56,068 bases of DNA from Lachnospiraceae bacterium (GTDB lineage Bacteria > Bacillota > Clostridia > Lachnospirales > Lachnospiraceae): positions 1 to 56,068 of the forward strand of contig JAFRYE010000015.1 in the NCBI GenBank assembly GCA_017441265.1, read 5' to 3'. This document shows positions 1 to 56,068 of the stretch, piece after piece. How positions within the stretch are numbered: position 1 is the first letter of the stretch; each line of letters starts with the position of its first letter. The position numbers and the translations under genes were made by a program. The notes beneath the pieces were generated by a model. That model was not told where the DNA came from. It saw only the letters and a list, made by a program, of their open reading frames with translations, and searched no databases.

Positions 1-1000
1 CGGGATAACGTATTTCCCGTAAGCTTATACGAAGAGTCGACAAGACACTTCGTCATGGGGTTCATGGTACCGGTTACTCCGGTAGCATTGTTATTAAAGA
101 CGATCGTATATGCATCCTGTTCCCAATGAGCATACAACGTAAGTGTGCTGCTGTATGGAGCAGTGGAACTGCTCGTGCACTGGGTACCGCCGCTCTGCTT
201 ATCGAACCAGCCGACAAAGTGTTTGTGCGTCGGTGCTCCCGGTGCGCTGTACAGCTTCGATCCGATTGTTGCGCCCTGAGGAACACTTTGCGCCGGCATA
301 TTGGCCTGACCATTACCACCGTTAACATCAAACTTGATGTTGCAATACAATACTTTCCACTGCGCGTACAGAGTTACTGTTGCACCGTTGGTGGTCGTAA
401 GATTGCTGACGGTTGCTCCGTCGGCATACGTCTTTCCGCTGCCGTCCGACTTCGTGTTCCAACCATTGAAAGTATAGCCCTTACGGGATAACGTATTTCC
501 CGAAAGCTTATACGAAGAGTCAACAAGGCACTTCGTCATAGGGCTCATGGTACCGGTTACTCCGGTAGCATTATTATTGAAAGCAATCGTATATGCATCC
601 TGTTCCCAATGAGCATATAACGTAAGAGTACTGCTGTACGGAGCTGTGGAACTGCTCGTGTACTGGGTGCCGCCGCTCTTTGCGGTAAACCAACCGACAA
701 AGTGCTTATGCTGCGGTGCGCCAGGTGCACTGTACAGTTTTGAACCGATTACTTTTCCTTGCTGAACGCTTTGTGCAGACAGATTTGCCTGACCATTTCC
801 GCCGTTCACATCAAATGTAATCTTACAATATGCAGGATTCCACTGTGCATACAGGGTCACTGTTGCACCATTCACCGTAGTTAACGTAATGATTTTGGCG
901 CCATTCGCATACGAAGTACCGCTGCCGTCGGATTTCGTGTTCCATCCGGCAAACGTATATCCAATCAGCGCATAGCTGTTTGCTGTAAGATTGTAAGCTG
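1..1000 (-). repeat. Long tandem DNA repeat (about 483 bp period) inside the B-repeat gene
   Basis: The stretch starting at 1 recurs at 484 almost base for base (for example cgggataacgtatttcccg at both), and a more diverged third copy is visible around 960-1090. Each period encodes two B-repeat units. The high nucleotide identity between the first two copies suggests recent amplification or gene conversion. The array continues beyond the window edge. Confidence 0.8.
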
Positions 1001-2636
1001 ATCCAGCCTGGCAGGTCATAGAGCTCATCGAGCCGGTCACACCACTGGCATTTGGACTAAATGCGATTGTATACTTATTGGTATCCCAATGAGCATAGAG
1101 AGTCAGTGAATTACTGTAAGGAACGGTAGAATCACTTGTATACTGGGTACCGCCGCTCTTCGAGTTAAACCAACCGACGAAATGCATGTTTGCATTCGGT
1201 GCCCCCGGAGCGCTGTACAAATTTGATCCGAACTTTGAACCCTGCGGAAGGGTCTTGTTCCCCATGTATGCCTGTCCGTTTCCGCCATTCACATCAAACG
1301 AGACAACACAATTCAATTGCTTCCACTGAGCATACAGTGTCACGCTTCCGCCATTGGCAGATGAAAGATTTGATACATTCGCAGCATTGGCGTACTGTAC
1401 GCTGCCGCCGGAGCTGGTAGACCAGCCGGTGAAGCTGTATCCGGTTCTGCTGAAACCATTACTCGGAAGAGCATAGGTCGTTCCATACGTATAGGTCTTA
1501 CTACCCATGGATCCACTACCGCCATTAGCATTAAAGTTAACCGTATACGTATTGAAATCATAATGTGCATATAACGTAATGGAAGACTGATAAGGCACAG
1601 TCGAAGAACTATAAACCCTGCTACCACCGGAAACTGCCGTATACCATCCGACAAAATGCTTTCCTGTCGGCGGAGCCGGATCACGGTCCAGATTACTTCC
1701 GTAGGAATCTCCCTGTCCTCTGCTGAAATCTCCGAAATACTGGCTGGTTCCATTGCCGCCGTTGAGATTCAGATGAACCGTACAATACAATCTGGTCCAC
1801 TGAGCATATAATGTCACACTTCCGCCATTGGTAGACGTAAGATTCGATACATTTGCGCAATTTCCATACTGTACGCTGCCTCCGGAGCTTGTAGACCAGC
1901 CGGCGAAACTATATCCGGATCTACTGAAACCAATACTCGGAAGCGAATATGTTGATCCGTACGTACAGGATTTGCTCCCCATGGACCCACTGCCGCCATT
2001 GGCACTAAAATAGATTGTATAGGTATTATAGTCATAATGCGCATACAACGTAATGGATGACTGCGAAGGCACAGTAGACGAACTGTATACTCTGCTTCCT
2101 CCTGAAGAAGATGTATACCATCCAACAAAGTGCTTCCCGCTCGGCGGCGTAGGATCGCGATCCAAATTACCGCCGTACGTACTTCCCTGATTACGTGTGA
2201 AGCTACCAAAGTACTGATCGGAACCATAGCCGCCATTAAGGTTCAGAGAAACTTTACACGTCGGCGGAGGCAGGGCCTCCCAGTGCGCATAAATCGAATG
2301 ATTCATTTGCGCGTTGACTTTGGAGCTGGACGTAACCACACTTCCGCCGTTCTTGCTGGTATACCAGCCCAGGAATTTATATCCAGACCTAGTCGGTGTC
2401 GGCAAAGATCCGTAAGTTCCGCCAACAGTAACCTGTTTTCTGGTCGGATTTACCGATCCGCCTCCGTTTAGATCAAAAGTAACATAACAGGTATTTGCTG
2501 CTGCCGCAGCGGTGGATACCGTTTCACCTCCCATACTGATTTGCGCTTTACTGCCTTGCAGCATCAAAAAACCGACAAGCAATGCAACAAGCACTAATCC
2601 GAGCGATTTCAGTGTCCCCTTGAGTTGCCTCTTCAT
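1..2636 (-). CDS. InlB-type B-repeat surface protein, 3' end cut by the window edge
   Basis: The frame opens at the ATG at 2636 and stays open for about 878 codons to the window edge without a stop. The protein begins with a short basic stretch and a hydrophobic segment (about residues 10-30, MKRQLKG then a Leu/Val-rich run), a signal peptide or anchor. It then consists of many Listeria/Bacteroides-type repeats of about 70-80 residues, each with GYxFxGW and TLYAxW motifs (InlB B-repeat / Flg_new family). Such repeats form small extracellular beta domains of uncertain ligand. The left part contains near-identical DNA repeats of about 483 bp (161 residues, two units per period): position 1 matches 484. 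The start has a good site (GGAG in the leader). A paralogue with the same N-terminus and leader lies at 16508-18259. The true C-terminus and any wall anchor are outside the window. Confidence 0.85.
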   Translation of the reverse strand, partial: MKRQLKGTLKSLGLVLVALLVGFLMLQGSKAQISMGGETVSTAAAAANTCYVTFDLNGGGSVNPTRKQVTVGGTYGSLPTPTRSGYKFLGWYTSKNGGSVVTSSSKVNAQMNHSIYAHWEALPPPTCKVSLNLNGGYGSDQYFGSFTRNQGSTYGGNLDRDPTPPSGKHFVGWYTSSSGGSRVYSSSTVPSQSSITLYAHYDYNTYTIYFSANGGSGSMGSKSCTYGSTYSLPSIGFSRSGYSFAGWSTSSGGSVQYGNCANVSNLTSTNGGSVTLYAQWTRLYCTVHLNLNGGNGTSQYFGDFSRGQGDSYGSNLDRDPAPPTGKHFVGWYTAVSGGSRVYSSSTVPYQSSITLYAHYDFNTYTVNFNANGGSGSMGSKTYTYGTTYALPSNGFSRTGYSFTGWSTSSGGSVQYANAANVSNLSSANGGSVTLYAQWKQLNCVVSFDVNGGNGQAYMGNKTLPQGSKFGSNLYSAPGAPNANMHFVGWFNSKSGGTQYTSDSTVPYSNSLTLYAHWDTNKYTIAFSPNASGVTGSMSSMTCQAGSAYNLTANSYALIGYTFAGWNTKSDGSGTSYANGAKIITLTTVNGATVTLYAQWNPAYCKITFDVNGGNGQANLSAQSVQQGKVIGSKLYSAPGAPQHKHFVGWFTAKSGGTQYTSSSTAPYSSTLTLYAHWEQDAYTIAFNNNATGVTGTMSPMTKCLVDSSYKLSGNTLSRKGYTFNGWNTKSDGSGKTYADGATVSNLTTTNGATVTLYAQWKVLYCNIKFDVNGGNGQANMPAQSVPQGATIGSKLYSAPGAPTHKHFVGWFDKQSGGTQCTSSSTAPYSSTLTLYAHWEQDAYTIVFNNNATGVTGTMNPMTKCLVDSSYKLTGNTLS

Positions 2637-2643
2637 ACTCTGA

Positions 2644-2748
2644 CTCCTTTGTTATTAACACTTTCCTTCATGAGTTCTTGCTTACACTCCATATCATGCT
2701 TCAAAAAAACAAAAACATGATATTATTGCGTATAGTTAATAGTACCAC
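2644..2748 (-). promoter_or_regulatory. Conserved leader shared with the second B-repeat gene
   Basis: A 24-nt block directly upstream of the start (2644-2667, containing the AAAGGAG ribosome binding site on the minus strand) is identical to 18267-18290 upstream of the paralogue. A second block of 18-19 nt about 92-94 bases upstream of the start (2730-2748; GTATAGTTAATAGTACCA on the plus strand) matches 18351-18368 with two differences. The outer block holds TATAC/TACTAT sequences compatible with a -10 element. The blocks are seen directly; a common promoter or regulator site is an inference. Confidence 0.6.
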
Positions 2749-2771
2749 ATTTTTGTTTGTATAATCTGATA

Positions 2772-2990
2772 CTATGGTCTGATTTTTTGATGTTTTATTT
2801 TTGCTCGAATTGCAACTGAACCAAAAAACGATTCAGTGTATGACGTATGACACGTCACAAGAAGGCAAAAGTTAGCGGCAAACCCTGATTCATCGGGATT
2901 TGCCGCTGTTTTGACTTCCAAATCTAATTCAATTACTAAAGCATGCTCATTTCTGTGCCGAAAAGCGTTAGCGACCGGGTCGGATAACAA
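2772..2990. other. AT-rich intergenic element with several inverted repeats, no clear gene
   Basis: The 368-base gap between the B-repeat gene and the cysteine desulfurase holds this AT-rich stretch, unlike its neighbours in composition. It has GACGT/ACGTC (2842-2856), CTGAA/TTCAG (2816-2836) and a 9-bp stem AGCGGCAAA/TTTGCCGCT (2874-2907). A 72-codon frame runs across it on the minus strand, but it begins with TTG without a ribosome binding site and its product was not recognised, so it is not called as a gene. It may be a remnant or end of a mobile element. Confidence 0.35.
2874..2907 (-). terminator. Possible terminator downstream of the cysteine desulfurase
   Basis: A 9-bp perfect stem with a 16-nt loop (which can itself pair CCC/GGG) lies about 100 bases after the desulfurase stop codon. 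On the minus strand it is followed by AACTTTTG, a weak T-tract; on the plus strand by GTTTTGACTT. Confidence 0.4.
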
Positions 2991-3004
2991 GCGATTCCAT
3001 GCGT

Positions 3005-4195
3005 TTACCTCCCTGCCCGTAATTTCCCTACGATCTCCCGCAGTGCGGCGATGACCGCCTCGATCTCTGCGCGCGTCGTCTCCGGAGAGAGCGTCATGCG
3101 GACAGTGCCATTTTCGTACTCAACAGGAATGTGAAGCGCCTCGATGACATGGGATACCGTGCCGGAAGCCGAGGTGCATGCGGAGCCGCCGGAGCAGGCG
3201 ATGCCCGCCATATCGAGAAGAACGAGGACGGAGGCGGCCTCTACTCCGGAAAATGAAATGCTCACATTTCCGGGGAGCCGGCTTGTGCGGCTTCCGTTGA
3301 GGCGGGAATCGGGAATCTCATCAAGGATCCGGTCGATCATGGATGTCGAGAGGGCACGCATCCTTGCTCTGCTCTCCCGGAGTTCACGGCAGGAGGAAAT
3401 GAGCGCTGCGGCTGTTCCGACGATGCCGGGGACATTTTCCGTGCCCGCGCGCAAACGCATCTCCTGGGGACCGCCGTGCATCTGAGGAGCGATTTTGGTA
3501 CCCTCGCGGACGAACAGAAAGCCGGAGCCTTTCGGACCGCCGAATTTGTGTGAGGATGCCGCGAGCATCGTGATGCCGGCGAAGTCCTGGGATGTAACGC
3601 CCTGGGGTAATTTGCCGGCCCCCTCGGCGCTGCCTAAGGCGAACGGAATATGGCCGACCGCCTGCACAGCATCCGTGAACAGGGCGATGCCGCGCTCCTT
3701 TGCGAGCGCCGCGATCTCCGCGATCGGCTGAACGGTTCCGATCTCATTGTTCGCATACTGAACCGCGATCAGGATCGTATCGGGGCGGATTGCCGCAGCC
3801 ACCTGTTGCGGCGTGATCAGGCCCTCGCCGTCAACCGGCAGCACCGTCACCTCGGCGCTGCGGCCGCGAAGCCAGGCAAGGCTCTCGATGACGGCGTGAT
3901 GCTCGATGTTGGTTGTGATGATATGCCTGCCGCGCTCGCAGTTAGCTTCATAGAACCCTTTGATCGCAAGGTTGTCGCTCTCGGTGCCTCCGGACGTGAA
4001 CACGATCTCGTTCGGTTTGCACCACAGACACGTGGCGATATCTTCTCTCGCCTTCTGGATCGCTTTCTTGGCGGAAAGCCCGGGTGTGTGAACCGAGGAC
4101 GGGTTCCCGAATTGTTCCGCCATGTAGGGCATGGCTGCGGAAAGAGCTTCCGCCCGCGCCCGCATGGACGCCGCATTGTCAAGATAAATCGCCAT
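3005..4195 (-). CDS. Cysteine desulfurase, NifS/IscS family
   Basis: This 396-residue PLP enzyme takes sulfur from cysteine to form an enzyme persulfide that feeds Fe-S cluster or thio-cofactor synthesis. The fold-type I features are complete: HHAVIESL near residue 100, the cofactor aspartate in FTDAVQAVG (about 174), the Schiff-base lysine in SSHKFGGPKG (K217), RAGTENV near 250, and the loop GGSACTSAS with catalytic Cys340. The length and short active-site loop fit the NifS/IscS group and not SufS. A GAGG site precedes the ATG. No scaffold gene (IscU/NifU) or thiI lies next to it in the window, so the acceptor is unknown. It follows the XRE/membrane gene by 11 bases and may be co-transcribed with it. 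Confidence 0.93.
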   Translation of the reverse strand: MAIYLDNAASMRARAEALSAAMPYMAEQFGNPSSVHTPGLSAKKAIQKAREDIATCLWCKPNEIVFTSGGTESDNLAIKGFYEANCERGRHIITTNIEHHAVIESLAWLRGRSAEVTVLPVDGEGLITPQQVAAAIRPDTILIAVQYANNEIGTVQPIAEIAALAKERGIALFTDAVQAVGHIPFALGSAEGAGKLPQGVTSQDFAGITMLAASSHKFGGPKGSGFLFVREGTKIAPQMHGGPQEMRLRAGTENVPGIVGTAAALISSCRELRESRARMRALSTSMIDRILDEIPDSRLNGSRTSRLPGNVSISFSGVEAASVLVLLDMAGIACSGGSACTSASGTVSHVIEALHIPVEYENGTVRMTLSPETTRAEIEAVIAALREIVGKLRAGR

Positions 4196-4206
4196 TCTTA
4201 ACCTCG

Positions 4207-4911
4207 TTACGTATCATTTTCTCCGGTATCAAAGAGCCAGTCCATGGAGGAGATGATCAGCGGTATTCCGATGATCAAAGCCGACATCACGACGGCTCCC
4301 CACCCCAGTTCAAGCAGAAACATCAGCATAAGCGGAAGCAGCCCGATAAGCAGGATCAAGCTCCACCGGAACCTCCGAAGCAACTGCTTCTTCGCCTTTT
4401 CCGTCAGTTTCTCATACTCCTCCGGTCCGGACAGTTTATTTCGGCAGTTCATATAGTATACGATCAGGAAAATGAGTGCCGCCAGCCATACGCAAAAGCC
4501 GATCCCTTCCGACACCGCATACAAGGTCTCCGAAGTTCCCATCCCGTAGAAGAACGTGCGAACGACGCCGGCGCCGATCACGGAGCCGATGCAGATCAAC
4601 ACGGCCGCAGTAAAACGGAACAGCACGACTTCGATCGATTTCCGGACCTGCAATTCGGTTCGTCTGCCGCTCGATGTCGGGAGCTCGCCTTCCTCCGTGA
4701 TCGCCTTTTCCCCGCGAAGCAGTTCGTCCACCGTCACATCGAACGTATCGGCAATCACAGGAAGCAGGGATAGATCGGGAAATGTCTCATCGCGGTCCCA
4801 TCGGCTCACCGCCTTGTCCGAAACGCAAAGCCGGTCCGCAAGATTCTTTTGCGTCAGGCCGTTGGCTTTGCGAAGCGCAGTCAAAAAGGATCCGAAAGTT
4901 CTCTTTTCCAT
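4207..4911 (-). CDS. XRE-family regulator fused to a membrane domain (paralogue 1)
   Basis: The 234-residue protein has an N-terminal Cro/C1-type helix-turn-helix (about residues 7-62; GLTQKNLADRL ... SDKAVSRWDRD) and a C-terminal half with about four transmembrane segments. DNA binding is therefore expected at the inner face of the membrane. The start is fixed by GGGGAGG nine bases upstream. The next gene upstream (5018-6325) is a paralogue with nearly the same first 65 residues and a longer membrane part. The upstream region carries a palindrome (4991-5005) and a half-site (4953-4960) matching those before the paralogue, which suggests auto- or cross-regulation. The signal sensed by the membrane half is not evident. 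Confidence 0.8.
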   Translation of the reverse strand: MEKRTFGSFLTALRKANGLTQKNLADRLCVSDKAVSRWDRDETFPDLSLLPVIADTFDVTVDELLRGEKAITEEGELPTSSGRRTELQVRKSIEVVLFRFTAAVLICIGSVIGAGVVRTFFYGMGTSETLYAVSEGIGFCVWLAALIFLIVYYMNCRNKLSGPEEYEKLTEKAKKQLLRRFRWSLILLIGLLPLMLMFLLELGWGAVVMSALIIGIPLIISSMDWLFDTGENDT

Positions 4912-4952
4912 ACCAAAAACCTCCCCGTGTATTTTGACTGCATTCTACTGTC

Positions 4953-5005
4953 GCGAGAGAAAAAAGTCTATCTCAGCATTCGAAAACCTCTCTCATTTCA
5001 TGAGA
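4953..5005 (-). promoter_or_regulatory. Putative operator upstream of XRE paralogue 1
   Basis: The 15-bp perfect palindrome TCTCAT-TTC-ATGAGA (4991-5005) sits 30 bases from a GCGAGAGA half-site (4953-4960). The same arrangement with identical spacing is found before the paralogue. The sequence between them includes AAGTCTAT, conserved in both leaders and possibly part of the promoter. Confidence 0.5.
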
Positions 5006-5017
5006 ACATCCCGGTTT

Positions 5018-6325
5018 TTAGGCATTTTCCGAACTCTGAGGCCGATCCGCAGAAGCCTCGCTGCGCGCCCGGGCACGCCTGCGTTCCGCAACCAGGATCG
5101 CGCAATACAAAGCAGCAATACCGATCAGCAGGAATATCCAGATCCAAAATCCGATCTCGGCGCCGTTCTCGGTAAATGTACGGATCGGCAGCGCAGACGG
5201 ATTTCCCGCCGCCAGGACCACTTCAACATCGGTGTTTTGCGGGACGATGAAATCGGTCGACGTATCTCCGAATACAAACTTGCAGAGATCCCCCCGAAAG
5301 AAGGAATATCTATAGGAATAGTCCGCCGTAACATTCGCCTCTCCGTCAAACCAGGTTTGGCGCGAAACAACATTAACATCGGAAAACGGACGATACACAA
5401 CGCCGGGTTCCATATTGAATTCCTCGCTGCCCTTTTCTTGCAAATATTCCGTAAAACTATTCATGTTGAAGAACCATTTTCCGATGCCGAAATACGCTCC
5501 GTCGGTCACATCTCCGAGATAAAACACGATTCCCCACAAAGCTGCGAAAGCGACCGCAAGAATGATCATTTTCCGAACAAACCGGCGAAACTCCTCCTCG
5601 GAAGAGATGACTATGGACCGGAATCTGTGCACCGGCCGGATCAGGCACAATGCCGCAAGCACCGCAACGATTGCCAGGTAAGCCAGAAATCCGACACCGA
5701 TATCATCCGTTCGCGCGCTGTCGCTTCCGCTCAGCAAAATGATCAAAGCGGGTACCACGCCGATCAACGCCCATTTCTGCATCGTCCTGATCCGCGCTAT
5801 GCTTCGATCGACGATCTCCCCGCTCCCTTCGAGCCCCGTGAGACGCCGACGCAATGCGACAAAATACAAAACTATGGCGAGCACAGCCCCAAACCAAAGT
5901 ACATATCCCAGGAACAGGGCAATTGCGACCAGAATTTCTCCGGTTTTCTGATCCGACACTCCCCCGGAAAGCACCATTCCCAGGCATCCTAAAAATACAC
6001 ACCCTGCGGCTACGGCGATCAGCACGGTATATCGGAAAATGCCGCTCTCCGCGATATTCTTTACTTCCCTCTCCGAACGCTCCGACAATTCCCTTCGCGC
6101 GCCGCTCTCCGCGGTGCTGCGCTCACCTCGCAGCAGTTCGTCCGAAGTGACGCCGAAGATGTCGGCGATGATCGGGATCAGCGTCAGATCCGGGCAGTTC
6201 TCATCCCGCTCCCAGCGACTCACCGCCTTATCGGATACATTGAGCCGATCCGCAAGCTCCTTCTGCGTCATGCCGTTTGCCTTGCGCAGCGCAGTCAAAA
6301 ATGAACCAAGTGTTTTTTTCTCCAT
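5018..6325 (-). CDS. XRE-family regulator fused to a large membrane domain (paralogue 2)
   Basis: The 435-residue protein starts with a helix-turn-helix almost identical to that of paralogue 1 (GMTQKELADRL ... SDKAVSRWERD, about residues 7-62). A linker and about six membrane segments follow, with an extracytoplasmic loop (about residues 290-385, rich in aromatic and polar residues) before the last hydrophobic segment, and a basic C-terminus. The start follows GGGGAGG. The larger external loop compared with paralogue 1 could be a sensing region, which is inference. It is probably a tandem duplication followed by divergence; no enzyme or transporter it might control lies in the same operon except possibly the cysteine desulfurase downstream. 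Confidence 0.8.
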   Translation of the reverse strand: MEKKTLGSFLTALRKANGMTQKELADRLNVSDKAVSRWERDENCPDLTLIPIIADIFGVTSDELLRGERSTAESGARRELSERSEREVKNIAESGIFRYTVLIAVAAGCVFLGCLGMVLSGGVSDQKTGEILVAIALFLGYVLWFGAVLAIVLYFVALRRRLTGLEGSGEIVDRSIARIRTMQKWALIGVVPALIILLSGSDSARTDDIGVGFLAYLAIVAVLAALCLIRPVHRFRSIVISSEEEFRRFVRKMIILAVAFAALWGIVFYLGDVTDGAYFGIGKWFFNMNSFTEYLQEKGSEEFNMEPGVVYRPFSDVNVVSRQTWFDGEANVTADYSYRYSFFRGDLCKFVFGDTSTDFIVPQNTDVEVVLAAGNPSALPIRTFTENGAEIGFWIWIFLLIGIAALYCAILVAERRRARARSEASADRPQSSENA

Positions 6326-6365
6326 GAATCAACCTCCCCGTCGGTTTTGACTGCATTCTAAGTTT

Positions 6366-6418
6366 GCGAGAGAGAAAAGTCTATCCAGCCGTCCGACAAT
6401 TACTCTCGCAGCGCGAGA
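6366..6418 (-). promoter_or_regulatory. Putative operator upstream of XRE paralogue 2
   Basis: The perfect 15-bp palindrome TCTCGC-AGC-GCGAGA (6404-6418) and a GCGAGAGA half-site (6366-6373) lie 30 bases apart, as in paralogue 1. Half-site and palindrome share the GCGAGA core, consistent with one dimeric regulator binding both. Confidence 0.5.
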
Positions 6419-6530
6419 ATCGGCACGGTTTCAGTGGATCATACGGTCATTTTACTACATTTTCCGGAGCGCGTAAAGGAAATTGCGCTTCCGGAGCGCC
6501 CGGAAAACGTCTGAAAAACATGTCTCACAT

Positions 6531-6572
6531 AAAAAAACGTGTACCGTCGGGTTTCCCCTTCGGTACACGTTT
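6531..6572 (-). terminator. Rho-independent terminator after the solute-binding membrane protein
   Basis: A 12-bp perfect stem (6535-6546 with 6561-6572) and 14-base loop, followed on the minus strand by a run of seven T. It ends the transcript of the sigma/solute-binding pair. The rest of the 312-base gap 6326-6637 holds the XRE operator region and two GGAAAATG motifs (6458 and 6620). Confidence 0.85.
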
Positions 6573-6637
6573 ACTTCTACAGGAAAGACGAATCCTTGCG
6601 TTTGATCATCGTATTTCCCGGAAAATGCGGTATTCAA

Positions 6638-8185
6638 CTACTCTTCATGGAACGCTGCCATGGTTCCGACAAATGTCGCTCCGTCGATTGCTCTGCGATA
6701 CGCATCCTGAACCAGTCGGGTGTAGGTTACCACCTGCTCCATGTCATACGGGCACGAAAAATCGCTTACTCCGAGGCAATACGGGGAAAATGCATTTGCC
6801 TGCTGCGTCAATGCCGCAACGGAGCGGAACAGACTGCCGACTTCATTGTCATTGTAGTCAATCTCCCATGCGGGAAGGCTTACGCCTGCCAGATAACCGT
6901 ACTCGGAAAGCAGCTGACCGAGCTCCACGGCGTACAGCGCCGCAGTATCCTTTTTCGAGGATGCGTTCGGAACAAAGAGCGCATCCACCGTTCCGCCGAC
7001 AAACTGACCTGCACCGGCATTTTCACTGTCAAGCACCGGGAATTCATAAACCCTGATGTCGGCATTGCTGTTCTGAAGTTCAATGCAATCCCAGTCGCCG
7101 CTTACAAAGAACGCATACTCTCCGTTCTTCAGTCCGTTTTTGACCGTAAGGTTATCATAGGGAAGGTTCACAGAGTTCATCGAAAAATAACCTCTGCCGA
7201 TGAACTCTTCAAACAGATCCACCGCCCCTGCGATCTTATTGTTGCTCCAGACAGCCGTTCCGCCGGGGTAGGCATCCGCTGCAGCCGCAAGGCCGCCTGC
7301 TTTCACAAGGAACGTGCGAAGATACTCTTCAACGCACCAGGACGCTCCCATATCCGCCGTGCAACCGAACGGTGTGATTCCCTGCGCAAGAAGCGCGTCA
7401 CAGCATGCAACCAGATCCGCATACGTGGTCGGGACCTCATTATAACCGGCCGAGCGAAGCGCGTCCATGTTCACATACATCACGATCGCCGTCGTGGAAA
7501 CCGGCACACCGTACTTTCTTCCGTTCTTGCTGACGCTCTCGATCACGGCATTCGAAATCAGACCTTCATACGGCTGGTAAGCTCCGTCAAGGCAGTACAC
7601 CTTTCCGTCATCGATGAAACCGCGTAGAAAATCATATCCCCAGGAATCGATAATGTCCGGTGTTTCACCGCTGCTCATAGCCGATGCGATCTTATCCCGG
7701 TAAGCGAGGTTGTCCTCGGGATCATACACCACCTGAAGCGTGATATTCGGATATCTGCTCTGCATTTGTGCGATCGCCTGCTGGAACGCCGCATAATTCT
7801 CATGATTCTCGTTTACGGATGTCCACATGGTAAATACCGTTCCCGAAGGAAGCGCCGCGAGACCGGTTACGGTTGCGGTCGGTTCCGGCGTAACGCCCTC
7901 GGATGCCGGAGTCGATCCGCCTTTTCCTTTGCCTGACTGATTCTTCGAACCGAAGTGAACGGCTGCAACAATTCCGCCGATCATTGCAATACATACCAAT
8001 GCCGCTACGACACGCATTGCCCACACAAGCGCCTTCGAGGATTTGTTCCGTCCTTCATTTTTCGCCGCTTTCCCCCTGCGCGACGAACTCTTTGTTATTC
8101 GAAACATACTTTTCTCCTTTTTCTGTTGTTCATACTGTTCCTTTGCCTGCATTACTCTGCGGAACACTTCGTCATGATCTCTCAT
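6638..8185 (-). CDS. Membrane-anchored solute-binding-domain protein, candidate anti-sigma factor
   Basis: This 515-residue protein has a short basic cytoplasmic N-terminus (residues 1-50, opening DEVFRRVMQAKEQYEQ), one transmembrane helix (about 52-76), a Gly/Pro/Thr linker, and a large outer domain (about 115-515) of the extracellular solute-binding protein family 1 type found in sugar ABC transporters (FTMWTSVNENHENY; DKIASAMSSGETPDIID). It is not a lipoprotein: no signal peptidase II Cys motif is present. No ABC permease or ATPase gene is nearby. It starts 45 bases after the ECF sigma gene with its own GGAGG site. This order and topology match anti-sigma factors, so a role in sensing a sugar and releasing the sigma factor is proposed; this is inference. 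An orphan binding protein is the alternative. Confidence 0.7.
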   Translation of the reverse strand: MRDHDEVFRRVMQAKEQYEQQKKEKSMFRITKSSSRRGKAAKNEGRNKSSKALVWAMRVVAALVCIAMIGGIVAAVHFGSKNQSGKGKGGSTPASEGVTPEPTATVTGLAALPSGTVFTMWTSVNENHENYAAFQQAIAQMQSRYPNITLQVVYDPEDNLAYRDKIASAMSSGETPDIIDSWGYDFLRGFIDDGKVYCLDGAYQPYEGLISNAVIESVSKNGRKYGVPVSTTAIVMYVNMDALRSAGYNEVPTTYADLVACCDALLAQGITPFGCTADMGASWCVEEYLRTFLVKAGGLAAAADAYPGGTAVWSNNKIAGAVDLFEEFIGRGYFSMNSVNLPYDNLTVKNGLKNGEYAFFVSGDWDCIELQNSNADIRVYEFPVLDSENAGAGQFVGGTVDALFVPNASSKKDTAALYAVELGQLLSEYGYLAGVSLPAWEIDYNDNEVGSLFRSVAALTQQANAFSPYCLGVSDFSCPYDMEQVVTYTRLVQDAYRRAIDGATFVGTMAAFHEE

Positions 8186-8230
8186 TTCATTCCTCCGACT
8201 TTTCTAAGGTATCGGTCTTCCCGAGTCCTC

Positions 8231-8767
8231 TCATCTATCTCCAAGCTTCATTCGAAGCGACTTCTTGGCGCGCTCAAAAAGATGATAGATTCCGGCCGAA
8301 GACTTTCCCATGACTTTCGCTATGTCACACAGTTCCATACCGTGGTAAAACTTAAGCGTCAGAACGCGGCGGTAAGCCGGCTTAAGGTCGTTCATTGCCC
8401 GCGTTAACCGTTCCTGTTCCTCCTGCTTCAGAAGATTCGCTTCGGCGTTTCCCTGCCCGTAATCCTGACAGACAAGCTCCTCAGAAAGAGGTTCCGTCTC
8501 CGGCGGTTTACGCCGCAGCCGGTCAATTGCCAGATTTCTGCCGATCGCATACAGCCACGTCTTAAATGACGAATTCCCTGAAAAATGCGGTTTCTTCGTC
8601 GCCAGCACGATCATGGCTTCCTCAGCGCAGTCCTCGGCATCCGTAAGATTATTCAGGTAGGTGTTCAGATACAGCGCCAACCCGTCGTAGTGCAGATCAA
8701 TAATCTCGCGGAGTCCCTCGTCCTCACCGGCAAGAAAACGGCGGTAGCTACTTGCACCGTTATCCAT
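8231..8767 (-). CDS. ECF-type RNA polymerase sigma factor
   Basis: The 178-residue protein has the sigma-70 region 2 (about residues 25-90, including DAEDCAEEAMIVLATKK and FKTWLYAIGRNLAIDRLRR) and region 4 (about 120-175, AYRRVLTLKFYHGMELCDIAKVMGKSSAGIYHLFERAKKSL pattern) with nothing between but a short linker, as in ECF sigma factors. The ATG at 8767 is chosen because AGGAGGG lies just upstream; an in-frame upstream start at 8851 would add 28 residues but lacks such a site. The downstream gene (6638-8185) is a one-pass membrane protein, the usual place of the cognate anti-sigma factor. A sigma-A type promoter lies at 8903-8931. Confidence 0.88.
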   Translation of the reverse strand: MDNGASSYRRFLAGEDEGLREIIDLHYDGLALYLNTYLNNLTDAEDCAEEAMIVLATKKPHFSGNSSFKTWLYAIGRNLAIDRLRRKPPETEPLSEELVCQDYGQGNAEANLLKQEEQERLTRAMNDLKPAYRRVLTLKFYHGMELCDIAKVMGKSSAGIYHLFERAKKSLRMKLGDR

Positions 8768-8902
8768 TGAGGCTCCCTCCTTTTTTGCTCTTCTGTCCTT
8801 TAGACGGAAAATGAACGTTTTTTTCGCCGCATTTTCCGAAACATTTTTCACATATTTTTTTCAGCGTTTTACAATAATTTGTTATTTTATCCGATTACAT
8901 TA

Positions 8903-8931
8903 AGTATACAGCGCAGAAACCGACGGTGCAA
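8903..8931 (-). promoter_or_regulatory. Sigma-A promoter of the ECF sigma operon
   Basis: On the minus strand TTGCAC (8926-8931) and TATACT (8903-8908) are separated by 17 bases. This places the start site near 8896, about 130 bases before the chosen ATG. Basal transcription of the sigma gene therefore need not depend on itself. Confidence 0.7.
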
Positions 8932-8945
8932 CACGTTTTCGGACA

Positions 8946-8981
8946 TACAAAAAACCGCCCGGCATTACGCTCGGGCGGTTT
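8946..8981 (-). terminator. Rho-independent terminator of the decarboxylase operon
   Basis: A 10-bp perfect stem AAACCGCCCG/CGGGCGGTTT (8952-8961 with 8972-8981) followed on the minus strand by TTTTTTG, directly after the 5S carboxyltransferase gene. Confidence 0.85.
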
Positions 8982-8996
8982 GCATCCGAATCTGAT

Positions 8997-10409
8997 TTAT
9001 ACAGGGTAGGACTTCGTAGCGGCGTCAGCCTTCGTCACATCGAAGCCGGTCTGCTGAGCCTGACGATATTTGAAGAACTCCGTTGCAACCTGCGGGAACA
9101 GAGCGTAGGACAAAACGTCCTCCTCCTGCTGGATCCACTGCTTGCACTCTTCCTTGAACTTCGGAAGCTGCGGCTCGATCAGATCGGCCGGACGGCACGT
9201 GATCGGCTTTACATCGCCGATGCACTTCTTCTGAACCTCGGGATTGAACGGCTTGATGGTCTGGCCGAACTCGCCGGAGAGGATCTTCTTCGACTCCTTC
9301 GTAACCAGCTTGTAGCGCTCACCCTGCAGAACGTTGAGCACGGCCTGCGTACCGACGATCTGGGACGACGGCGTAACCAACGGCGGCTCACCGAAGTCTT
9401 TACGTACTCTCGGAACTTCCTCAAGCACTGCCTCGAACTTATCCTCAGCGCCTGCTTCCTTGAGCTGGGACACAAGGTTAGAAAGCATACCGCCGGGAAC
9501 CTGATACATCAAAGTCTTAATGTTAACGCCGAGAACCTTCGGGTTCAGTAGGCCGCTCTTGAGGCACTCCTCGCGGTACGGACGGAAGTACTCCGCGATC
9601 TCTGCAAGAAGATTCTGATCGAGGCCGGAGTCGTAGGGCGTTCCGCGGAACGTCTCAACCATAACCTCGGTAGCCGGCTGGCTGGTACCAAGAGCAAACG
9701 GCGACATAGCGCAGTCGATGATATCGCAGCCTGCCTCTACGGCCTTCAGATACGTCATGGAAGCCACACCGGAAGTATAGTGTGTATGCAACTGGATCGG
9801 AAGCGAGCTGCCGGCCTTCAGCGCGGTAACCAGCTCGGTTGCCTTGTACGGAACCAGAAGACCCGCCATATCCTTGATACAGATGGAATCGGCGCCCATC
9901 TCCTCGATCTTCTTAGCGGTCTTCTCCCAGTACTCCAGGGTGTAAGCATCGCCGAGGGTATAGGACAATGCGATCTGCGCATGACCGCCCTCTTTCTTCG
10001 TTGCCTTTACCGCGGTCTCCAGGTTGCGGAGATCGTTGAGGCAGTCGAAGATACGAATGATGTCGATACCGTTTGCGATCGACTTCTGAACGAAATACTC
10101 TACTACGTCATCGGCATAATGGTTGTAGCCGAGGATGTTCTGCCCGCGGAAAAGCATCTGAAGCTTGGATTTCTTGAAACCCGCGCGCAGCTTGCGAAGA
10201 CGATCCCAGGGATCTTCCTTCAGGAAGCGCAGACACGAGTCAAAGGTCGCACCGCCCCAGCACTCCACGGAATGATAACCTACTTTATCCATCTTCTCCA
10301 CAATCGGGAGCATCAATTCCGTAGGCATTCTTGTAGCAATCAGAGACTGATGTGCATCACGCAGGATGGTCTCTGTAATCTTTACCGGTTTTTTCACCTG
10401 ATCTGCCAT
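8997..10409 (-). CDS. oadA: Pyruvate/oxaloacetate carboxyltransferase (OadA/5S-type, without biotin domain)
   Basis: The 470-residue protein belongs to the family of oxaloacetate decarboxylase alpha, pyruvate carboxylase subunit B and transcarboxylase 5S. It moves carboxyl between oxaloacetate/pyruvate and biotin on a carrier protein. The TIM-barrel begins with LRDAHQSLIATRM; the lysine to be carbamylated is in SICIKDMAG and the metal-binding histidines in QLHTHYTSG. The conserved carboxylase domain follows. The protein ends without a biotinyl domain, which is instead encoded separately at 11937-12299. The ATG at 10409 follows AAGGAG and gives the family-typical MADQVKKPVKITETILRD start; an upstream in-frame start would add 24 unsupported residues. 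It is the last gene of the operon. Confidence 0.9.
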   Translation of the reverse strand: MADQVKKPVKITETILRDAHQSLIATRMPTELMLPIVEKMDKVGYHSVECWGGATFDSCLRFLKEDPWDRLRKLRAGFKKSKLQMLFRGQNILGYNHYADDVVEYFVQKSIANGIDIIRIFDCLNDLRNLETAVKATKKEGGHAQIALSYTLGDAYTLEYWEKTAKKIEEMGADSICIKDMAGLLVPYKATELVTALKAGSSLPIQLHTHYTSGVASMTYLKAVEAGCDIIDCAMSPFALGTSQPATEVMVETFRGTPYDSGLDQNLLAEIAEYFRPYREECLKSGLLNPKVLGVNIKTLMYQVPGGMLSNLVSQLKEAGAEDKFEAVLEEVPRVRKDFGEPPLVTPSSQIVGTQAVLNVLQGERYKLVTKESKKILSGEFGQTIKPFNPEVQKKCIGDVKPITCRPADLIEPQLPKFKEECKQWIQQEEDVLSYALFPQVATEFFKYRQAQQTGFDVTKADAATKSYPV

Positions 10410-10481
10410 AGATTTCTCCTTAATCGCGTCCTGCGAGGACGCGTCATTATAGTATCCGAAAAATGATCGCATCCTACGCAA

Positions 10482-11900
10482 CTACACGCCGAACACAGCC
10501 ATGAACACGCCGGCCGCGACAGCGGTACCGATAACGCCCGCAACGTTCGGGCCCATCGCATGCATGAGGAGGAAGTTTGTAGGATCCTCTTCTGCACCGA
10601 CCTTCTGCGAAACACGCGCTGCCATAGGCACTGCGGAAACGCCGGCCGAACCGATCAGCGGATTGATCTTTCCGTGCGTAGCCTTGCACATGATCTTGCC
10701 GAACAATACACCGCCCGCGGTACCGACTGCAAATGCGATCAGACCGAGTGCAACGATCTTCAGCGTATCAAGCTTCAGGAACGCCTCGGCGCTTGTCGTC
10801 GCACCTACGGACGTACCGAGGATGATAACTACGATGTACATCATCGCATTCGAAGCCGTCTCCTGCAACTGGCGAACAACGCCGGACTCACGGAAAATGT
10901 TTCCTAACATCAGGCAGCCGACCAACGGAGCCGTATCCGGAAGGAGCGCTACTACCACAAGCGTAACGATGATAGGGAAAAGGATCTTCTCCAGTTTGGA
11001 AACCGGACGAAGCTGCTCCATCTTGATTTTGCGCTCTTTCTCCGTCGTGAGCAGTCTCATGATCGGAGGCTGAATGATCGGAACCAGCGACATGTAAGAG
11101 TAAGCTGCTACGGCAATGGCACCCATGTACTCCGTCTGACCGAGTTTCCCGGCCAGGAAGATTGACGTCGGGCCGTCAGCACCTCCGATGATGGAGATCG
11201 CTGCTGCCGCCTTGTCGTTGAATCCGAGTAAAATAGCCGACAGGTAAGCAAAGAAAATACCGAGCTGTGCCGCAGCTCCCAACAGGAAGCTCTTCGGGTT
11301 TGCGATCAACGGCCCGAAGTCCGTCATCGCGCCGACGCCCATGAAGATCAGGCACGGCAGAACCGCCCACTCATCCAGCTGGAAGAAGTAATACAACAGA
11401 CCGCCGGCCTGTTTGGTATCTTCGCACCGAGTAGCGATCGGACAATAATAGTTCTGACACACGCCGTTAATCTTGCTGTATATCAACAGCGCTTCACCGT
11501 CACACTCGTATGCAACCAAAACGCTCGTCATGCGAAGCTCATCCTCCGTCAGATTGGACATGTCATGTCCGTCTTCCGGATCAAGGATGTGCTTTATCAC
11601 TTTGTTGCTGTCATAGTTAAAGAACGTGACCTCTTCGTTCTTGATCTCCACAACCTTCTCGTTGTTCGCGTCGTAGTAAGTATACACGTGATCGATCGGC
11701 TCAGCCATGATCGACGGATACAGGTTTACGAGGAGCATACCGAAAGAGATCGGAACCAGAAGAAGCGGTTCATAATCCTTGGCAATCGCCAAATACATGA
11801 AAAACAAGGCTACGCCGACCATCAGCAGATTGCCCCACGAAAGGGAAGCAAACGCCGTGGACTTCGCCAGGTTTCCCAATGTATCCAAAATGTACTGCAT
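10482..11900 (-). CDS. oadB: Na+-translocating decarboxylase beta subunit (OadB/MmdB/GcdB family)
   Basis: This integral membrane protein decarboxylates carboxybiotin and couples the reaction to Na+ export. It has about nine to ten membrane segments, FMGVGAMTDFGPLIANP, the signature SIIGGADGPTSIFL with the key aspartate (D242, equivalent to the Na+-site Asp of the family), and YSYMSLVPIIQPPIMRLL. At 472 residues it is longer than the usual 375-435. The extra length is a hydrophilic stretch at about residues 65-165 between the second and third membrane segments, with several Cys and acidic residues. It is the fourth gene of the operon, between the biotin carrier and the 5S-type carboxyltransferase. 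Confidence 0.93.
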   Translation of the reverse strand: MQYILDTLGNLAKSTAFASLSWGNLLMVGVALFFMYLAIAKDYEPLLLVPISFGMLLVNLYPSIMAEPIDHVYTYYDANNEKVVEIKNEEVTFFNYDSNKVIKHILDPEDGHDMSNLTEDELRMTSVLVAYECDGEALLIYSKINGVCQNYYCPIATRCEDTKQAGGLLYYFFQLDEWAVLPCLIFMGVGAMTDFGPLIANPKSFLLGAAAQLGIFFAYLSAILLGFNDKAAAAISIIGGADGPTSIFLAGKLGQTEYMGAIAVAAYSYMSLVPIIQPPIMRLLTTEKERKIKMEQLRPVSKLEKILFPIIVTLVVVALLPDTAPLVGCLMLGNIFRESGVVRQLQETASNAMMYIVVIILGTSVGATTSAEAFLKLDTLKIVALGLIAFAVGTAGGVLFGKIMCKATHGKINPLIGSAGVSAVPMAARVSQKVGAEEDPTNFLLMHAMGPNVAGVIGTAVAAGVFMAVFGV

Positions 11901-11936
11901 AATCGTTATCCTCCCGATATCAGTTGTAACAATTCA

Positions 11937-12299
11937 TTAATTCATTGTTGCAAGCACTTCACCGGGTTCAACGCTCTGGCCGACGGAAACGTTGATGCTC
12001 GCAACGGTACCGTCCTGCGGAGCAACGATATCATTTTCCATCTTCATGGCCTCAAGAACCACGAGGACATCGCCCTTCTTTACGGAAGCGCCGACATTTG
12101 CTACAACCTTGAGGATCTTACCGATCATAGGTGCCGCAACCGTTACGCTGCCCTGTGCTCCAGCCGGAGCCGCCTTCTTCGGAGCTGCTTTGGGAGCAGC
12201 CTTCGGAGCTGCGGAAGCAACCGGTGCGCCTTCTGCGCCGGTCTCTTCTACGCTTACTTCATAAACATTGCCGTTGACCGTAATTGTATAGTTTTTCAT
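11937..12299 (-). CDS. Biotin carboxyl carrier protein of the Na+ decarboxylase
   Basis: The 120-residue protein has a short N-terminal beta segment, an Ala/Pro/Lys-rich flexible linker (about residues 27-50) and a C-terminal biotinyl domain (51-120) with the biotinylation site EAMKMEND (K86). It corresponds to MmdC/GcdC or transcarboxylase 1.3S and carries CO2 from a soluble carboxyltransferase to the membrane beta subunit. The ATG at 12299 follows AGGAGG; an upstream in-frame start would overlap the gamma gene and adds ten unsupported residues. The linker is typical of a swinging arm. Confidence 0.92.
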   Translation of the reverse strand: MKNYTITVNGNVYEVSVEETGAEGAPVASAAPKAAPKAAPKKAAPAGAQGSVTVAAPMIGKILKVVANVGASVKKGDVLVVLEAMKMENDIVAPQDGTVASINVSVGQSVEPGEVLATMN

Positions 12300-12313
12300 G
12301 TTGTCCTCCTGAT

Positions 12314-12670
12314 TCAGGCATTCTGCCATTTCGATTTATTAGTTTTGCGGATGGAGCGAACCACCAGCCCGCCGGCCGGTACGTCATTGCCCATCGCCTG
12401 CTCATACGCATAAATTGCCGCGGTGATGACCGCTACCAATTCCGTATCATCTGCCTCATCTTCGGTCGGTGTTGCCTCAACCTTCGCCGGCTCGCTCGTC
12501 GGTGCGGTCTTGTGGAACAATCCCTTAAACCAGGCAACGAACTTATCGACATGCTTCAGCAGACTGATGATAAAGGAAATCAGCAGAAGCATGCAGAACA
12601 CGATGCTGATCCCCATCACCGTATTCTCGATCGCTCTTCCGAAGTTCGCAGCGAATAGTAATCCGTTCAT
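12314..12670 (-). CDS. oadG: Decarboxylase gamma chain (OadG family)
   Basis: The 118-residue protein has one N-terminal transmembrane helix (about 17-37), a charged Pro/Glu-rich middle, and a C-terminal motif DDTELVAVITAAIYAYEQ ... VVRSIRK typical of the gamma subunits that hold the alpha and beta parts together. It lies between the 12S-type carboxyltransferase and the biotin carrier. A good AGGAGG site precedes the start. Confidence 0.85.
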   Translation of the reverse strand: MNGLLFAANFGRAIENTVMGISIVFCMLLLISFIISLLKHVDKFVAWFKGLFHKTAPTSEPAKVEATPTEDEADDTELVAVITAAIYAYEQAMGNDVPAGGLVVRSIRKTNKSKWQNA

Positions 12671-12685
12671 AGGTTCCTCCTTCGC

Positions 12686-14137
12686 TTATACCGTACCGTG
12701 CTTCTTGCTCGGGCGAAGTTCCTTCTTCGTGCAAAGAAGTTCGAACGCATACGTGATCTGTGCACGCATCTCATCCGCATCGATGATCGCATCGACATAA
12801 CCGCGCTTTGCAGCATTCTCACAACTGTTGTAATTAGCCGCATACTCTGCAGCCTTTGCCTTCAAAGCCGCATCGCGATCGGAAGCTGCCGCAATCTCGT
12901 CAGCGTACACAATCTGCGCTGCAAGAGTTGCATCCATCGTGCCGATCTCAGCGCCGGTCACGGCAAACTCAAGATCCGCACCGAGCGACTTCGAGTTCAT
13001 CGTAACGTAAGCACTGCCGTAAGCCTTGCCTACGATGACATTTACCTTCGGAACCGTTGCATTGGCAAACGCGTACGCAAGTTTGCCGGCCGCGATCGCA
13101 ATGCCCTTTGCCTCCGAAGCGCCGTTGGCATAACCCGTAGCATTCGTGAAGCTTACAACCGGAATGCCGAAAGCGTCACAGAATTTTACGAAGCTCTCTG
13201 CCTTATAGCAGCCCTTGGTCGTAAGGACAGCATCAAAACTCTTAGCTTTCTTTCCGTTCTCGTCAAACGTAGCCGTACGGTTTGCGATCGCACCGATTGT
13301 CGCGCCGTTGAGGCGGATGAAACCGGTTACCATCTCCGGAGCATACGCAGCCTTAACTTCGAAAAATGCGCCGTTGTCCGAGAGATCCGTAAGAGCTACT
13401 GCCGGATCTGCGCACTCAGCGGCAAATCCGTTCATCGCGCGGTTGAGATCGTCCGTGCACTCATCCTGCGCGTCATCCTCATTGTTGGAAGGCAGTACAG
13501 CGATCAGGCTGCGAACCTTAGCGAGCGTATCGGCCTCATCCTCGCCGATCGCATCCACCATACCGGCCTCTGCCATGTATGCTGCGGAAGCCGTGTCGCA
13601 TTTGCCTTCATTATTTCCGGCAATCGCATTCGGAGCCGTTACAAACAGCTTCGCATCCGTCTTCTCCATCACGACGAAATCGCTCATCGCTGCCAAAACG
13701 GCAAGACCGCCGCCGCAGTTACCGAAAACAGCCGTGATCTGCGTTACCAGACCGGAGGCCATCGTCTGAGCCTTATACAAGCGTCCGAAGCCCGTCAATG
13801 CATCGGAAGCTTCCTGCAAACGAAGTCCCGCGCAATCCACAAGGCCGATTACCGGAGCGCCCGTCTTCATCGCAAGGCGATACAGATTGACGATCTTCTT
13901 CGCATGCATCTCACCGAGGGTACCGTTCAATACCGCGGCATCCTGGCTGTACACATAAACCGGACGATCCTCGATCACTCCGTAACCGGTGATAACACCG
14001 TCACCGGGAGCGTCCGTCTGCTGCAAGTTGAAATCCGTGCTTCTCTTCGTCACAAGAGCACCGATCTCAACAAAACTGTTGGCGTCCAACAAGGTCTCGA
14101 TTCGCTCCCTCGCGGACAGTTTCGCTGTACTACTCAT
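12686..14137 (-). CDS. Acyl-CoA carboxyltransferase (12S/MmdA-like)
   Basis: This 483-residue crotonase-fold protein has the two carboxyltransferase halves of the MmdA, GcdA, PccB and transcarboxylase 12S family. The N-terminal half (about 1-230) contains GDGVITGYGVIEDRPVYVYSQDAAVLNGTLGEMHAKKI; the C-terminal half (about 240-470) contains the oxyanion-hole region VSFTNATGYANG and VGKAYGSAYVTMNSK. It should transfer carboxyl between an acyl-CoA such as methylmalonyl-CoA and biotin. It is somewhat shorter and more diverged than typical MmdA (about 510 residues), so the substrate is uncertain. It is the first gene of a five-gene operon that also encodes a 5S-type carboxyltransferase. Confidence 0.85.
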   Translation of the reverse strand: MSSTAKLSARERIETLLDANSFVEIGALVTKRSTDFNLQQTDAPGDGVITGYGVIEDRPVYVYSQDAAVLNGTLGEMHAKKIVNLYRLAMKTGAPVIGLVDCAGLRLQEASDALTGFGRLYKAQTMASGLVTQITAVFGNCGGGLAVLAAMSDFVVMEKTDAKLFVTAPNAIAGNNEGKCDTASAAYMAEAGMVDAIGEDEADTLAKVRSLIAVLPSNNEDDAQDECTDDLNRAMNGFAAECADPAVALTDLSDNGAFFEVKAAYAPEMVTGFIRLNGATIGAIANRTATFDENGKKAKSFDAVLTTKGCYKAESFVKFCDAFGIPVVSFTNATGYANGASEAKGIAIAAGKLAYAFANATVPKVNVIVGKAYGSAYVTMNSKSLGADLEFAVTGAEIGTMDATLAAQIVYADEIAAASDRDAALKAKAAEYAANYNSCENAAKRGYVDAIIDADEMRAQITYAFELLCTKKELRPSKKHGTV

Positions 14138-14277
14138 GTTCAGCCCTCCGTTAGTATGTTTTTAACTGCACACCGGAAAACGCTGCCAAAACGCGCGGAT
14201 AATAAAGGCGCGCAACGCACTCGAACCGGTGCACAGACATCTTTGGTATGGCAATAAACCAAATTGCACCGAGTAAC

Positions 14278-14306
14278 ATTATATAGTATCCACCCGCAAA
14301 TTGCAA
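14278..14306 (-). promoter_or_regulatory. Sigma-A promoter of the decarboxylase operon
   Basis: On the minus strand TTGCAA (14301-14306) and a perfect TATAAT (14278-14283) with a 17-base spacer. The start site would be near 14271, leaving a leader of about 130 bases before the ATG at 14137. No known riboswitch was recognised in that leader. Confidence 0.8.
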
Positions 14307-14336
14307 CACAAAAAAGCGCGTTCGGAGCATCAAAAT

Positions 14337-14368
14337 AGCGCAGCCGATTTCACAAAATCGACTGCGCT
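14337..14368 (-). terminator. Terminator downstream of recX
   Basis: A near-perfect stem (AGCGCAG-CGATTT paired with AAATCG-CTGCGCT, one bulged base each side, 4-base loop), followed on the minus strand by ATTTTG. The T-tract is short. Confidence 0.6.
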
Positions 14369-14401
14369 TCGCAAGCCAAAAAACCTTATCTCAAAACCTT
14401 C

Positions 14402-15106
14402 TCACCATTCTGTCTCTTCGGCGCCGTCACCGACCACCGTGTACTCGGAAAACACCTTCCGTATCGCAGCATAATCAAAGCCTTTGCGCATCAATCCGGC
14501 ATAGACTTTGTCCCTCTCCGCCCGGGTGATCGTCTTCCCACGAAGACGTTTCTCAACGAAGCGTCTCACGGCCGAGAGTTCCACCTCATTCCCGTGCCGG
14601 TCATCGTCAGGTTCCCCGTCGTCCGCGGAATCCTCTCTGCCCTTCGCATCCTCGGCCTCGGCACGATACTTGCGGTATGCACTGTCGATGGTCTCCTGCG
14701 CCACGCCTTTGCGGAGCAACGTCTGCTGCATCTCGCGGAAGCTTTTTGCGGAAGCATGCCTTGAAAAATAACTGACTGCGTATCGTTCCTCGTCAATGTA
14801 ATGGAAAGACATGACATAGGCAATGATGTTCCAGGTCTGTGCCTCCGTAAATCCCGAGGAAAGCATCTTATCATGCAGTTCCTTCGTCGTCCGGTCGTGA
14901 ACCTCCAGCAATTCCAGCGCTTTGCGCTTTCCTCTCGGAAGAATTGCCTCGTTGACAATCTTCTCCCACTGATCCGGCTCCAATTCCGTCCCGGCTTCCA
15001 GCCGGTATCCGGACACTTCCCGGTTCTCCAGGATGCCGGATGGTTCGCCGTCGATCCAGACGACTACCTGCCGTTTTCCTTTGGGTACCAAATCCGTAAC
15101 GATCAT
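14402..15106 (-). CDS. recX: RecA regulator RecX
   Basis: The 234-residue protein matches the RecX family: three-helix repeats with RGKRKALELLEVHDRTTKELHDKML, YIDEERYAVSYFSRHASAKS and GLMRKGFDYAAIRKVF. RecX binds RecA filaments and limits strand exchange. The family is usually 150-270 residues. An acidic stretch (about 160-185, EDSADDGEPDDDRH) between the second and third repeats is an insertion of low complexity. It starts 34 bases after recA and is probably transcribed with it from the SOS promoter. Confidence 0.88.
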   Translation of the reverse strand: MIVTDLVPKGKRQVVVWIDGEPSGILENREVSGYRLEAGTELEPDQWEKIVNEAILPRGKRKALELLEVHDRTTKELHDKMLSSGFTEAQTWNIIAYVMSFHYIDEERYAVSYFSRHASAKSFREMQQTLLRKGVAQETIDSAYRKYRAEAEDAKGREDSADDGEPDDDRHGNEVELSAVRRFVEKRLRGKTITRAERDKVYAGLMRKGFDYAAIRKVFSEYTVVGDGAEETEW

Positions 15107-15140
15107 ACCAAATCGCCCCTCTGATTTGATTCTTCAATGA

Positions 15141-16166
15141 TTACTCTTCGTCGTCATACTCGGCAGGTTCGGCCTTGCTGAGATACTTCTCCCTAACCTT
15201 GGTCTCCACCTCTTCCATAACGTCCGGATGATCGCGCAGATATGCCTTCGCGTTCTCGCGGCCCTGACCGATCTTCTCTCCGAGGTATGCGAACCACGCA
15301 CCGCTCTTCGCGATCACATCGCAGGAGCATGCGAGATCAAGGATGTCTCCCTCACGGGAAATGCCCTCGCCGAACATGATATCGAACTCCGCTTCCTTGA
15401 ACGGCGGCGATACCTTGTTCTTGACGACCTTAACGCGGGTGCGGTTACCTACCGCCTCGCCGCCGGACTTAATCGTCTCAATGCGGCGCACATCAAGGCG
15501 CACGGACGCATAAAACTTCAACGCGCGTCCGCCGGTGGTCGTCTCGGGATTGCCGAACATCACTCCGACCTTCTCGCGCAGCTGATTGATAAAGATCACA
15601 ATACAATTCGTCTTGCTGATCACGGACGTAAGCTTACGAAGAGCCTGCGACATCAACCGGGCCTGAAGACCGACATGGGAATCGCCCATCTCACCCTCGA
15701 TCTCCGCCTTCGGAACCAATGCGGCAACGGAGTCCACGATCACAATATCGACAGCTCCCGAACGGACCAGCGTCTCCGTGATCTCCAACGCCTGCTCGCC
15801 GTCATCCGGCTGGGAAATGTAAAGGTTGTCCACATCCACGCCGATTGCCGCGGCATAATTCGGATCCAGCGCATGCTCGGCATCGATGAAGCCGGCAATA
15901 CCTCCGCGCTTCTGAACTTCCGCAACCGCATGCAGGGCAACGGTCGTCTTACCGCTCGATTCCGGTCCGTAGATCTCGATCACGCGGCCCTTCGGAAATC
16001 CTCCGATCCCAAGGGCAATATCCAGACTGAGGGACCCTGTCGGCACTGCCTCAATACTCATCGCCGCACTGGGCTCACCCAGCTTCATGATCGCTCCCTT
16101 GCCGTAACTCTTTTCCAACTTTGCGATCGCTGCTTCCAGCGCTCTCTGTTTCTCATCCGTTGCCAT
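15141..16166 (-). CDS. recA: Recombinase RecA
   Basis: The 341-residue protein forms ATP-dependent filaments on single-stranded DNA, catalyses strand exchange and triggers LexA cleavage. It has the Walker A motif [13 protein letters not shown] (about residue 66), the Walker B region [21 protein letters not shown], loop L1/L2 residues around [17 protein letters not shown] and [35 protein letters not shown]. The length is typical. AGGCGG lies eight bases before the ATG. An SOS box overlaps the transcription start. Confidence 0.98.
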
Positions 16167-16182
16167 CCGTCAACCGCCTTTC

Positions 16183-16196
16183 CGAACATTTGTTCT
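16183..16196 (-). promoter_or_regulatory. LexA (SOS) box of recA
   Basis: The 14-mer CGAACATTTGTTCT fits the Gram-positive SOS box (CGAAC-N4-GTTCG) with one change. It lies just downstream of the -10 element, where LexA binding would block transcription start. Confidence 0.85.
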
Positions 16197-16202
16197 ATTC
16201 GT

Positions 16203-16231
16203 ATACTATACTTTTTTTCTCCCGTTGTCAA
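16203..16231 (-). promoter_or_regulatory. recA promoter
   Basis: On the minus strand a perfect TTGACA (16226-16231) is followed after 17 bases by TAGTAT (16203-16208). The remaining part of the 341-base gap 16167-16507 holds one GGAAAATG motif (16433) and the terminator of the B-repeat gene upstream; no gene was seen. Confidence 0.8.
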
Positions 16232-16467
16232 TCCTAAAATCGATGAAAACGCAAAAACTTTTGTACAGTCACATCATACTCGAAGCGCCCCGGAAAGTCC
16301 ATTCGCAGGATAGCCGAAAATGAACCTCTTTTTTCTCGCAAAAGCGTTTCTTCTGGGCCTTCTTCGCCTGTCGTCATCGTCATTATGTCACATCGCGAGA
16401 CCCATTATTGGTACTTTTCGACAAATTGTCTTCATTTTCCGTAAAATGAGCTTTCCACGCAAAAGGA

Positions 16468-16487
16468 AGCGCGGACTAAGCCGCGCT
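16468..16487 (-). terminator. Possible terminator downstream of the second B-repeat gene... actually 3' of 16508 gene
   Basis: A 7-bp stem AGCGCGG/CCGCGCT with a 6-base loop starts about 20 bases after the stop codon of the 16508-18259 gene. On the minus strand it is followed by TCCTTTTG, a weak T-tract. Confidence 0.5.
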
Positions 16488-16507
16488 CCCCAAATCTTAC
16501 CGTTCGA

Positions 16508-18259
16508 TCACTTTTTCTTCCACACCGCATACAGTGTCGTCTCATCAGCCGTGAGTTTGATAACTTCTCCGCTCTTGTAAATCTTGGTACCGTCCTCGTT
16601 TCTCCAACCGACGAACCAATATCCTTCGCGAACCATGGAACTCTTTCCGATCACTACGGTTTTCCCGTATGTCGTCACAACTTTGGCAGGAGCATTTCCC
16701 TTGCCGTTCATGCGGTCAAAGCGCAGGATTACGGTCTTCGGCTTCCATACCGCATACAGAACGGTTTTCTCCGTGATCGTAATGATATCGCCGCTCTTGT
16801 AAGCAACCGCACCGCCGCGGGCGGTCGACCATCCCATGAAGTAGTGTCCCTCGCGGGAAATCGTACATTTCGGGATCATTACCTTCGTTCCGGAAACCAC
16901 CGTCTGCGCAACCGGAGCGTTGCCGGACCCGCCGTTGCGATCAAACGACAGCCTGTAATAGGCTGCGGCTTTCCACATCGCATACAGGGTTACCGTACCG
17001 CCTGTCGACAGATTACTGACAGCTGCTCCGTCAGCATACCAGGTGCCGCTCCCGTCCGCTTTCGTGTTCCATCCGAAAAACACATAACCTTCGCGAACGA
17101 ACGTATTCTTCGGCAGCGCATGCGCGCTTCCGTACGTGTAAATCATCGCACTCATCGATCCGCCGGATGCCCCGTTTCCGTTAAACGAGACTTTGTATGT
17201 AACAGACTCCCAGTGAGCATACAACTTCAATGAACTCTGATAAGGAACTACGGAACTCGAAACATATTTCGTGCCACCGTCGGCCGACGTAAACCATCCG
17301 ACGAAACGCTTGCCTATCGGAGCTGAGGGGTCACTCGGAAGGGCGCTTCCGAATGCGGAGCCCTGAGGAAGTGATACACTGGGCAGACTCGTTCCTCCGC
17401 CATTTAAATCAAACGACACGGTACAATTAAGTCTCTTCCACTGTGCATACAACGTAACAGTGCCGCCGTTCGTTGCCGTAAGATTTTTAAAACTTGCTTT
17501 GTTCGCGTACTTTACACCGCCGCCTGCACTGGTACCCCAGCCGGCAAAGCTATAGCCTTTTCTGGTGAAGCTGTTCCCCGGCAGGGTATATGTCGAACCG
17601 TACGTGCAGGCCTTGTTGCTCATAGAGCCGGCCCCGCCGTTGGCACTGAATTTCACCGTATATGTATTGTAAGCATAATGCGCATACAGAGTGATCGAAG
17701 ATTTTGAGGGTACTACCGATGAACTCGTAACTTTGCTTCCGCCCGAGACTGCGGTATACCAGCCCACGAAATGTTTTCCGCTCGGCGGTGCCGGGTCTCG
17801 ATTCAGATTACTGCCGTACGTACTTCCCTGCTCCCGTGTAAAGCTTCCGAAAAACTGACCGGAGCCACTGCCTCCGTTAAGGTTCAGAGAGACCGTACAA
17901 GTCAGCCTCTCCCAATGCGCATAGATCGAGTGATTCATGGGCGCTTCAACCTTTGTTGAAGACGTAACCTTTCTTCCGGCATTGCCTTTACTGGTAAACC
18001 AGCCAACGAATCGATACCCTGACCGCGTCGCCGAAGGCAGATCACCGTAGGTTCCGCCTACGGTAACTGTTTTATTATTCCTACTCGGCGTACCTCCGTT
18101 TCCGTCAAATGTCACGACACAGGTGCCCGCTGATGCGGAAACGACTTCCCCGTCCGTACCGATCTTTGCCCGGCTGCCCTGCAACGTCACCAGACCGACA
18201 AGCAAAGCGATCAGCATTACACCGAGCCATTTCAGTGCTCCCTTAAGTTGCCTTTCCAT
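16508..18259 (-). CDS. InlB-type B-repeat surface protein (complete paralogue)
   Basis: The 583-residue protein begins with MERQLKG and a hydrophobic segment (about 11-30) like the left-edge paralogue, followed by about seven B-repeat units of the Listeria/Bacteroides type, each with GYxFxGW and TLYAxW/YAVW motifs. The C-terminus is simply the last repeat (ending TLYAVWKKK): no LPXTG, GW or surface-layer module is visible, so retention could be by the N-terminal hydrophobic segment or the protein may be released. The units differ more than those of the left-edge gene and show no long near-identical DNA repeat. The leader (18267-18290 and 18351-18368) is shared with the paralogue. Function unknown; adhesion is only a family-level guess. 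Confidence 0.85.
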   Translation of the reverse strand: MERQLKGALKWLGVMLIALLVGLVTLQGSRAKIGTDGEVVSASAGTCVVTFDGNGGTPSRNNKTVTVGGTYGDLPSATRSGYRFVGWFTSKGNAGRKVTSSTKVEAPMNHSIYAHWERLTCTVSLNLNGGSGSGQFFGSFTREQGSTYGSNLNRDPAPPSGKHFVGWYTAVSGGSKVTSSSVVPSKSSITLYAHYAYNTYTVKFSANGGAGSMSNKACTYGSTYTLPGNSFTRKGYSFAGWGTSAGGGVKYANKASFKNLTATNGGTVTLYAQWKRLNCTVSFDLNGGGTSLPSVSLPQGSAFGSALPSDPSAPIGKRFVGWFTSADGGTKYVSSSVVPYQSSLKLYAHWESVTYKVSFNGNGASGGSMSAMIYTYGSAHALPKNTFVREGYVFFGWNTKADGSGTWYADGAAVSNLSTGGTVTLYAMWKAAAYYRLSFDRNGGSGNAPVAQTVVSGTKVMIPKCTISREGHYFMGWSTARGGAVAYKSGDIITITEKTVLYAVWKPKTVILRFDRMNGKGNAPAKVVTTYGKTVVIGKSSMVREGYWFVGWRNEDGTKIYKSGEVIKLTADETTLYAVWKKK

Positions 18260-18266
18260 ACTCTTT

Positions 18267-18368
18267 CTCCTTTGTTATTAACACTTTCCTGCTTTTCCAC
18301 TTTCACGTCGCGTTGTCCTGCCCTCAATCAGGACTCTGTGACATTCAAGTGTATAGTTCATAGTATCA
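18267..18368 (-). promoter_or_regulatory. Leader conserved between the two B-repeat genes
   Basis: The ribosome-binding block 18267-18290 is identical over 24 nt to 2644-2667. A second block (18351-18368) matches 2730-2748 with two differences and lies at nearly the same distance from the start (92 versus 94 bases). The 268-base gap 18260-18527 otherwise holds only the ftsY terminator. Confidence 0.6.
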
Positions 18369-18470
18369 TATCTCCGCCTGCAGTTTCTGATAATGGGTAT
18401 ATTCAAAACATGTATTATACTATCTATGATATTCGGAAGCATTTTTCCTCTGTCTTCGGAGTCTATATAA

Positions 18471-18511
18471 AAAATAACACCCTTCCGACCGGTTCTTCGA
18501 TCGAAAGGGTG
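18471..18511 (-). terminator. Rho-independent terminator downstream of ftsY
   Basis: An 11-bp stem with one mismatch (18478-18488 with 18501-18511) followed on the minus strand by TTATTTTTTAT. It ends the plsX-acpP-rnc-smc-ftsY transcript. Confidence 0.8.
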
Positions 18512-18527
18512 CATGAGAATGCAATAT

Positions 18528-19754
18528 TCAGTTTTCATCCTCGCCGCCGACAGGCTCAAACAATGCCTCGACGAAGGAATCCGGATCGAATTTCTGCATG
18601 TCTTCGAGTTTCTCGCCGACGCCGATGTACTTGACCGGAATACCGAGTTCCTTCTGGATCGCGATGGCGATACCGCCCTTGGCCGTTCCGTCCAGCTTGG
18701 TGATGACGATGCCGGTGATGTCCGCGATCTCGTTGAACTCCCGCGCCTGAACAAGGGCGTTCTGTCCCGTGGTTCCGTCGAGCACTACGAAGGTTTCACG
18801 ATGTGCCTGCGGGTATTCCCGGTCGATAACTCGGTTCATTTTCCCGAGTTCTTCCATGAGATTCTTCTTGTTGTGGAGACGTCCCGCCGTGTCGCAGATC
18901 AGGACGTCGACCTTGCGGGCTTTGGCTGCCGTCACGGCGTCAAATACGACTGCCGCCGGGTCCGCCCCCTCCTTGGCCGAAATGATCTCACATCCGGCGC
19001 GGTGCGACCACTCCGTCAGCTGTTCCGTCGCAGCGGCGCGGAACGTGTCCGCAGCGGCGAGCATCACGCGCTTGCCTTCGGCCTTCAGCGATCCCGCGAT
19101 CTTGCCAGCGGTCGTCGTCTTGCCGACGCCGTTCACGCCGACCATCATGATGACGGAAGGCTGATTTTCAAACTCGTAAGCATCGTCCGGAACCGCCATC
19201 TGCTCCTTTATGGTGTCCATCAGAAGCTGCTGGCACTCGGCCGGCTCTTTGATGTGCTGTTCCTTCACCTTCTCGCGAAGGCCGTCGAGAATGGCTCCGG
19301 TCGTCGAAACGCCGATGTCCGCCATGATAAGGATCTCCTCGAGTTCCTCATAGAAGTCCTCGTCGATCTTGCTCCCCCGGAACAGGGAGCGAAGACCGCT
19401 TGCAAGACTGCTTCTCGTCTTGCTCATACCGGCGAAGAGGCGTGCGAAAAAGCCTTTCTTCTTCGGTGCTTTCTCTGCGGATTCCTCATCGTCCGCCGGC
19501 TCGTCCTCCTCGGACTCTTCGGGTTCGTCGGACTCTTCGGACTCCTCAGCCTCGTCGGAAAGATCGGTCTCATCGGTCTCCGATGCTTCCCTTGCCTCCG
19601 AGGCAAACTCTTCCGCCGCGTCGATCACCGTCCCGGCATCCGTCTCCGCCTCATCGGGAAATTCAACGCCTTCCTCTAAGGATTCCTCCAAAGCTTCCGC
19701 GGACGTCTCCTCGAGTTCCTCGGCGTTCTTTTTCTTTTTTTTCCAAAAAAACAT
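18528..19754 (-). CDS. ftsY: Signal recognition particle receptor FtsY
   Basis: The SRP receptor GTPase docks ribosome-SRP complexes at the membrane for co-translational insertion. The 408-residue form chosen here has an N-terminal region (about 1-110) that opens MFFWKKKKKN and is then strongly acidic (Glu/Asp/Ser-rich), and a C-terminal NG domain with GVNGVGKTTTAGK, DTFRAAATEQL, CDTAGRLHNKKNLMEEL and TKLDGTAKGG. The ATG at 19754 lies ten bases from GGAGG; a TTG three codons upstream is too close to that site. It starts 17 bases after smc, a common Firmicutes pairing. Confidence 0.95.
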   Translation of the reverse strand: MFFWKKKKKNAEELEETSAEALEESLEEGVEFPDEAETDAGTVIDAAEEFASEAREASETDETDLSDEAEESEESDEPEESEEDEPADDEESAEKAPKKKGFFARLFAGMSKTRSSLASGLRSLFRGSKIDEDFYEELEEILIMADIGVSTTGAILDGLREKVKEQHIKEPAECQQLLMDTIKEQMAVPDDAYEFENQPSVIMMVGVNGVGKTTTAGKIAGSLKAEGKRVMLAAADTFRAAATEQLTEWSHRAGCEIISAKEGADPAAVVFDAVTAAKARKVDVLICDTAGRLHNKKNLMEELGKMNRVIDREYPQAHRETFVVLDGTTGQNALVQAREFNEIADITGIVITKLDGTAKGGIAIAIQKELGIPVKYIGVGEKLEDMQKFDPDSFVEALFEPVGGEDEN

Positions 19755-19771
19755 GTGATGCAAAACCTCCG

Positions 19772-22700
19772 TTATTTGTCCAGTTCATTTTCGATCAGGT
19801 TGACCGAAACCAGCGTCGACACGCCCTTTTCCTGCATGGTGATGCCGTACAGCGCCTCGGCCGCCGCCATCGTGCCGCGACGGTGCGTGATCACAATGAA
19901 CTGCGTGTCGGACGCGAGTTTGTGCAGATACTGCGCAAACCGGCCGACGTTCGAATCGTCGAGTGCCGCCTCGATCTCATCCAGAAGACAGAACGGCGAC
20001 GGCTTCAGATCCAGAATCGCGAACAAAAGCGAAATTGCCGTGAGCGCTTTCTCACCGCCGGAGAGCTGCAGCATGTTCTGCAGTTTCTTGCCGGGCGGCT
20101 GAACGTTGATCAAAATGCCGGCCTCGAGAATGTCCTCGCCCTCGCTGAGCGCAAGAGATGCTTTTCCGCCGCCGAACAGCTCGCGGAACACGCGGTCAAA
20201 GCGAACTTTCAACTCCTCGAAGGTCGCGCTGAACTGTCGGCGCATCTCGGCATCGAGAGTCTCGATGATCCCCAAGAGCGTCTTCTCCGCCGCCAGGACA
20301 TCGTCGCGCTGACCCGTCAGGAACGCATAACGCTCCTTCGTCTCACGGTACTCCTCGATGGCGTTGACATTGACGTTGCCGAGATCGCGGATCTTATTTT
20401 TCAACTCGTAGACGGCGCGGCGGTTGAGCACCGCGTTGTCGTAAGCTTCATTGCGGAATTCGCACGCTTCCGTGTACGTCAGTTCGTACTCTTCCCACAT
20501 GTAGCGGGTTTGATTTTCCAGCTGCTCTTCCATCTTTTCCTTCTGGCTCTGCAACCGGAATTGTTCCTTGTCCAAGGATGTCATCAGTTTCGAGAGCGAC
20601 TCCCGCTTCTCGAAAAATGCCCGATTCTGTCTCGTGATCTCCTCCGCGCGCGACGAAAGTTCCGCAATCCTGCTCTCGGCTTCGGCGATCTCGCGGAAAA
20701 TGGTTTTCTGCAGTTCGGCGTGCTCCTTGGACTGTGCCTGCTTGTCCGCGATCTCCGCGTTCGCGGCCTCGCTCTCCTTGGTGACCGAGGCGAGTTCGCG
20801 CTGCATCTGGACGAGTTCGCGGGTTAAGCGCTCACCGGAATCACGTTGGTACTCCACGCTCTGCAGCAGGGCATTGTACTCCGTGAGAGTACGGACGGCC
20901 TCGGCGCTCGCCGTGTCCTCCTGCCCCCGGAGCGTTTCCATCTCGGCGCGGAGCGTCTCGACTCTGGCGTCATTGCTTCGGCTCTCCTCCTCGTTGGCTG
21001 CGATCTGCTCCGTGAGATCCCGGTTCTTCTCTTTGATCTTCTCGCTCTCCGCCTCGGCTTCAACAAGTTCCTTGCGAAGCGCTTCGCGCATGTCAAGGAA
21101 TCCGCCGTTTTGCTCGCGGATGTGCTCGAGATTCATCTTGGCTGTATTTTGCGCGACCATCTGCTCCTGCAGTTTGGTTCGCAGGATTTCGAGAGTATTC
21201 CGCACGGTCTCGCGCTCTTTGCGGTACTTCTGCACCGTGCGCTCGCACTCCTCCGCGGCGGTCCTGCAAGCCTCGTACTCGCGCTGGGCCTCCTCGGCCT
21301 CACGGCGACGAAGCAGTAGGTTGCCGGAATTCTTGAACGCACCGCCGGAAATCGCGCCGCCCGGGGCGAACAGCTCGCCGTCGAGGGTCACGATGCGGAG
21401 TTTCTGTTTGTATTTGCGGCCGATGGCGGCTGCCCGGTCGAAGCGGTCCACCACCAGGAATCGTCCCAGCAGATAGTCCACGGCTTCGCGGTAGATTTCG
21501 TCCGTCGTCACCAGTTCGGAGGCGACGCCGATCACACCTTTTTCCGCCAGCACTTCCTTCTCGAATTCGTCCTTTTTCGCACGGATCTCGCGGAGCGGCA
21601 GAAACGTTGCGCGTCCCAGCCGGTTGTCCTTCAAAAACTCGATCAATATCTTCGCGGTGTCCGTCGAATCTGTCACGATATTCTGGATATTGCCGCCCAG
21701 CGCGGTCTCAATTGCGGTCTCATAGCCGTCGCCCACGGTGATGATGTCCGCGACAACGCCATGAATGCCGGGGATTTCTTTCTTCTTCTCCATCACCTTG
21801 CGGACGGTTCCCGCATACCCTTCGTAGCGCTCCGTGATGTTGCGGAGTGCCTCGTAGCGGGACGATGCCGCGATGGCTTTCTTTCTGCGGTCCTCGCGCA
21901 AAACGTCGGCGTCCGTGATCGACGCCGTCAGTTCGCGGACGCGGTCTTCTTTTGCCTTTACGTCCTTCGCCACCTTCTCCGCGGCGTCCGAAGCTCTCTT
22001 ATACTCGGCCTCGGCTTCCTCCACCTGACGGTTCGCCTCGTCGGCCTCCGTCTTGAAGCGCAGAAGTTTTGCGTTGATCTCCGCGCGGTTGATCGCATAT
22101 TGCTCGAGCAGCGTCTTGTTGCGGGCAAGTTCCGTCTGCAGATTGGTGTTTGTCTGCATCGCCGCAAGCTGCGCGTTGCGAAGCGTTGCCTCCTCCGCGA
22201 TCCTGCTCTCAAGTTCCTGCTTCATGGCTCCGAGGTTATTCTCGGCCGCCGTCTTCGCGTCCGACAGGGATGCCAGTTTCGCGTCAAATTCCGCCATGCG
22301 CTCGCCGAAATGACCGAGTTCTTCCTTCCGCTGCGCGATCTCCGCAGTCAAAGCCTCGATGCGCTCGTCACTCTGCGCTTTTTGTCTGGACAGCGTAGCG
22401 ATCTGCTCAGTTAACAGATTCTGCTCGCCGCTGCATTTTTCGGATTCGAGCTTCTTCTGCGTCTGGGCTTCCTTCGAACCGGCGATGGTCTCCCGAAGCG
22501 TCTCAAGCTCATTTAGCAAACGGTCGTAATCGTCTTTGGCGGTCTCGAATTCCGTCGTCGTGCGGGCGAGGTCCTCCGATACCGTTGTGAGTTTGTCCTC
22601 AAACTCCTTCATGGTGACGGAGCTCTTCTCGTACTCCATCAGAAATTGATTGATCTCGCGCTCTTTGAGTTCGTCACGCAGTTTCAAATACTCGCGAGCC

Positions 22701-23332
22701 TTCGCCTCCTGCTTCTCCAAAGGGCCGATCCGCCCTTCGATCTCGGCGATGATATCGTTGACTCTGGCAAGGTTTCCCCGCTCTTCCTCAAGATTTTTCT
22801 CGGTCTGGATCTTGCGCTTCTTGACGCGCGTGATCCCGGCTGCCTCGTCGAAGATCTCGCGGCGCTCCTCCGGCTTTCCGCTGAGAACTTTGTCAATCTG
22901 CCCCTGCCCGATGATGGAGTAGCCTTCCTTGCCGATTCCGGTGTCGAAAAATAACTCCTGCACGTCGCGAAGACGGCACTCCGAACCGTTGATGAGATAC
23001 TCGCTCTCCCCCGAGCGGTACACGCGACGGGCTACCGTCACTTCGTCATAGTCGATCGGCAGACGGCGATCCCCGTTGTCCAGTGTCAGCGCCACATAGG
23101 CAAATCCCATCGGCTTCCTGGTCTCGGTACCCGCGAAGATAACGTCCTGCATGCTGCTTCCGCGCAGCTGCTTCGCGCTCTGCTCGCCGAGCACCCAGCG
23201 AACCGCATCGGCGACATTGCTCTTGCCGCTTCCGTTCGGTCCCACGATGCCGGTGATTCCGCCGTCAAACTCAAAGCGGATCTTGTTGGCAAAAGCCTTG
23301 AACCCATGAACTTCTATGCTCTTGAGGTACAT
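19772..23332 (-). CDS. smc: Chromosome segregation ATPase SMC
   Basis: This 1186-residue condensin subunit organises and segregates the chromosome. It has the N-terminal Walker A region GPNGSGKSNVADAVRWVLGEQ (about 32), two long coiled coils (about 170-500 and 660-1010, rich in Glu/Lys/Ala) around a hinge (about 510-650, GIHGVVADIITVGDGYETAIETALGG), the ABC signature LSGGEKALTAISLLFA (about 1095) and Walker B CLLDEIEAALDDSN. Length is standard. It lies between rnc and ftsY. ScpA and ScpB are not in the window. Confidence 0.98.
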   Translation of the reverse strand: MYLKSIEVHGFKAFANKIRFEFDGGITGIVGPNGSGKSNVADAVRWVLGEQSAKQLRGSSMQDVIFAGTETRKPMGFAYVALTLDNGDRRLPIDYDEVTVARRVYRSGESEYLINGSECRLRDVQELFFDTGIGKEGYSIIGQGQIDKVLSGKPEERREIFDEAAGITRVKKRKIQTEKNLEEERGNLARVNDIIAEIEGRIGPLEKQEAKAREYLKLRDELKEREINQFLMEYEKSSVTMKEFEDKLTTVSEDLARTTTEFETAKDDYDRLLNELETLRETIAGSKEAQTQKKLESEKCSGEQNLLTEQIATLSRQKAQSDERIEALTAEIAQRKEELGHFGERMAEFDAKLASLSDAKTAAENNLGAMKQELESRIAEEATLRNAQLAAMQTNTNLQTELARNKTLLEQYAINRAEINAKLLRFKTEADEANRQVEEAEAEYKRASDAAEKVAKDVKAKEDRVRELTASITDADVLREDRRKKAIAASSRYEALRNITERYEGYAGTVRKVMEKKKEIPGIHGVVADIITVGDGYETAIETALGGNIQNIVTDSTDTAKILIEFLKDNRLGRATFLPLREIRAKKDEFEKEVLAEKGVIGVASELVTTDEIYREAVDYLLGRFLVVDRFDRAAAIGRKYKQKLRIVTLDGELFAPGGAISGGAFKNSGNLLLRRREAEEAQREYEACRTAAEECERTVQKYRKERETVRNTLEILRTKLQEQMVAQNTAKMNLEHIREQNGGFLDMREALRKELVEAEAESEKIKEKNRDLTEQIAANEEESRSNDARVETLRAEMETLRGQEDTASAEAVRTLTEYNALLQSVEYQRDSGERLTRELVQMQRELASVTKESEAANAEIADKQAQSKEHAELQKTIFREIAEAESRIAELSSRAEEITRQNRAFFEKRESLSKLMTSLDKEQFRLQSQKEKMEEQLENQTRYMWEEYELTYTEACEFRNEAYDNAVLNRRAVYELKNKIRDLGNVNVNAIEEYRETKERYAFLTGQRDDVLAAEKTLLGIIETLDAEMRRQFSATFEELKVRFDRVFRELFGGGKASLALSEGEDILEAGILINVQPPGKKLQNMLQLSGGEKALTAISLLFAILDLKPSPFCLLDEIEAALDDSNVGRFAQYLHKLASDTQFIVITHRRGTMAAAEALYGITMQEKGVSTLVSVNLIENELDK

Positions 23333-23362
23333 GTCAAACTCCTTTGTCCCGCTTTTGTACTG

Positions 23363-24064
23363 CTATGCATCCATCTCCCGCAGACGGCGAAGCATTTTCC
23401 GCGCACACGCCTGCTCCGCGCTCTTCTTCGAATGACCGGACGCCACTTCCCTGTATCGTCCGTCCACCGTGCAGGACATCGTGAACGTCCTGCAATGCGC
23501 CGGTCCTTCCTCTAAAACGAGTTCGTAGACCGGCTCGTTCCGAAACATTTGCTGACTGATCTCCTGAAGCACCGTCTTCGCATCCTCGAAGAGCTGCTCC
23601 TGCGAAAGATTTGCCAGCACGAAACGGTTCACGAACTCCCTTGCGGGCTCCGTGCCGCCGTCGAGATAGATCGCCCCGATCACGGCCTCAAACGCATCCG
23701 AGAGGATGGACGCGCGATCGCGCCCTCCGGTCAGTTCCTCGCCGTGCCCCAGTCTCAGGCACTCGCCGAGCCCGATGTCCCGCGCGCAGATCGCAAGCGA
23801 CGGCTCGCAGACAATGCTTGCGCGGAGTTTGGACAGCCGTCCCTCCGCCATCTCGCCGTGGTTCTCGTACAAATACTCGCTTGTGATGAGCTCAAGCACC
23901 GCATCGCCCAGAAACTCCAGCCGCTCATTGCATTCCACGCCGCGACGGTCGCGGCACGACTCATGCGCGTACGAGCTGTGCGTGAGCGCCAGCGTCAACA
24001 GGCTCTCATCCCGAAAATGATACCCGACCGTTTCCTGCAGCCGGGCCTTGGTGTTATCTGTCAT
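23363..24064 (-). CDS. rnc: Ribonuclease III
   Basis: The 233-residue double-stranded-RNA endonuclease processes rRNA precursors and some mRNAs. The catalytic domain (about 1-155) carries the signature NERLEFLGDAVLELI and the downstream acidic DAFEAVIGAIYLDGG; the C-terminal dsRNA-binding domain (about 160-230) ends with GHSKKSAEQACARKMLRRL. Length is typical. It is positioned between acpP and smc, as is usual in Firmicutes. Confidence 0.96.
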   Translation of the reverse strand: MTDNTKARLQETVGYHFRDESLLTLALTHSSYAHESCRDRRGVECNERLEFLGDAVLELITSEYLYENHGEMAEGRLSKLRASIVCEPSLAICARDIGLGECLRLGHGEELTGGRDRASILSDAFEAVIGAIYLDGGTEPAREFVNRFVLANLSQEQLFEDAKTVLQEISQQMFRNEPVYELVLEEGPAHCRTFTMSCTVDGRYREVASGHSKKSAEQACARKMLRRLREMDA

Positions 24065-24097
24065 TCCTACCTCCGCATCGCACCGCCCCGTTCGGTG

Positions 24098-24337
24098 TCA
24101 AATGCTTTCCGATAATTTCTTCTTCAACCGGTCACAAAACTCACCGACAGTACGCACTTTGCGATCCTCCTCGGTCGGACGGATCTCTGCATCGAAAGCG
24201 TCCTGCAGTGCTAAGATAATCCGGAACATCTCGAAGGAATCCACCCCGAGATCCTCCGCCAGCAGCGTGTCGCGCGTGATCGTATCACGGCTGACATGCA
24301 TGATATCGGCTATTACTCCGGCTACCTGTTCAAACAT
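24098..24337 (-). CDS. acpP: Acyl carrier protein
   Basis: The 79-residue acidic protein has the phosphopantetheine attachment serine in DLGVDSFEMF (S34). It carries growing acyl chains for fatty acid synthesis and phospholipid formation. The usual DSL motif reads DSF here. It lies directly after plsX, which uses acyl-ACP as substrate. Confidence 0.93.
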   Translation of the reverse strand: MFEQVAGVIADIMHVSRDTITRDTLLAEDLGVDSFEMFRIILALQDAFDAEIRPTEEDRKVRTVGEFCDRLKKKLSESI

Positions 24338-24365
24338 TGTAATCCCCCTATTCCGTTATGAACTT

Positions 24366-25391
24366 CTATGACTCTGCGGGTGCCCCGGTCCCCAGATGTT
24401 CACGGATCTTCCCGCTGATGTCCTCCTTCACAAATGCGATACACTGTGCGATTGCGTTTCGGATCTCAACCCGCGTCGAATTGCCGTGCGCCTTCACCAC
24501 AAGGCCGTTCAGCCCGAGCATCGGCGCTCCGCCGTACTCTGCGGTATCAAAATCCTTCAGTGTCTTCTTGAGTGCAGGCTTGGCAAGCCATGCGCCGACC
24601 TTGCTGCGCGTCGTCGATACCAGACCGCTCTTGATCTTCGACAACAGCGTGCCCGCAAGTCCCTCGTACAGCTTCAGAATGACGTTGCCGACAAACGCCT
24701 CGCACACGATGACATCCGCTACTCCCTTCGGGATCTCTCTGGCTTCCACACTCCCGACGAAGTTGATATCCTTGCGCTCCTTTAAGAGCGGATAGGTCTC
24801 TTTCACAAGAGCGTTGCCCTTCTCCTCCTCGACACCGATATTGACGATACCGACGCGGGGATTCTCAATCCCGAGAACATGCTTCATGTAGACCGAACCC
24901 ATGACGGCAAACTGTACCAGCTGCGACGGTCTCGCATCCACATTGGCTCCGCAGTCGATCAGCAGTGACACGCCCTGTTCCGTCGGGATCAGCGGTGCCA
25001 GCGGCGTTCTCTCCACTCCGCGGATACGGCCGACCAGGATCGTTCCGCCGACCAGGACAGCCCCCGTGCTTCCTGCCGAGACAAACGCATCGCACTCTCC
25101 TTTGCGGACAAGCTGCAGTGCCACGGTGATGGAGGAATCGCGCTTCTTGCGGACAGCCTCAACCGGTGCCTCGTCGCAGGTGATCTCCTCCGTCGCATTG
25201 ACGATCGTCAAACGGCTTTGATCGTATTCCTTGCCCTCCAGGAGTCCCTTGAGAACCTCTTCCTTACCGACCAGTGTCACGGTGATCTCCGGATGCGCCG
25301 CCACGGCGTCCAATGCCCCCTGCACGATCTCCGCAGGCGCATTGTCGCCCCCCATGGCATCCAGCGCTACACGAACCGTCTCATTTTCCAT
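24366..25391 (-). CDS. plsX: Phosphate acyltransferase PlsX
   Basis: The 341-residue enzyme makes acyl-phosphate from acyl-ACP for PlsY in the first step of phospholipid synthesis. Family motifs are visible: VALDAMGGDNAP at the start, FVSAGSTGAVLVGG, LIDCGANVDARPSQL and DVIVCEAFVGNVILK. The ATG at 25391 follows GAGGAGG and gives the standard N-terminus; an upstream start would add 15 unsupported residues. Its place before acpP and rnc is standard. Confidence 0.95.
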   Translation of the reverse strand: MENETVRVALDAMGGDNAPAEIVQGALDAVAAHPEITVTLVGKEEVLKGLLEGKEYDQSRLTIVNATEEITCDEAPVEAVRKKRDSSITVALQLVRKGECDAFVSAGSTGAVLVGGTILVGRIRGVERTPLAPLIPTEQGVSLLIDCGANVDARPSQLVQFAVMGSVYMKHVLGIENPRVGIVNIGVEEEKGNALVKETYPLLKERKDINFVGSVEAREIPKGVADVIVCEAFVGNVILKLYEGLAGTLLSKIKSGLVSTTRSKVGAWLAKPALKKTLKDFDTAEYGGAPMLGLNGLVVKAHGNSTRVEIRNAIAQCIAFVKEDISGKIREHLGTGAPAES

Positions 25392-25471
25392 GAAAAATGC
25401 CTCCTCAAAAGAAAGAGCACAATGGGGATACCCCAATGTGCTCCTGTTCCCTCATTTCTGTGTCCGAACAA

Positions 25472-27514
25472 TTATGCTTCCGTGCTCTCGGCTGCAGCCT
25501 CTTCAACTGCTTCCGCAGGAGCCTCTGCCTCTGCAGCAGCCTCATCCGCTGCGGTGTTCTCCGGCTCCTCAAGAGCCTTCATGCTCAGGCTGATCTTGCG
25601 ATCCTCGAAGTTGATATCAACGATCTTAGCCTCGATCTCCTGACCTACGGACAGAACATCCGAAGGCTTCTCAACACGGTTGCGGGAGATCTGCGAAACA
25701 TGCAGAAGCGCATCCATTCCGGGAGCGAGCTCGATGAACGCTCCGAACGCCGTCATGCGGGCTACGCGACCCTTCACGATCATGCCGGGTGCAAGATCCT
25801 GCTCTGCGTTCTGCCAAGGATTCTGATCCGGGAACTTCATGCTGAGCGAAATCTTGGTGCCGTTGATCGCCTTGACGAACAATCTCGCGGTATCACCGGT
25901 CTTGAACAACTTCTTCGGGTTGTCGTTTCTGCCCCAGGACATCTCCGTCACATGAAGCAAACCGTCAACGCCGCCGATATCGATAAATACGCCGAATTCC
26001 GTAACGTTGCGAACAACACCGTCAAGCACATCGCCGACCGCAAGCGTAGCGAGAAGCGCATCTGCCTTCTCCTTCTTCTCCGCAACAACCACATCCTTGC
26101 GGCTGCCGATCACGCGTCTCTTCTTCGGGTTGTACTCGATCACGCGGAAGGAAATCTCCTGATCCTGGAACTTCGTCAGATCCTTCTCGAATACATCGGA
26201 AACCAAGCTTGCCGGGATGAAGATGCGGCAGTCGTCAACGACCACATTCAAGCCGCCGGTCACAACGCCGGACACCTTAGCGGTGAGCACGGTTCCCTGC
26301 TCAAATGCTTCCTGCAGCACAGCGCTGGTGCGCTCGCTGTTAAGCTTCTTACGGCTGAGGAGCACCTGGCCCTCACCGTCATTCACCTTAATAACCTTCG
26401 CGGAAAGGACATCGCCTTCCTTCACTACCGTGGTGAGGTCTAAAACGGGCTGATTGGAATACTCGGCGCGGGTGATGATCCCGTCTGCCTTGTAATCGAT
26501 GTTCAGCGCAATCTCATCCGGCTTTACGCGAATAACCTTGCCCTCGACTACCTCTCCGTTTCGTATAGTTTTGAATGTCTCTTCCAGCATCATACCGAAA
26601 TCGTTATTGTCCATGATCGCATGAACCTCCTCAATAATGTTGCTCGGGGTGGATGCCCCTGCAGTAATACCTACGTAACGAAAAGATGGTAAGGGTTCCT
26701 TCTCCAAATCCGCCGCCGACTGTATATATCGCGTGTTCGGACATTCCGAAGCGGCAATCTCGTACAGTTTTCGGGTGTTGGAACTGCCGGCGCTTCCGAT
26801 CACGATCATGGCATCACACTGCCTCGCGAGCGCTCGCGCCTCCGTTTGTCTCTCCTCTGTGGCATTGCAGATAGTATTAATCACACTATCTTCTGCATTA
26901 TATCCGATTTTGCGGAATATTTCAAGAAAATCTTTGAATTTTGTATAGTTGAATGTTGTTTGTGCCACAACGCATATTTTTCGTTCGTTTTCCTTCGCCG
27001 AAGCGGCGGCCGAAGCAGCCTCTTCCGCCGTAGAAATCACGGTTACGTCGCCCTGACACCACCCCATGATCGCCTGCACTTCCGGGTGGTTCCGATCGCC
27101 GCAAATAATGATTTCTTTTCCGTTTCCGCTCTGTTCATAAACGATTTTATGAATTTTCTTCACAAACGGACAGGTGGCGTCCGCAATGTGCAGTCGTCCC
27201 TCCGAGGAAACCGCCGCAGCACGCAGTTTTTCGTCCACCGCGCGCGACACTCCGTGCGAGCGGATAACGATGGTCCCACGGTCGATCGCGGCGAGCTCCT
27301 CCTCGCTTCCGATCACCCTGACCCCGCGTTTTGCGAGCGAGTCCACCACGATCTCGTTGTGGATAATCGGGCCGTAGGTATACACCGGCTCGTGTTCGCC
27401 TTCACTGAGGGAGAATACCGTATCCACCGCGCGCTTGACACCGAAACAGAACCCGGCGGTTTTCGCGACCGTGACACGCTCCCGCTTTGCCTGTGCCCCG
27501 CCCGGAGCACTCAC
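25472..27514 (-). CDS. ispH: IspH fused to four S1 RNA-binding domains
   Basis: The 680-residue fusion has an N-terminal HMBPP reductase domain (about 1-275), the last step of the MEP isoprenoid pathway, with the three Fe-S cysteines in AGFCFGVKRAV (about 23), DATCPFVKK (about 115) and NTICNATEERQ (about 216). The C-terminal half (about 300-650) has four S1-type OB folds, two of them with the strong RNA-binding pattern GxVxxxTxFGxFIxL, as in ribosomal protein S1. This fusion is known in Clostridia. The start is taken as the GTG at 27514, which overlaps the cmk stop codon as GTGA, typical of translational coupling; a GTG at 27553 in the same frame would add 13 residues. The tail is Glu/Ala-rich. 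Confidence 0.92.
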   Translation of the reverse strand: MSAPGGAQAKRERVTVAKTAGFCFGVKRAVDTVFSLSEGEHEPVYTYGPIIHNEIVVDSLAKRGVRVIGSEEELAAIDRGTIVIRSHGVSRAVDEKLRAAAVSSEGRLHIADATCPFVKKIHKIVYEQSGNGKEIIICGDRNHPEVQAIMGWCQGDVTVISTAEEAASAAASAKENERKICVVAQTTFNYTKFKDFLEIFRKIGYNAEDSVINTICNATEERQTEARALARQCDAMIVIGSAGSSNTRKLYEIAASECPNTRYIQSAADLEKEPLPSFRYVGITAGASTPSNIIEEVHAIMDNNDFGMMLEETFKTIRNGEVVEGKVIRVKPDEIALNIDYKADGIITRAEYSNQPVLDLTTVVKEGDVLSAKVIKVNDGEGQVLLSRKKLNSERTSAVLQEAFEQGTVLTAKVSGVVTGGLNVVVDDCRIFIPASLVSDVFEKDLTKFQDQEISFRVIEYNPKKRRVIGSRKDVVVAEKKEKADALLATLAVGDVLDGVVRNVTEFGVFIDIGGVDGLLHVTEMSWGRNDNPKKLFKTGDTARLFVKAINGTKISLSMKFPDQNPWQNAEQDLAPGMIVKGRVARMTAFGAFIELAPGMDALLHVSQISRNRVEKPSDVLSVGQEIEAKIVDINFEDRKISLSMKALEEPENTAADEAAAEAEAPAEAVEEAAAESTEA

Positions 27515-28200
27515 GCGAAAAAATCGCCGTTCTCCTGTTTTTTTTCGCTGCACAACTCGATCAGACGGGCTTCCACCTCGGCGATCGTCATGTCCGACGT
27601 GTCCACCAAAACGGCGTCGTCCGCCTGCTTTAAGGGCGCGTGCTCGCGATGCATATCGCGGTAATCGCGCTCCTCGATATCCTTGGCGATCTGCTCTAAG
27701 GACACTTCCATCCCCTTCTGCTCATACTCCAGGGCACGGCGTTTCGCGCGGACCTCCACGGAGGCCGTAAGATAGATCTTCACGTCCGCGTTCGGCAGCA
27801 CGAAGGTGCCGATATCGCGCCCGTCCATCACAACGTCCGCCGTCTGCGCCAGCTTGCGCTGAAGCTCCGTCATCTTCGCACGCACCGCGGGATTGACCGA
27901 GGACGCGCTCGCCATGTTGCCGACCTCCTCCGTGCGGATGAGCCCGTTGACATTTTCCCCATTCAGGAGGACCTGCTGCTCGCCGTTCTCATACGCGATC
28001 GACACGTCGGCGCTCTCACACGCCGCCTCGATCCGCTCCGTCTCCCCGGCAGCAATTCCGAGTCTCAGAAAATGAAGCGCCATCGCGCGGTACATCGCTC
28101 CCGTATCCACGTAGATGTACCCGAGTTTCTTCGCCAGACTTCTGGCGATGGTGCTCTTGCCCGCTCCCGCAGGCCCGTCAATGGCAATGTTTCGTCCCAT
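27511..28200 (-). CDS. cmk: Cytidylate kinase
   Basis: The 229-residue kinase phosphorylates CMP and dCMP. It has the P-loop IDGPAGAGKSTIARSLAKKL at the start, VDTGAMYRAMA, and the CMP-binding region MDGRDIGTFVLPNADVKIYLTAS. Length and order (immediately before ispH-S1) are standard for Clostridia. Its stop codon overlaps the GTG start of the downstream gene. Confidence 0.95.
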   Translation of the reverse strand: MGRNIAIDGPAGAGKSTIARSLAKKLGYIYVDTGAMYRAMALHFLRLGIAAGETERIEAACESADVSIAYENGEQQVLLNGENVNGLIRTEEVGNMASASSVNPAVRAKMTELQRKLAQTADVVMDGRDIGTFVLPNADVKIYLTASVEVRAKRRALEYEQKGMEVSLEQIAKDIEERDYRDMHREHAPLKQADDAVLVDTSDMTIAEVEARLIELCSEKKQENGDFFA

Positions 28201-28212
28201 GGCAATCTCCTC

Positions 28213-29514
28213 CTATTTCGCATCTTCCGCGGCCGCGCTGCGTCCGGCAAGCATTCCCGTGGACCAGGCAATCTGCAGATTAAACCCGCCCGTGGTCGCG
28301 TCCAGATCGAGCACTTCACCCGCAAAATACAATCGTCTTACCAACCGGGATTCCATCGTCGAAGGGTTGATCTCCTTCGCCTGGATCCCGCCCTTTGTGA
28401 CAACCGCCTCGTTGTATCCGCCCATCCCTGTGATACCGACGGTGAACCGCCGAAGCGCTAACGCCAGCGCGCGGCGTTCCTCCCTCGACACATCCCCGGC
28501 TCGCTTCGCCTGCGAGATCCCGCTTCTTCGGAGGATCTCCGCTCCGAGCGCGGCAGGCACCAATGCGCCGATGACATTGCCCATGGCTTTGGCGTGTCCG
28601 GCCTCGAGATCCCGCACCAGCCGTGCGTCCAGCTGCTCGTCGCCAAGTCCCGGCTTTAAGTCGATCTCCGCACTGCCGCCGATCAGATCGTCGCCGCACA
28701 TCGCGGTGGCCGTCAGCACCGTAGGTCCGCTGATCCCGCGGTGGGTGAACAACAGCTCGCCGAAATCTTCCCGAAGGATCTTCCCTTCTTTTCCTCGGAA
28801 AATGACCCCCACATTTTTAAGCGTCAGCCCCGCCAGCTCCGCGCAGCAGCCGTCACCGCTCACAAGCGACACCAAAGACGGCGTAAGCCGCGTCACACTG
28901 TGTCCGCACTCGCGGGCCATCCGGTAACCGTCGCCGGTCGAGCCGGTCGTCGGGTATGACAAGCCTCCCGTTGCAACGATCACGGCGTCCGCGGTGAGTT
29001 TTGTCCCGTCCGAAAGCGCCGCTCCCGTCACGCGCGAGAGGTATTGAAGTTTCTTTTTCTTTTTTTCGGAAGTCTGCGCCGTCTCGTCCGAAGTCTCACC
29101 GACAGTCAGAAGAGACTTCACTTCCGTGTTGAGCATCACCTTGATCCCGCGACGCCGGCACTCCCGTTCCAGAGTTTTGATTACGTCGGAGGACTTGTCG
29201 GATACCGGGAACACACGGGCTCCCCGCTCCGTCTTCGTCGGCATCCCCGCAGATTCGAACCACTCGATCGTCCGGCGGTTGTCAAAACCGCTCAGCGCAC
29301 TCAAAAAGAAGCGCGGGTTCGAAACGACATGCTCCGCAAACTCCGGCGTGTCGCACGCGTTCGTCAGGTTGCATCGGCCTTTGCCGGTAATGTAGATCTT
29401 CTTGCCGAGTTTCTCATTTTTCTCAAGAAGCGTGACTGCGGCTCCCGTGTCGGCCGCGCCGATCGCAGCCATCATGCCGGCCGCGCCGCCTCCGATCACG
29501 ATCACATGTCTCAT
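28213..29514 (-). CDS. FAD-dependent oxidoreductase of the HI0933/BaiN type
   Basis: The 433-residue flavoprotein opens with the dinucleotide-binding motif VIGGGAAGMMAAIGAA and the family marker KIYITGKGRCNLTNAC. It ends with GEVLDLDATTGGFNLQIAWSTGMLAG. Members are often named aminoacetone oxidase or BaiN-like; the physiological substrate is not settled. It overlaps pgsA by four bases and precedes cmk, a common Clostridia arrangement. A short Lys run (EKKKKK) at about 160 is unusual but in frame. Confidence 0.88.
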   Translation of the reverse strand: MRHVIVIGGGAAGMMAAIGAADTGAAVTLLEKNEKLGKKIYITGKGRCNLTNACDTPEFAEHVVSNPRFFLSALSGFDNRRTIEWFESAGMPTKTERGARVFPVSDKSSDVIKTLERECRRRGIKVMLNTEVKSLLTVGETSDETAQTSEKKKKKLQYLSRVTGAALSDGTKLTADAVIVATGGLSYPTTGSTGDGYRMARECGHSVTRLTPSLVSLVSGDGCCAELAGLTLKNVGVIFRGKEGKILREDFGELLFTHRGISGPTVLTATAMCGDDLIGGSAEIDLKPGLGDEQLDARLVRDLEAGHAKAMGNVIGALVPAALGAEILRRSGISQAKRAGDVSREERRALALALRRFTVGITGMGGYNEAVVTKGGIQAKEINPSTMESRLVRRLYFAGEVLDLDATTGGFNLQIAWSTGMLAGRSAAAEDAK

Positions 29515-30104
29515 TGCTCCGCCTTCTTCTCCTTATCGTCCTTGAGAACGTCGATGTTCTTCCAGATGTAGTCGACCAGCGACACGACCGTCATCACCAG
29601 AGCGAACCACATGAACACCTTGCCGACGACATCGATGATTCGGAAGAACAGATGTTTGTTGTATGCGCGGTCTGCCGTGAAGAGCATGAAGCAGCACATG
29701 AACATCTGGGAAAAAGTCTTGATCTTCCCGAGATATCCTGCCGCCAGCACAACACCCTTGTCACAAGCGATCAAGCGGAAGCCGCTGATGATAAACTCTC
29801 TCGCCATGATGATTGCGACGACAACCGCCGGGATCTTCTCAAACTCGATCAAAAGGATCAGCGCCGTGCAGACAAGGATCTTGTCCGCCAGCGGATCCAT
29901 GAATTTTCCGAACGTCGTCACAAGGTTGTATTTGCGCGCGATGTGCCCGTCCAGAAAGTCGGTAAAGCTCGCCGCCGCAAACACAGCCAGAGCGATGAAA
30001 TTGTAATACGGCAGATAGTCCTTAAGCATGAGCAGCACGACAAACACCGGGATCAAAAACACCCGGAACATCGTTATTCTGTTCGGCAGATTCATTCGTT
30101 TCAT
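29511..30104 (-). CDS. pgsA: CDP-diacylglycerol-glycerol-3-phosphate 3-phosphatidyltransferase
   Basis: The 197-residue membrane enzyme makes phosphatidylglycerol phosphate. The CDP-alcohol phosphotransferase signature is complete: DFLDGHIARKYNLVTTFGKF followed by MDPLADK (about residues 47-72). About five membrane segments follow the family pattern. It overlaps rimO upstream (ATGA) and the flavoprotein gene downstream by four bases each, so the three are translationally coupled. Confidence 0.94.
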   Translation of the reverse strand: MKRMNLPNRITMFRVFLIPVFVVLLMLKDYLPYYNFIALAVFAAASFTDFLDGHIARKYNLVTTFGKFMDPLADKILVCTALILLIEFEKIPAVVVAIIMAREFIISGFRLIACDKGVVLAAGYLGKIKTFSQMFMCCFMLFTADRAYNKHLFFRIIDVVGKVFMWFALVMTVVSLVDYIWKNIDVLKDDKEKKAEQ

Positions 30105-31420
30105 TCGGTAACCACCTCTCCTGTCAAATCATATTCCTTTGCGCCCGTGATCCGCACCTGCACGACATCACCGGACATCAAAGACGACGGTCCTTCGAAA
30201 AATACGGCGCCGTCGATCGTCGGAGCATCCCCTGCGGTCCGCCCCGTAAAAATGTCATCCTCGGGAAGGAATCCGTCCACCAAAACAGGCATCGTCCGAC
30301 CCACAAGACTCTCGCTGTACTCTGCGCAGATCGTCCGCTGAAGGCGCATGATCCTGTTTCGCCGCTTCTCCTTCACCCGTTTGGGCACCTGTCCTTTCAT
30401 CGCCGCCGCGACCGTGCCCTCCTCCTTCGAGTACGGGAACACGCCGAGGCGCTCAAAGCGCATCTTCCCGACAAAGTCCTCCATCTCCGCGAACTCTTCG
30501 TCCGTCTCCCCCGGAAATCCCGTGATCATCGTTGTGCGAAGCACGATCCCGGGGACTTCCCTGCGAAGCCGCGCGATCATCTGCTCGATGTCCGCGCGTG
30601 TCGTGCGTCGTCCCATCCGGCGAAGCACCTCGTCCGATGCATGCTGGATCGGCATGTCCAGGTATTTGCAGACTTTCGGTTCCTCCGCAAGCACTCGGAT
30701 CAGATCGTCGTCGATTTCCTCCGGATAGCAATACAGGATGCGGATCCACGTCAGTTCCTCGATGCGGCACAGACTGCGCACTAATTGCGCCAGTTTCTTC
30801 TCGCCGTAGAGGTCGATCCCGTATCGGGTCGTCTCCTGTGCAACGAGGATCAGTTCGCGGGTTCCCTGCGCCGCAAGGCGGCTTGCTTCCGCCACTAAGC
30901 TCTCCATGGAAAATGAGCGGTACGGTCCGCGGATCTTCGGTATGATGCAGTAGGTGCATCGCTTGTCGCACCCTTCCGCAATCTTGAGATAGGAGACATA
31001 ATTGCCGGCCGTGACGGCGCGCGGCGCCTCCGGCGACGGCAGATACGAAAGAGGCCGCAGGGATTCAAATTCCCCGTCTGCAGTAAGCGCTGCGACGATG
31101 TCCTCGTAGGAGGACGTTCCGACGATCGCGTCGACCTCGGGAATCTGTTCCCGGATCTCCGACGCATAGCGCTGTGCAAGGCATCCCGCAACGACAAGTC
31201 GGCGAAGCGCCCCTGCGGTTCTTCGCTCCGAAAGGGAAAGCACCGTCTGAATGCTCTCCTCCTTGGCGTCGCTGATGAAGCAGCAGGTGTTCACGACCGC
31301 GGCGTCAGCCTCCTCGAGGTCGTCCGCAAGCTTGTGTCCCGCAGCCTGCAGCAGCCCGATCATGACCTCGCTGTCCACGAGGTTTTTGTCGCATCCCAGG
31401 GAAATGAAATAGACCTTCAT
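30101..31420 (-). CDS. rimO: Ribosomal protein S12 methylthiotransferase RimO
   Basis: The 439-residue radical SAM enzyme methylthiolates an aspartate of ribosomal protein S12. The N-terminal domain has the three cluster cysteines in SLGCDKNLVDSEV, NTCCFISDA and VAGCLAQRY; the radical SAM cluster is in CDKRCTYCIIPKIRGPYRS; a TRAM domain forms the C-terminus (about 375-439). The S12-specific LGCDKN and CTYCIIP motifs favour RimO over MiaB. A GGAG site precedes the ATG. Confidence 0.94.
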   Translation of the reverse strand: MKVYFISLGCDKNLVDSEVMIGLLQAAGHKLADDLEEADAAVVNTCCFISDAKEESIQTVLSLSERRTAGALRRLVVAGCLAQRYASEIREQIPEVDAIVGTSSYEDIVAALTADGEFESLRPLSYLPSPEAPRAVTAGNYVSYLKIAEGCDKRCTYCIIPKIRGPYRSFSMESLVAEASRLAAQGTRELILVAQETTRYGIDLYGEKKLAQLVRSLCRIEELTWIRILYCYPEEIDDDLIRVLAEEPKVCKYLDMPIQHASDEVLRRMGRRTTRADIEQMIARLRREVPGIVLRTTMITGFPGETDEEFAEMEDFVGKMRFERLGVFPYSKEEGTVAAAMKGQVPKRVKEKRRNRIMRLQRTICAEYSESLVGRTMPVLVDGFLPEDDIFTGRTAGDAPTIDGAVFFEGPSSLMSGDVVQVRITGAKEYDLTGEVVTE

Positions 31421-31436
31421 ACTGTCTCCGTAAACG

Positions 31437-32279
31437 TTATTGAAGCTCGGTCGAAGCCACGCAGTTGTACATCAGCATAGCGATGGTCATCGGTCCGACA
31501 CCGCCGGGAACCGGCGTGATCGCGCTCGCCACAGGCTCCACGCTGTCGAAATCCACATCGCCGCACAGTTTGCCGTCATCCATGCGATGGATGCCGACGT
31601 CGATGACCACTGCACCCTCCTTCACATACTCGGCGGTGATCATCTTCGGCTTGCCGATCGCCACCACCAGAATGTCCGCCCGCTTCGTCACCTCGGCGAG
31701 GTTCTTCGTGTGGGAATGACAGATCGTCACGGTGCCGTTCTCCGCCAGAAGCATCGCCGCCATGGGCTTTCCCACGATATTGCTGCGACCGATGACTACG
31801 CACTCCTTGCCGTCAATGCTGATGCCGGTGCGCTTCAGAAGCTGGATCACGCCCGCCGGGGTACAGGACTTAAAGCCCTTCTGCCCGATGTTGAGGCGTC
31901 CCACGCTCACCGGGTGGAACCCGTCCACATCCTTGTCCGGCGAGATCGCCAGAAGGATCTTCTCCTCATCGATCTGCTTCGGCACGGGGAGCTGCACCAA
32001 AATGCCGTTGACGTCGGCACGCCCGTTCAACTCCTCGATCAAAGCCAACAATTCCTCCGTAGTCGTCTCCTCCGGAAGTTCGTATGAAAGCGACCGGATC
32101 CCGATATATTCACAAGCTTTCTTCTTGTTCGACACATAGACCGTCGATGCCTTGTCGTTGCCGACCTGGATCACCGCCAGAGTGATCTGCGTTCCCGCAG
32201 CAGCAAGCGCCGCAACGCGCTCCTTCAACTCGTCCTTGATCTCCGCGGAGATCGCTTTTCCGTCGATTCGAATTGCCAT
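31437..32279 (-). CDS. folD: Methylenetetrahydrofolate dehydrogenase/cyclohydrolase
   Basis: The 280-residue bifunctional enzyme interconverts methylene-, methenyl- and formyl-tetrahydrofolate. It has the catalytic lysine region YVSNKKKACEYIGI (about 50-63), GILVQLPVPKQID, PDKDVDGFHPVSVGRL and the nucleotide-binding motif VVIGRSNIVGKPMA. A GGAGG site precedes the ATG. It is followed by rimO after 16 bases. Confidence 0.97.
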   Translation of the reverse strand: MAIRIDGKAISAEIKDELKERVAALAAAGTQITLAVIQVGNDKASTVYVSNKKKACEYIGIRSLSYELPEETTTEELLALIEELNGRADVNGILVQLPVPKQIDEEKILLAISPDKDVDGFHPVSVGRLNIGQKGFKSCTPAGVIQLLKRTGISIDGKECVVIGRSNIVGKPMAAMLLAENGTVTICHSHTKNLAEVTKRADILVVAIGKPKMITAEYVKEGAVVIDVGIHRMDDGKLCGDVDFDSVEPVASAITPVPGGVGPMTIAMLMYNCVASTELQ

Positions 32280-32410
32280 GATTTTCCTCCCGTTCCTGCC
32301 GCCTTCGTGTCGCGGCCAAAGACGGATTAATTATACCCCAACCGACACTCCGAAACAAGAAAAACTTGCATTTGCCGCACAAAAAAGCCGTATTTCGACC
32401 CGTCATACGA

Positions 32411-32448
32411 AAAATGAGCCCGCAGAGACCGAAATCTCACAGGCTCAT
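32411..32448 (-). terminator. Terminator of the Mrp-like operon, overlapping the last stop codon
   Basis: A 7-bp stem ATGAGCC/GGCTCAT (32414-32420 with 32442-32448) with an inner GAGA/TCTC pairing, followed on the minus strand by TTTTTCG. The stop codon of the 722-residue subunit lies inside the hairpin. Confidence 0.75.
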
Positions 32449-34605
32449 CAGGATATACACAAGCAAAACAATCAAACCGACGCAGAATGCCATCAGTCCG
32501 TACGACAGACTCCGGGACACCAGCTTCACACTCTCGGTGGCATTTTCCCTCGCGCGGTTCACCGCGGCGATACAGTCGCCGGTTTTCGGCTTTTTGCGCC
32601 ATACGGTGGCGTTGCCGAGCTTTCGGAACGCATTGCCGATCTGGCCCAAAGGCAGACAGAGCGCCTCTCCGAGGGAGATCGTATGTTTCTCGCACACGGG
32701 ACGAAGCGCCGTGCGGCGCAGTAAAAGCGTCAGAGCATCCACCGCCTTGTCGGCCGTCGCCAGAATACTCTTTGCGATCTTGAAAATGATCTTCGCAACG
32801 CCCTCGGTCGCAAGCTCGATCCCGCGCATCAGCGTCCCGCCGACTGCAGGCAGAATACTGAGAAGTAAAGGCCGGTACAGTGCCTCCTCAAAGCCGGGCA
32901 CTCTCTCGAGGCGGTCGACATACTCCGGTGTCTCCGAAAGCGGCTTGAGTTTCCTCGAAACGAGCGGACGAACCGCAGCAAAGAACAGCACGATGCCGAT
33001 ACCTATGGAGATCAGACTTCCCTTCAGGTTCTCCCATGTGAAGAACGAAACAGGCTCCTCCAGCGTCGGATACACCGCGATTGACGAAGCGTGCGAACCC
33101 ACCGGCATCATCGTCAGTTCCGGCACGGTTCCGCCGATAAAGATCGCTGCCGCCGTGATCGAAAGCAGGATCATTGCCGCTTTGGGCATCGCACCGCCGC
33201 CCGCGGTCCTGTATTCTGCCTCGAACACTTCCTTCGAAGGCTTTCTCAGGAAAATGACGACAAAGAACTTGATCATGTACGCGACCGTGCAGCCGCCCGC
33301 AAAGAGGAACAGCCACTCCGCGACCGTGTAAAACGGACTGCCGGTCATGTGATGCGCCGTCACCAGCGCCTCATGCAGCAACGTCTTCGAAATGTATCCC
33401 GAAAATCCGGGGATGCCTGCTATCCCCAGAGACGCCGTGAGCACCAGGATCATCATCCAGTAGCGCTTCCGTCCGAATCCGCTGACGCGGTTTAAATCGC
33501 GGGAACCGACATTTTTCACGATGATGCCGGCCGCGAGGAACAGGATCAGCTTAAAACAGGAATGGTTGAGCATATGCAGCAGACTTCCCGAAACGGCAAG
33601 TCCGTACTCGTTGTACATCGCTCCCACCGCGCCGACTCCGGTCATGATAAAGCCGATCTGCGACACCGAGGAGCAAGCCAGCATGTGTTTGATGTCCGTC
33701 GACGTCAACGCTCGCAGAGCTCCCGTGAGCATCGTGATCACGCCGATCGCCACAATGATGCGGCCCCAGGATGCATCGCTCACGAAAATCTGTCCGGAGA
33801 GAATGAGGATGCCGAAAATGCCGGTTTTCGTGAGAATTCCCGACAACAGTGCCGACGCCGATGCCGGTGCCTCAGGATGCGCCTTCGGAAGCCAGATATG
33901 TAACGGCCAGGCGCCTGCTTTGGCCCCGAAGCCGAACAGCATGCAGCCTCCCGCAACATACAGAGCCGTCCGGTCGGCCACCTTGTGCGCCGCATCCGGA
34001 AGTTCCGAAATCACAAGGGTTCCCGCGAGATTATTAAGCATGAACAAGCCCATAAGCAAGACCAGACCGCCGATGACAGCCACGGCCAGATAGGTCTTTG
34101 AGGCTTTGATCGCCGAGGGCGTCTGCTCCTGTGCAACCCACACGTAGGATGCGAAGGACATTCCCTCGAAGAAGACAAATGTCGTGAACAGATCCGCCGA
34201 AAGCAGCACACCGAGCGTACACGCCATCGTGAGCATCGTCGCCATGTGGTACCGCAGAATATGCTCCTCTCCCTTGCCGTACCAGAAGAAAAACACGGAG
34301 GATGTCAGCCAGGCGAACGCCGAAACCGTGATGTACAGCCCGCGGAATCCGTCAACCTTGAAGGAGAGTCCGAGGCCGCAGACGCTAGGGATATCCAGCC
34401 AGATGCAATATCCGCTGGCTTCGGCAACCGTCAACCCGACGGCAATTCCGAAAGCCGCCGCGAGCGTCACGGTGATACCCGCAACCTCGAGGATACGCGA
34501 AATTATGGGATTGGATCTTCCGAAGCCTGCACAAGCCATGCATGTCACTGCCCCGCCGATCATGGGAAGCAGGATCAGCCAGAGCAAAATGCTGTCACCG
34601 CTCAT
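32437..34605 (-). CDS. NuoL/HyfB-like proton-conducting antiporter subunit with long C-terminus
   Basis: The 722-residue membrane protein is of the proton-conducting transporter family (NuoL/M/N, MrpA/D). About fourteen membrane segments fill residues 1-500. The conserved glutamate is in FVFFEGMSFASY, the lysine of the broken helix in FGAKAGAWPLHIWLPKAHPEAPASASALL, and a histidine in LLHMLNHSCFKLILFL. The C-terminal 220 residues include a long amphipathic region and a final membrane helix, reminiscent of the lateral helix of NuoL or HyfB. It is the last gene of the Mrp-like operon and the fourth antiporter-like subunit in it. Start fixed by AAGGAGG. Confidence 0.88.
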   Translation of the reverse strand: MSGDSILLWLILLPMIGGAVTCMACAGFGRSNPIISRILEVAGITVTLAAAFGIAVGLTVAEASGYCIWLDIPSVCGLGLSFKVDGFRGLYITVSAFAWLTSSVFFFWYGKGEEHILRYHMATMLTMACTLGVLLSADLFTTFVFFEGMSFASYVWVAQEQTPSAIKASKTYLAVAVIGGLVLLMGLFMLNNLAGTLVISELPDAAHKVADRTALYVAGGCMLFGFGAKAGAWPLHIWLPKAHPEAPASASALLSGILTKTGIFGILILSGQIFVSDASWGRIIVAIGVITMLTGALRALTSTDIKHMLACSSVSQIGFIMTGVGAVGAMYNEYGLAVSGSLLHMLNHSCFKLILFLAAGIIVKNVGSRDLNRVSGFGRKRYWMMILVLTASLGIAGIPGFSGYISKTLLHEALVTAHHMTGSPFYTVAEWLFLFAGGCTVAYMIKFFVVIFLRKPSKEVFEAEYRTAGGGAMPKAAMILLSITAAAIFIGGTVPELTMMPVGSHASSIAVYPTLEEPVSFFTWENLKGSLISIGIGIVLFFAAVRPLVSRKLKPLSETPEYVDRLERVPGFEEALYRPLLLSILPAVGGTLMRGIELATEGVAKIIFKIAKSILATADKAVDALTLLLRRTALRPVCEKHTISLGEALCLPLGQIGNAFRKLGNATVWRKKPKTGDCIAAVNRARENATESVKLVSRSLSYGLMAFCVGLIVLLVYILMSL

Positions 34606-34648
34606 ACCTTTGACACCTCCTTTCTTTATTTTCCGAACGAATAAACGA

Positions 34649-36109
34649 TCAAACCACGCCGCCCGCGACTCTCGTCAGGAACTCGACGATAGGCGTGGAT
34701 AACAAACCGAGAACGATGATCAAAGCCGACAGGATCACTAACGGAACATGCATCCGGAAGCCGGTTTTCGACGCTTCGGGCGGCAGTTCCCCGCCGGTGG
34801 GAAGCCATGCTCTCACGATGACCTCCAGGATGTACGCCGCGGACAGCAACGCAGAGATGATCAGCGCCGCGAGACCCGCGTACGCGAAGGCGGATCCCTC
34901 CGCGACCGCCGCCGTGCCGATGTACCATTTGCTGACGAAGCCAACCATCGGCGGAATTCCGATGAGCGACGCGCCCGCGACAGTATACACCGTGAATACA
35001 AGCGGCATCCGCCGGCCCATTCCGTTCATCTCCCACACGTAGCGCCGGCCCGTCTTCACGGAAACCGCACCGATGCAGTAGAACAGGGTGATCTTCATCA
35101 ATCCGTGGAACAGCATATGGGTAAACGCCGCCGTCAGCCCGGCTTCGGTCATCAGCGTCGCCGCGAAAATGATATACGACAGATTGCTGACGGTGGAGTA
35201 CGCAAGTCTTCGCTTGCAATGCTGCTCTTTCACGGCCTTCACGGCACCGTAGACCATCGTTACGATGGCGAAACACATCACGGTATACTGCGCCCAGGAG
35301 CCGCGCAAGAACGTCGTACCGAAGCTGTAATACGTGATGCGGATGATCGCGAACGCACCCGCTTTGACCACCGCTACGGCATGCAGAAGCGCCGTAACGG
35401 GAGTCGGAGCGACCGAAGCGCTCGGGAGCCATCCGTGAAACGGGAAGACGGCTGATTTTACGCCGAACCCGAGCACTGCCATCACATAGACAACCCGCAG
35501 TGTCGTGCGCTGCGATGCGATGTCCGCCAAAACTCCGCCGTACCGGAAATCCAGAGTCTCCCCGAAGACGGCGATCGCGATGAATCCGATGAAGGCAAAG
35601 GCCGCGCCGCCGATGGAATACCTCACGTACTTTCTCGTCGCGACCACGGATTTGTAGCGAAGCCCGTGCATCATCAGCGGGATCGTGACCAGAGTGAGCA
35701 TCTCATAGAACATGTACATGGTCATGAGGTTACCCGCGAACGCGATTCCGATCGTCACGCCGTAGGTCATGGTGTAAAATGCGAAAAATTTGCTGCGGTG
35801 CTCCTCATGGTCCATGTATTCAAACGCATACAGCGTTGCTAACGGCCAAAGAACCGCCACAAGCCCGGCAAACACACAGGACGCGCCGTCCATGCGGAAT
35901 TTGATAGCAAGGCTGCCCGCCAGTTTCAGGATGAGAAGTTCCCTCTCCGGCTGATGGTACAACAGCATTCCGACGCACGCGGAAGTAAGGAGCGTGACTG
36001 CCATCACGGCAATCTCCCTCCTGTTCTTGTTCTTCGGTTGTTGCAACCCGAACGCCGCCCCGCATATGATGGGCAGCAGGATCGGCACGATCATCCAACC
36101 TGCATCCAT
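34649..36109 (-). CDS. MrpD/NuoN-like antiporter subunit (third of four)
   Basis: The 486-residue integral membrane protein has about fourteen segments with the family glutamate in FYEMLTLVTIPLMMH and lysine in GFGVKSAVFPFHGWLPSASVAPTPVTALLHAVAVVKAG. It should conduct H+ or Na+ as part of a multisubunit complex. It lies between the two other large subunits with short gaps and an AGGAG site. It resembles MrpD or MbhH more than NuoN by motif, but the exact counterpart cannot be assigned by eye. Confidence 0.87.
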   Translation of the reverse strand: MDAGWMIVPILLPIICGAAFGLQQPKNKNRREIAVMAVTLLTSACVGMLLYHQPERELLILKLAGSLAIKFRMDGASCVFAGLVAVLWPLATLYAFEYMDHEEHRSKFFAFYTMTYGVTIGIAFAGNLMTMYMFYEMLTLVTIPLMMHGLRYKSVVATRKYVRYSIGGAAFAFIGFIAIAVFGETLDFRYGGVLADIASQRTTLRVVYVMAVLGFGVKSAVFPFHGWLPSASVAPTPVTALLHAVAVVKAGAFAIIRITYYSFGTTFLRGSWAQYTVMCFAIVTMVYGAVKAVKEQHCKRRLAYSTVSNLSYIIFAATLMTEAGLTAAFTHMLFHGLMKITLFYCIGAVSVKTGRRYVWEMNGMGRRMPLVFTVYTVAGASLIGIPPMVGFVSKWYIGTAAVAEGSAFAYAGLAALIISALLSAAYILEVIVRAWLPTGGELPPEASKTGFRMHVPLVILSALIIVLGLLSTPIVEFLTRVAGGVV

Positions 36110-36136
36110 GCTGATTTGCTCCTACTGTCTGTCCGC

Positions 36137-37714
36137 CTACAGTACCGCGGACACGATCTTCTCAAAAAACTCCGTAAGAAATCCCGGGAAAATGCCGAAC
36201 ACGATCGATGCACAGGCAAGCACGATCAACGGGATCCGCATGCGCCAGCCGACCTCGGAAATCTCCTCGGTCTTCGGTTCCTGCACTGTCGCCGCAGCAT
36301 CCGGCTCCGCCGCGGTTTCCTCTTCCGCCGCCGTCGCTACGTCCGGCTTCGCATGCTTTTCCGCCTCCGGCGTGAAGAATGCATCGGCGGAAACCGTCAA
36401 AAGATATCCCGCCGTCAGCAAAGCACTGATCAACAGCACCACCGGCACCGCATACATCCATCCCGCAAGCTTCGAATCCAACGCCCCGGAGGCCAGATAC
36501 CATTTGCTGACAAATCCGGCGAGAGGCGGAATTCCGACCAAAGCCAGGCCGCCGACGGTGAAGCATGTCATCGTCACCGGCATTTTGTGACCGATCCCCT
36601 TGAGTTCCGCGACTTTGCGGCGTCCGGTTCGATAGATCACGGCACCCGCGCACAGGAAGAGAAGGTTCTTGACAACCGAATGGAACACCACATGTAAAAG
36701 CGCTCCCACGGCGGCCGCCGGCGCTAAAAGATACAGCCCGGTCAGGATATAGGAAGTCTGGCTGACCGTTGAGTACGCCAGACGCTTTTTGAATACTTTT
36801 TCGCGGAACGCCATCATGGAACCGAGGAAAACCGTAAACAACGAAAGCCCCAGCAGTGCGTTCTGCACCCAGGTCCCGCGCAGAAACTCCGGTCCGACCA
36901 TGTAATAGACCGTGCGGAACACAAACAGGATTCCCATTTTCGTGATATTTCCGGAAAGAAGTGCCGACGCCGGCGACGGCGCCACAGGATGGGCTTTCGG
37001 AAGCCATCCGTGTAGCGGATACATGCCCACTTTTGAGCCGAAACCGACCAGCATCAGGAACACGACAACCAGCAGACCGCTCTTCTGCGCTCCGCTCAGA
37101 TCCGCGCGCAGGAAGCCGCCGGGAACGTATGCCAGAATGCCGCCGTCCGCCGTGCGATCCGCCGCGTAACTGTACATAAAGAAGATTCCGACGAGGCCTA
37201 AAAATGCGCCTGCAAGAGAATAATACAGATAGGTCATACCCGCGGAAACCGCTTCCTTCGTCTGTTCATGCATGACCAAAGGGAACGACGCGAGCGTCAT
37301 CATCTCGTAAAAGAGGTACGTGGTAACGCAGTTGCCGGAGAAGCTGACACCCATCAAAGCACCGAGAGCCAGAAGTGAGAAGCAGCAATATCTGCGCTCT
37401 CTCGTCTCGTGCCGCATATACTCGCAGGCGAACAGCGTGGAGCAAAGCCACATTGCGACTGTGAGCACCGCAAACAACAGTGCCGGACCGTCGGCACGGA
37501 AATACAGCGGCACTTTCGGCAGAAGTTCGAAGATCGCGATCCCCTGATCTCCCGAAACGGCAACGCCGAGCACCGCGAGCGCCGTCAGCGCCACGAAAGC
37601 GCACGTGACCACGCGCACGAGCCGCAGATTCCCGCGGAACGGGCGTGCGCACAGTACGATCGCCCCGATCAGCGGAATGACAATTGTGACCGGCAATAAC
37701 CATGATCCAAACAT
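36137..37714 (-). CDS. MrpD-like antiporter subunit (second of four)
   Basis: The 525-residue protein has the same fold: glutamate in FYEMMTLASFPLVMHEQ, lysine in GFGSKVGMYPLHGWLPKAHPVAPSPASALLSG. A hydrophilic Ala/Glu-rich insertion (about residues 450-490) separates the last two membrane segments and accounts for its extra length over the third subunit. It is the second of three adjacent MrpD-like genes, which arose by duplication long ago, since their sequences are well diverged. Confidence 0.87.
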   Translation of the reverse strand: MFGSWLLPVTIVIPLIGAIVLCARPFRGNLRLVRVVTCAFVALTALAVLGVAVSGDQGIAIFELLPKVPLYFRADGPALLFAVLTVAMWLCSTLFACEYMRHETRERRYCCFSLLALGALMGVSFSGNCVTTYLFYEMMTLASFPLVMHEQTKEAVSAGMTYLYYSLAGAFLGLVGIFFMYSYAADRTADGGILAYVPGGFLRADLSGAQKSGLLVVVFLMLVGFGSKVGMYPLHGWLPKAHPVAPSPASALLSGNITKMGILFVFRTVYYMVGPEFLRGTWVQNALLGLSLFTVFLGSMMAFREKVFKKRLAYSTVSQTSYILTGLYLLAPAAAVGALLHVVFHSVVKNLLFLCAGAVIYRTGRRKVAELKGIGHKMPVTMTCFTVGGLALVGIPPLAGFVSKWYLASGALDSKLAGWMYAVPVVLLISALLTAGYLLTVSADAFFTPEAEKHAKPDVATAAEEETAAEPDAAATVQEPKTEEISEVGWRMRIPLIVLACASIVFGIFPGFLTEFFEKIVSAVL

Positions 37715-37763
37715 AATTCTGACCTCATTTTTCTAACGAAATCCTGTATCTGTCTCTCTTCCG

Positions 37764-39257
37764 TTACGAGAACATGGAGAGTCCTCTCTCAATCCATCGG
37801 AAGATCGGCTGCGATCCCATGCCGAGCACGAGGTTGGCAACGATGAACGCCAGCGCAGCGAACCACATCGACGCACCCGCCGCATACCGCTTCTTCTCCG
37901 CATTTTCGATTGGCGTATAGATGTTGATCACCTGACCGATGAAATACATCGCATTTAAGATCGTACTGATCGCAAGCGCGATGAGCGTAACCAGCATCTT
38001 CACTTTTGATCCGGCGCCGAACGCCGCCTGCGCAAAGTACACCTTGGACGTAAAGCCCGCCAGCAGCGGGATGCCTACCATGGACAGCGAGCCCACGGCA
38101 AATCCGATCCCGGCGATCCGATTTCGGTACGCCGATCCGCGCAAAAGACGGTAGTTCGCATTTTCCCACGTTCCCTGCGTCAGACCGTTTAGCGACACAA
38201 ACAGCAGGGATTTTCCGGCCGCATGCGCCAGAATATGGAAGATTGACGCGATTATGCCGGCTTCCGTGTTCAGACCGAATCCCATGTAGATGTATCCGAT
38301 CTGCGCAACCGAGGAAAATGCGATCATACGGCTGACGTCGGTCTGCTGGATCGCGCTCACGGAGCCGAAGATCATGCCCGCGATGCCGAACACAAACAAA
38401 ACGTCATCAACCTGGATCGTATGTATGATCTCCGCGCCGATGACGCGGTAGAAAAACTTGATCAGCAGGAAAATGTATCCCTTCGAGACCAAACTGGACA
38501 GGATCGCACTGGATGCGCAGGTGGAGTACCCGTAGGCGTCCGGAAGCCAGGCGTGGAACGGGAACAGCGCCGATTTGATGGCGATACCGACGCAGAACAG
38601 ACCGACGGCAACCGTCAACGGCTCCGTGTACGTGCCCTTCTGAACGATCTCAACGATCGACTCATGCATCTGCTCCATCAAAAGGTGTCCGGTAATCCCG
38701 TACAGTATGGACAGCGAAATCAGGACAAGACCGGAACCGAGCAGGGACATGATCATGTATTTGATCGCCGCCAAAAGGTTTCGTCCCCAGCCGCGGATCA
38801 TGATCAGACCGCAGGCAGAGATCGTGTTGATCTCGATGAACACATAGCCCGTGAACATATCATTGGTGTAGATGAGCGCAAGCAGAGAACTTAAGAGAAG
38901 GTTGATCATGATATAGAACAGATTCTGCTTCTCTTCCGGAATGTCAACCTTCGTGAAGCGGTGTCCGCCGACTAAGGACAGCACCATGATCAGACAGAAG
39001 AACGATGCCGTCACCGCCTCCAGGATTCCCACGCGGATCTCATTGCCGAACGGTGCGGGAAACGCGCCCATCGTATACGTAAACGATTCTCCCGTCGACA
39101 GCACGTAAACAAGTGTCGCAACCGACATCAGTCCCGACGCTACCACTACCGTCCAGTTGAGCAGTCTGGCTTTTTTGCCCGAAAGTACCGAGGACACAGG
39201 CCCCGCTACCATCGGCATCCAGATGCTGAAGAAGGGAAAATTGCGAATGAAATCCAT
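37764..39257 (-). CDS. MrpD-like antiporter subunit (first of four)
   Basis: The 497-residue protein carries the conserved glutamate in VFIEINTISACGLIM and lysine in GIAIKSALFPFHAWLPDAYGYSTCASSAILSSLVSKG. It follows the MrpC/NuoK-like gene directly, the position of mrpD in canonical mrp operons, so it is the best candidate for the true MrpD counterpart. The start has GGGAGG upstream. Confidence 0.88.
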   Translation of the reverse strand: MDFIRNFPFFSIWMPMVAGPVSSVLSGKKARLLNWTVVVASGLMSVATLVYVLSTGESFTYTMGAFPAPFGNEIRVGILEAVTASFFCLIMVLSLVGGHRFTKVDIPEEKQNLFYIMINLLLSSLLALIYTNDMFTGYVFIEINTISACGLIMIRGWGRNLLAAIKYMIMSLLGSGLVLISLSILYGITGHLLMEQMHESIVEIVQKGTYTEPLTVAVGLFCVGIAIKSALFPFHAWLPDAYGYSTCASSAILSSLVSKGYIFLLIKFFYRVIGAEIIHTIQVDDVLFVFGIAGMIFGSVSAIQQTDVSRMIAFSSVAQIGYIYMGFGLNTEAGIIASIFHILAHAAGKSLLFVSLNGLTQGTWENANYRLLRGSAYRNRIAGIGFAVGSLSMVGIPLLAGFTSKVYFAQAAFGAGSKVKMLVTLIALAISTILNAMYFIGQVINIYTPIENAEKKRYAAGASMWFAALAFIVANLVLGMGSQPIFRWIERGLSMFS

Positions 39258-39280
39258 GATACGTTCCCGACCTCCCGGTG

Positions 39281-39655
39281 CTACTCATTGTGTTCCGCTC
39301 TCACCATCACCGTGATCTCATCAATATCCAGCGTGTGGTACCGGCGATACAATCGGATCGTGAGCGCCAGCATCAGTGCCGTCACGCTCACGGAGACGAC
39401 GATACCGGTCAGCACAAGTCCGCTCGGGATGGGATTGATATACTGCGCCGCCGTCTGCGAACCGTCGTCAATCGGCGCGGTGCGTCCGGCGATGTATCCC
39501 ATGGACGCCAGAAACAGGTATACGGCGGTGTCCATGATATTCAAACCGATGATCTTCCGGATCAGATTCTTCTGCAAAAGCAGATTTCCGAAGCCGATAC
39601 CGAACAGGATCATCGACACGACCGACAGATAATTGTGAAGCAGCTCTTCCGGCAT
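39281..39655 (-). CDS. mrpC: MrpC/NuoK-like subunit
   Basis: The 124-residue protein has three membrane helices like NuoK/MrpC, with the motif FGIGFGNLLLQKNLIRKIIGLNIMDTAVYLF in the first two and LVLTGIVVSVSVTALMLALTIRLYRRY in the last. In Mrp and complex I this subunit lies next to the antiporter subunits. It follows the MbhE/MrpB fusion by 11 bases and has AGGAGG upstream. Confidence 0.87.
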   Translation of the reverse strand: MPEELLHNYLSVVSMILFGIGFGNLLLQKNLIRKIIGLNIMDTAVYLFLASMGYIAGRTAPIDDGSQTAAQYINPIPSGLVLTGIVVSVSVTALMLALTIRLYRRYHTLDIDEITVMVRAEHNE

Positions 39656-39666
39656 GCTAACTCCTC

Positions 39667-40680
39667 CTAAAAGCTTCCTCTTCGGAACAATGCGTAAAAT
39701 GCGTACATCGTGCAGGCTACCTCAAGCCCCACCAGCAGGTTGATCGGCAGGATCAGCCCCGAGCTCAGAATCTTCCCGGGCGTCCCCAGCGGAATCATCG
39801 GGTCGATGCCGTTCGCCCCGGTGAAGAGGTAGTACGCGATAATCAGCGCGTACAGGCACAGCGAGCCGACCTTGATCACATCGTACACGGTCTCGTCGAA
39901 AAACCGCTGCGTCTTGCGGAATCCAAACGCCGAATTGTACAGAATAAGCCCCGCTCCCATGACCGCACCGCCGGAGAAACCGCCTCCCGGCGAGAGATGT
40001 CCGTTCAAAAGGATATACAGTCCGAACAGGAAAATGAGCGGCACAACGATCCGCGCGATCGTCTGCAGGATCACGTCCTCATCCTGCTCCGCATCCACGT
40101 CTTCCTCGTCCTCTCTCTTCTTTTTCTTCACAAGCTTCTTGCCGCGCCCTTCGGCGACGGAAAGTTTCGTGCTCTCCCGGTGAAGAAGCAGGATCATGAC
40201 CGAACATGCCGCGATAAACAGCACATTGGTCTCGCCGAACGTATCGAACGCACGGTATTTTAAGATCATGCCGGTCACGAGGTTGACGGCTCCGGTCTCC
40301 TCCACGCCGTCCGCGAGATATCGCTCCGCGACCTCGTTGTTCGTCGGCGTCTCATCGCTTCCGAACCGCGGCATAAACGCCACATTCATGATCAGCATCG
40401 CGATGATCATGATACACATCAACGCGGCCAGCACGTAATAAATCTTGCGGAACACCCGAACGCCGGACATCTGCGCGAAACGCTTTGCGTCCTCGTACGG
40501 GTCGGTCTCCTTCAGCTCGATGTAGTTGGCATTTTCCGTCTTTTCGGTCTCTTCCGCCCTCTCCACATTGCGGATCCACTCTTCGGTGTGATCCTCCTCG
40601 GGGAGCGGCGTATCGCCCTTGACAAATGTCAAAAACTTCCACAGAGGAGATTTCTCATAGTCTTTACGCAGTTTGCTCAT
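39667..40680 (-). CDS. MbhE-MrpB fusion subunit of the cation antiporter
   Basis: The 337-residue protein has a hydrophilic charged N-terminus (about 1-75), an MbhE/MrpA-C-like part (about 76-175; VEETGAVNLVTGMILKYRAFDTFGETNVLFIAA), a Lys- then Glu/Asp-rich linker (about 180-205), and an MrpB domain (about 205-335; LNGHLSPGGGFSGGAVMGAGLIL). In Pyrococcus Mbh these are separate proteins; in Mrp the MbhE part belongs to MrpA. The gene overlaps the MbhD-like gene by four bases. Confidence 0.85.
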   Translation of the reverse strand: MSKLRKDYEKSPLWKFLTFVKGDTPLPEEDHTEEWIRNVERAEETEKTENANYIELKETDPYEDAKRFAQMSGVRVFRKIYYVLAALMCIMIIAMLIMNVAFMPRFGSDETPTNNEVAERYLADGVEETGAVNLVTGMILKYRAFDTFGETNVLFIAACSVMILLLHRESTKLSVAEGRGKKLVKKKKREDEEDVDAEQDEDVILQTIARIVVPLIFLFGLYILLNGHLSPGGGFSGGAVMGAGLILYNSAFGFRKTQRFFDETVYDVIKVGSLCLYALIIAYYLFTGANGIDPMIPLGTPGKILSSGLILPINLLVGLEVACTMYAFYALFRRGSF

Positions 40681-40955
40681 GCGTTCTCCTCCGTCTCTTC
40701 CTTCTTTTTGTCACGCTTCCACACGACGTCGATCTTCCGAAGCGTCACGAAGAACAACACGCTCGTAACTCCGGCGCCGACGGCCGCCTCCGTGATCGCG
40801 AGATCCGGGGACTCCAGAAAGATCCACACCACCGACATCACAAGGCTGTAGGACATGAAGATGACGACCGAAACGAGCATGTTCTTATTGAGGCTTACGC
40901 CGATCGCACAGACGATCAAAAACGTCGCCAGAAGGATCAAAATGAAATCCGTCAT
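40677..40955 (-). CDS. MbhD-like subunit (DUF4040/MrpA C-terminal domain)
   Basis: The 92-residue protein with three membrane helices matches the MbhD domain: MSYSLVMSVVWIFLESPDLAITEAAVGAGVTSVLFFVTLRK. In Mrp systems this piece is part of MrpA; here it is free-standing, as in membrane-bound hydrogenases. The C-terminus is charged. Four-base overlaps on both sides indicate translational coupling. Confidence 0.85.
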   Translation of the reverse strand: MTDFILILLATFLIVCAIGVSLNKNMLVSVVIFMSYSLVMSVVWIFLESPDLAITEAAVGAGVTSVLFFVTLRKIDVVWKRDKKKEETEENA

Positions 40956-41296
40956 AAGCCACCGCCCTTTCTCTCGTCGTCCTCTCTCTCGCAGAACTCG
41001 TCGAGACGCTCGCTGGTCTCCACCGTCAGTCCGGCCAGCAGATGGCTGGCAACAGGGCTCGCGAACCAGAAAAACAGGATGATCAGTCCCAGTTTCAGGG
41101 AATCAAACGCCGCGCCGCGGATGATGATCAATCCGAGCAGGATCATCAAAATGCCCAGCGTGTCGTTCATTGCCGCCGCGTGCATTCGATTCAGCGCAAA
41201 GCGAAAGCGAAATAAGCCAAACGCCGCAATGAGGGCGATCGACAATCCCGCCAGGATGCAAAGTCCTCCGATTGTAAACCGAAGCCATTCCATCAT
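40952..41296 (-). CDS. mrpG: MrpG cation antiporter subunit
   Basis: The 114-residue protein has three membrane helices and the MrpG pattern FGLFRFRFALNRMHAAAMNDTLGILMILLGLIIIRG. The double ATG at 41296 follows AAGGAG; an upstream in-frame start would add an Arg-rich segment that only reads through the mrpF end and is not supported. It overlaps the MbhD-like gene by four bases. Confidence 0.88.
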   Translation of the reverse strand: MMEWLRFTIGGLCILAGLSIALIAAFGLFRFRFALNRMHAAAMNDTLGILMILLGLIIIRGAAFDSLKLGLIILFFWFASPVASHLLAGLTVETSERLDEFCEREDDERKGGGL

Positions 41297-41321
41297 TGAT
41301 CTCCTTACCGATGTACTGCCG

Positions 41322-41699
41322 TTACTGCGTGTCGGTGCCGGCGGACACCGCTTCGTCCGTCGCAACCTCCTCGGATTCCGCGCTTTCCGCGGCCTCCTCA
41401 AGTTCTCTCTGTCTCATATGCTCCCGTCGCACGCCCAGATAGACGCGGGTCAATACGACAACCGCCAGGAAGCTGATCAGCGCATAAATGATCGCCACGT
41501 CCAGCAGATAACTCTGCTTAAGCCACAGCGACAAAATACAGATTACCATGATCGTCAAAGTGCCGAGCATATTGACGGCCACGATCCGGTCTGCAATCTC
41601 CGGTCCGCGGATCGCCCGTATCAGACAGACGAACATGACGAGAACCAGGATCACGATCGCAGCGCCGAACAAAATGTCATAAGCCTGCGAAATGTTCAT
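41322..41699 (-). CDS. mrpF: MrpF cation antiporter subunit
   Basis: The 125-residue protein has three membrane helices (about residues 8-85) and the MrpF motif RAIRGPEIADRIVAVNMLGTL with the conserved Asp in the second helix region. A C-terminal acidic tail of about 40 residues (Glu/Ala/Ser-rich) is longer than in most MrpF. It overlaps mrpE by four bases. Confidence 0.88.
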   Translation of the reverse strand: MNISQAYDILFGAAIVILVLVMFVCLIRAIRGPEIADRIVAVNMLGTLTIMVICILSLWLKQSYLLDVAIIYALISFLAVVVLTRVYLGVRREHMRQRELEEAAESAESEEVATDEAVSAGTDTQ

Positions 41700-42190
41700 T
41701 GATTGCCTCCCGAAGCGCTCTCCTGTTCAGCCTTTTGCCGCTCTAAGATCATGTGGACAAAAACGCTGTCCTCCGTCCCCTCCGAGATCTCACGGTCAAG
41801 GGCGTGGATCATGAATTGTCCGTCCTTCGTCAAGCCGACGGTAATAGTGCCCGGCGTGAGCGTGATGGAGTTCGCGAGCAGAACCCGGTCCCTGCTCTTC
41901 TCAATGCCGGTGCGGAATGTAAAGATAACCGGCTCCGGCTCGTAGCGAACCGAAAGGATCAGCCGAAGCACGGAAAAATTCGCTTTTACGATCTCTCTCA
42001 ACAAAACTATGACATATCGAACTGCCCACGGGATCATCCGAAGAAGCGCAAGCTCCGTCTTCAGGGAGTATTCCATGAAACGGCAGAAAAAAAAGCCAAG
42101 CGGAACGCACAACACAAGTCCGATGATCAGAACTTCCGCTGTAAGTCGACCGTTTAGCAAAATCCAAATGATGAGGAACAGTCCGAACAT
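41696..42190 (-). CDS. mrpE: MrpE cation antiporter subunit
   Basis: The 164-residue protein has two or three N-terminal membrane segments and a soluble C-terminus with the MrpE pattern VILLREIVKANFSVLRLILS and SITLTPGTITVGLTKDGQFMIHALD. It is the first gene of the ten-gene operon E-F-G-MbhD-(MbhE/B)-C-D1-D2-D3-NuoL-like. No clear sigma-A promoter was found in the short gap upstream. Confidence 0.88.
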   Translation of the reverse strand: MFGLFLIIWILLNGRLTAEVLIIGLVLCVPLGFFFCRFMEYSLKTELALLRMIPWAVRYVIVLLREIVKANFSVLRLILSVRYEPEPVIFTFRTGIEKSRDRVLLANSITLTPGTITVGLTKDGQFMIHALDREISEGTEDSVFVHMILERQKAEQESASGGNQ

Positions 42191-42244
42191 TGTCGCCTCC
42201 GAATGAGGTTTTTTAGTGTGAATTACATCCGAATGACTTCATGG

Positions 42245-42277
42245 AAAAGGAGCTTCCGAACAAACGGAAGCTCCTTT
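42245..42277 (-). terminator. Terminator downstream of the wall-anchored protein
   Basis: A 13-bp perfect stem AAAGGAGCTTCCG/CGGAAGCTCCTTT (42246-42258 with 42265-42277) with a 6-base loop, followed on the minus strand by TCCATG after the stem T-run. It separates this gene from mrpE. Confidence 0.75.
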
Positions 42278-42301
42278 CACTTTCAGTCTTTTGTTCGCAG
42301 A

Positions 42302-42886
42302 TTAAGCGCGAGCCTTCTTGGAAGCTACAACACCGCCAAGAGCAAGAAGAGCGATTGCTGCAAATGCAACAACTACCATCGTATCAGCAGTCTTCGGGGT
42401 AGGATCCTCAGTCTTAGGATCCTCAGTCTTAGGATCCTCAGTCTTAGGATCTTCGGTCTTAGGATCTTCTGCTGCATCAGGAGAAGAGATGACAACCTTC
42501 GTGCACTTGTAACCGTTGTAAAGGTTAACCTTTACGTCCTCGGTAGCAGCTGCAAGAACGGTAGCAACATCATACTCTTTCGTGAAGCTTGCGTCAAGAA
42601 CCGGATCCTCTGCAAGGCTGATACCGAAATCGTTGTTTACGTTCCAGGTACCGTCGGTGCAAAGACCGCCAATGCCCCAACCAGCAGCAGCGCCGGAATC
42701 AAGGCTTGTGCAAGTGCAGGTAACAATAAGCTTGGATCCTTCCGGAGCAGCCTTAAGTGCTTCGTAAACGGAACCGTTGCCGTCTTCCTGCATACCCGTA
42801 ACTTCCGTGTCCTTAGCCATCGCTACGCTGAGACACATAACGCCAACGAGAGCGATTGCAAGGATTGTTGCAAATAACTTTCTCAT
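42302..42886 (-). CDS. Small secreted protein with a PKTAD-type wall sorting signal
   Basis: The 194-residue protein has a signal peptide (about 1-24, ending SVAMA), a globular part (about 25-140) with GWGIGG and VKVNLYNGYKC motifs and several Cys, a tract of about five DPKTE repeats, and a C-terminus PTPKTADT, a hydrophobic helix and a basic tail SKKARA. The last part looks like a sortase signal of the (N/L)PKTxD type found in Clostridia, with TPKTAD in place of LPxTG. No sortase gene is in the window. The globular domain is not firmly recognised; a small beta-sandwich carbohydrate-binding fold is possible. Strong AAGGAGG site; two inverted repeats upstream suggest regulation. Confidence 0.72.
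   Translation of the reverse strand: MRKLFATILAIALVGVMCLSVAMAKDTEVTGMQEDGNGSVYEALKAAPEGSKLIVTCTCTSLDSGAAAGWGIGGLCTDGTWNVNNDFGISLAEDPVLDASFTKEYDVATVLAAATEDVKVNLYNGYKCTKVVISSPDAAEDPKTEDPKTEDPKTEDPKTEDPTPKTADTMVVVAFAAIALLALGGVVASKKARA
42391..42469 (-). repeat. 15-bp tandem repeat encoding DPKTE
   Basis: About five copies of a 15-bp unit (core cttaggatcctcagt), the middle three identical and the outer ones with one or two changes. They encode the Asp-Pro-Lys-Thr-Glu spacer before the wall sorting signal. Copy number could vary by slippage. Confidence 0.85.
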
Positions 42887-42928
42887 GAAAAGTTACCTCC
42901 TTCATAGATGTGAATTCACTACTACGTC

Positions 42929-42999
42929 ATTGTAACAGAATTGTTACAATTTGACTATCATCAAAGTGCACAATTTTGGATACCAGATTTGTGCACTTT
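42929..42999 (-). promoter_or_regulatory. Two inverted repeats upstream of the wall-anchored protein gene
   Basis: ATTGTAAC-N6-GTTACAAT (42929-42950) is a perfect 8-bp palindrome whose right half in minus-strand reading supplies a TACAAT -10 candidate, 17 bases after TAGTCA. A second inverted repeat with 11-bp perfect arms AAAGTGCACAA/TTGTGCACTTT (42963-42999) lies just upstream; it has no T-tract, so it may be an operator or act as a terminator for ftsZ. Confidence 0.55.
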
Positions 43000-43046
43000 T
43001 GATACTTGGCCATTCGAATCCCCTTCCAAATACGCCGAAAAACCGC

Positions 43047-44300
43047 TTATTTTCTGTTTTTCTGAAGGAAATCCGGGATTTTGATACCGCCGGACGCATT
43101 CTCCGTAGATGCCGGCTTGTTGTAGGTCGGAGCCGCGTACGAAGTCTGCTGCTCCGGCTGCGGTGCCGGTGTCGAATAGTTCGGTCTCACCTGCGAAACG
43201 GGAGCCGACTGCTGTGTTACCGTACCTGCCGTTGAGGGTGACGTTACCGGGTTGCGGCTCGTGAAACCGAGGCCGGTATATCCTGTCTGATTCGTCTTCT
43301 TCTGGTTGTAGTTCTGACGGTTTGCGGAGCTCTGCGACATCGACGACGGATGCTCTTCAAGGCCGGTGGCGATAACCGTGATGCGGCATTGATCCGGCGA
43401 GGACTCGTCGTAGATCGCACCGAAGATGATATTCGCCTCATCGCCGGCAAGTTCCTGAACATAGGTAGCCGCCTCGTTCACTTCGATCAGACTGACAGCG
43501 CCCGCGATGTGAAGGATAACGTGGCTTGCGCCCTCAATGTTCGTCTCCAGCAACGGAGATGTGGTAGCCTGCTTAACGGCCTCCATGCACTTGTCATCGC
43601 CGGAGCCGTAGCCGATACCGATATGGGCAACGCCCTTGTCCTTCATAACCGTCTCGACATCCGCGAAGTCGAGGTTGATCAATGCCGGTGCATTAATCAG
43701 GTCGGTGATACCCTGAACACCCTGCTGCAGAACCTCATCGGCCTTGCGGAGTGCTTCCGGCATCGTCGTGCGGCGATCAACGATCTCCAGCAGACGATCG
43801 TTCGGAATAACGATCAACGTATCTACCGACTGACGCAGACGCTCAATACCGGACAATGCGTTCGCCATGCGCTGCTTCGCCTCAAAGCGGAACGGCTTCG
43901 TGACGATACCTACCGTCAGCACGCCCATCTCCTTGGCGATGGAAGCAACAACGGGAGCCGCTCCGGTTCCTGTGCCGCCGCCCATACCGCAGGTGACAAA
44001 TACCATGTCAGCGCCCTTGATAATCTGGGTCAGTTCTTCTTTGCTCTCCTCGGCAGCCTTCTCGCCGACATCCGGCTGAGAACCCGCACCGAGTCCCTTC
44101 GTCAATTTCTCACCTATCTGAATGCATTGAGGAGCTCTGCAGTTCTTGAGATGCTGCTTGTCGGTGTTGACACATACGAATTCAACGCCCATAATTCCCT
44201 CTTCAATCATGCGATTTACCGCGTTGTTGCCGGCGCCGCCGACACCGATCACCAGTATCTTTGCAGCCGCTTCGTTCTCTTCACCCTTGATTTCAACCAA
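43047..44300 (-). CDS. ftsZ: Cell division protein FtsZ
   Basis: The 417-residue tubulin homologue polymerises to the division ring. It has the GTP-binding motif [11 protein letters not shown] (about 105), [11 protein letters not shown], a variable linker rich in Gln/Pro/Thr (about 315-400) and the conserved C-terminal peptide IPDFLQK that binds FtsA/SepF-type partners. The start codon is TTG, supported by AAGGAGG eight bases upstream. It is the last gene of the division cluster and has its own promoter candidate. Confidence 0.97.
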
Positions 44301-44345
44301 CGTTGTATCCTCCTTTTTGCAAAGTATTCCTGATACTCATTCTCT

Positions 44346-44374
44346 ATGATATATTCAAATGCCGAAAATAGCAA
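44346..44374 (-). promoter_or_regulatory. Candidate sigma-A promoter of ftsZ
   Basis: On the minus strand TTGCTA (44369-44374) and TATCAT (44346-44351) with 17 bases between them, in the 150-base gap after ftsQ. This would allow ftsZ expression independent of the mraZ promoter. Confidence 0.55.
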
Positions 44375-44450
44375 GTATTTTTTCGTTTTTCCGTCGAAAA
44401 ATGCTACTGATACGACTGTATCTTTTCCGCATTTCTCATTGCGTTGTTTT

Positions 44451-45332
44451 TCACGCTCCGGGTTTGCTCTCCGAGTCCCCCGTCTTGTCCCCGGAGGCAT
44501 CATTTTTCGTTTTTTCATCGCCGCCGGATCCGTCCGTTTCCGTGATCTCGCGGGCGTAAAATTCATCGTCGCTTTTGAACACGCCCTCCATGTTGATCTC
44601 GTATCCGCCGGTGCGCCCGTTGTCCGCATTTCGCTGTGCCAGACGCTTCTCCACCTCGGGGATCATCGCAATCTGCACATCGTATGCGTTCCGATATCCT
44701 AAGCGATAGGTGTTCGCTCCCACCGTCAGCACCACCGACAGATCGCCGTTGAAAATGATTTCGTCGACATCGATTTGATGCTTTTCCACCGCCTGGGACA
44801 CCAGGTTGAGAATGACATCGAACAGTTTCTCATCCTGGGTTTTAAACTTTTCAAACAGCGTCAGGTTCGTGTAGACAAGGCCCTTGACGACGGGAAGGTC
44901 ATCCTCGTTCTCCCGCTTGGTCGTCACGATCTCGCCGTCGCGGTTGAAATACAGATAGAAGCCCATGTCGTAAATGCAGGCAACCGCGGGCTTTTCGTAC
45001 GCCGTGATGATCACCTCATCCTGATCGCTGACCGTGATGTCGATCCGCTCCAGAAACGGCAGCGGCTCGATCTTATGGTATTTGTAGTAGTACCGGACGA
45101 AGATCGAATACCGGTCAAGCCATCGTTTTCCGTACGCGTATTCGCGGATCTCCTCCTCCGTGTAGATGCCGGTGGAGTTCGGAATGCTGACTTTGACATC
45201 ATTTTTCGGATCGACACGGAACCGTTTGTCGAAGAGCCAGAAGGCGATGCCCAGGATTGCGAGTATCACGAGTAAGACGATCAACCGCCGCCTCAAACGC
45301 TCGCTTCTCTTTTCCACCCGGATCACTGCCAT
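44451..45332 (-). CDS. ftsQ: Cell division protein FtsQ/DivIB
   Basis: The 293-residue bitopic protein has a basic cytoplasmic start, one membrane helix (about 16-36), a POTRA-like domain (about 44-115; VSIPNSTGIYTEEEIREYAYGKRW and ERIDITVSDQDEVIITAYEKPAVAC) and a beta domain, followed by an acidic Gly/Asp/Lys tail (about 255-293). It links FtsL and the peptidoglycan synthase in the divisome. Position between ftsW and ftsZ supports the call. Confidence 0.87.
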   Translation of the reverse strand: MAVIRVEKRSERLRRRLIVLLVILAILGIAFWLFDKRFRVDPKNDVKVSIPNSTGIYTEEEIREYAYGKRWLDRYSIFVRYYYKYHKIEPLPFLERIDITVSDQDEVIITAYEKPAVACIYDMGFYLYFNRDGEIVTTKRENEDDLPVVKGLVYTNLTLFEKFKTQDEKLFDVILNLVSQAVEKHQIDVDEIIFNGDLSVVLTVGANTYRLGYRNAYDVQIAMIPEVEKRLAQRNADNGRTGGYEINMEGVFKSDDEFYAREITETDGSGGDEKTKNDASGDKTGDSESKPGA

Positions 45333-45349
45333 CGTCTCTCTCCGTCATC

Positions 45350-45373
45350 GGAAAATGCCGTCCGGCATTTTCC
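45350..45373. repeat. Perfect inverted pair of GGAAAATGCCG between ftsW and ftsQ
   Basis: GGAAAATGCCG and CGGCATTTTCC are separated by two bases, forming an 11-bp perfect hairpin that reaches the ftsW stop codon. Both arms contain the overrepresented GGAAAATG octamer. There is no T-tract. Confidence 0.9.
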
Positions 45374-46920
45374 TACTCGTCATCTTTCTTCTTTGACGGT
45401 TGTCCGAGCACGACATCGAAATGATACGTGTTTCCGCCGTCTTTCTTTTCCTCGTTATTCTTCGGGAGCTTATCCGCGTCTCTGCGGTAATTCTCCGCTC
45501 GCGTCGAAGCGCTCTTTCGATTCGCGCGCCCATCGGAGGAAGTCTCCGTCCTGCCGCGCGTCGTATTGGTCTTCCGCTCATTCTGCTTCTTGCGAAGCCG
45601 GCGGAATTTCGAGCTGTCTTTCACCTTGTTATCTTTGACTTTGTGGATTCCCTCCGTGCCGGACACGGTACCGCCCGCAAGATCTTTGCGGTTTCTCTCC
45701 GGTCTCTCCGGCTCTCTCTCCGGGCGCACGGGTCTGCGGTAACCCACATTTTTCGCGACATTCAAAACGATCCCGCACTCGGCGCACAGCACCAGGAGCG
45801 CGGATCCGCCGTAGCTGAAGAACGGCAGTGCAACGCCTGTGGATGGCATGAGGCCGGTGACCACGGCGATGTTGAAGCAAACCTGCAGTCCGATGTGCAT
45901 CATCACACCGAAGCAAAGCAACGTCCCGTACAGATCCGGCGCGTTCAGCGCGATCACCGCGATCCGCCACAGCAAAAGGCCGAACAGGATCAACAGCGCC
46001 GCCCCTCCGACCAGGCCGAGCTCCTCGACGATGCAGGTAAAGATCATGTCGGTGTACACCTCGGAGATGTGACCGATCTTCTGCGTACTCTGTCCGAGTC
46101 CTTTTCCGAACAGTCCGCCGGTCGCGATGGCGTACAGTCCCTGCTTGACCTGACCGATGTTATCCTCGTCCTCAAGATGCAGCCACTCGTACACGCGGCG
46201 CAGACGGAAGCCGCCCTCTTTCGTATCCTGCGACTTGACATAGCGGATCAACAAAAAGCCCGCCAGAATGACCACTGCCAACAAAATGACAAACACCAGT
46301 TTCCGCCTTGATGTAACAAAGACAAGTCCTGCCACGATCCCGGCCAGAACGATGGCCGTCGTAAGGCTTTCCACCATCGCCAGCACGACGATAGCCGAAA
46401 GCACGATCAGCATGATGAGCGTCGAGCGGACGCGGGTTTTCGAAATGGCGATGCGGCAAAGCCAATAGGCCGCGATCACCACCATAAACAATTTTGCGAA
46501 CTCACCGGGCTGGATCTTGAACGTTCCGACGGCGATCCAGCGGGACGCACCGTTGGCCGAGCCGTTGTGCTCCGACGCCGTGCGGCCGATGACGATAACA
46601 AGCATCTGCGCCGCAACGATGAAAAGGTATCCTGCGATGATAAAGATCGGCCATTTGCGGCCGGCCGTCTCCAGCGCATAAAAGCGGTAATCCACAAGGG
46701 AGATCACCACCATGCCCGCAACGCCCAGGATCGCGAAGATCACCTGGCGATCCAAATAGAAATGCGAGTTGCCCTCGTTGTATTTCACGCCGGAGTACGC
46801 GCTGATACTTGCCATCATCAGCACTCCGAACGCGATCAGCGCGATAACCATGAAAAGGAGGGTGTAGTCATAGTATCTCTTCGGTTTTGCCGCTGCGCGC
46901 GGCGAAACATTCGCGTCCAT
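45373..46920 (-). CDS. ftsW: Peptidoglycan polymerase FtsW/RodA family with long basic tail
   Basis: The 515-residue SEDS protein polymerises glycan strands at the septum. About ten membrane segments fill residues 15-390, with GASRWIAVGTFKIQPGEFAKL, YTDMIFTCIVEELGLVGG and GLMPSTGVALPFFSYGGSALL. The last 120 residues form a very charged, mostly basic tail (Arg/Lys/Glu-rich, low complexity) that is absent from typical FtsW of about 390 residues. It follows the class B penicillin-binding protein, its usual partner. Confidence 0.92.
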   Translation of the reverse strand: MDANVSPRAAAKPKRYYDYTLLFMVIALIAFGVLMMASISAYSGVKYNEGNSHFYLDRQVIFAILGVAGMVVISLVDYRFYALETAGRKWPIFIIAGYLFIVAAQMLVIVIGRTASEHNGSANGASRWIAVGTFKIQPGEFAKLFMVVIAAYWLCRIAISKTRVRSTLIMLIVLSAIVVLAMVESLTTAIVLAGIVAGLVFVTSRRKLVFVILLAVVILAGFLLIRYVKSQDTKEGGFRLRRVYEWLHLEDEDNIGQVKQGLYAIATGGLFGKGLGQSTQKIGHISEVYTDMIFTCIVEELGLVGGAALLILFGLLLWRIAVIALNAPDLYGTLLCFGVMMHIGLQVCFNIAVVTGLMPSTGVALPFFSYGGSALLVLCAECGIVLNVAKNVGYRRPVRPEREPERPERNRKDLAGGTVSGTEGIHKVKDNKVKDSSKFRRLRKKQNERKTNTTRGRTETSSDGRANRKSASTRAENYRRDADKLPKNNEEKKDGGNTYHFDVVLGQPSKKKDDE

Positions 46921-46977
46921 GCCGTCCCTCTCTTTCCTGTCTTTTCCAAATAGGATCGATCATTTTTCGGAAAATGA

Positions 46978-48900
46978 TCACTGTCCGTCCAACTCTCCCG
47001 TACTGCCCTCGGTATCCTCGAGTGTTCCCGGGTTCTCCTCGTCGTCCTGAATGAGTCCGGTGTATTCCACGCCGTAGTTGATCTCGCCCGTCGTCGGATA
47101 AACGCCGAGATGCGGCAGAATGTCCGAAAGGATCGCGCTGGCAAGCTTGGTTGCCGGCGTGCTCTTGTTGTACACTTCCTTGTCATCGATCTCATCGATA
47201 ACAACGTAGATCACGTACTTCGGGTCGTTGGCCGGAACGCTTCCGACGAACGAAACCACGTATTTCTTCAGTGCTCTGGGCAGTTTCTGCGCGGTTCCCG
47301 TCTTTCCTCCGACGAGGTAGTTCTCAACCTCGGCCGGTTTCGCGGTTCCCGCCTTGACCGTCATATAGGTCGCCTGCTGCATGAACTCCGACGTGTCGGC
47401 GCTCACGGTCCGTCGGACCAAAAGGTTCGTTGCATCGTACACCGTTGCTCCCTCGGCGTTGATCACCTTGCGAACGACATGCGGCTGGTAGTAATTGCCG
47501 CCGTTCACCAGGGATGCGTACGCTGCCGCGATCTGTGTCATATTCACGTTAAAGCCCTGACCGAAGCTTTGTGTCGCAAGCTCGATGTCGGTCATGCGGG
47601 TCTCGTCCAGAAGAAGTCCGGCTGCCTCGCCGGGCAGATCGATCCCGGTCTTTTCGCCGAATCCGAAATGGGTCTGATAGTATCGGAACGTGCTTGTTCC
47701 GAGCTTTTCCGCGATCGTCATCAGCGCCATGTTGCAGGACTTCATCAGCGCTTCCGTCAGACTGAGGTCCCCGTGTCCGCTCTTTTGGTTGCAGTGGATC
47801 TGATATCCGCGGATATCCACCATACCCTTGCAATTGTATTTGGAATTTTTCGCGATCAGGTTCTCCTCCAGCGCGGCCGCCACGGTAATGCACTTGAAGG
47901 TGGAACCGGGTTCGTACGTATCGTTCACGCAGAAGTTACGCCACATGCGGTTCAGCGCCGTAACCTTCGCTTCCGCCGTCATCTCCGCGATCGGTCCGTC
48001 GGACTCGTTGGTCAGGACAAGATCTCTGGGATTGTTCAGGTCGAACTCGCGGTTGGAGACCATCGAGAGGATCTCGCCGTTGTTCGCATCCATCACGATG
48101 ACGCCGATATTATTCACATGATATTGATCCAGAAACTCTTCCACTTTCTTCTCGACCACCTGCTGCACATACAGATCGATCGTCGAGATGACCGTGTTGC
48201 CGGGAACCGCGTCCCAGGTGTTGGTAACCAGATCGAGTTCCTCGTTGTAATAGCCGGAAACGCGTCCGTCGGTACCGTTAAGGTACGAATTATACTGCTG
48301 TTCGATCCCCCAGGAACCGACATTGCCGTCGTTGACAAAGCCGATCACATGGGATGCCGCCTTGCCGTACGGATAATATCTCTCATACTCCGTCTCGAAC
48401 CAAACGCCCTTGATGTATTTGTGGTTTTTGTCGTTTGTGTCCGTCTGGAGTTCCTTGAACTTCGCAATACCGTCGTACGGCTGCTTTTTGTAGAGAACAT
48501 AATAGTTGCTGTTCTTCTGCTCCAAAGCCTTGTCGAACTCCTCCTGGGTGGTCCCGAATGCTTTCTCCAGCGCCTCGAAGGTGTATTTTGCGTAGTCCGG
48601 ATACGATTTGATGACCAACGGATCGAGAATGACGTTGTAGATCTTGCGGCTGAGCGCAAGTTCCGTGCCGTTGCGGTCCGTGATGGTCCCGCGCTCAAAC
48701 GGGATCACGGCACCCACCGTCGAGTAGTATCCCTGATCCTGAATGGCGTTTTGATACTGGGTTCCGCGGGTTTTCTGCCAATACGCAATTCTCAGTATAA
48801 ATACAAAAAGCGCCAACGCGATCAGCCCGACGACGATCAGGATGCGTTTGCGGTTATTTGCACTTGTATAGATTGTTCGTATACTGACTCTCTTGCTCAT
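46978..48900 (-). CDS. pbpB: Class B penicillin-binding protein, septal transpeptidase
   Basis: The 640-residue transpeptidase crosslinks septal peptidoglycan. It has one N-terminal membrane helix (about 19-41), a dimerisation domain (about 60-215) and the transpeptidase domain with SxxK in PGSTFK (S333, K336), SCN (388-390) and KTG (533-535, GGKTGTAQK). The C-terminus is acidic and has no PASTA domains, unlike many Firmicutes homologues. The position after ftsL and before ftsW supports the FtsI/Pbp2b role. Confidence 0.92.
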   Translation of the reverse strand: MSKRVSIRTIYTSANNRKRILIVVGLIALALFVFILRIAYWQKTRGTQYQNAIQDQGYYSTVGAVIPFERGTITDRNGTELALSRKIYNVILDPLVIKSYPDYAKYTFEALEKAFGTTQEEFDKALEQKNSNYYVLYKKQPYDGIAKFKELQTDTNDKNHKYIKGVWFETEYERYYPYGKAASHVIGFVNDGNVGSWGIEQQYNSYLNGTDGRVSGYYNEELDLVTNTWDAVPGNTVISTIDLYVQQVVEKKVEEFLDQYHVNNIGVIVMDANNGEILSMVSNREFDLNNPRDLVLTNESDGPIAEMTAEAKVTALNRMWRNFCVNDTYEPGSTFKCITVAAALEENLIAKNSKYNCKGMVDIRGYQIHCNQKSGHGDLSLTEALMKSCNMALMTIAEKLGTSTFRYYQTHFGFGEKTGIDLPGEAAGLLLDETRMTDIELATQSFGQGFNVNMTQIAAAYASLVNGGNYYQPHVVRKVINAEGATVYDATNLLVRRTVSADTSEFMQQATYMTVKAGTAKPAEVENYLVGGKTGTAQKLPRALKKYVVSFVGSVPANDPKYVIYVVIDEIDDKEVYNKSTPATKLASAILSDILPHLGVYPTTGEINYGVEYTGLIQDDEENPGTLEDTEGSTGELDGQ

Positions 48901-48978
48901 GACGTACTCCGGAATCTCTATAGCACGCGCGAGAGGAGCAATACTTACGTGTTGCTCCCCTGCGTGTCGTCGTTGTGT

Positions 48979-49611
48979 TTATTGCATCATTCTGCACAGC
49001 AATGTGTCGAAAATCGATTGTTCGCCCGCCTTGGATGCCTCACTGTATTGCCGCACGTAGCCTTCGTTGCGATACGTAAAATCAATCACTTCGTTCTTGT
49101 TCGGGAAAACCATTCCGTACTGGCCTACAGCCACCTCGTAAACATGATTCAGATCGACGCTCGCCACAACGGACTGCGCTCTCTCTTCGTTCGAGCGGTA
49201 CAGGCTGGAATACTCGTTCGTCAACTGTGTGATCTCGCGGTCAAGCTCCATATTCTTGCCGCAGACTTTCAAATACTGCACCCCATTGTACACGAAGAAC
49301 AGCAATCCTGCAACCAGCAATGCAAATGCAAAGAAATCCATTCTCTTCCGGATCCCGATGATCGGGTTATCAGCGCTCGCTGGACGAGTCTGCGTCTCAA
49401 CCTGAGGCTTCGCCTGCGGAGACTGCTGCGGCATCTCCTGCGGGAGTGCCTCTGCTGCGAGATTTCTGGCAAGGTTATCCTCGATCACGCCTGCATATCT
49501 TTTGTACTCTTCCGACTTCGCGTTGTTTTCTGTCTTCTTCATAACCATACCCCTTTGTCTTGCCACGGCCCTTGCCGCGCCCTTCTTCGCGCCCGCCGTC
49601 CGGACGTTCAT
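48979..49611 (-). CDS. ftsL: FtsL-like division protein
   Basis: The 210-residue bitopic protein has a long hydrophilic N-terminus (about 1-90, with a Pro/Gln-rich stretch), one membrane helix (about 92-112) and an extracellular coiled coil (about 115-155) with low sequence conservation. Position between rsmH and pbpB identifies it as FtsL. Usual FtsL proteins are about 100-120 residues; the extended cytoplasmic part is unusual. The start overlaps the rsmH stop codon as ATGA. An internal ATG at residue 22 or 24 is possible. Confidence 0.75.
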
Positions 49612-50552
49612 TCCTCTTCTCCGCGCTCGAAGATCCGTAACTTAGCGCTCTTCGATCTGCGGTTCTCCTCAATTTCCTTCTCCGACGGAAGGATCGGCTT
49701 TTTGGTGATCACCTTACCGAGTGATCTTCGGTTGCACACGCACACCGGAAGTCCCGGCGGGCAAATGCACGGCGATTCATTTTTCCGGAAGCTCTGCTTC
49801 ACGATCCGGTCTTCCAGAGAGTGGAACGTGATGATGCACAGCCGGCCGCCCGGTCGAAGTCTCCGGATCATCCCGTCGACGGAATCCGCCAGAACCTGCA
49901 GCTCCCGGTTCAGCTCGATGCGGATTGCCTGAAACGTTTTCTTGGCGGGATGTCCCTGCCCCATTCTGACTTTGGCCGGAATGGCCGCCTTGATGATCTC
50001 CGTCAACTGAAGCGTTGTCTCGATCGGCTTATCCTCTCTCGCCTTTACGATATGCTTTGCGATGTTCTTCGCAAAGGATTCCTCCCCGTAGTCCCGGATC
50101 ACGCGGTAGAGTTCCTGTTCCGAATATCCGTTGACGATGTCCGCTGCCGTTCTCTCCATACGATCGTCCATCCGCATGTCTAGAGGTGCGTCCTCCATGT
50201 AGGAGAACCCTCTCGACGCCGTATCCAGTTGGTAGGAGGAAACCCCCAGGTCAAGCATGATGCCGTCCACCAGCCCGACCCGGAGGGTGTCCAGAATGTT
50301 GTTAATTTCTTCGTAATTGCTGCGGACGATATCCACCCGGTCTTCGTACGGTTTCAATCGCTCGCTCGCCGCGCGGATCGCATCCGCATCCTGATCGATC
50401 CCGATCAGCCGGCCCGTCGTCAATCTTTTGGCGATCTCTTCGGAATGTCCGCCGCCTCCCAACGTGCCGTCTACATAGATTCCTTCGGGCTTAATGTTCA
50501 GGCCCTCGATGGTTTCTTTAAGCAGCACGGAAATGTGTACAAATTCTTCCAT
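49608..50552 (-). CDS. rsmH: 16S rRNA (cytosine-N4) methyltransferase RsmH
   Basis: The 314-residue SAM-dependent enzyme methylates C1402 of 16S rRNA. Motifs: [54 protein letters not shown] and [19 protein letters not shown]. It is the second gene of the cluster after mraZ, as usual, and ends in a four-base overlap with ftsL. Confidence 0.96.
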
Positions 50553-50567
50553 ACTGTTTCCCCTCGG

Positions 50568-50999
50568 TTACAACCGGATACCGTACTGTGCAAACTTGTC
50601 TTCGATGTTGCTGCTCGAGACGTCCGCGCTGACCTTCTCCCAGACATCCTTCGCATACACGTGGATCTTCTCGAAGGAACCTACGGAGACAATGTCTTTT
50701 TCGATCTTCACTGCTTCTCTCATTTCCGGCGGCAGGATCACTCTCCCCTGTTTATCCATCTCCACCGGTTCGGAGTTGTAGGACAATACGTCGAGATAGG
50801 AACGGTCGGTAGCCGGAAGTTCATTTGAGATTTTCTCCAGCAACTTGTCCCACTCGGCACTCGGATACAGATTCAGGCAATTATGAAGACAAAGAACGAC
50901 AAACTCATTCCCGAGTTTCTCGCGAAACTTTGCGGGAATGATGATTCTGCCCTTCGCATCAATGCTATGGATCTGTTTTCCGGTGAAGTAATTGCCCAT
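50568..50999 (-). CDS. mraZ: Transcriptional regulator MraZ
   Basis: The 143-residue protein has two SpoVT-AbrB-like repeats: HSIDAKGRIIIPAKFRE and EMDKQGRVILPPEMREAV. MraZ binds direct repeats upstream of its own operon and represses it. The ATG at 50999 gives the usual length and follows GGAG; the open frame extends further upstream without support. It starts the division cluster. Confidence 0.94.
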   Translation of the reverse strand: MGNYFTGKQIHSIDAKGRIIIPAKFREKLGNEFVVLCLHNCLNLYPSAEWDKLLEKISNELPATDRSYLDVLSYNSEPVEMDKQGRVILPPEMREAVKIEKDIVSVGSFEKIHVYAKDVWEKVSADVSSSNIEDKFAQYGIRL

Positions 51000-51004
51000 T
51001 TTTG

Positions 51005-51020
51005 CTCCACTTCTCTCCAC
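51005..51020 (-). promoter_or_regulatory. Putative MraZ boxes
   Basis: Direct repeats GTGGAG (minus strand) at 51015-51020 and 51005-51010, one helical turn apart, with a related GTGGAA at 51053-51058. MraZ is known to bind short direct repeats of this kind in front of mraZ. The nearest repeat also provides the ribosome binding site. Confidence 0.5.
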
Positions 51021-51068
51021 TAAGCTGCGTTAATATGGAAAATCGTGGGATTTTCCACCACTGACTGT

Positions 51069-51097
51069 AGTATACATGGGCTTTTGGGAAAATGCAA
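51069..51097 (-). promoter_or_regulatory. Sigma-A promoter of the division cluster
   Basis: On the minus strand TTGCAT (51092-51097) and TATACT (51069-51074) with a 17-base spacer. A GGAAAATG motif (51087-51094) overlaps the -35 end of the spacer. Confidence 0.75.
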
Positions 51098-51156
51098 CAG
51101 GGGAATCGGGCTTTTTTTGCATTTTTTTCATATTTTTTTCGCAAATAACAAAAGAA

Positions 51157-51228
51157 AAACGGCATTTTCCGCAAATTCAAACGTATGTTCGAGAACATAT
51201 GTTTGTTTTTATGCAGAAAATGCCGTTT
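51157..51228 (-). terminator. Complex terminator downstream of lgt with nested hairpins
   Basis: Outer arms of 13 bp (51157-51169 with 51216-51228) enclose an inner hairpin with 13-bp arms and one mismatch (51178-51190 with 51193-51205, 2-base loop). On the minus strand the outer stem is followed by TTCTTTTG, extending a T-run. The outer arm carries a GGAAAATGCCG copy (51163-51170 on the minus strand); the inner part resembles paired SOS boxes (GAACATATGTTT). Confidence 0.7.
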
Positions 51229-51247
51229 CGGCTGTTCCTACGTTTCG

Positions 51248-52213
51248 CTATTTCGCGAGCAATTTTGACTTGTTTTTTCTATAACAATAGATGTATCCGA
51301 TCAGACTTCCGGCTACCAGCAGCGCGCTCAAAAGCTGCGATACCGCGATCGACGTTCCGAAGAGGAACAGTTGGTCGGTGCGGAGCCCCTCGATCCAGAA
51401 GCGCCCGAGGCCGTACCCGAAGAGGTACATCCAGAAGATCTCCGAATCGAACTTCTTGTGCTTTGTCCGGATCAGCATCAGAATCAATAAAACCAGGTTC
51501 CACAGCGATTCATACAGAAATGTCGGATGAACGCTGATGTATGTCGTGCCTTCGAGCACCACCGGATTGTTCCGGATCTCCAGGATCTTCTCCAACGCCT
51601 TCGGCTTGTCCGCGTACGCGTTGGTGACGATGCTCTCCGTGACCAGCGGGCTGTAGTAATCCCCCACCTCACGGGCGTCGATGAGCATGCGCAGCGGCCC
51701 GTTCGTGTATGTTCCGAAACATTCCCGATTAAAGAAGTTGCCCCATCTCCCGATGATCTGCCCGGTCAGAAGTCCGACCACCGCGGTGTCCATAAACAGC
51801 TTACGGTTCAGTTTTCGGATCTTCGTGAAGACGATCGCCGTCAGAATGCCTACGATCACGCCGCCGTAGATCGCCAGACCGCCGGTTCGCAGATTGAACA
51901 CGCTGAGCGGATCGTCGGCGAACACTTTCCAGTTGAAAATGACGAAATAGACGCGGGCTCCGATCACGGAAAGGATAACCGCCCAGATCGTGAAATCCAG
52001 GTAGTCCTCCCGGTTCTGCCCCGTCCGCTTCGCAACCTGGTCCGCAAGCAGATATCCGAGGATCATCGCCGTGCCGATCACGACTCCGTAAAATGCGATC
52101 CGGAATCCGAATACCGTAAAGCCCGAACCGATCTTCCGAAGCACGATGCCGAGCCCCGGGAACCTGATGTCCGTCTTTTCGGCAGTCTCCAAGAATGCAA
52201 GCATTTGATTCAT
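51248..52213 (-). CDS. lgt: Prolipoprotein diacylglyceryl transferase
   Basis: The 321-residue membrane enzyme transfers diacylglycerol from phosphatidylglycerol to the lipobox Cys of prolipoproteins. It has seven membrane segments and the signature region TGQIIGRWGNFFNRECFG; EGLRTDQLFLFGTSIAVSQ lies near the C-terminus. It is a little longer than usual (260-290) through an insert after the signature (about 175-215). GGAGG precedes the ATG. Confidence 0.94.
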   Translation of the reverse strand: MNQMLAFLETAEKTDIRFPGLGIVLRKIGSGFTVFGFRIAFYGVVIGTAMILGYLLADQVAKRTGQNREDYLDFTIWAVILSVIGARVYFVIFNWKVFADDPLSVFNLRTGGLAIYGGVIVGILTAIVFTKIRKLNRKLFMDTAVVGLLTGQIIGRWGNFFNRECFGTYTNGPLRMLIDAREVGDYYSPLVTESIVTNAYADKPKALEKILEIRNNPVVLEGTTYISVHPTFLYESLWNLVLLILMLIRTKHKKFDSEIFWMYLFGYGLGRFWIEGLRTDQLFLFGTSIAVSQLLSALLVAGSLIGYIYCYRKNKSKLLAK

Positions 52214-52223
52214 AGTTCCTCCA

Positions 52224-53321
52224 TCACACGTTAAAGCGGAACAACACGACGTCGCCGTCCTTCACTACATATTCCTTGCCTTCCGAGCGAACCAATCCTT
52301 TCTCGCGCGCCTGGTTGAATCCGCCGCAGGCCACGAGATCGTCGTAGGATACGATCTCCGCGCGGATAAATCCCCGCTCGAAGTCGCTGTGGATCTTGCC
52401 TGCTGCCTGAGGCGCCTTGGTGCCCTCGCGGATCGTCCACGCCCTCGTTTCCTTCGGTCCCGCCGTGAGATAGCTGATCAGTCCCAGCAAATGATAGCTT
52501 GCCTTGATCAGCTTCTCGAGCCCGGATTCCGAGAGGCCCATCTCCGTGAGGAACTCCGCCTTCTCGTCGTCCTCAAGCTCCGAGATCTCCTCCTCGAGTC
52601 TTGCGCAGATTACAAAGACTTCGGATCCCTCGTTCTTCGCGAACTCGCGAACCTTCGCAACGTTGGCGTTATTCGCGCCGTCGTCGGCGATATCGTCATC
52701 CGTGACATTGGCCGCATAGATCACGGGCTTTGCGGACAGCAACGCATATCCGCGGAGAATGGCTTCCTCATCCTCGTCCTGAGGCTCGTACTCGCTCGCT
52801 TTCTTACCGTTGAGAAGCATCGCCTGCAGGCTCTTGAGCATCTCAAGCTCCTTCGCCTGGCCCTTGTCATAGCTTGCGCCCTTGGCGACTCTTGAGATGC
52901 GTCTCTCGATCATCTCAAGGTCGGAAAAGATCAGCTCCAGATTGATCGTCTCGATATCGCGGATCGGATCGATGCTGCCGTCGACATGAATGATGTTCGG
53001 GTCATCGAAGCAGCGAACGACGTGCACGATGGCGTCCGTCTCGCGGATGTGAGACAAAAACTGGTTGCCGAGGCCCTCGCCCTTGCTCGCGCCCTTGACG
53101 AGTCCCGCGATATCCACGAACTCCACGACAGCCGGCACGGTCTTCTCGGAGTTGTACATCTCCGTGAGGACACCGAGTCTGGCATCCGGCACCGCGACCA
53201 CGCCCACGTTGGGGTCGATGGTGCAGAACGGATAGTTGGCCGACTCAGCTCCCGCCTTGGTCAGGGAATTGAACAGCGTGCTCTTCCCGACGTTGGGAAG
53301 TCCGACGATTCCTAATTTCAT
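52224..53321 (-). CDS. ychF: Ribosome-associated ATPase YchF
   Basis: The 365-residue Obg-family P-loop protein has [12 protein letters not shown] at the start, [25 protein letters not shown], and YAANVTDDD in place of the NKxD motif, which is why the family prefers ATP. A coiled-coil insertion (about 130-200) and a TGS domain (about 280-365) follow. Role in translation or stress. It is followed by lgt after 10 bases. Confidence 0.96.
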
Positions 53322-53415
53322 ACCTTGTGATTCTCCTTGTCTGTCCGTTGATTTCTATTTTCCGCAAAAGAGGCCTCCGCGGACAATCTCCCGCGTCGGC
53401 CCTTGATAGTCTTTG

Positions 53416-54093
53416 TTACGACTGAGCACTCAGGATCTCCATAAATTTCTTCGTGTTCGACGCGATATCGCCGCGGAACACCGCGCTTCCGGTCACGATG
53501 GTGTCCGCTCCGGCCGCGATCAGATAGGCAACGTTGTCGAGATTGACGCCGCCGTCCACCTCAACCCGCGGAATTCCCTCACCCGTCCGAGCGCCGAGAA
53601 CCTCTTCCATCATCGCGCGAAGTTCGCGGATCTTATCGTAGGTTCCCTCGATCAGTTTCTGTCCGCCGAACCCCGGATTGACCGACATGATCAGGATCAG
53701 ATCAACTCTCGAGAGGAACGGGCGAAGTACCGACACCGGCGTCTCCGGACGGATCGTGATTCCGACCTTGACTCCGGTCTCGCGAATTGCCGCAAGCGTC
53801 TGTGCCACATCCTGGCAGGCTTCATAGTGCACCGTGATCAGGTCGGCTCCGCATCTCGCAAACTCCCCGACATAGCGGATTGGCTCACGGATCATCAAAT
53901 GCACATCCAAAAACAGATCGGTTTCCTTCCGAATGGACTCGAGAACCGGCATTCCGAAACTGATGCTCGGCACAAACAGGCCGTCCATAACATCAAAATG
54001 AAGAGCCTGTGCCCCGCAGTCCCGGACACAGTGGATCTGTTCGCCGAGGCGGTTGAAATCCGCCGCCAGAATGGAAGGCGACAACCAATTCAT
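53416..54093 (-). CDS. rpe: Ribulose-phosphate 3-epimerase
   Basis: The 225-residue TIM-barrel enzyme interconverts ribulose 5-phosphate and xylulose 5-phosphate. Motifs: LSPSILAADFNRL, HFDVMDGLFVPSISFG, LDVHLMIREP, LIMSVNPGFGGQKLI and VEVDGGVNLDN. GGAGG lies before the ATG. Its place after rsgA and the PASTA kinase is the standard Firmicutes order. Confidence 0.96.
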   Translation of the reverse strand: MNWLSPSILAADFNRLGEQIHCVRDCGAQALHFDVMDGLFVPSISFGMPVLESIRKETDLFLDVHLMIREPIRYVGEFARCGADLITVHYEACQDVAQTLAAIRETGVKVGITIRPETPVSVLRPFLSRVDLILIMSVNPGFGGQKLIEGTYDKIRELRAMMEEVLGARTGEGIPRVEVDGGVNLDNVAYLIAAGADTIVTGSAVFRGDIASNTKKFMEILSAQS

Positions 54094-54135
54094 GGCAAAT
54101 CCTCCTTGGGAGACGTCCGCGTCCCCCGATCATAC

Positions 54136-55050
54136 TTAAACGCCGTCGCTGTGCTTCGGTTTTCGGGAATAGATGATCCTTGTCCCCGAAAGCTCCTCGT
54201 ACAGGAGGCAATAACTGTCATATCTCTCTTTCGCGATGGTCCCGTTTTCGACCGCCGCGCGCACCGCGCATTCCGGCTCCCGCCGATGAATGCAGTCCGG
54301 ATAACGGCATTGTCCGGAAAATGAAGCAAACTCCGGATAGTAATCCGCCAGCTCATCCGGCGTGATATCCGGCAGATACAGTGAGCTGAATCCCGGCGTG
54401 TCACACAAGAACGTATTGCTCTCGATCTGGAACAGCTGCGTGTGCCGCGTGGTCTGCTTCCCGCGAAGGATCTTCCTGCTGAGGCCGCCCACCTCCATGT
54501 TGGCATCCGGATGCAGGGCGTTCATGATCGTTGATTTTCCGACGCCGGACGGTCCCGCCAGCACCGTGGTCTTCCCGCGAAGAGCCTCCCTCAGCCGGTC
54601 TACCGATCCCGGTTTGCTTGCCTGCGTGACGAACACTCCCGCCGCGCATTCCCGGTAGATCGACGCAAGCCGCTCCGCCTCCGACGCATCCGCAAGATCC
54701 TGCTTGTTGAAGCAGATCAGCACCGGAACATCCTGCCGCTTCATCAGGATCAGAAAACGATCCAACAGATTCGGCAGAAAATCGGGTTCCCGGATGGCGC
54801 AGACGATCAGCGCCTGATCAACATTGGCTACCGCCGGCCGAACCAGCGCATTCTTCCGGGGCAGGATCTCCTCGATATTGCCCGCGCCGGTCTCGTCCAC
54901 GGTGAGCGTCACATCATCCCCGATCAGCGGAGGTGTCTTGCGATACCGCAGTATTCCTTTGGCGCGGCAGACCACGATCCCGAGTCCTTCGACGTACGTT
55001 TCGTAGTTCCCGCCGACGCCTTTCACTATCTTCCCTTGATACGAATCCAT
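54136..55050 (-). CDS. rsgA: Ribosome small-subunit maturation GTPase RsgA
   Basis: The 304-residue circularly permuted GTPase acts in late 30S assembly. An N-terminal OB domain (about 1-65) is followed by G4 ICFNKQDLAD, G1 GPSGVGKSTIMNAL and G3 CDTPGFSS, in the permuted order, and a zinc-binding C-terminal domain with CRYPDCIHRREPECAV. The ATG at 55050 is preferred over a TTG at 55062; the ribosome binding site is weak in both cases. It starts 15 bases after the kinase gene. Confidence 0.94.
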   Translation of the reverse strand: MDSYQGKIVKGVGGNYETYVEGLGIVVCRAKGILRYRKTPPLIGDDVTLTVDETGAGNIEEILPRKNALVRPAVANVDQALIVCAIREPDFLPNLLDRFLILMKRQDVPVLICFNKQDLADASEAERLASIYRECAAGVFVTQASKPGSVDRLREALRGKTTVLAGPSGVGKSTIMNALHPDANMEVGGLSRKILRGKQTTRHTQLFQIESNTFLCDTPGFSSLYLPDITPDELADYYPEFASFSGQCRYPDCIHRREPECAVRAAVENGTIAKERYDSYCLLYEELSGTRIIYSRKPKHSDGV

Positions 55051-55065
55051 AGTCCTGACCAATGA

Positions 55066-56068
55066 TCACGCGCCTGCATCCGATTTCGGAGTCGGTGAGT
55101 TCTGCGGTTTTGGAGTCGGTGTGTTCGCAGGCTTCGGAGTCGGCGTATTCGCAGGCTTCGGAGTCGGCGTGTTGGGCGTCTCTCCGCCTGCCGGTGTCGG
55201 AGTCGGCGTGTCGACCGGAGGCGGTGTCGGCGTCGATGTCGGCGCTACGCCGCTGCTGATGGTCAGCAGGATCGCAGTTCCCTTCTCCACCTTACCGCTG
55301 TTCGCAGCCGGCGACTGGGAAATGACTTTCCCTTCCGGAACCGTGTCGCTGTAGGCACGTTCGGTCTTATATTTGAAGCTGGCGTTCATCAGTTTCGCCA
55401 GTGCCTCGACTTCCGTGAGGCCGACCACATTCGGCACATCCGTGAACTTCAGCTCGCCGGAGCACAGAATGATCGTGATGGTTCCGCCTGCGGCGATCTG
55501 CTCGTTCGCGCCCGGGATGGTGTCTACGACACAATCCTTCGGAACGGCATCGCTCTGCGTCCACTCCAGACGGATGTTCAGCTTGTCGCCGATGGCCGCT
55601 CTCACCTGAGCCTCCGTCAGGCCCTTGTAATTGCCGACCACAAACGGCTCTTTACCGATACTGAATGTAAACAAAACCGTGTCGCCGTCGTTCAGCGGTT
55701 CCCCGGACACGGGATACTGGGAAATGACCTGTCCGCGGTTCGGGTACTCATCGCTGTACTCTTTCGCAGCCTCCCAGCGGATATTCAATTTTACGCCCAA
55801 GGTATTGAGCTTCTGGATTGCAACGTTGTAATCCAGACCGAGGTAACTCGGCATGTAGATGATCTTCGGCGTCGGGCTCACGCTCGGACCGCTCGTGGGC
55901 GTCGGCGTGCTGGTAACGATGAAGCTGCTGTTTCCGCTGCCCGGAAGAAGGTTGATACCGCCCTTCTTGACCACGTGCATGATAAGGTACACAAGACCTG
56001 CGGCAACAAGGAACATCACAAGCACATATACGAATGCCATGAAGTGATCCACGCCGCTGCCCATGGAA
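55066..56068 (-). CDS. PASTA-domain Ser/Thr kinase, C-terminal part (cut by window edge)
   Basis: At least 334 residues are open to the right edge; the kinase domain would lie beyond it. Visible are a transmembrane helix (residues about 9-31 from the first Met in the window), a Thr/Pro/Ser linker, and three PASTA domains (patterns such as PNVVGLTEVEALAKL and GKVISQSPAANSGKVEKGTAILL) that bind muropeptides or lipid II in PrkC/Stk1-type kinases. The C-terminus is a Thr-Pro-rich tail with TPTPKPAN repeats. The gene order with rsgA and rpe downstream supports the kinase call; a Met near the edge at 56064 is internal. Confidence 0.82.
   Translation of the reverse strand, partial: SMGSGVDHFMAFVYVLVMFLVAAGLVYLIMHVVKKGGINLLPGSGNSSFIVTSTPTPTSGPSVSPTPKIIYMPSYLGLDYNVAIQKLNTLGVKLNIRWEAAKEYSDEYPNRGQVISQYPVSGEPLNDGDTVLFTFSIGKEPFVVGNYKGLTEAQVRAAIGDKLNIRLEWTQSDAVPKDCVVDTIPGANEQIAAGGTITIILCSGELKFTDVPNVVGLTEVEALAKLMNASFKYKTERAYSDTVPEGKVISQSPAANSGKVEKGTAILLTISSGVAPTSTPTPPPVDTPTPTPAGGETPNTPTPKPANTPTPKPANTPTPKPQNSPTPKSDAGA
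55085..55176 (-). repeat. 24-bp tandem repeat encoding the TPTPKPAN tail of the PASTA protein
   Basis: About three to four copies of a 24-bp unit (core cgcaggcttcggagtcggcg), with small differences, encode eight-residue Thr-Pro-rich units after the last PASTA domain. The length may vary between strains. Confidence 0.8.

Follow-up and report, generated by a model that had tools for sequence, protein, structure and literature searches.

What is the role of GGAAAATG, an octamer that recurs along a stretch of Lachnospiraceae DNA? The whole stretch analysed (the window; 56,068 nt) holds exactly 36 copies, 19 on the plus and 17 on the minus strand, the outermost starting at 3248 and ending at 54323; an earlier sequence-only reading had counted at least 36, divided in the same way. 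All were located by exact word count, supplemented by a pair search or by pairing where indicated:

3248..3255, plus strand, GGAAAATG site
3433..3440, minus strand, GGAAAATG site
4467..4474, plus strand, GGAAAATG site
5023..5030, minus strand, GGAAAATG site
5475..5482, minus strand, GGAAAATG site
5567..5574, minus strand, GGAAAATG site
6034..6041, plus strand, GGAAAATG site
6458..6465, minus strand, GGAAAATG site
6620..6627, plus strand, GGAAAATG site
6785..6792, plus strand, GGAAAATG site
8806..8813, plus strand, GGAAAATG site, first arm of an inverted pair with 8830 (pair search)
8830..8837, minus strand, GGAAAATG site, second arm of the inverted pair with 8806 (pair search)
10892..10899, plus strand, GGAAAATG site
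12032..12039, minus strand, GGAAAATG site
16433..16440, minus strand, GGAAAATG site
18837..18844, minus strand, GGAAAATG site
20695..20702, plus strand, GGAAAATG site within smc
23393..23400, minus strand, GGAAAATG site
25382..25389, minus strand, GGAAAATG site
27951..27958, minus strand, GGAAAATG site
28797..28804, plus strand, GGAAAATG site
30908..30915, plus strand, GGAAAATG site
32541..32548, minus strand, GGAAAATG site
33249..33256, plus strand, GGAAAATG site
36187..36194, plus strand, GGAAAATG site
38159..38166, minus strand, GGAAAATG site
38313..38320, plus strand, GGAAAATG site
38468..38475, plus strand, GGAAAATG site
40029..40036, plus strand, GGAAAATG site
40530..40537, minus strand, GGAAAATG site
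45350..45357, plus strand, GGAAAATG site, first arm of an intergenic exact hairpin (pair search)
45366..45373, minus strand, GGAAAATG site, second arm of the same hairpin (pair search)
46969..46976, plus strand, GGAAAATG site, inverted pair with the one-mismatch form at 46961-46968 (pairing)
51087..51094, plus strand, GGAAAATG site
51163..51170, minus strand, GGAAAATG site, outer arm of an imperfect hairpin reaching to near 51228 (pairing)
54316..54323, plus strand, GGAAAATG site

From 100 dinucleotide shuffles 2.7 copies are expected (sd 1.75, maximum 8), a 13-fold enrichment, and under an order-1 Markov model GGAAAATG is the most over-represented of all 8-mers in the window (36 versus 2.5). 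The 20-30-fold excess over base composition claimed previously is correct for that null because arithmetic from the base frequencies gives about 1.35 copies; stricter nulls yield the 13-fold figure and, at order 3, 8-fold in a 379-kb sample. Genome-wide (2.585 Mb) there are 1,684 copies and 37 of the reversed control word, and in abundance the window resembles the genome as a whole. Both this total and the order-3 excess lie far from a Markov expectation, as the sequence-only reading required. Twenty of the 36 window copies fall within CGGAAAATG, which occurs 166 times against 13.6 expected (12-fold) in a 416-kb sample. One hallmark of an uptake sequence is a short non-palindromic word that far exceeds expectation and reaches some 1,000 copies or more.

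Could so abundant a word be a strand-polar motif for recombination or segregation, such as Chi or KOPS? Chi sites are over-represented, with species-specific differences. Against this reading, the strands are divided 881/803 across the genome (p=0.06), sense and antisense copies within genes number 98/98 in the 416-kb sample, and all 47 called genes of the window lie on the minus strand, yet the motif is split 19/17. In an assembly of 79 unordered contigs gene strand was the only test of polarity, and none appeared by gene strand or overall. We find a Chi or KOPS role hardly credible, and the earlier argument against it from the lack of strand bias is upheld.

The excess has a next to negligible chance of being a side effect of codon usage, base composition, terminators or mobile repeats. 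Codon pairs such as GAA-AAT do add copies, sense frame 2 being the fullest (66 of 196 genic copies), and some copies form hairpins. When encoded proteins and codon usage are preserved, however, the null predicts 19.7 genic copies (416 kb, 100 synonymous-codon shuffles; sd 3.9, maximum 31) where 196 are found, and this ten-fold excess extends to all six frames. Codon bias and base composition were rejected on these grounds, as the excess survives codon-aware and composition nulls alike; a single-frame codon-pair explanation does not hold, and the copies fall in varied frames and both gene orientations, as had been noted. Of 260 copies in the 416-kb sample, 196 are within called genes, 59 are intergenic and 5 sit on an edge, which bears out the quarter previously estimated to be intergenic. 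Only 5 of the 260 supply a called start codon, so start-codon coincidence was discarded, and the flank is too weak for a repeat element with conserved flanks. Spacing is near-random. As in an uptake sequence, no strand or frame preference explicable by coding is seen.

The association of the motif with hairpins appears real but weak. All three hairpins described before do consist of inverted sites: both arms are exact at 45350-45373, a site pairs with a one-mismatch form at 46957-46978, and 51157-51228 is an imperfect minus-plus pair surrounding another hairpin. Intergenic opposite-strand neighbours number 22 against 8.6 expected (plus-minus 10, minus-plus 12), counting exact-copy pairs from both sides. 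Paired sites of an uptake sequence may serve in terminators; any such pairing would be weak here, and this weakness was counted against the uptake-sequence reading.

The earlier reading also allowed a protein-binding or modification signal, and the motif may be one. That the motif marks DNA by methylation or is a self label tied to restriction, say as the target of a methyltransferase peculiar to the genus, is in our judgement very unlikely. Some methylating enzymes target non-palindromic words as long as GGAAAATG, and their self/non-self logic would deplete prophages as well. Such depletion is found, as it would be for an uptake sequence: two prophage stretches of one genome, G005, with borders drawn by eye, hold 5 motifs in 70 kb compared with 52 in the 90 kb alongside. 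Genomes, however, generally avoid restriction sites instead of accumulating them, and the motif is degenerate around a centre of CGGAAAATG (416 kb), with changes tolerated at positions 0, 2 and 8 and mostly not at 1 and 4-7. One-mismatch variants are enriched by degree (CGAAAAATG 6.7-fold, CGTAAAATG 7.5-fold, CGGAAAATA 5.3-fold), unlike an all-or-none enzyme site. The flanks contribute only T at -3, C at -1 and A/C at +8.

Within the genus the motif has dialects around a common core, G-n-AAATG, as related species with uptake sequences do. Clade A uses CGGAAAATG, clade B uses GG[AC]AAATG[TC]G, and G012, which is absent from the tree, has AAATGCGGC at 14.5-fold; GGAAAATGTG is enriched 14-54-fold in clade B and 6-12-fold in clade A. 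One set of the enrichment figures omits the pilus slices of clade-A genomes, that of the window among them, and the greater part of the prophage slices of G005; with pilus slices included, clade A gives 116 versus 18.9. Clade membership was assigned by SMC identity for G003, G010, G014 and G013 and by their words for G020 and G021, not by the tree. Whole-genome counts match the pattern from sampled sequence. Three sampled members, G018, G006 and G016, are free of the signal, and an unbiased word search of these three found nothing resembling another kind of tag; the top-ranked words of G006 look like repeats. Tag positions are hardly kept between the species compared, which are strongly diverged: 7 of 55 sites are identical in clade A, not more than in controls (16.9%; about 70% SMC identity), and in clade B the figure is 6 of 41 against 8.3% for controls (about 60%). 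Loci from 77 other records, mostly titled Lachnospiraceae, lie nearer expectation (211 versus 151). One genome, G134, shows an excess over the codon-aware null in the 62 kb sampled; the sample of G253 is 11 kb and about 40% N.

The pilus operon is a motif desert, with 6 copies against 44 expected in six clade-A genomes, the expected values being based on rounded genome sizes. Sums were made for these six and separately for five clade-B genomes plus G016, and leave out G006, G018, G007, whose operon is divided between two contigs, and any member in which no operon was found. An untagged pilus operon was unexpected and was counted against the uptake-sequence reading. A second desert at comEC, with 0 copies in the window's genome and 0, 0, 2 and 1 in four clade-A relatives, was not convincing. 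A cytoplasmic protein acting on the chromosome, for instance in nucleoid structure, segregation or occlusion, could bind a densely repeated site selected on density; such a site would fit near-random spacing, both strands, sparse prophages and position turnover equally. Sites of chromosomal binding proteins tend, however, to be conserved beyond genus level, whereas here dialects shift inside one genus and three sampled members lack the signal; the pilus-operon desert would also be left unexplained. We regard a site of this kind as improbable.

Is there an apparatus that could use such a tag? A type IV pilus operon, pilB-pilT-pilC-pilD-pilM, is present in the genus. Five prepilins occur in all 13 members that are at least 95% complete; 5 of 22 members, 79-91% complete, yielded no prepilin at all. 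The PilT family is present in 22 of 22, ComEA above cut-off in 21, and ComEC and DprA in 20 each, so that the com genes which the sequence-only reading proposed to look for occur in nearly all members; the window's genome carries the pilus with PilT, ComEA, ComEC and DprA. Pilus and Com genes are widespread also among relatives without the signal. Among the untagged members, G016 (80% complete) has a split comEC and no match for DprA, and G006 and G018 have ComEC, ComEA and DprA in open frames. G017 keeps its tag signal with a split comEC, and DprA was not found in the strongly tagged G009 (95% complete). The state of G016 was counted for the uptake-sequence reading; G006, G018, G017, G009, the members that yielded no prepilin and the wide spread of the genes were counted against it. 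A basic minor pilin (L123:13547-14044) is a candidate receptor; it matches the generic pilin N-terminus only, and searches linked it to no named DNA-binding pilin family.

The lack of strand bias, six-frame excess, intergenic enrichment, dialects, scarcity in two prophage stretches and accompanying uptake apparatus are together more in keeping with an uptake sequence than with a Chi or KOPS motif, a restriction site or an effect of codon usage. We therefore consider GGAAAATG to be probably the core of the DNA uptake sequence of a Lachnospiraceae genus, a self tag of the sort that lets a few other bacteria recognise kin DNA ahead of import, and the uptake signal suspected in the sequence-only reading gains support from the strand, frame and intergenic statistics, dialects, prophages and pilus and Com genes. 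Based on the motif observed here, its statistics, distribution and dialects, and the machinery genes, we infer a mechanism of binding, uptake bias, receptor and motif drive. A surface-exposed type IV pilin or other pilus protein would bind (T)nCGGAAAATG in extracellular double-stranded DNA; PilT-driven retraction would bring the tagged DNA to ComEA, ComEC would import one strand, and DprA and RecA would recombine it. Recombination would spread point mutations that create a tag, since tagged DNA would enter preferentially, and tags would thereby build up in the inherited genome wherever a position tolerates them, whichever the strand or frame, and would not do so in phages. Drift of the receptor would carry the tag along and produce dialects, and tags would decay once competence was lost.

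What are the implications of an uptake sequence in this family? We lean, if only slightly, towards a wider proposal: that this is a third DNA-uptake self-recognition system, evolved independently and the first in a lineage of Gram-positives (Bacillota). It would comprise three or more dialects in one genus, to which other Lachnospiraceae genera may add (the G134 excess), and a pilus operon kept tag-free, perhaps since broken alleles from non-transformable donors would otherwise replace pilus genes that carried tags. A 2025 paper describes uptake sequences as known only in Neisseriaceae and Pasteurellaceae, two unrelated Gram-negative families. Among the matches listed in a literature search, which lay outside preprints and most subscription journals, none reported one in Gram-positives, Clostridia or Lachnospiraceae. 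If true, a third occurrence, this one in cells lacking an outer membrane, would mean that the trait evolves repeatedly, and natural transformation would be predicted in Lachnospiraceae known mostly from metagenomes. Lachnospiraceae are a family of gut and rumen, and adding the tag could be a practical aid for transforming Clostridia from both. A clade with dialects and absences would suit asking why bacteria prefer the DNA of kin, and the tag-free pilus operon is a testable statement on how transformation genes avoid replacement.

How does the motif compare with known systems? HIP1 of cyanobacteria is likewise a very abundant octamer; it is palindromic, whereas the motif here is non-palindromic with dialects inside one genus. 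The motif is also neither the Neisseriaceae DUS nor the Pasteurellaceae USS, being a different word in a Lachnospiraceae host, and its uptake role is predicted. Its copy number, 1,684 in 2.585 Mb, matches DUS and USS in number and density; a published table gives 927-1,965 copies per genome among the rows listed (PMC1852404). The DUS numbers about 1,900 per genome in both N. meningitidis and N. gonorrhoeae, is missing from recently acquired genes, is sited at permissive positions, and has dialects round a functional core CTG as the motif here has round G-n-AAATG (PMC3630211, PMC2397512, PMC1852404). The DUS (GCCGTCTGAA; receptor ComP) likewise spans about 10 bases; no ComP homologue was identified here, the candidate pilin sharing only the generic pilin N-terminus. 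Hairpins are far fewer here than for the DUS, word and phylum are unrelated, and the tag-poor pilus operon here may be a further difference. DUS are conserved between neisserial genomes (PMC2397512), whereas sites here are not kept in place among species that are far more diverged. For the USS, AAGTGCGGT, a 9-mer core, PMC1626085 and PMC1852404 give 927-1,516 exact copies among the rows listed, two subclade types, an origin other than by insertion, and a weaker signal in H. ducreyi, a species with competence-gene defects. The USS has an extended AT-rich flank, whereas the motif here adds only -3 T, -1 C and +8 A/C, and in word and phylum the two are again unrelated.

The octamer GGAAAATG is a candidate uptake signal, an interpretation that the sequence-only reading had placed first and that codon-aware excess, dialects, prophage depletion and the presence of machinery now support from the genomic side. 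It is the top-ranked 8-mer of the window under an order-1 model, with 36 copies (19 on the plus and 17 on the minus strand) in 56,068 bases where dinucleotide shuffles expect 2.7. The overrepresentation is real and extends across the window's whole genome (2.585 Mb in 79 contigs, 97% complete, 4.35% contamination), where 1,684 copies compare with 37 of the backwards-read control word. The claimed lack of strand bias held as well: the genome-wide division into 881 and 803 copies by strand is non-significant (p = 0.06), and genic copies are split evenly into 98 sense and 98 antisense. The genes of the window have the following layout.

Genes of the window
3005-56064, minus strand: all 47 called genes, among them smc and a cell-wall and division cluster (mraW, spoVD-like PBP, FtsW/RodA family, ftsZ)
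16508-18259: TIGR02543 (Listeria/Bacteroides) repeat protein
25472-27553: IspH-ribosomal protein S1 fusion

Coding and base composition were considered as causes of the excess, using 351 genes called in 416,005 bases of the window's genome with a simple dicodon caller that we wrote. Of the 260 copies in this sample 196 are genic, 59 are intergenic and 5 fall on edges, and density is 1.31/kb in intergenic against 0.53/kb in genic sequence. When synonymous codons were shuffled across all called genes (100 shuffles, proteins and codon usage preserved), 19.7 ± 3.9 genic copies were expected, with a maximum of 31. The excess is present in all six frames (observed/expected 11/1.5, 21/3.3 and 66/8.1 in the sense frames; 8/1.6, 39/1.1 and 51/4.1 in the antisense frames), and both causes are thereby ruled out. 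Called start ATGs are provided by 5 of the 260 copies, and spacing between copies is near random (exponential, mean 1,475 bases).

In their flanks, 42% of the 260 copies have T at -3, 64% have C at -1 and 77% have A or C at +8, and the extended word CGGAAAATG occurs 166 times against 13.6 expected under an order-3 model. Variants are overrepresented too when position 0 is T (7.5x), G (5.2x) or A (3.8x), position 2 is T (7.6x), A (6.6x) or C (2.8x), or position 8 is A (5.2x), C (2.3x) or T (2.1x); those at positions 1 and 4-7 stay around or under expectation, with two exceptions at 2.2-2.4x. Judged by these counts, the variants form a graded recognition profile such as that of a DNA-binding protein.

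Individual sites are poorly conserved. In the smc region, with the sites of the window's genome as reference, motif sites are identical in 7 of 55 cases among nine clade-A relatives (16.9% for composition-matched 8-mers), in 6 of 41 among six clade-B relatives (8.3%) and in 0 of 9 in genome G006 (5.2%). Mean mismatches exceed those of the controls (3.1 vs 2.0 in clade A, 3.2 vs 2.6 in clade B, 4.1 vs 2.8 in G006). Low identity and additional mismatches indicate tags at tolerant positions that are mostly turning over, which argues against site-by-site regulatory roles; it would thus be motif density, not location, that is maintained. Such turnover fits accumulation through mutation and biased uptake, and a passage of PMC1626085 reports that the USS of Pasteurellaceae were shown not to be insertions. 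Phage portal genes (PF04860) were found in only one of the 22 genus members, the clade-A genome G005, at two places (one checked against PHROGs), so that such prophages look rare here. The surrounding stretches, whose borders were drawn by eye at the joint drop of G+C and copies, carry 3 copies over 45 kb and 2 over 25 kb; the contig sequence next to them has 32 over 55 kb and 20 over 35 kb.

How widely is the signal distributed? Among named records, those nearest are Lachnospiraceae MAGs. Each of the 21 other genus members has 221-1,763 copies (reversed controls 10-99), and order-3 expectations on samples show a real excess in only part of them. The excess is strong in clade A (8.3x in the window's genome, 8.5x in G005, 6.6x in the remaining slices), moderate in clade B (4.0-5.5x), at 4.3x in G012, and nil or nearly so in G018 (0.9x), G006 (1.5x) and G016 (1.5-1.6x). 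Codon-aware nulls agree, both for tagged genomes (87 against 8.5 in G005, 107 against 23.0 in clade B) and for untagged ones (12 against 9.3 in G018, 18 against 11.6 in G006, 14 against 9.2 in G016). The tagged groups use dialects with a common core, G-n-AAATG. That of clade A is CGGAAAATG, with TTCGGAAAAT at 14-20x; that of clade B is GG[AC]AAATG[TC]G, with GGAAAATGTG at 54x in G001, 45x in G008, 42x in G019 and G013 (3 copies), 28x in G017 and 14x in G004, and GGCAAATGTG at up to 47x in G008. In clade A GGAAAATGTG reaches 6-12x; it is absent from the samples of G012 and G016, and its 4-5x in G006 and G018 comes from 2-3 copies. G012 uses GAAAATGCGG(C), with AAATGCGGC, GAAAATGCG and TGAAAATGC at 14.5x, 11x and 10x, and at most 3.7x, 4.7x and 2.2x elsewhere. 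Whole-genome counts are consistent with these dialects: the ratio of GGAAAATGTG to GGAAAATG is 3.5-7.7% in 11 clade-A, 15-28% in seven clade-B-like and 3.7-7.2% in the other four genomes, and AAATGCGGC occurs 463 times in G012 against 26-80 in the remaining 21 genomes. Clade-A samples are also enriched 5.9-7.8x for GGCAAATGC, a second related word that is likewise enriched in clade B. Several 10-mers with 17-32 copies in G006 samples (L129, L141, L162, L175-L180), for example round CCCCGTGTAT, are probably CRISPR arrays or gene repeats. A PilB-PilT-PilC-PilD tree, built with G012, G020 and G021 outside it, gives support of 100 each to clade A, to clade B and to a further group uniting G006, G018 and G016; this last group is joined to A at 84, the outgroup being very distant. 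If the tree is right, the three signal-free genomes are one group, in which the signal would most simply have been lost.

The window's genome encodes a type IV pilus operon on contig C30.

Pilus operon (slice L123)
1953-3650: pilB
3736-4800: pilT
4856-6067: pilC
6174-6650 and 6792-7220: two short pilins
7255-8031: pilD
8178-9965: pilM
at the pilN/O place: gene without family match
10883-11581, 13547-14044 and 14057-14956: prepilins

Five prepilins with the N-methylation motif are present in all 13 genus members that are at least 95% complete; the motif finds none in five members of 79-91% completeness, one of which, G014, does have pilB together with a pilT cut short, as if by the end of a contig. 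The PilT family is above cut-off in 22 of 22 genomes (in the prepilin-less five through a fragment or an additional copy outside the operon) and the ComEA family in 21 (G017 is slightly under); ComEC is present in 20 (absent from two incomplete genomes) and DprA in 20, with no match in G016 (80% complete) and G009 (95%). As signal-free relatives commonly carry most of these genes too, they are at most necessary. Two genomes have a comEC split between two frames: G016 (C63:24535-25331), which is without the signal, and G017 (C57:53707-54488), which retains it. In the G016 operon the final pilin (L134:3370-4206) has an odd, strongly basic C-terminus that differs from its orthologues, perhaps a further lesion. 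As a lead only, the prepilin at L123:13547-14044 is a candidate receptor: its soluble part is basic (pI 9.6, charge +6.8; -0.1 to +6.9 in 13 genus orthologues), and profile searches with it matched solely the pilin N-terminus.

The operon is itself almost free of tags (L123:1953-14953 and the orthologues L125-L128, L130-L133, L135 and L137 in the tagged genomes examined). The longest motif-free run of the 416-kb sample, 13.6 kb, extends from pilT through the remainder of the operon, and in the rest of the sample each of 425 overlapping 13-kb windows contains at least 3 copies. Six clade-A genomes have 6 copies in the operon against 44.4 expected at genome density (P = 6e-13, assuming independence, which orthologous operons do not entirely possess), 1 against 13.9 in the highly conserved pilB-pilT-pilC and 10 against 18.1 in the flanks. 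Five clade-B genomes and G016 have 3 against 21.4, and the three B-type words number 9 against 40 in the five clade-B genomes. As order-2 models expect about 0.4-1 per 19 kb, the operon sits near chance level, not under it. Its G+C is lower (0.50); a 20-kb slice, C22, of similar G+C (0.515) has 0.90 copies/kb, the top value among slices of at least 10 kb. One possible explanation is diversification, described in PMC2397512 as accompanying few DUS in Neisseria, although pilT identity across the genus is 91-99%. Alternatively, we infer that selection may disfavour tags in genes with broken alleles that would pass into competent cells and never return.

The trait may extend beyond this genus. Loci of 77 other records (L012-L088, mostly titled Lachnospiraceae) lie closer to expectation, with 211 copies against 151 (order-2), and most of 397 genomes sampled across the family, to which this genus contributes two, lie by eye at about 1-6 times the reversed control. 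Outliers include G134 (1,616 vs 82), G253 (714 vs 15), the congeneric G118 (783 vs 41) and G421 (729 vs 55), G337 (793 vs 64) and G194 (1,353 vs 161), those other than G134 spanning 8 to 48 times the control. G134, of another Lachnospiraceae genus, has 22 copies in 62 kb (L244, L245, L248-L250) against a codon-aware null of 4.2 ± 1.9, with all six frames over expectation, some on one copy. The base before GGAAAATG is there more often A than C, possibly a further dialect.

Among the hits listed by our literature searches there was no report of such an uptake sequence in this group. Around intergenic exact copies there are 22 neighbours on the opposite strand (at most 1 mismatch, 8-35 bases off, exact-exact pairs scored from both sides) against 8.6 expected, 10 in +- and 12 in -+ order; genic copies have 19 against 12.4, and same-strand neighbours show no excess. 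Likeness to Neisseria, where rows of a table in PMC1852404 place the tag at 54-55% of likely operon ends, is much weaker in this terminator pairing. Taken as a whole, the genomic pattern suggests that GGAAAATG works like the DUS of Neisseriaceae and the USS of Pasteurellaceae.
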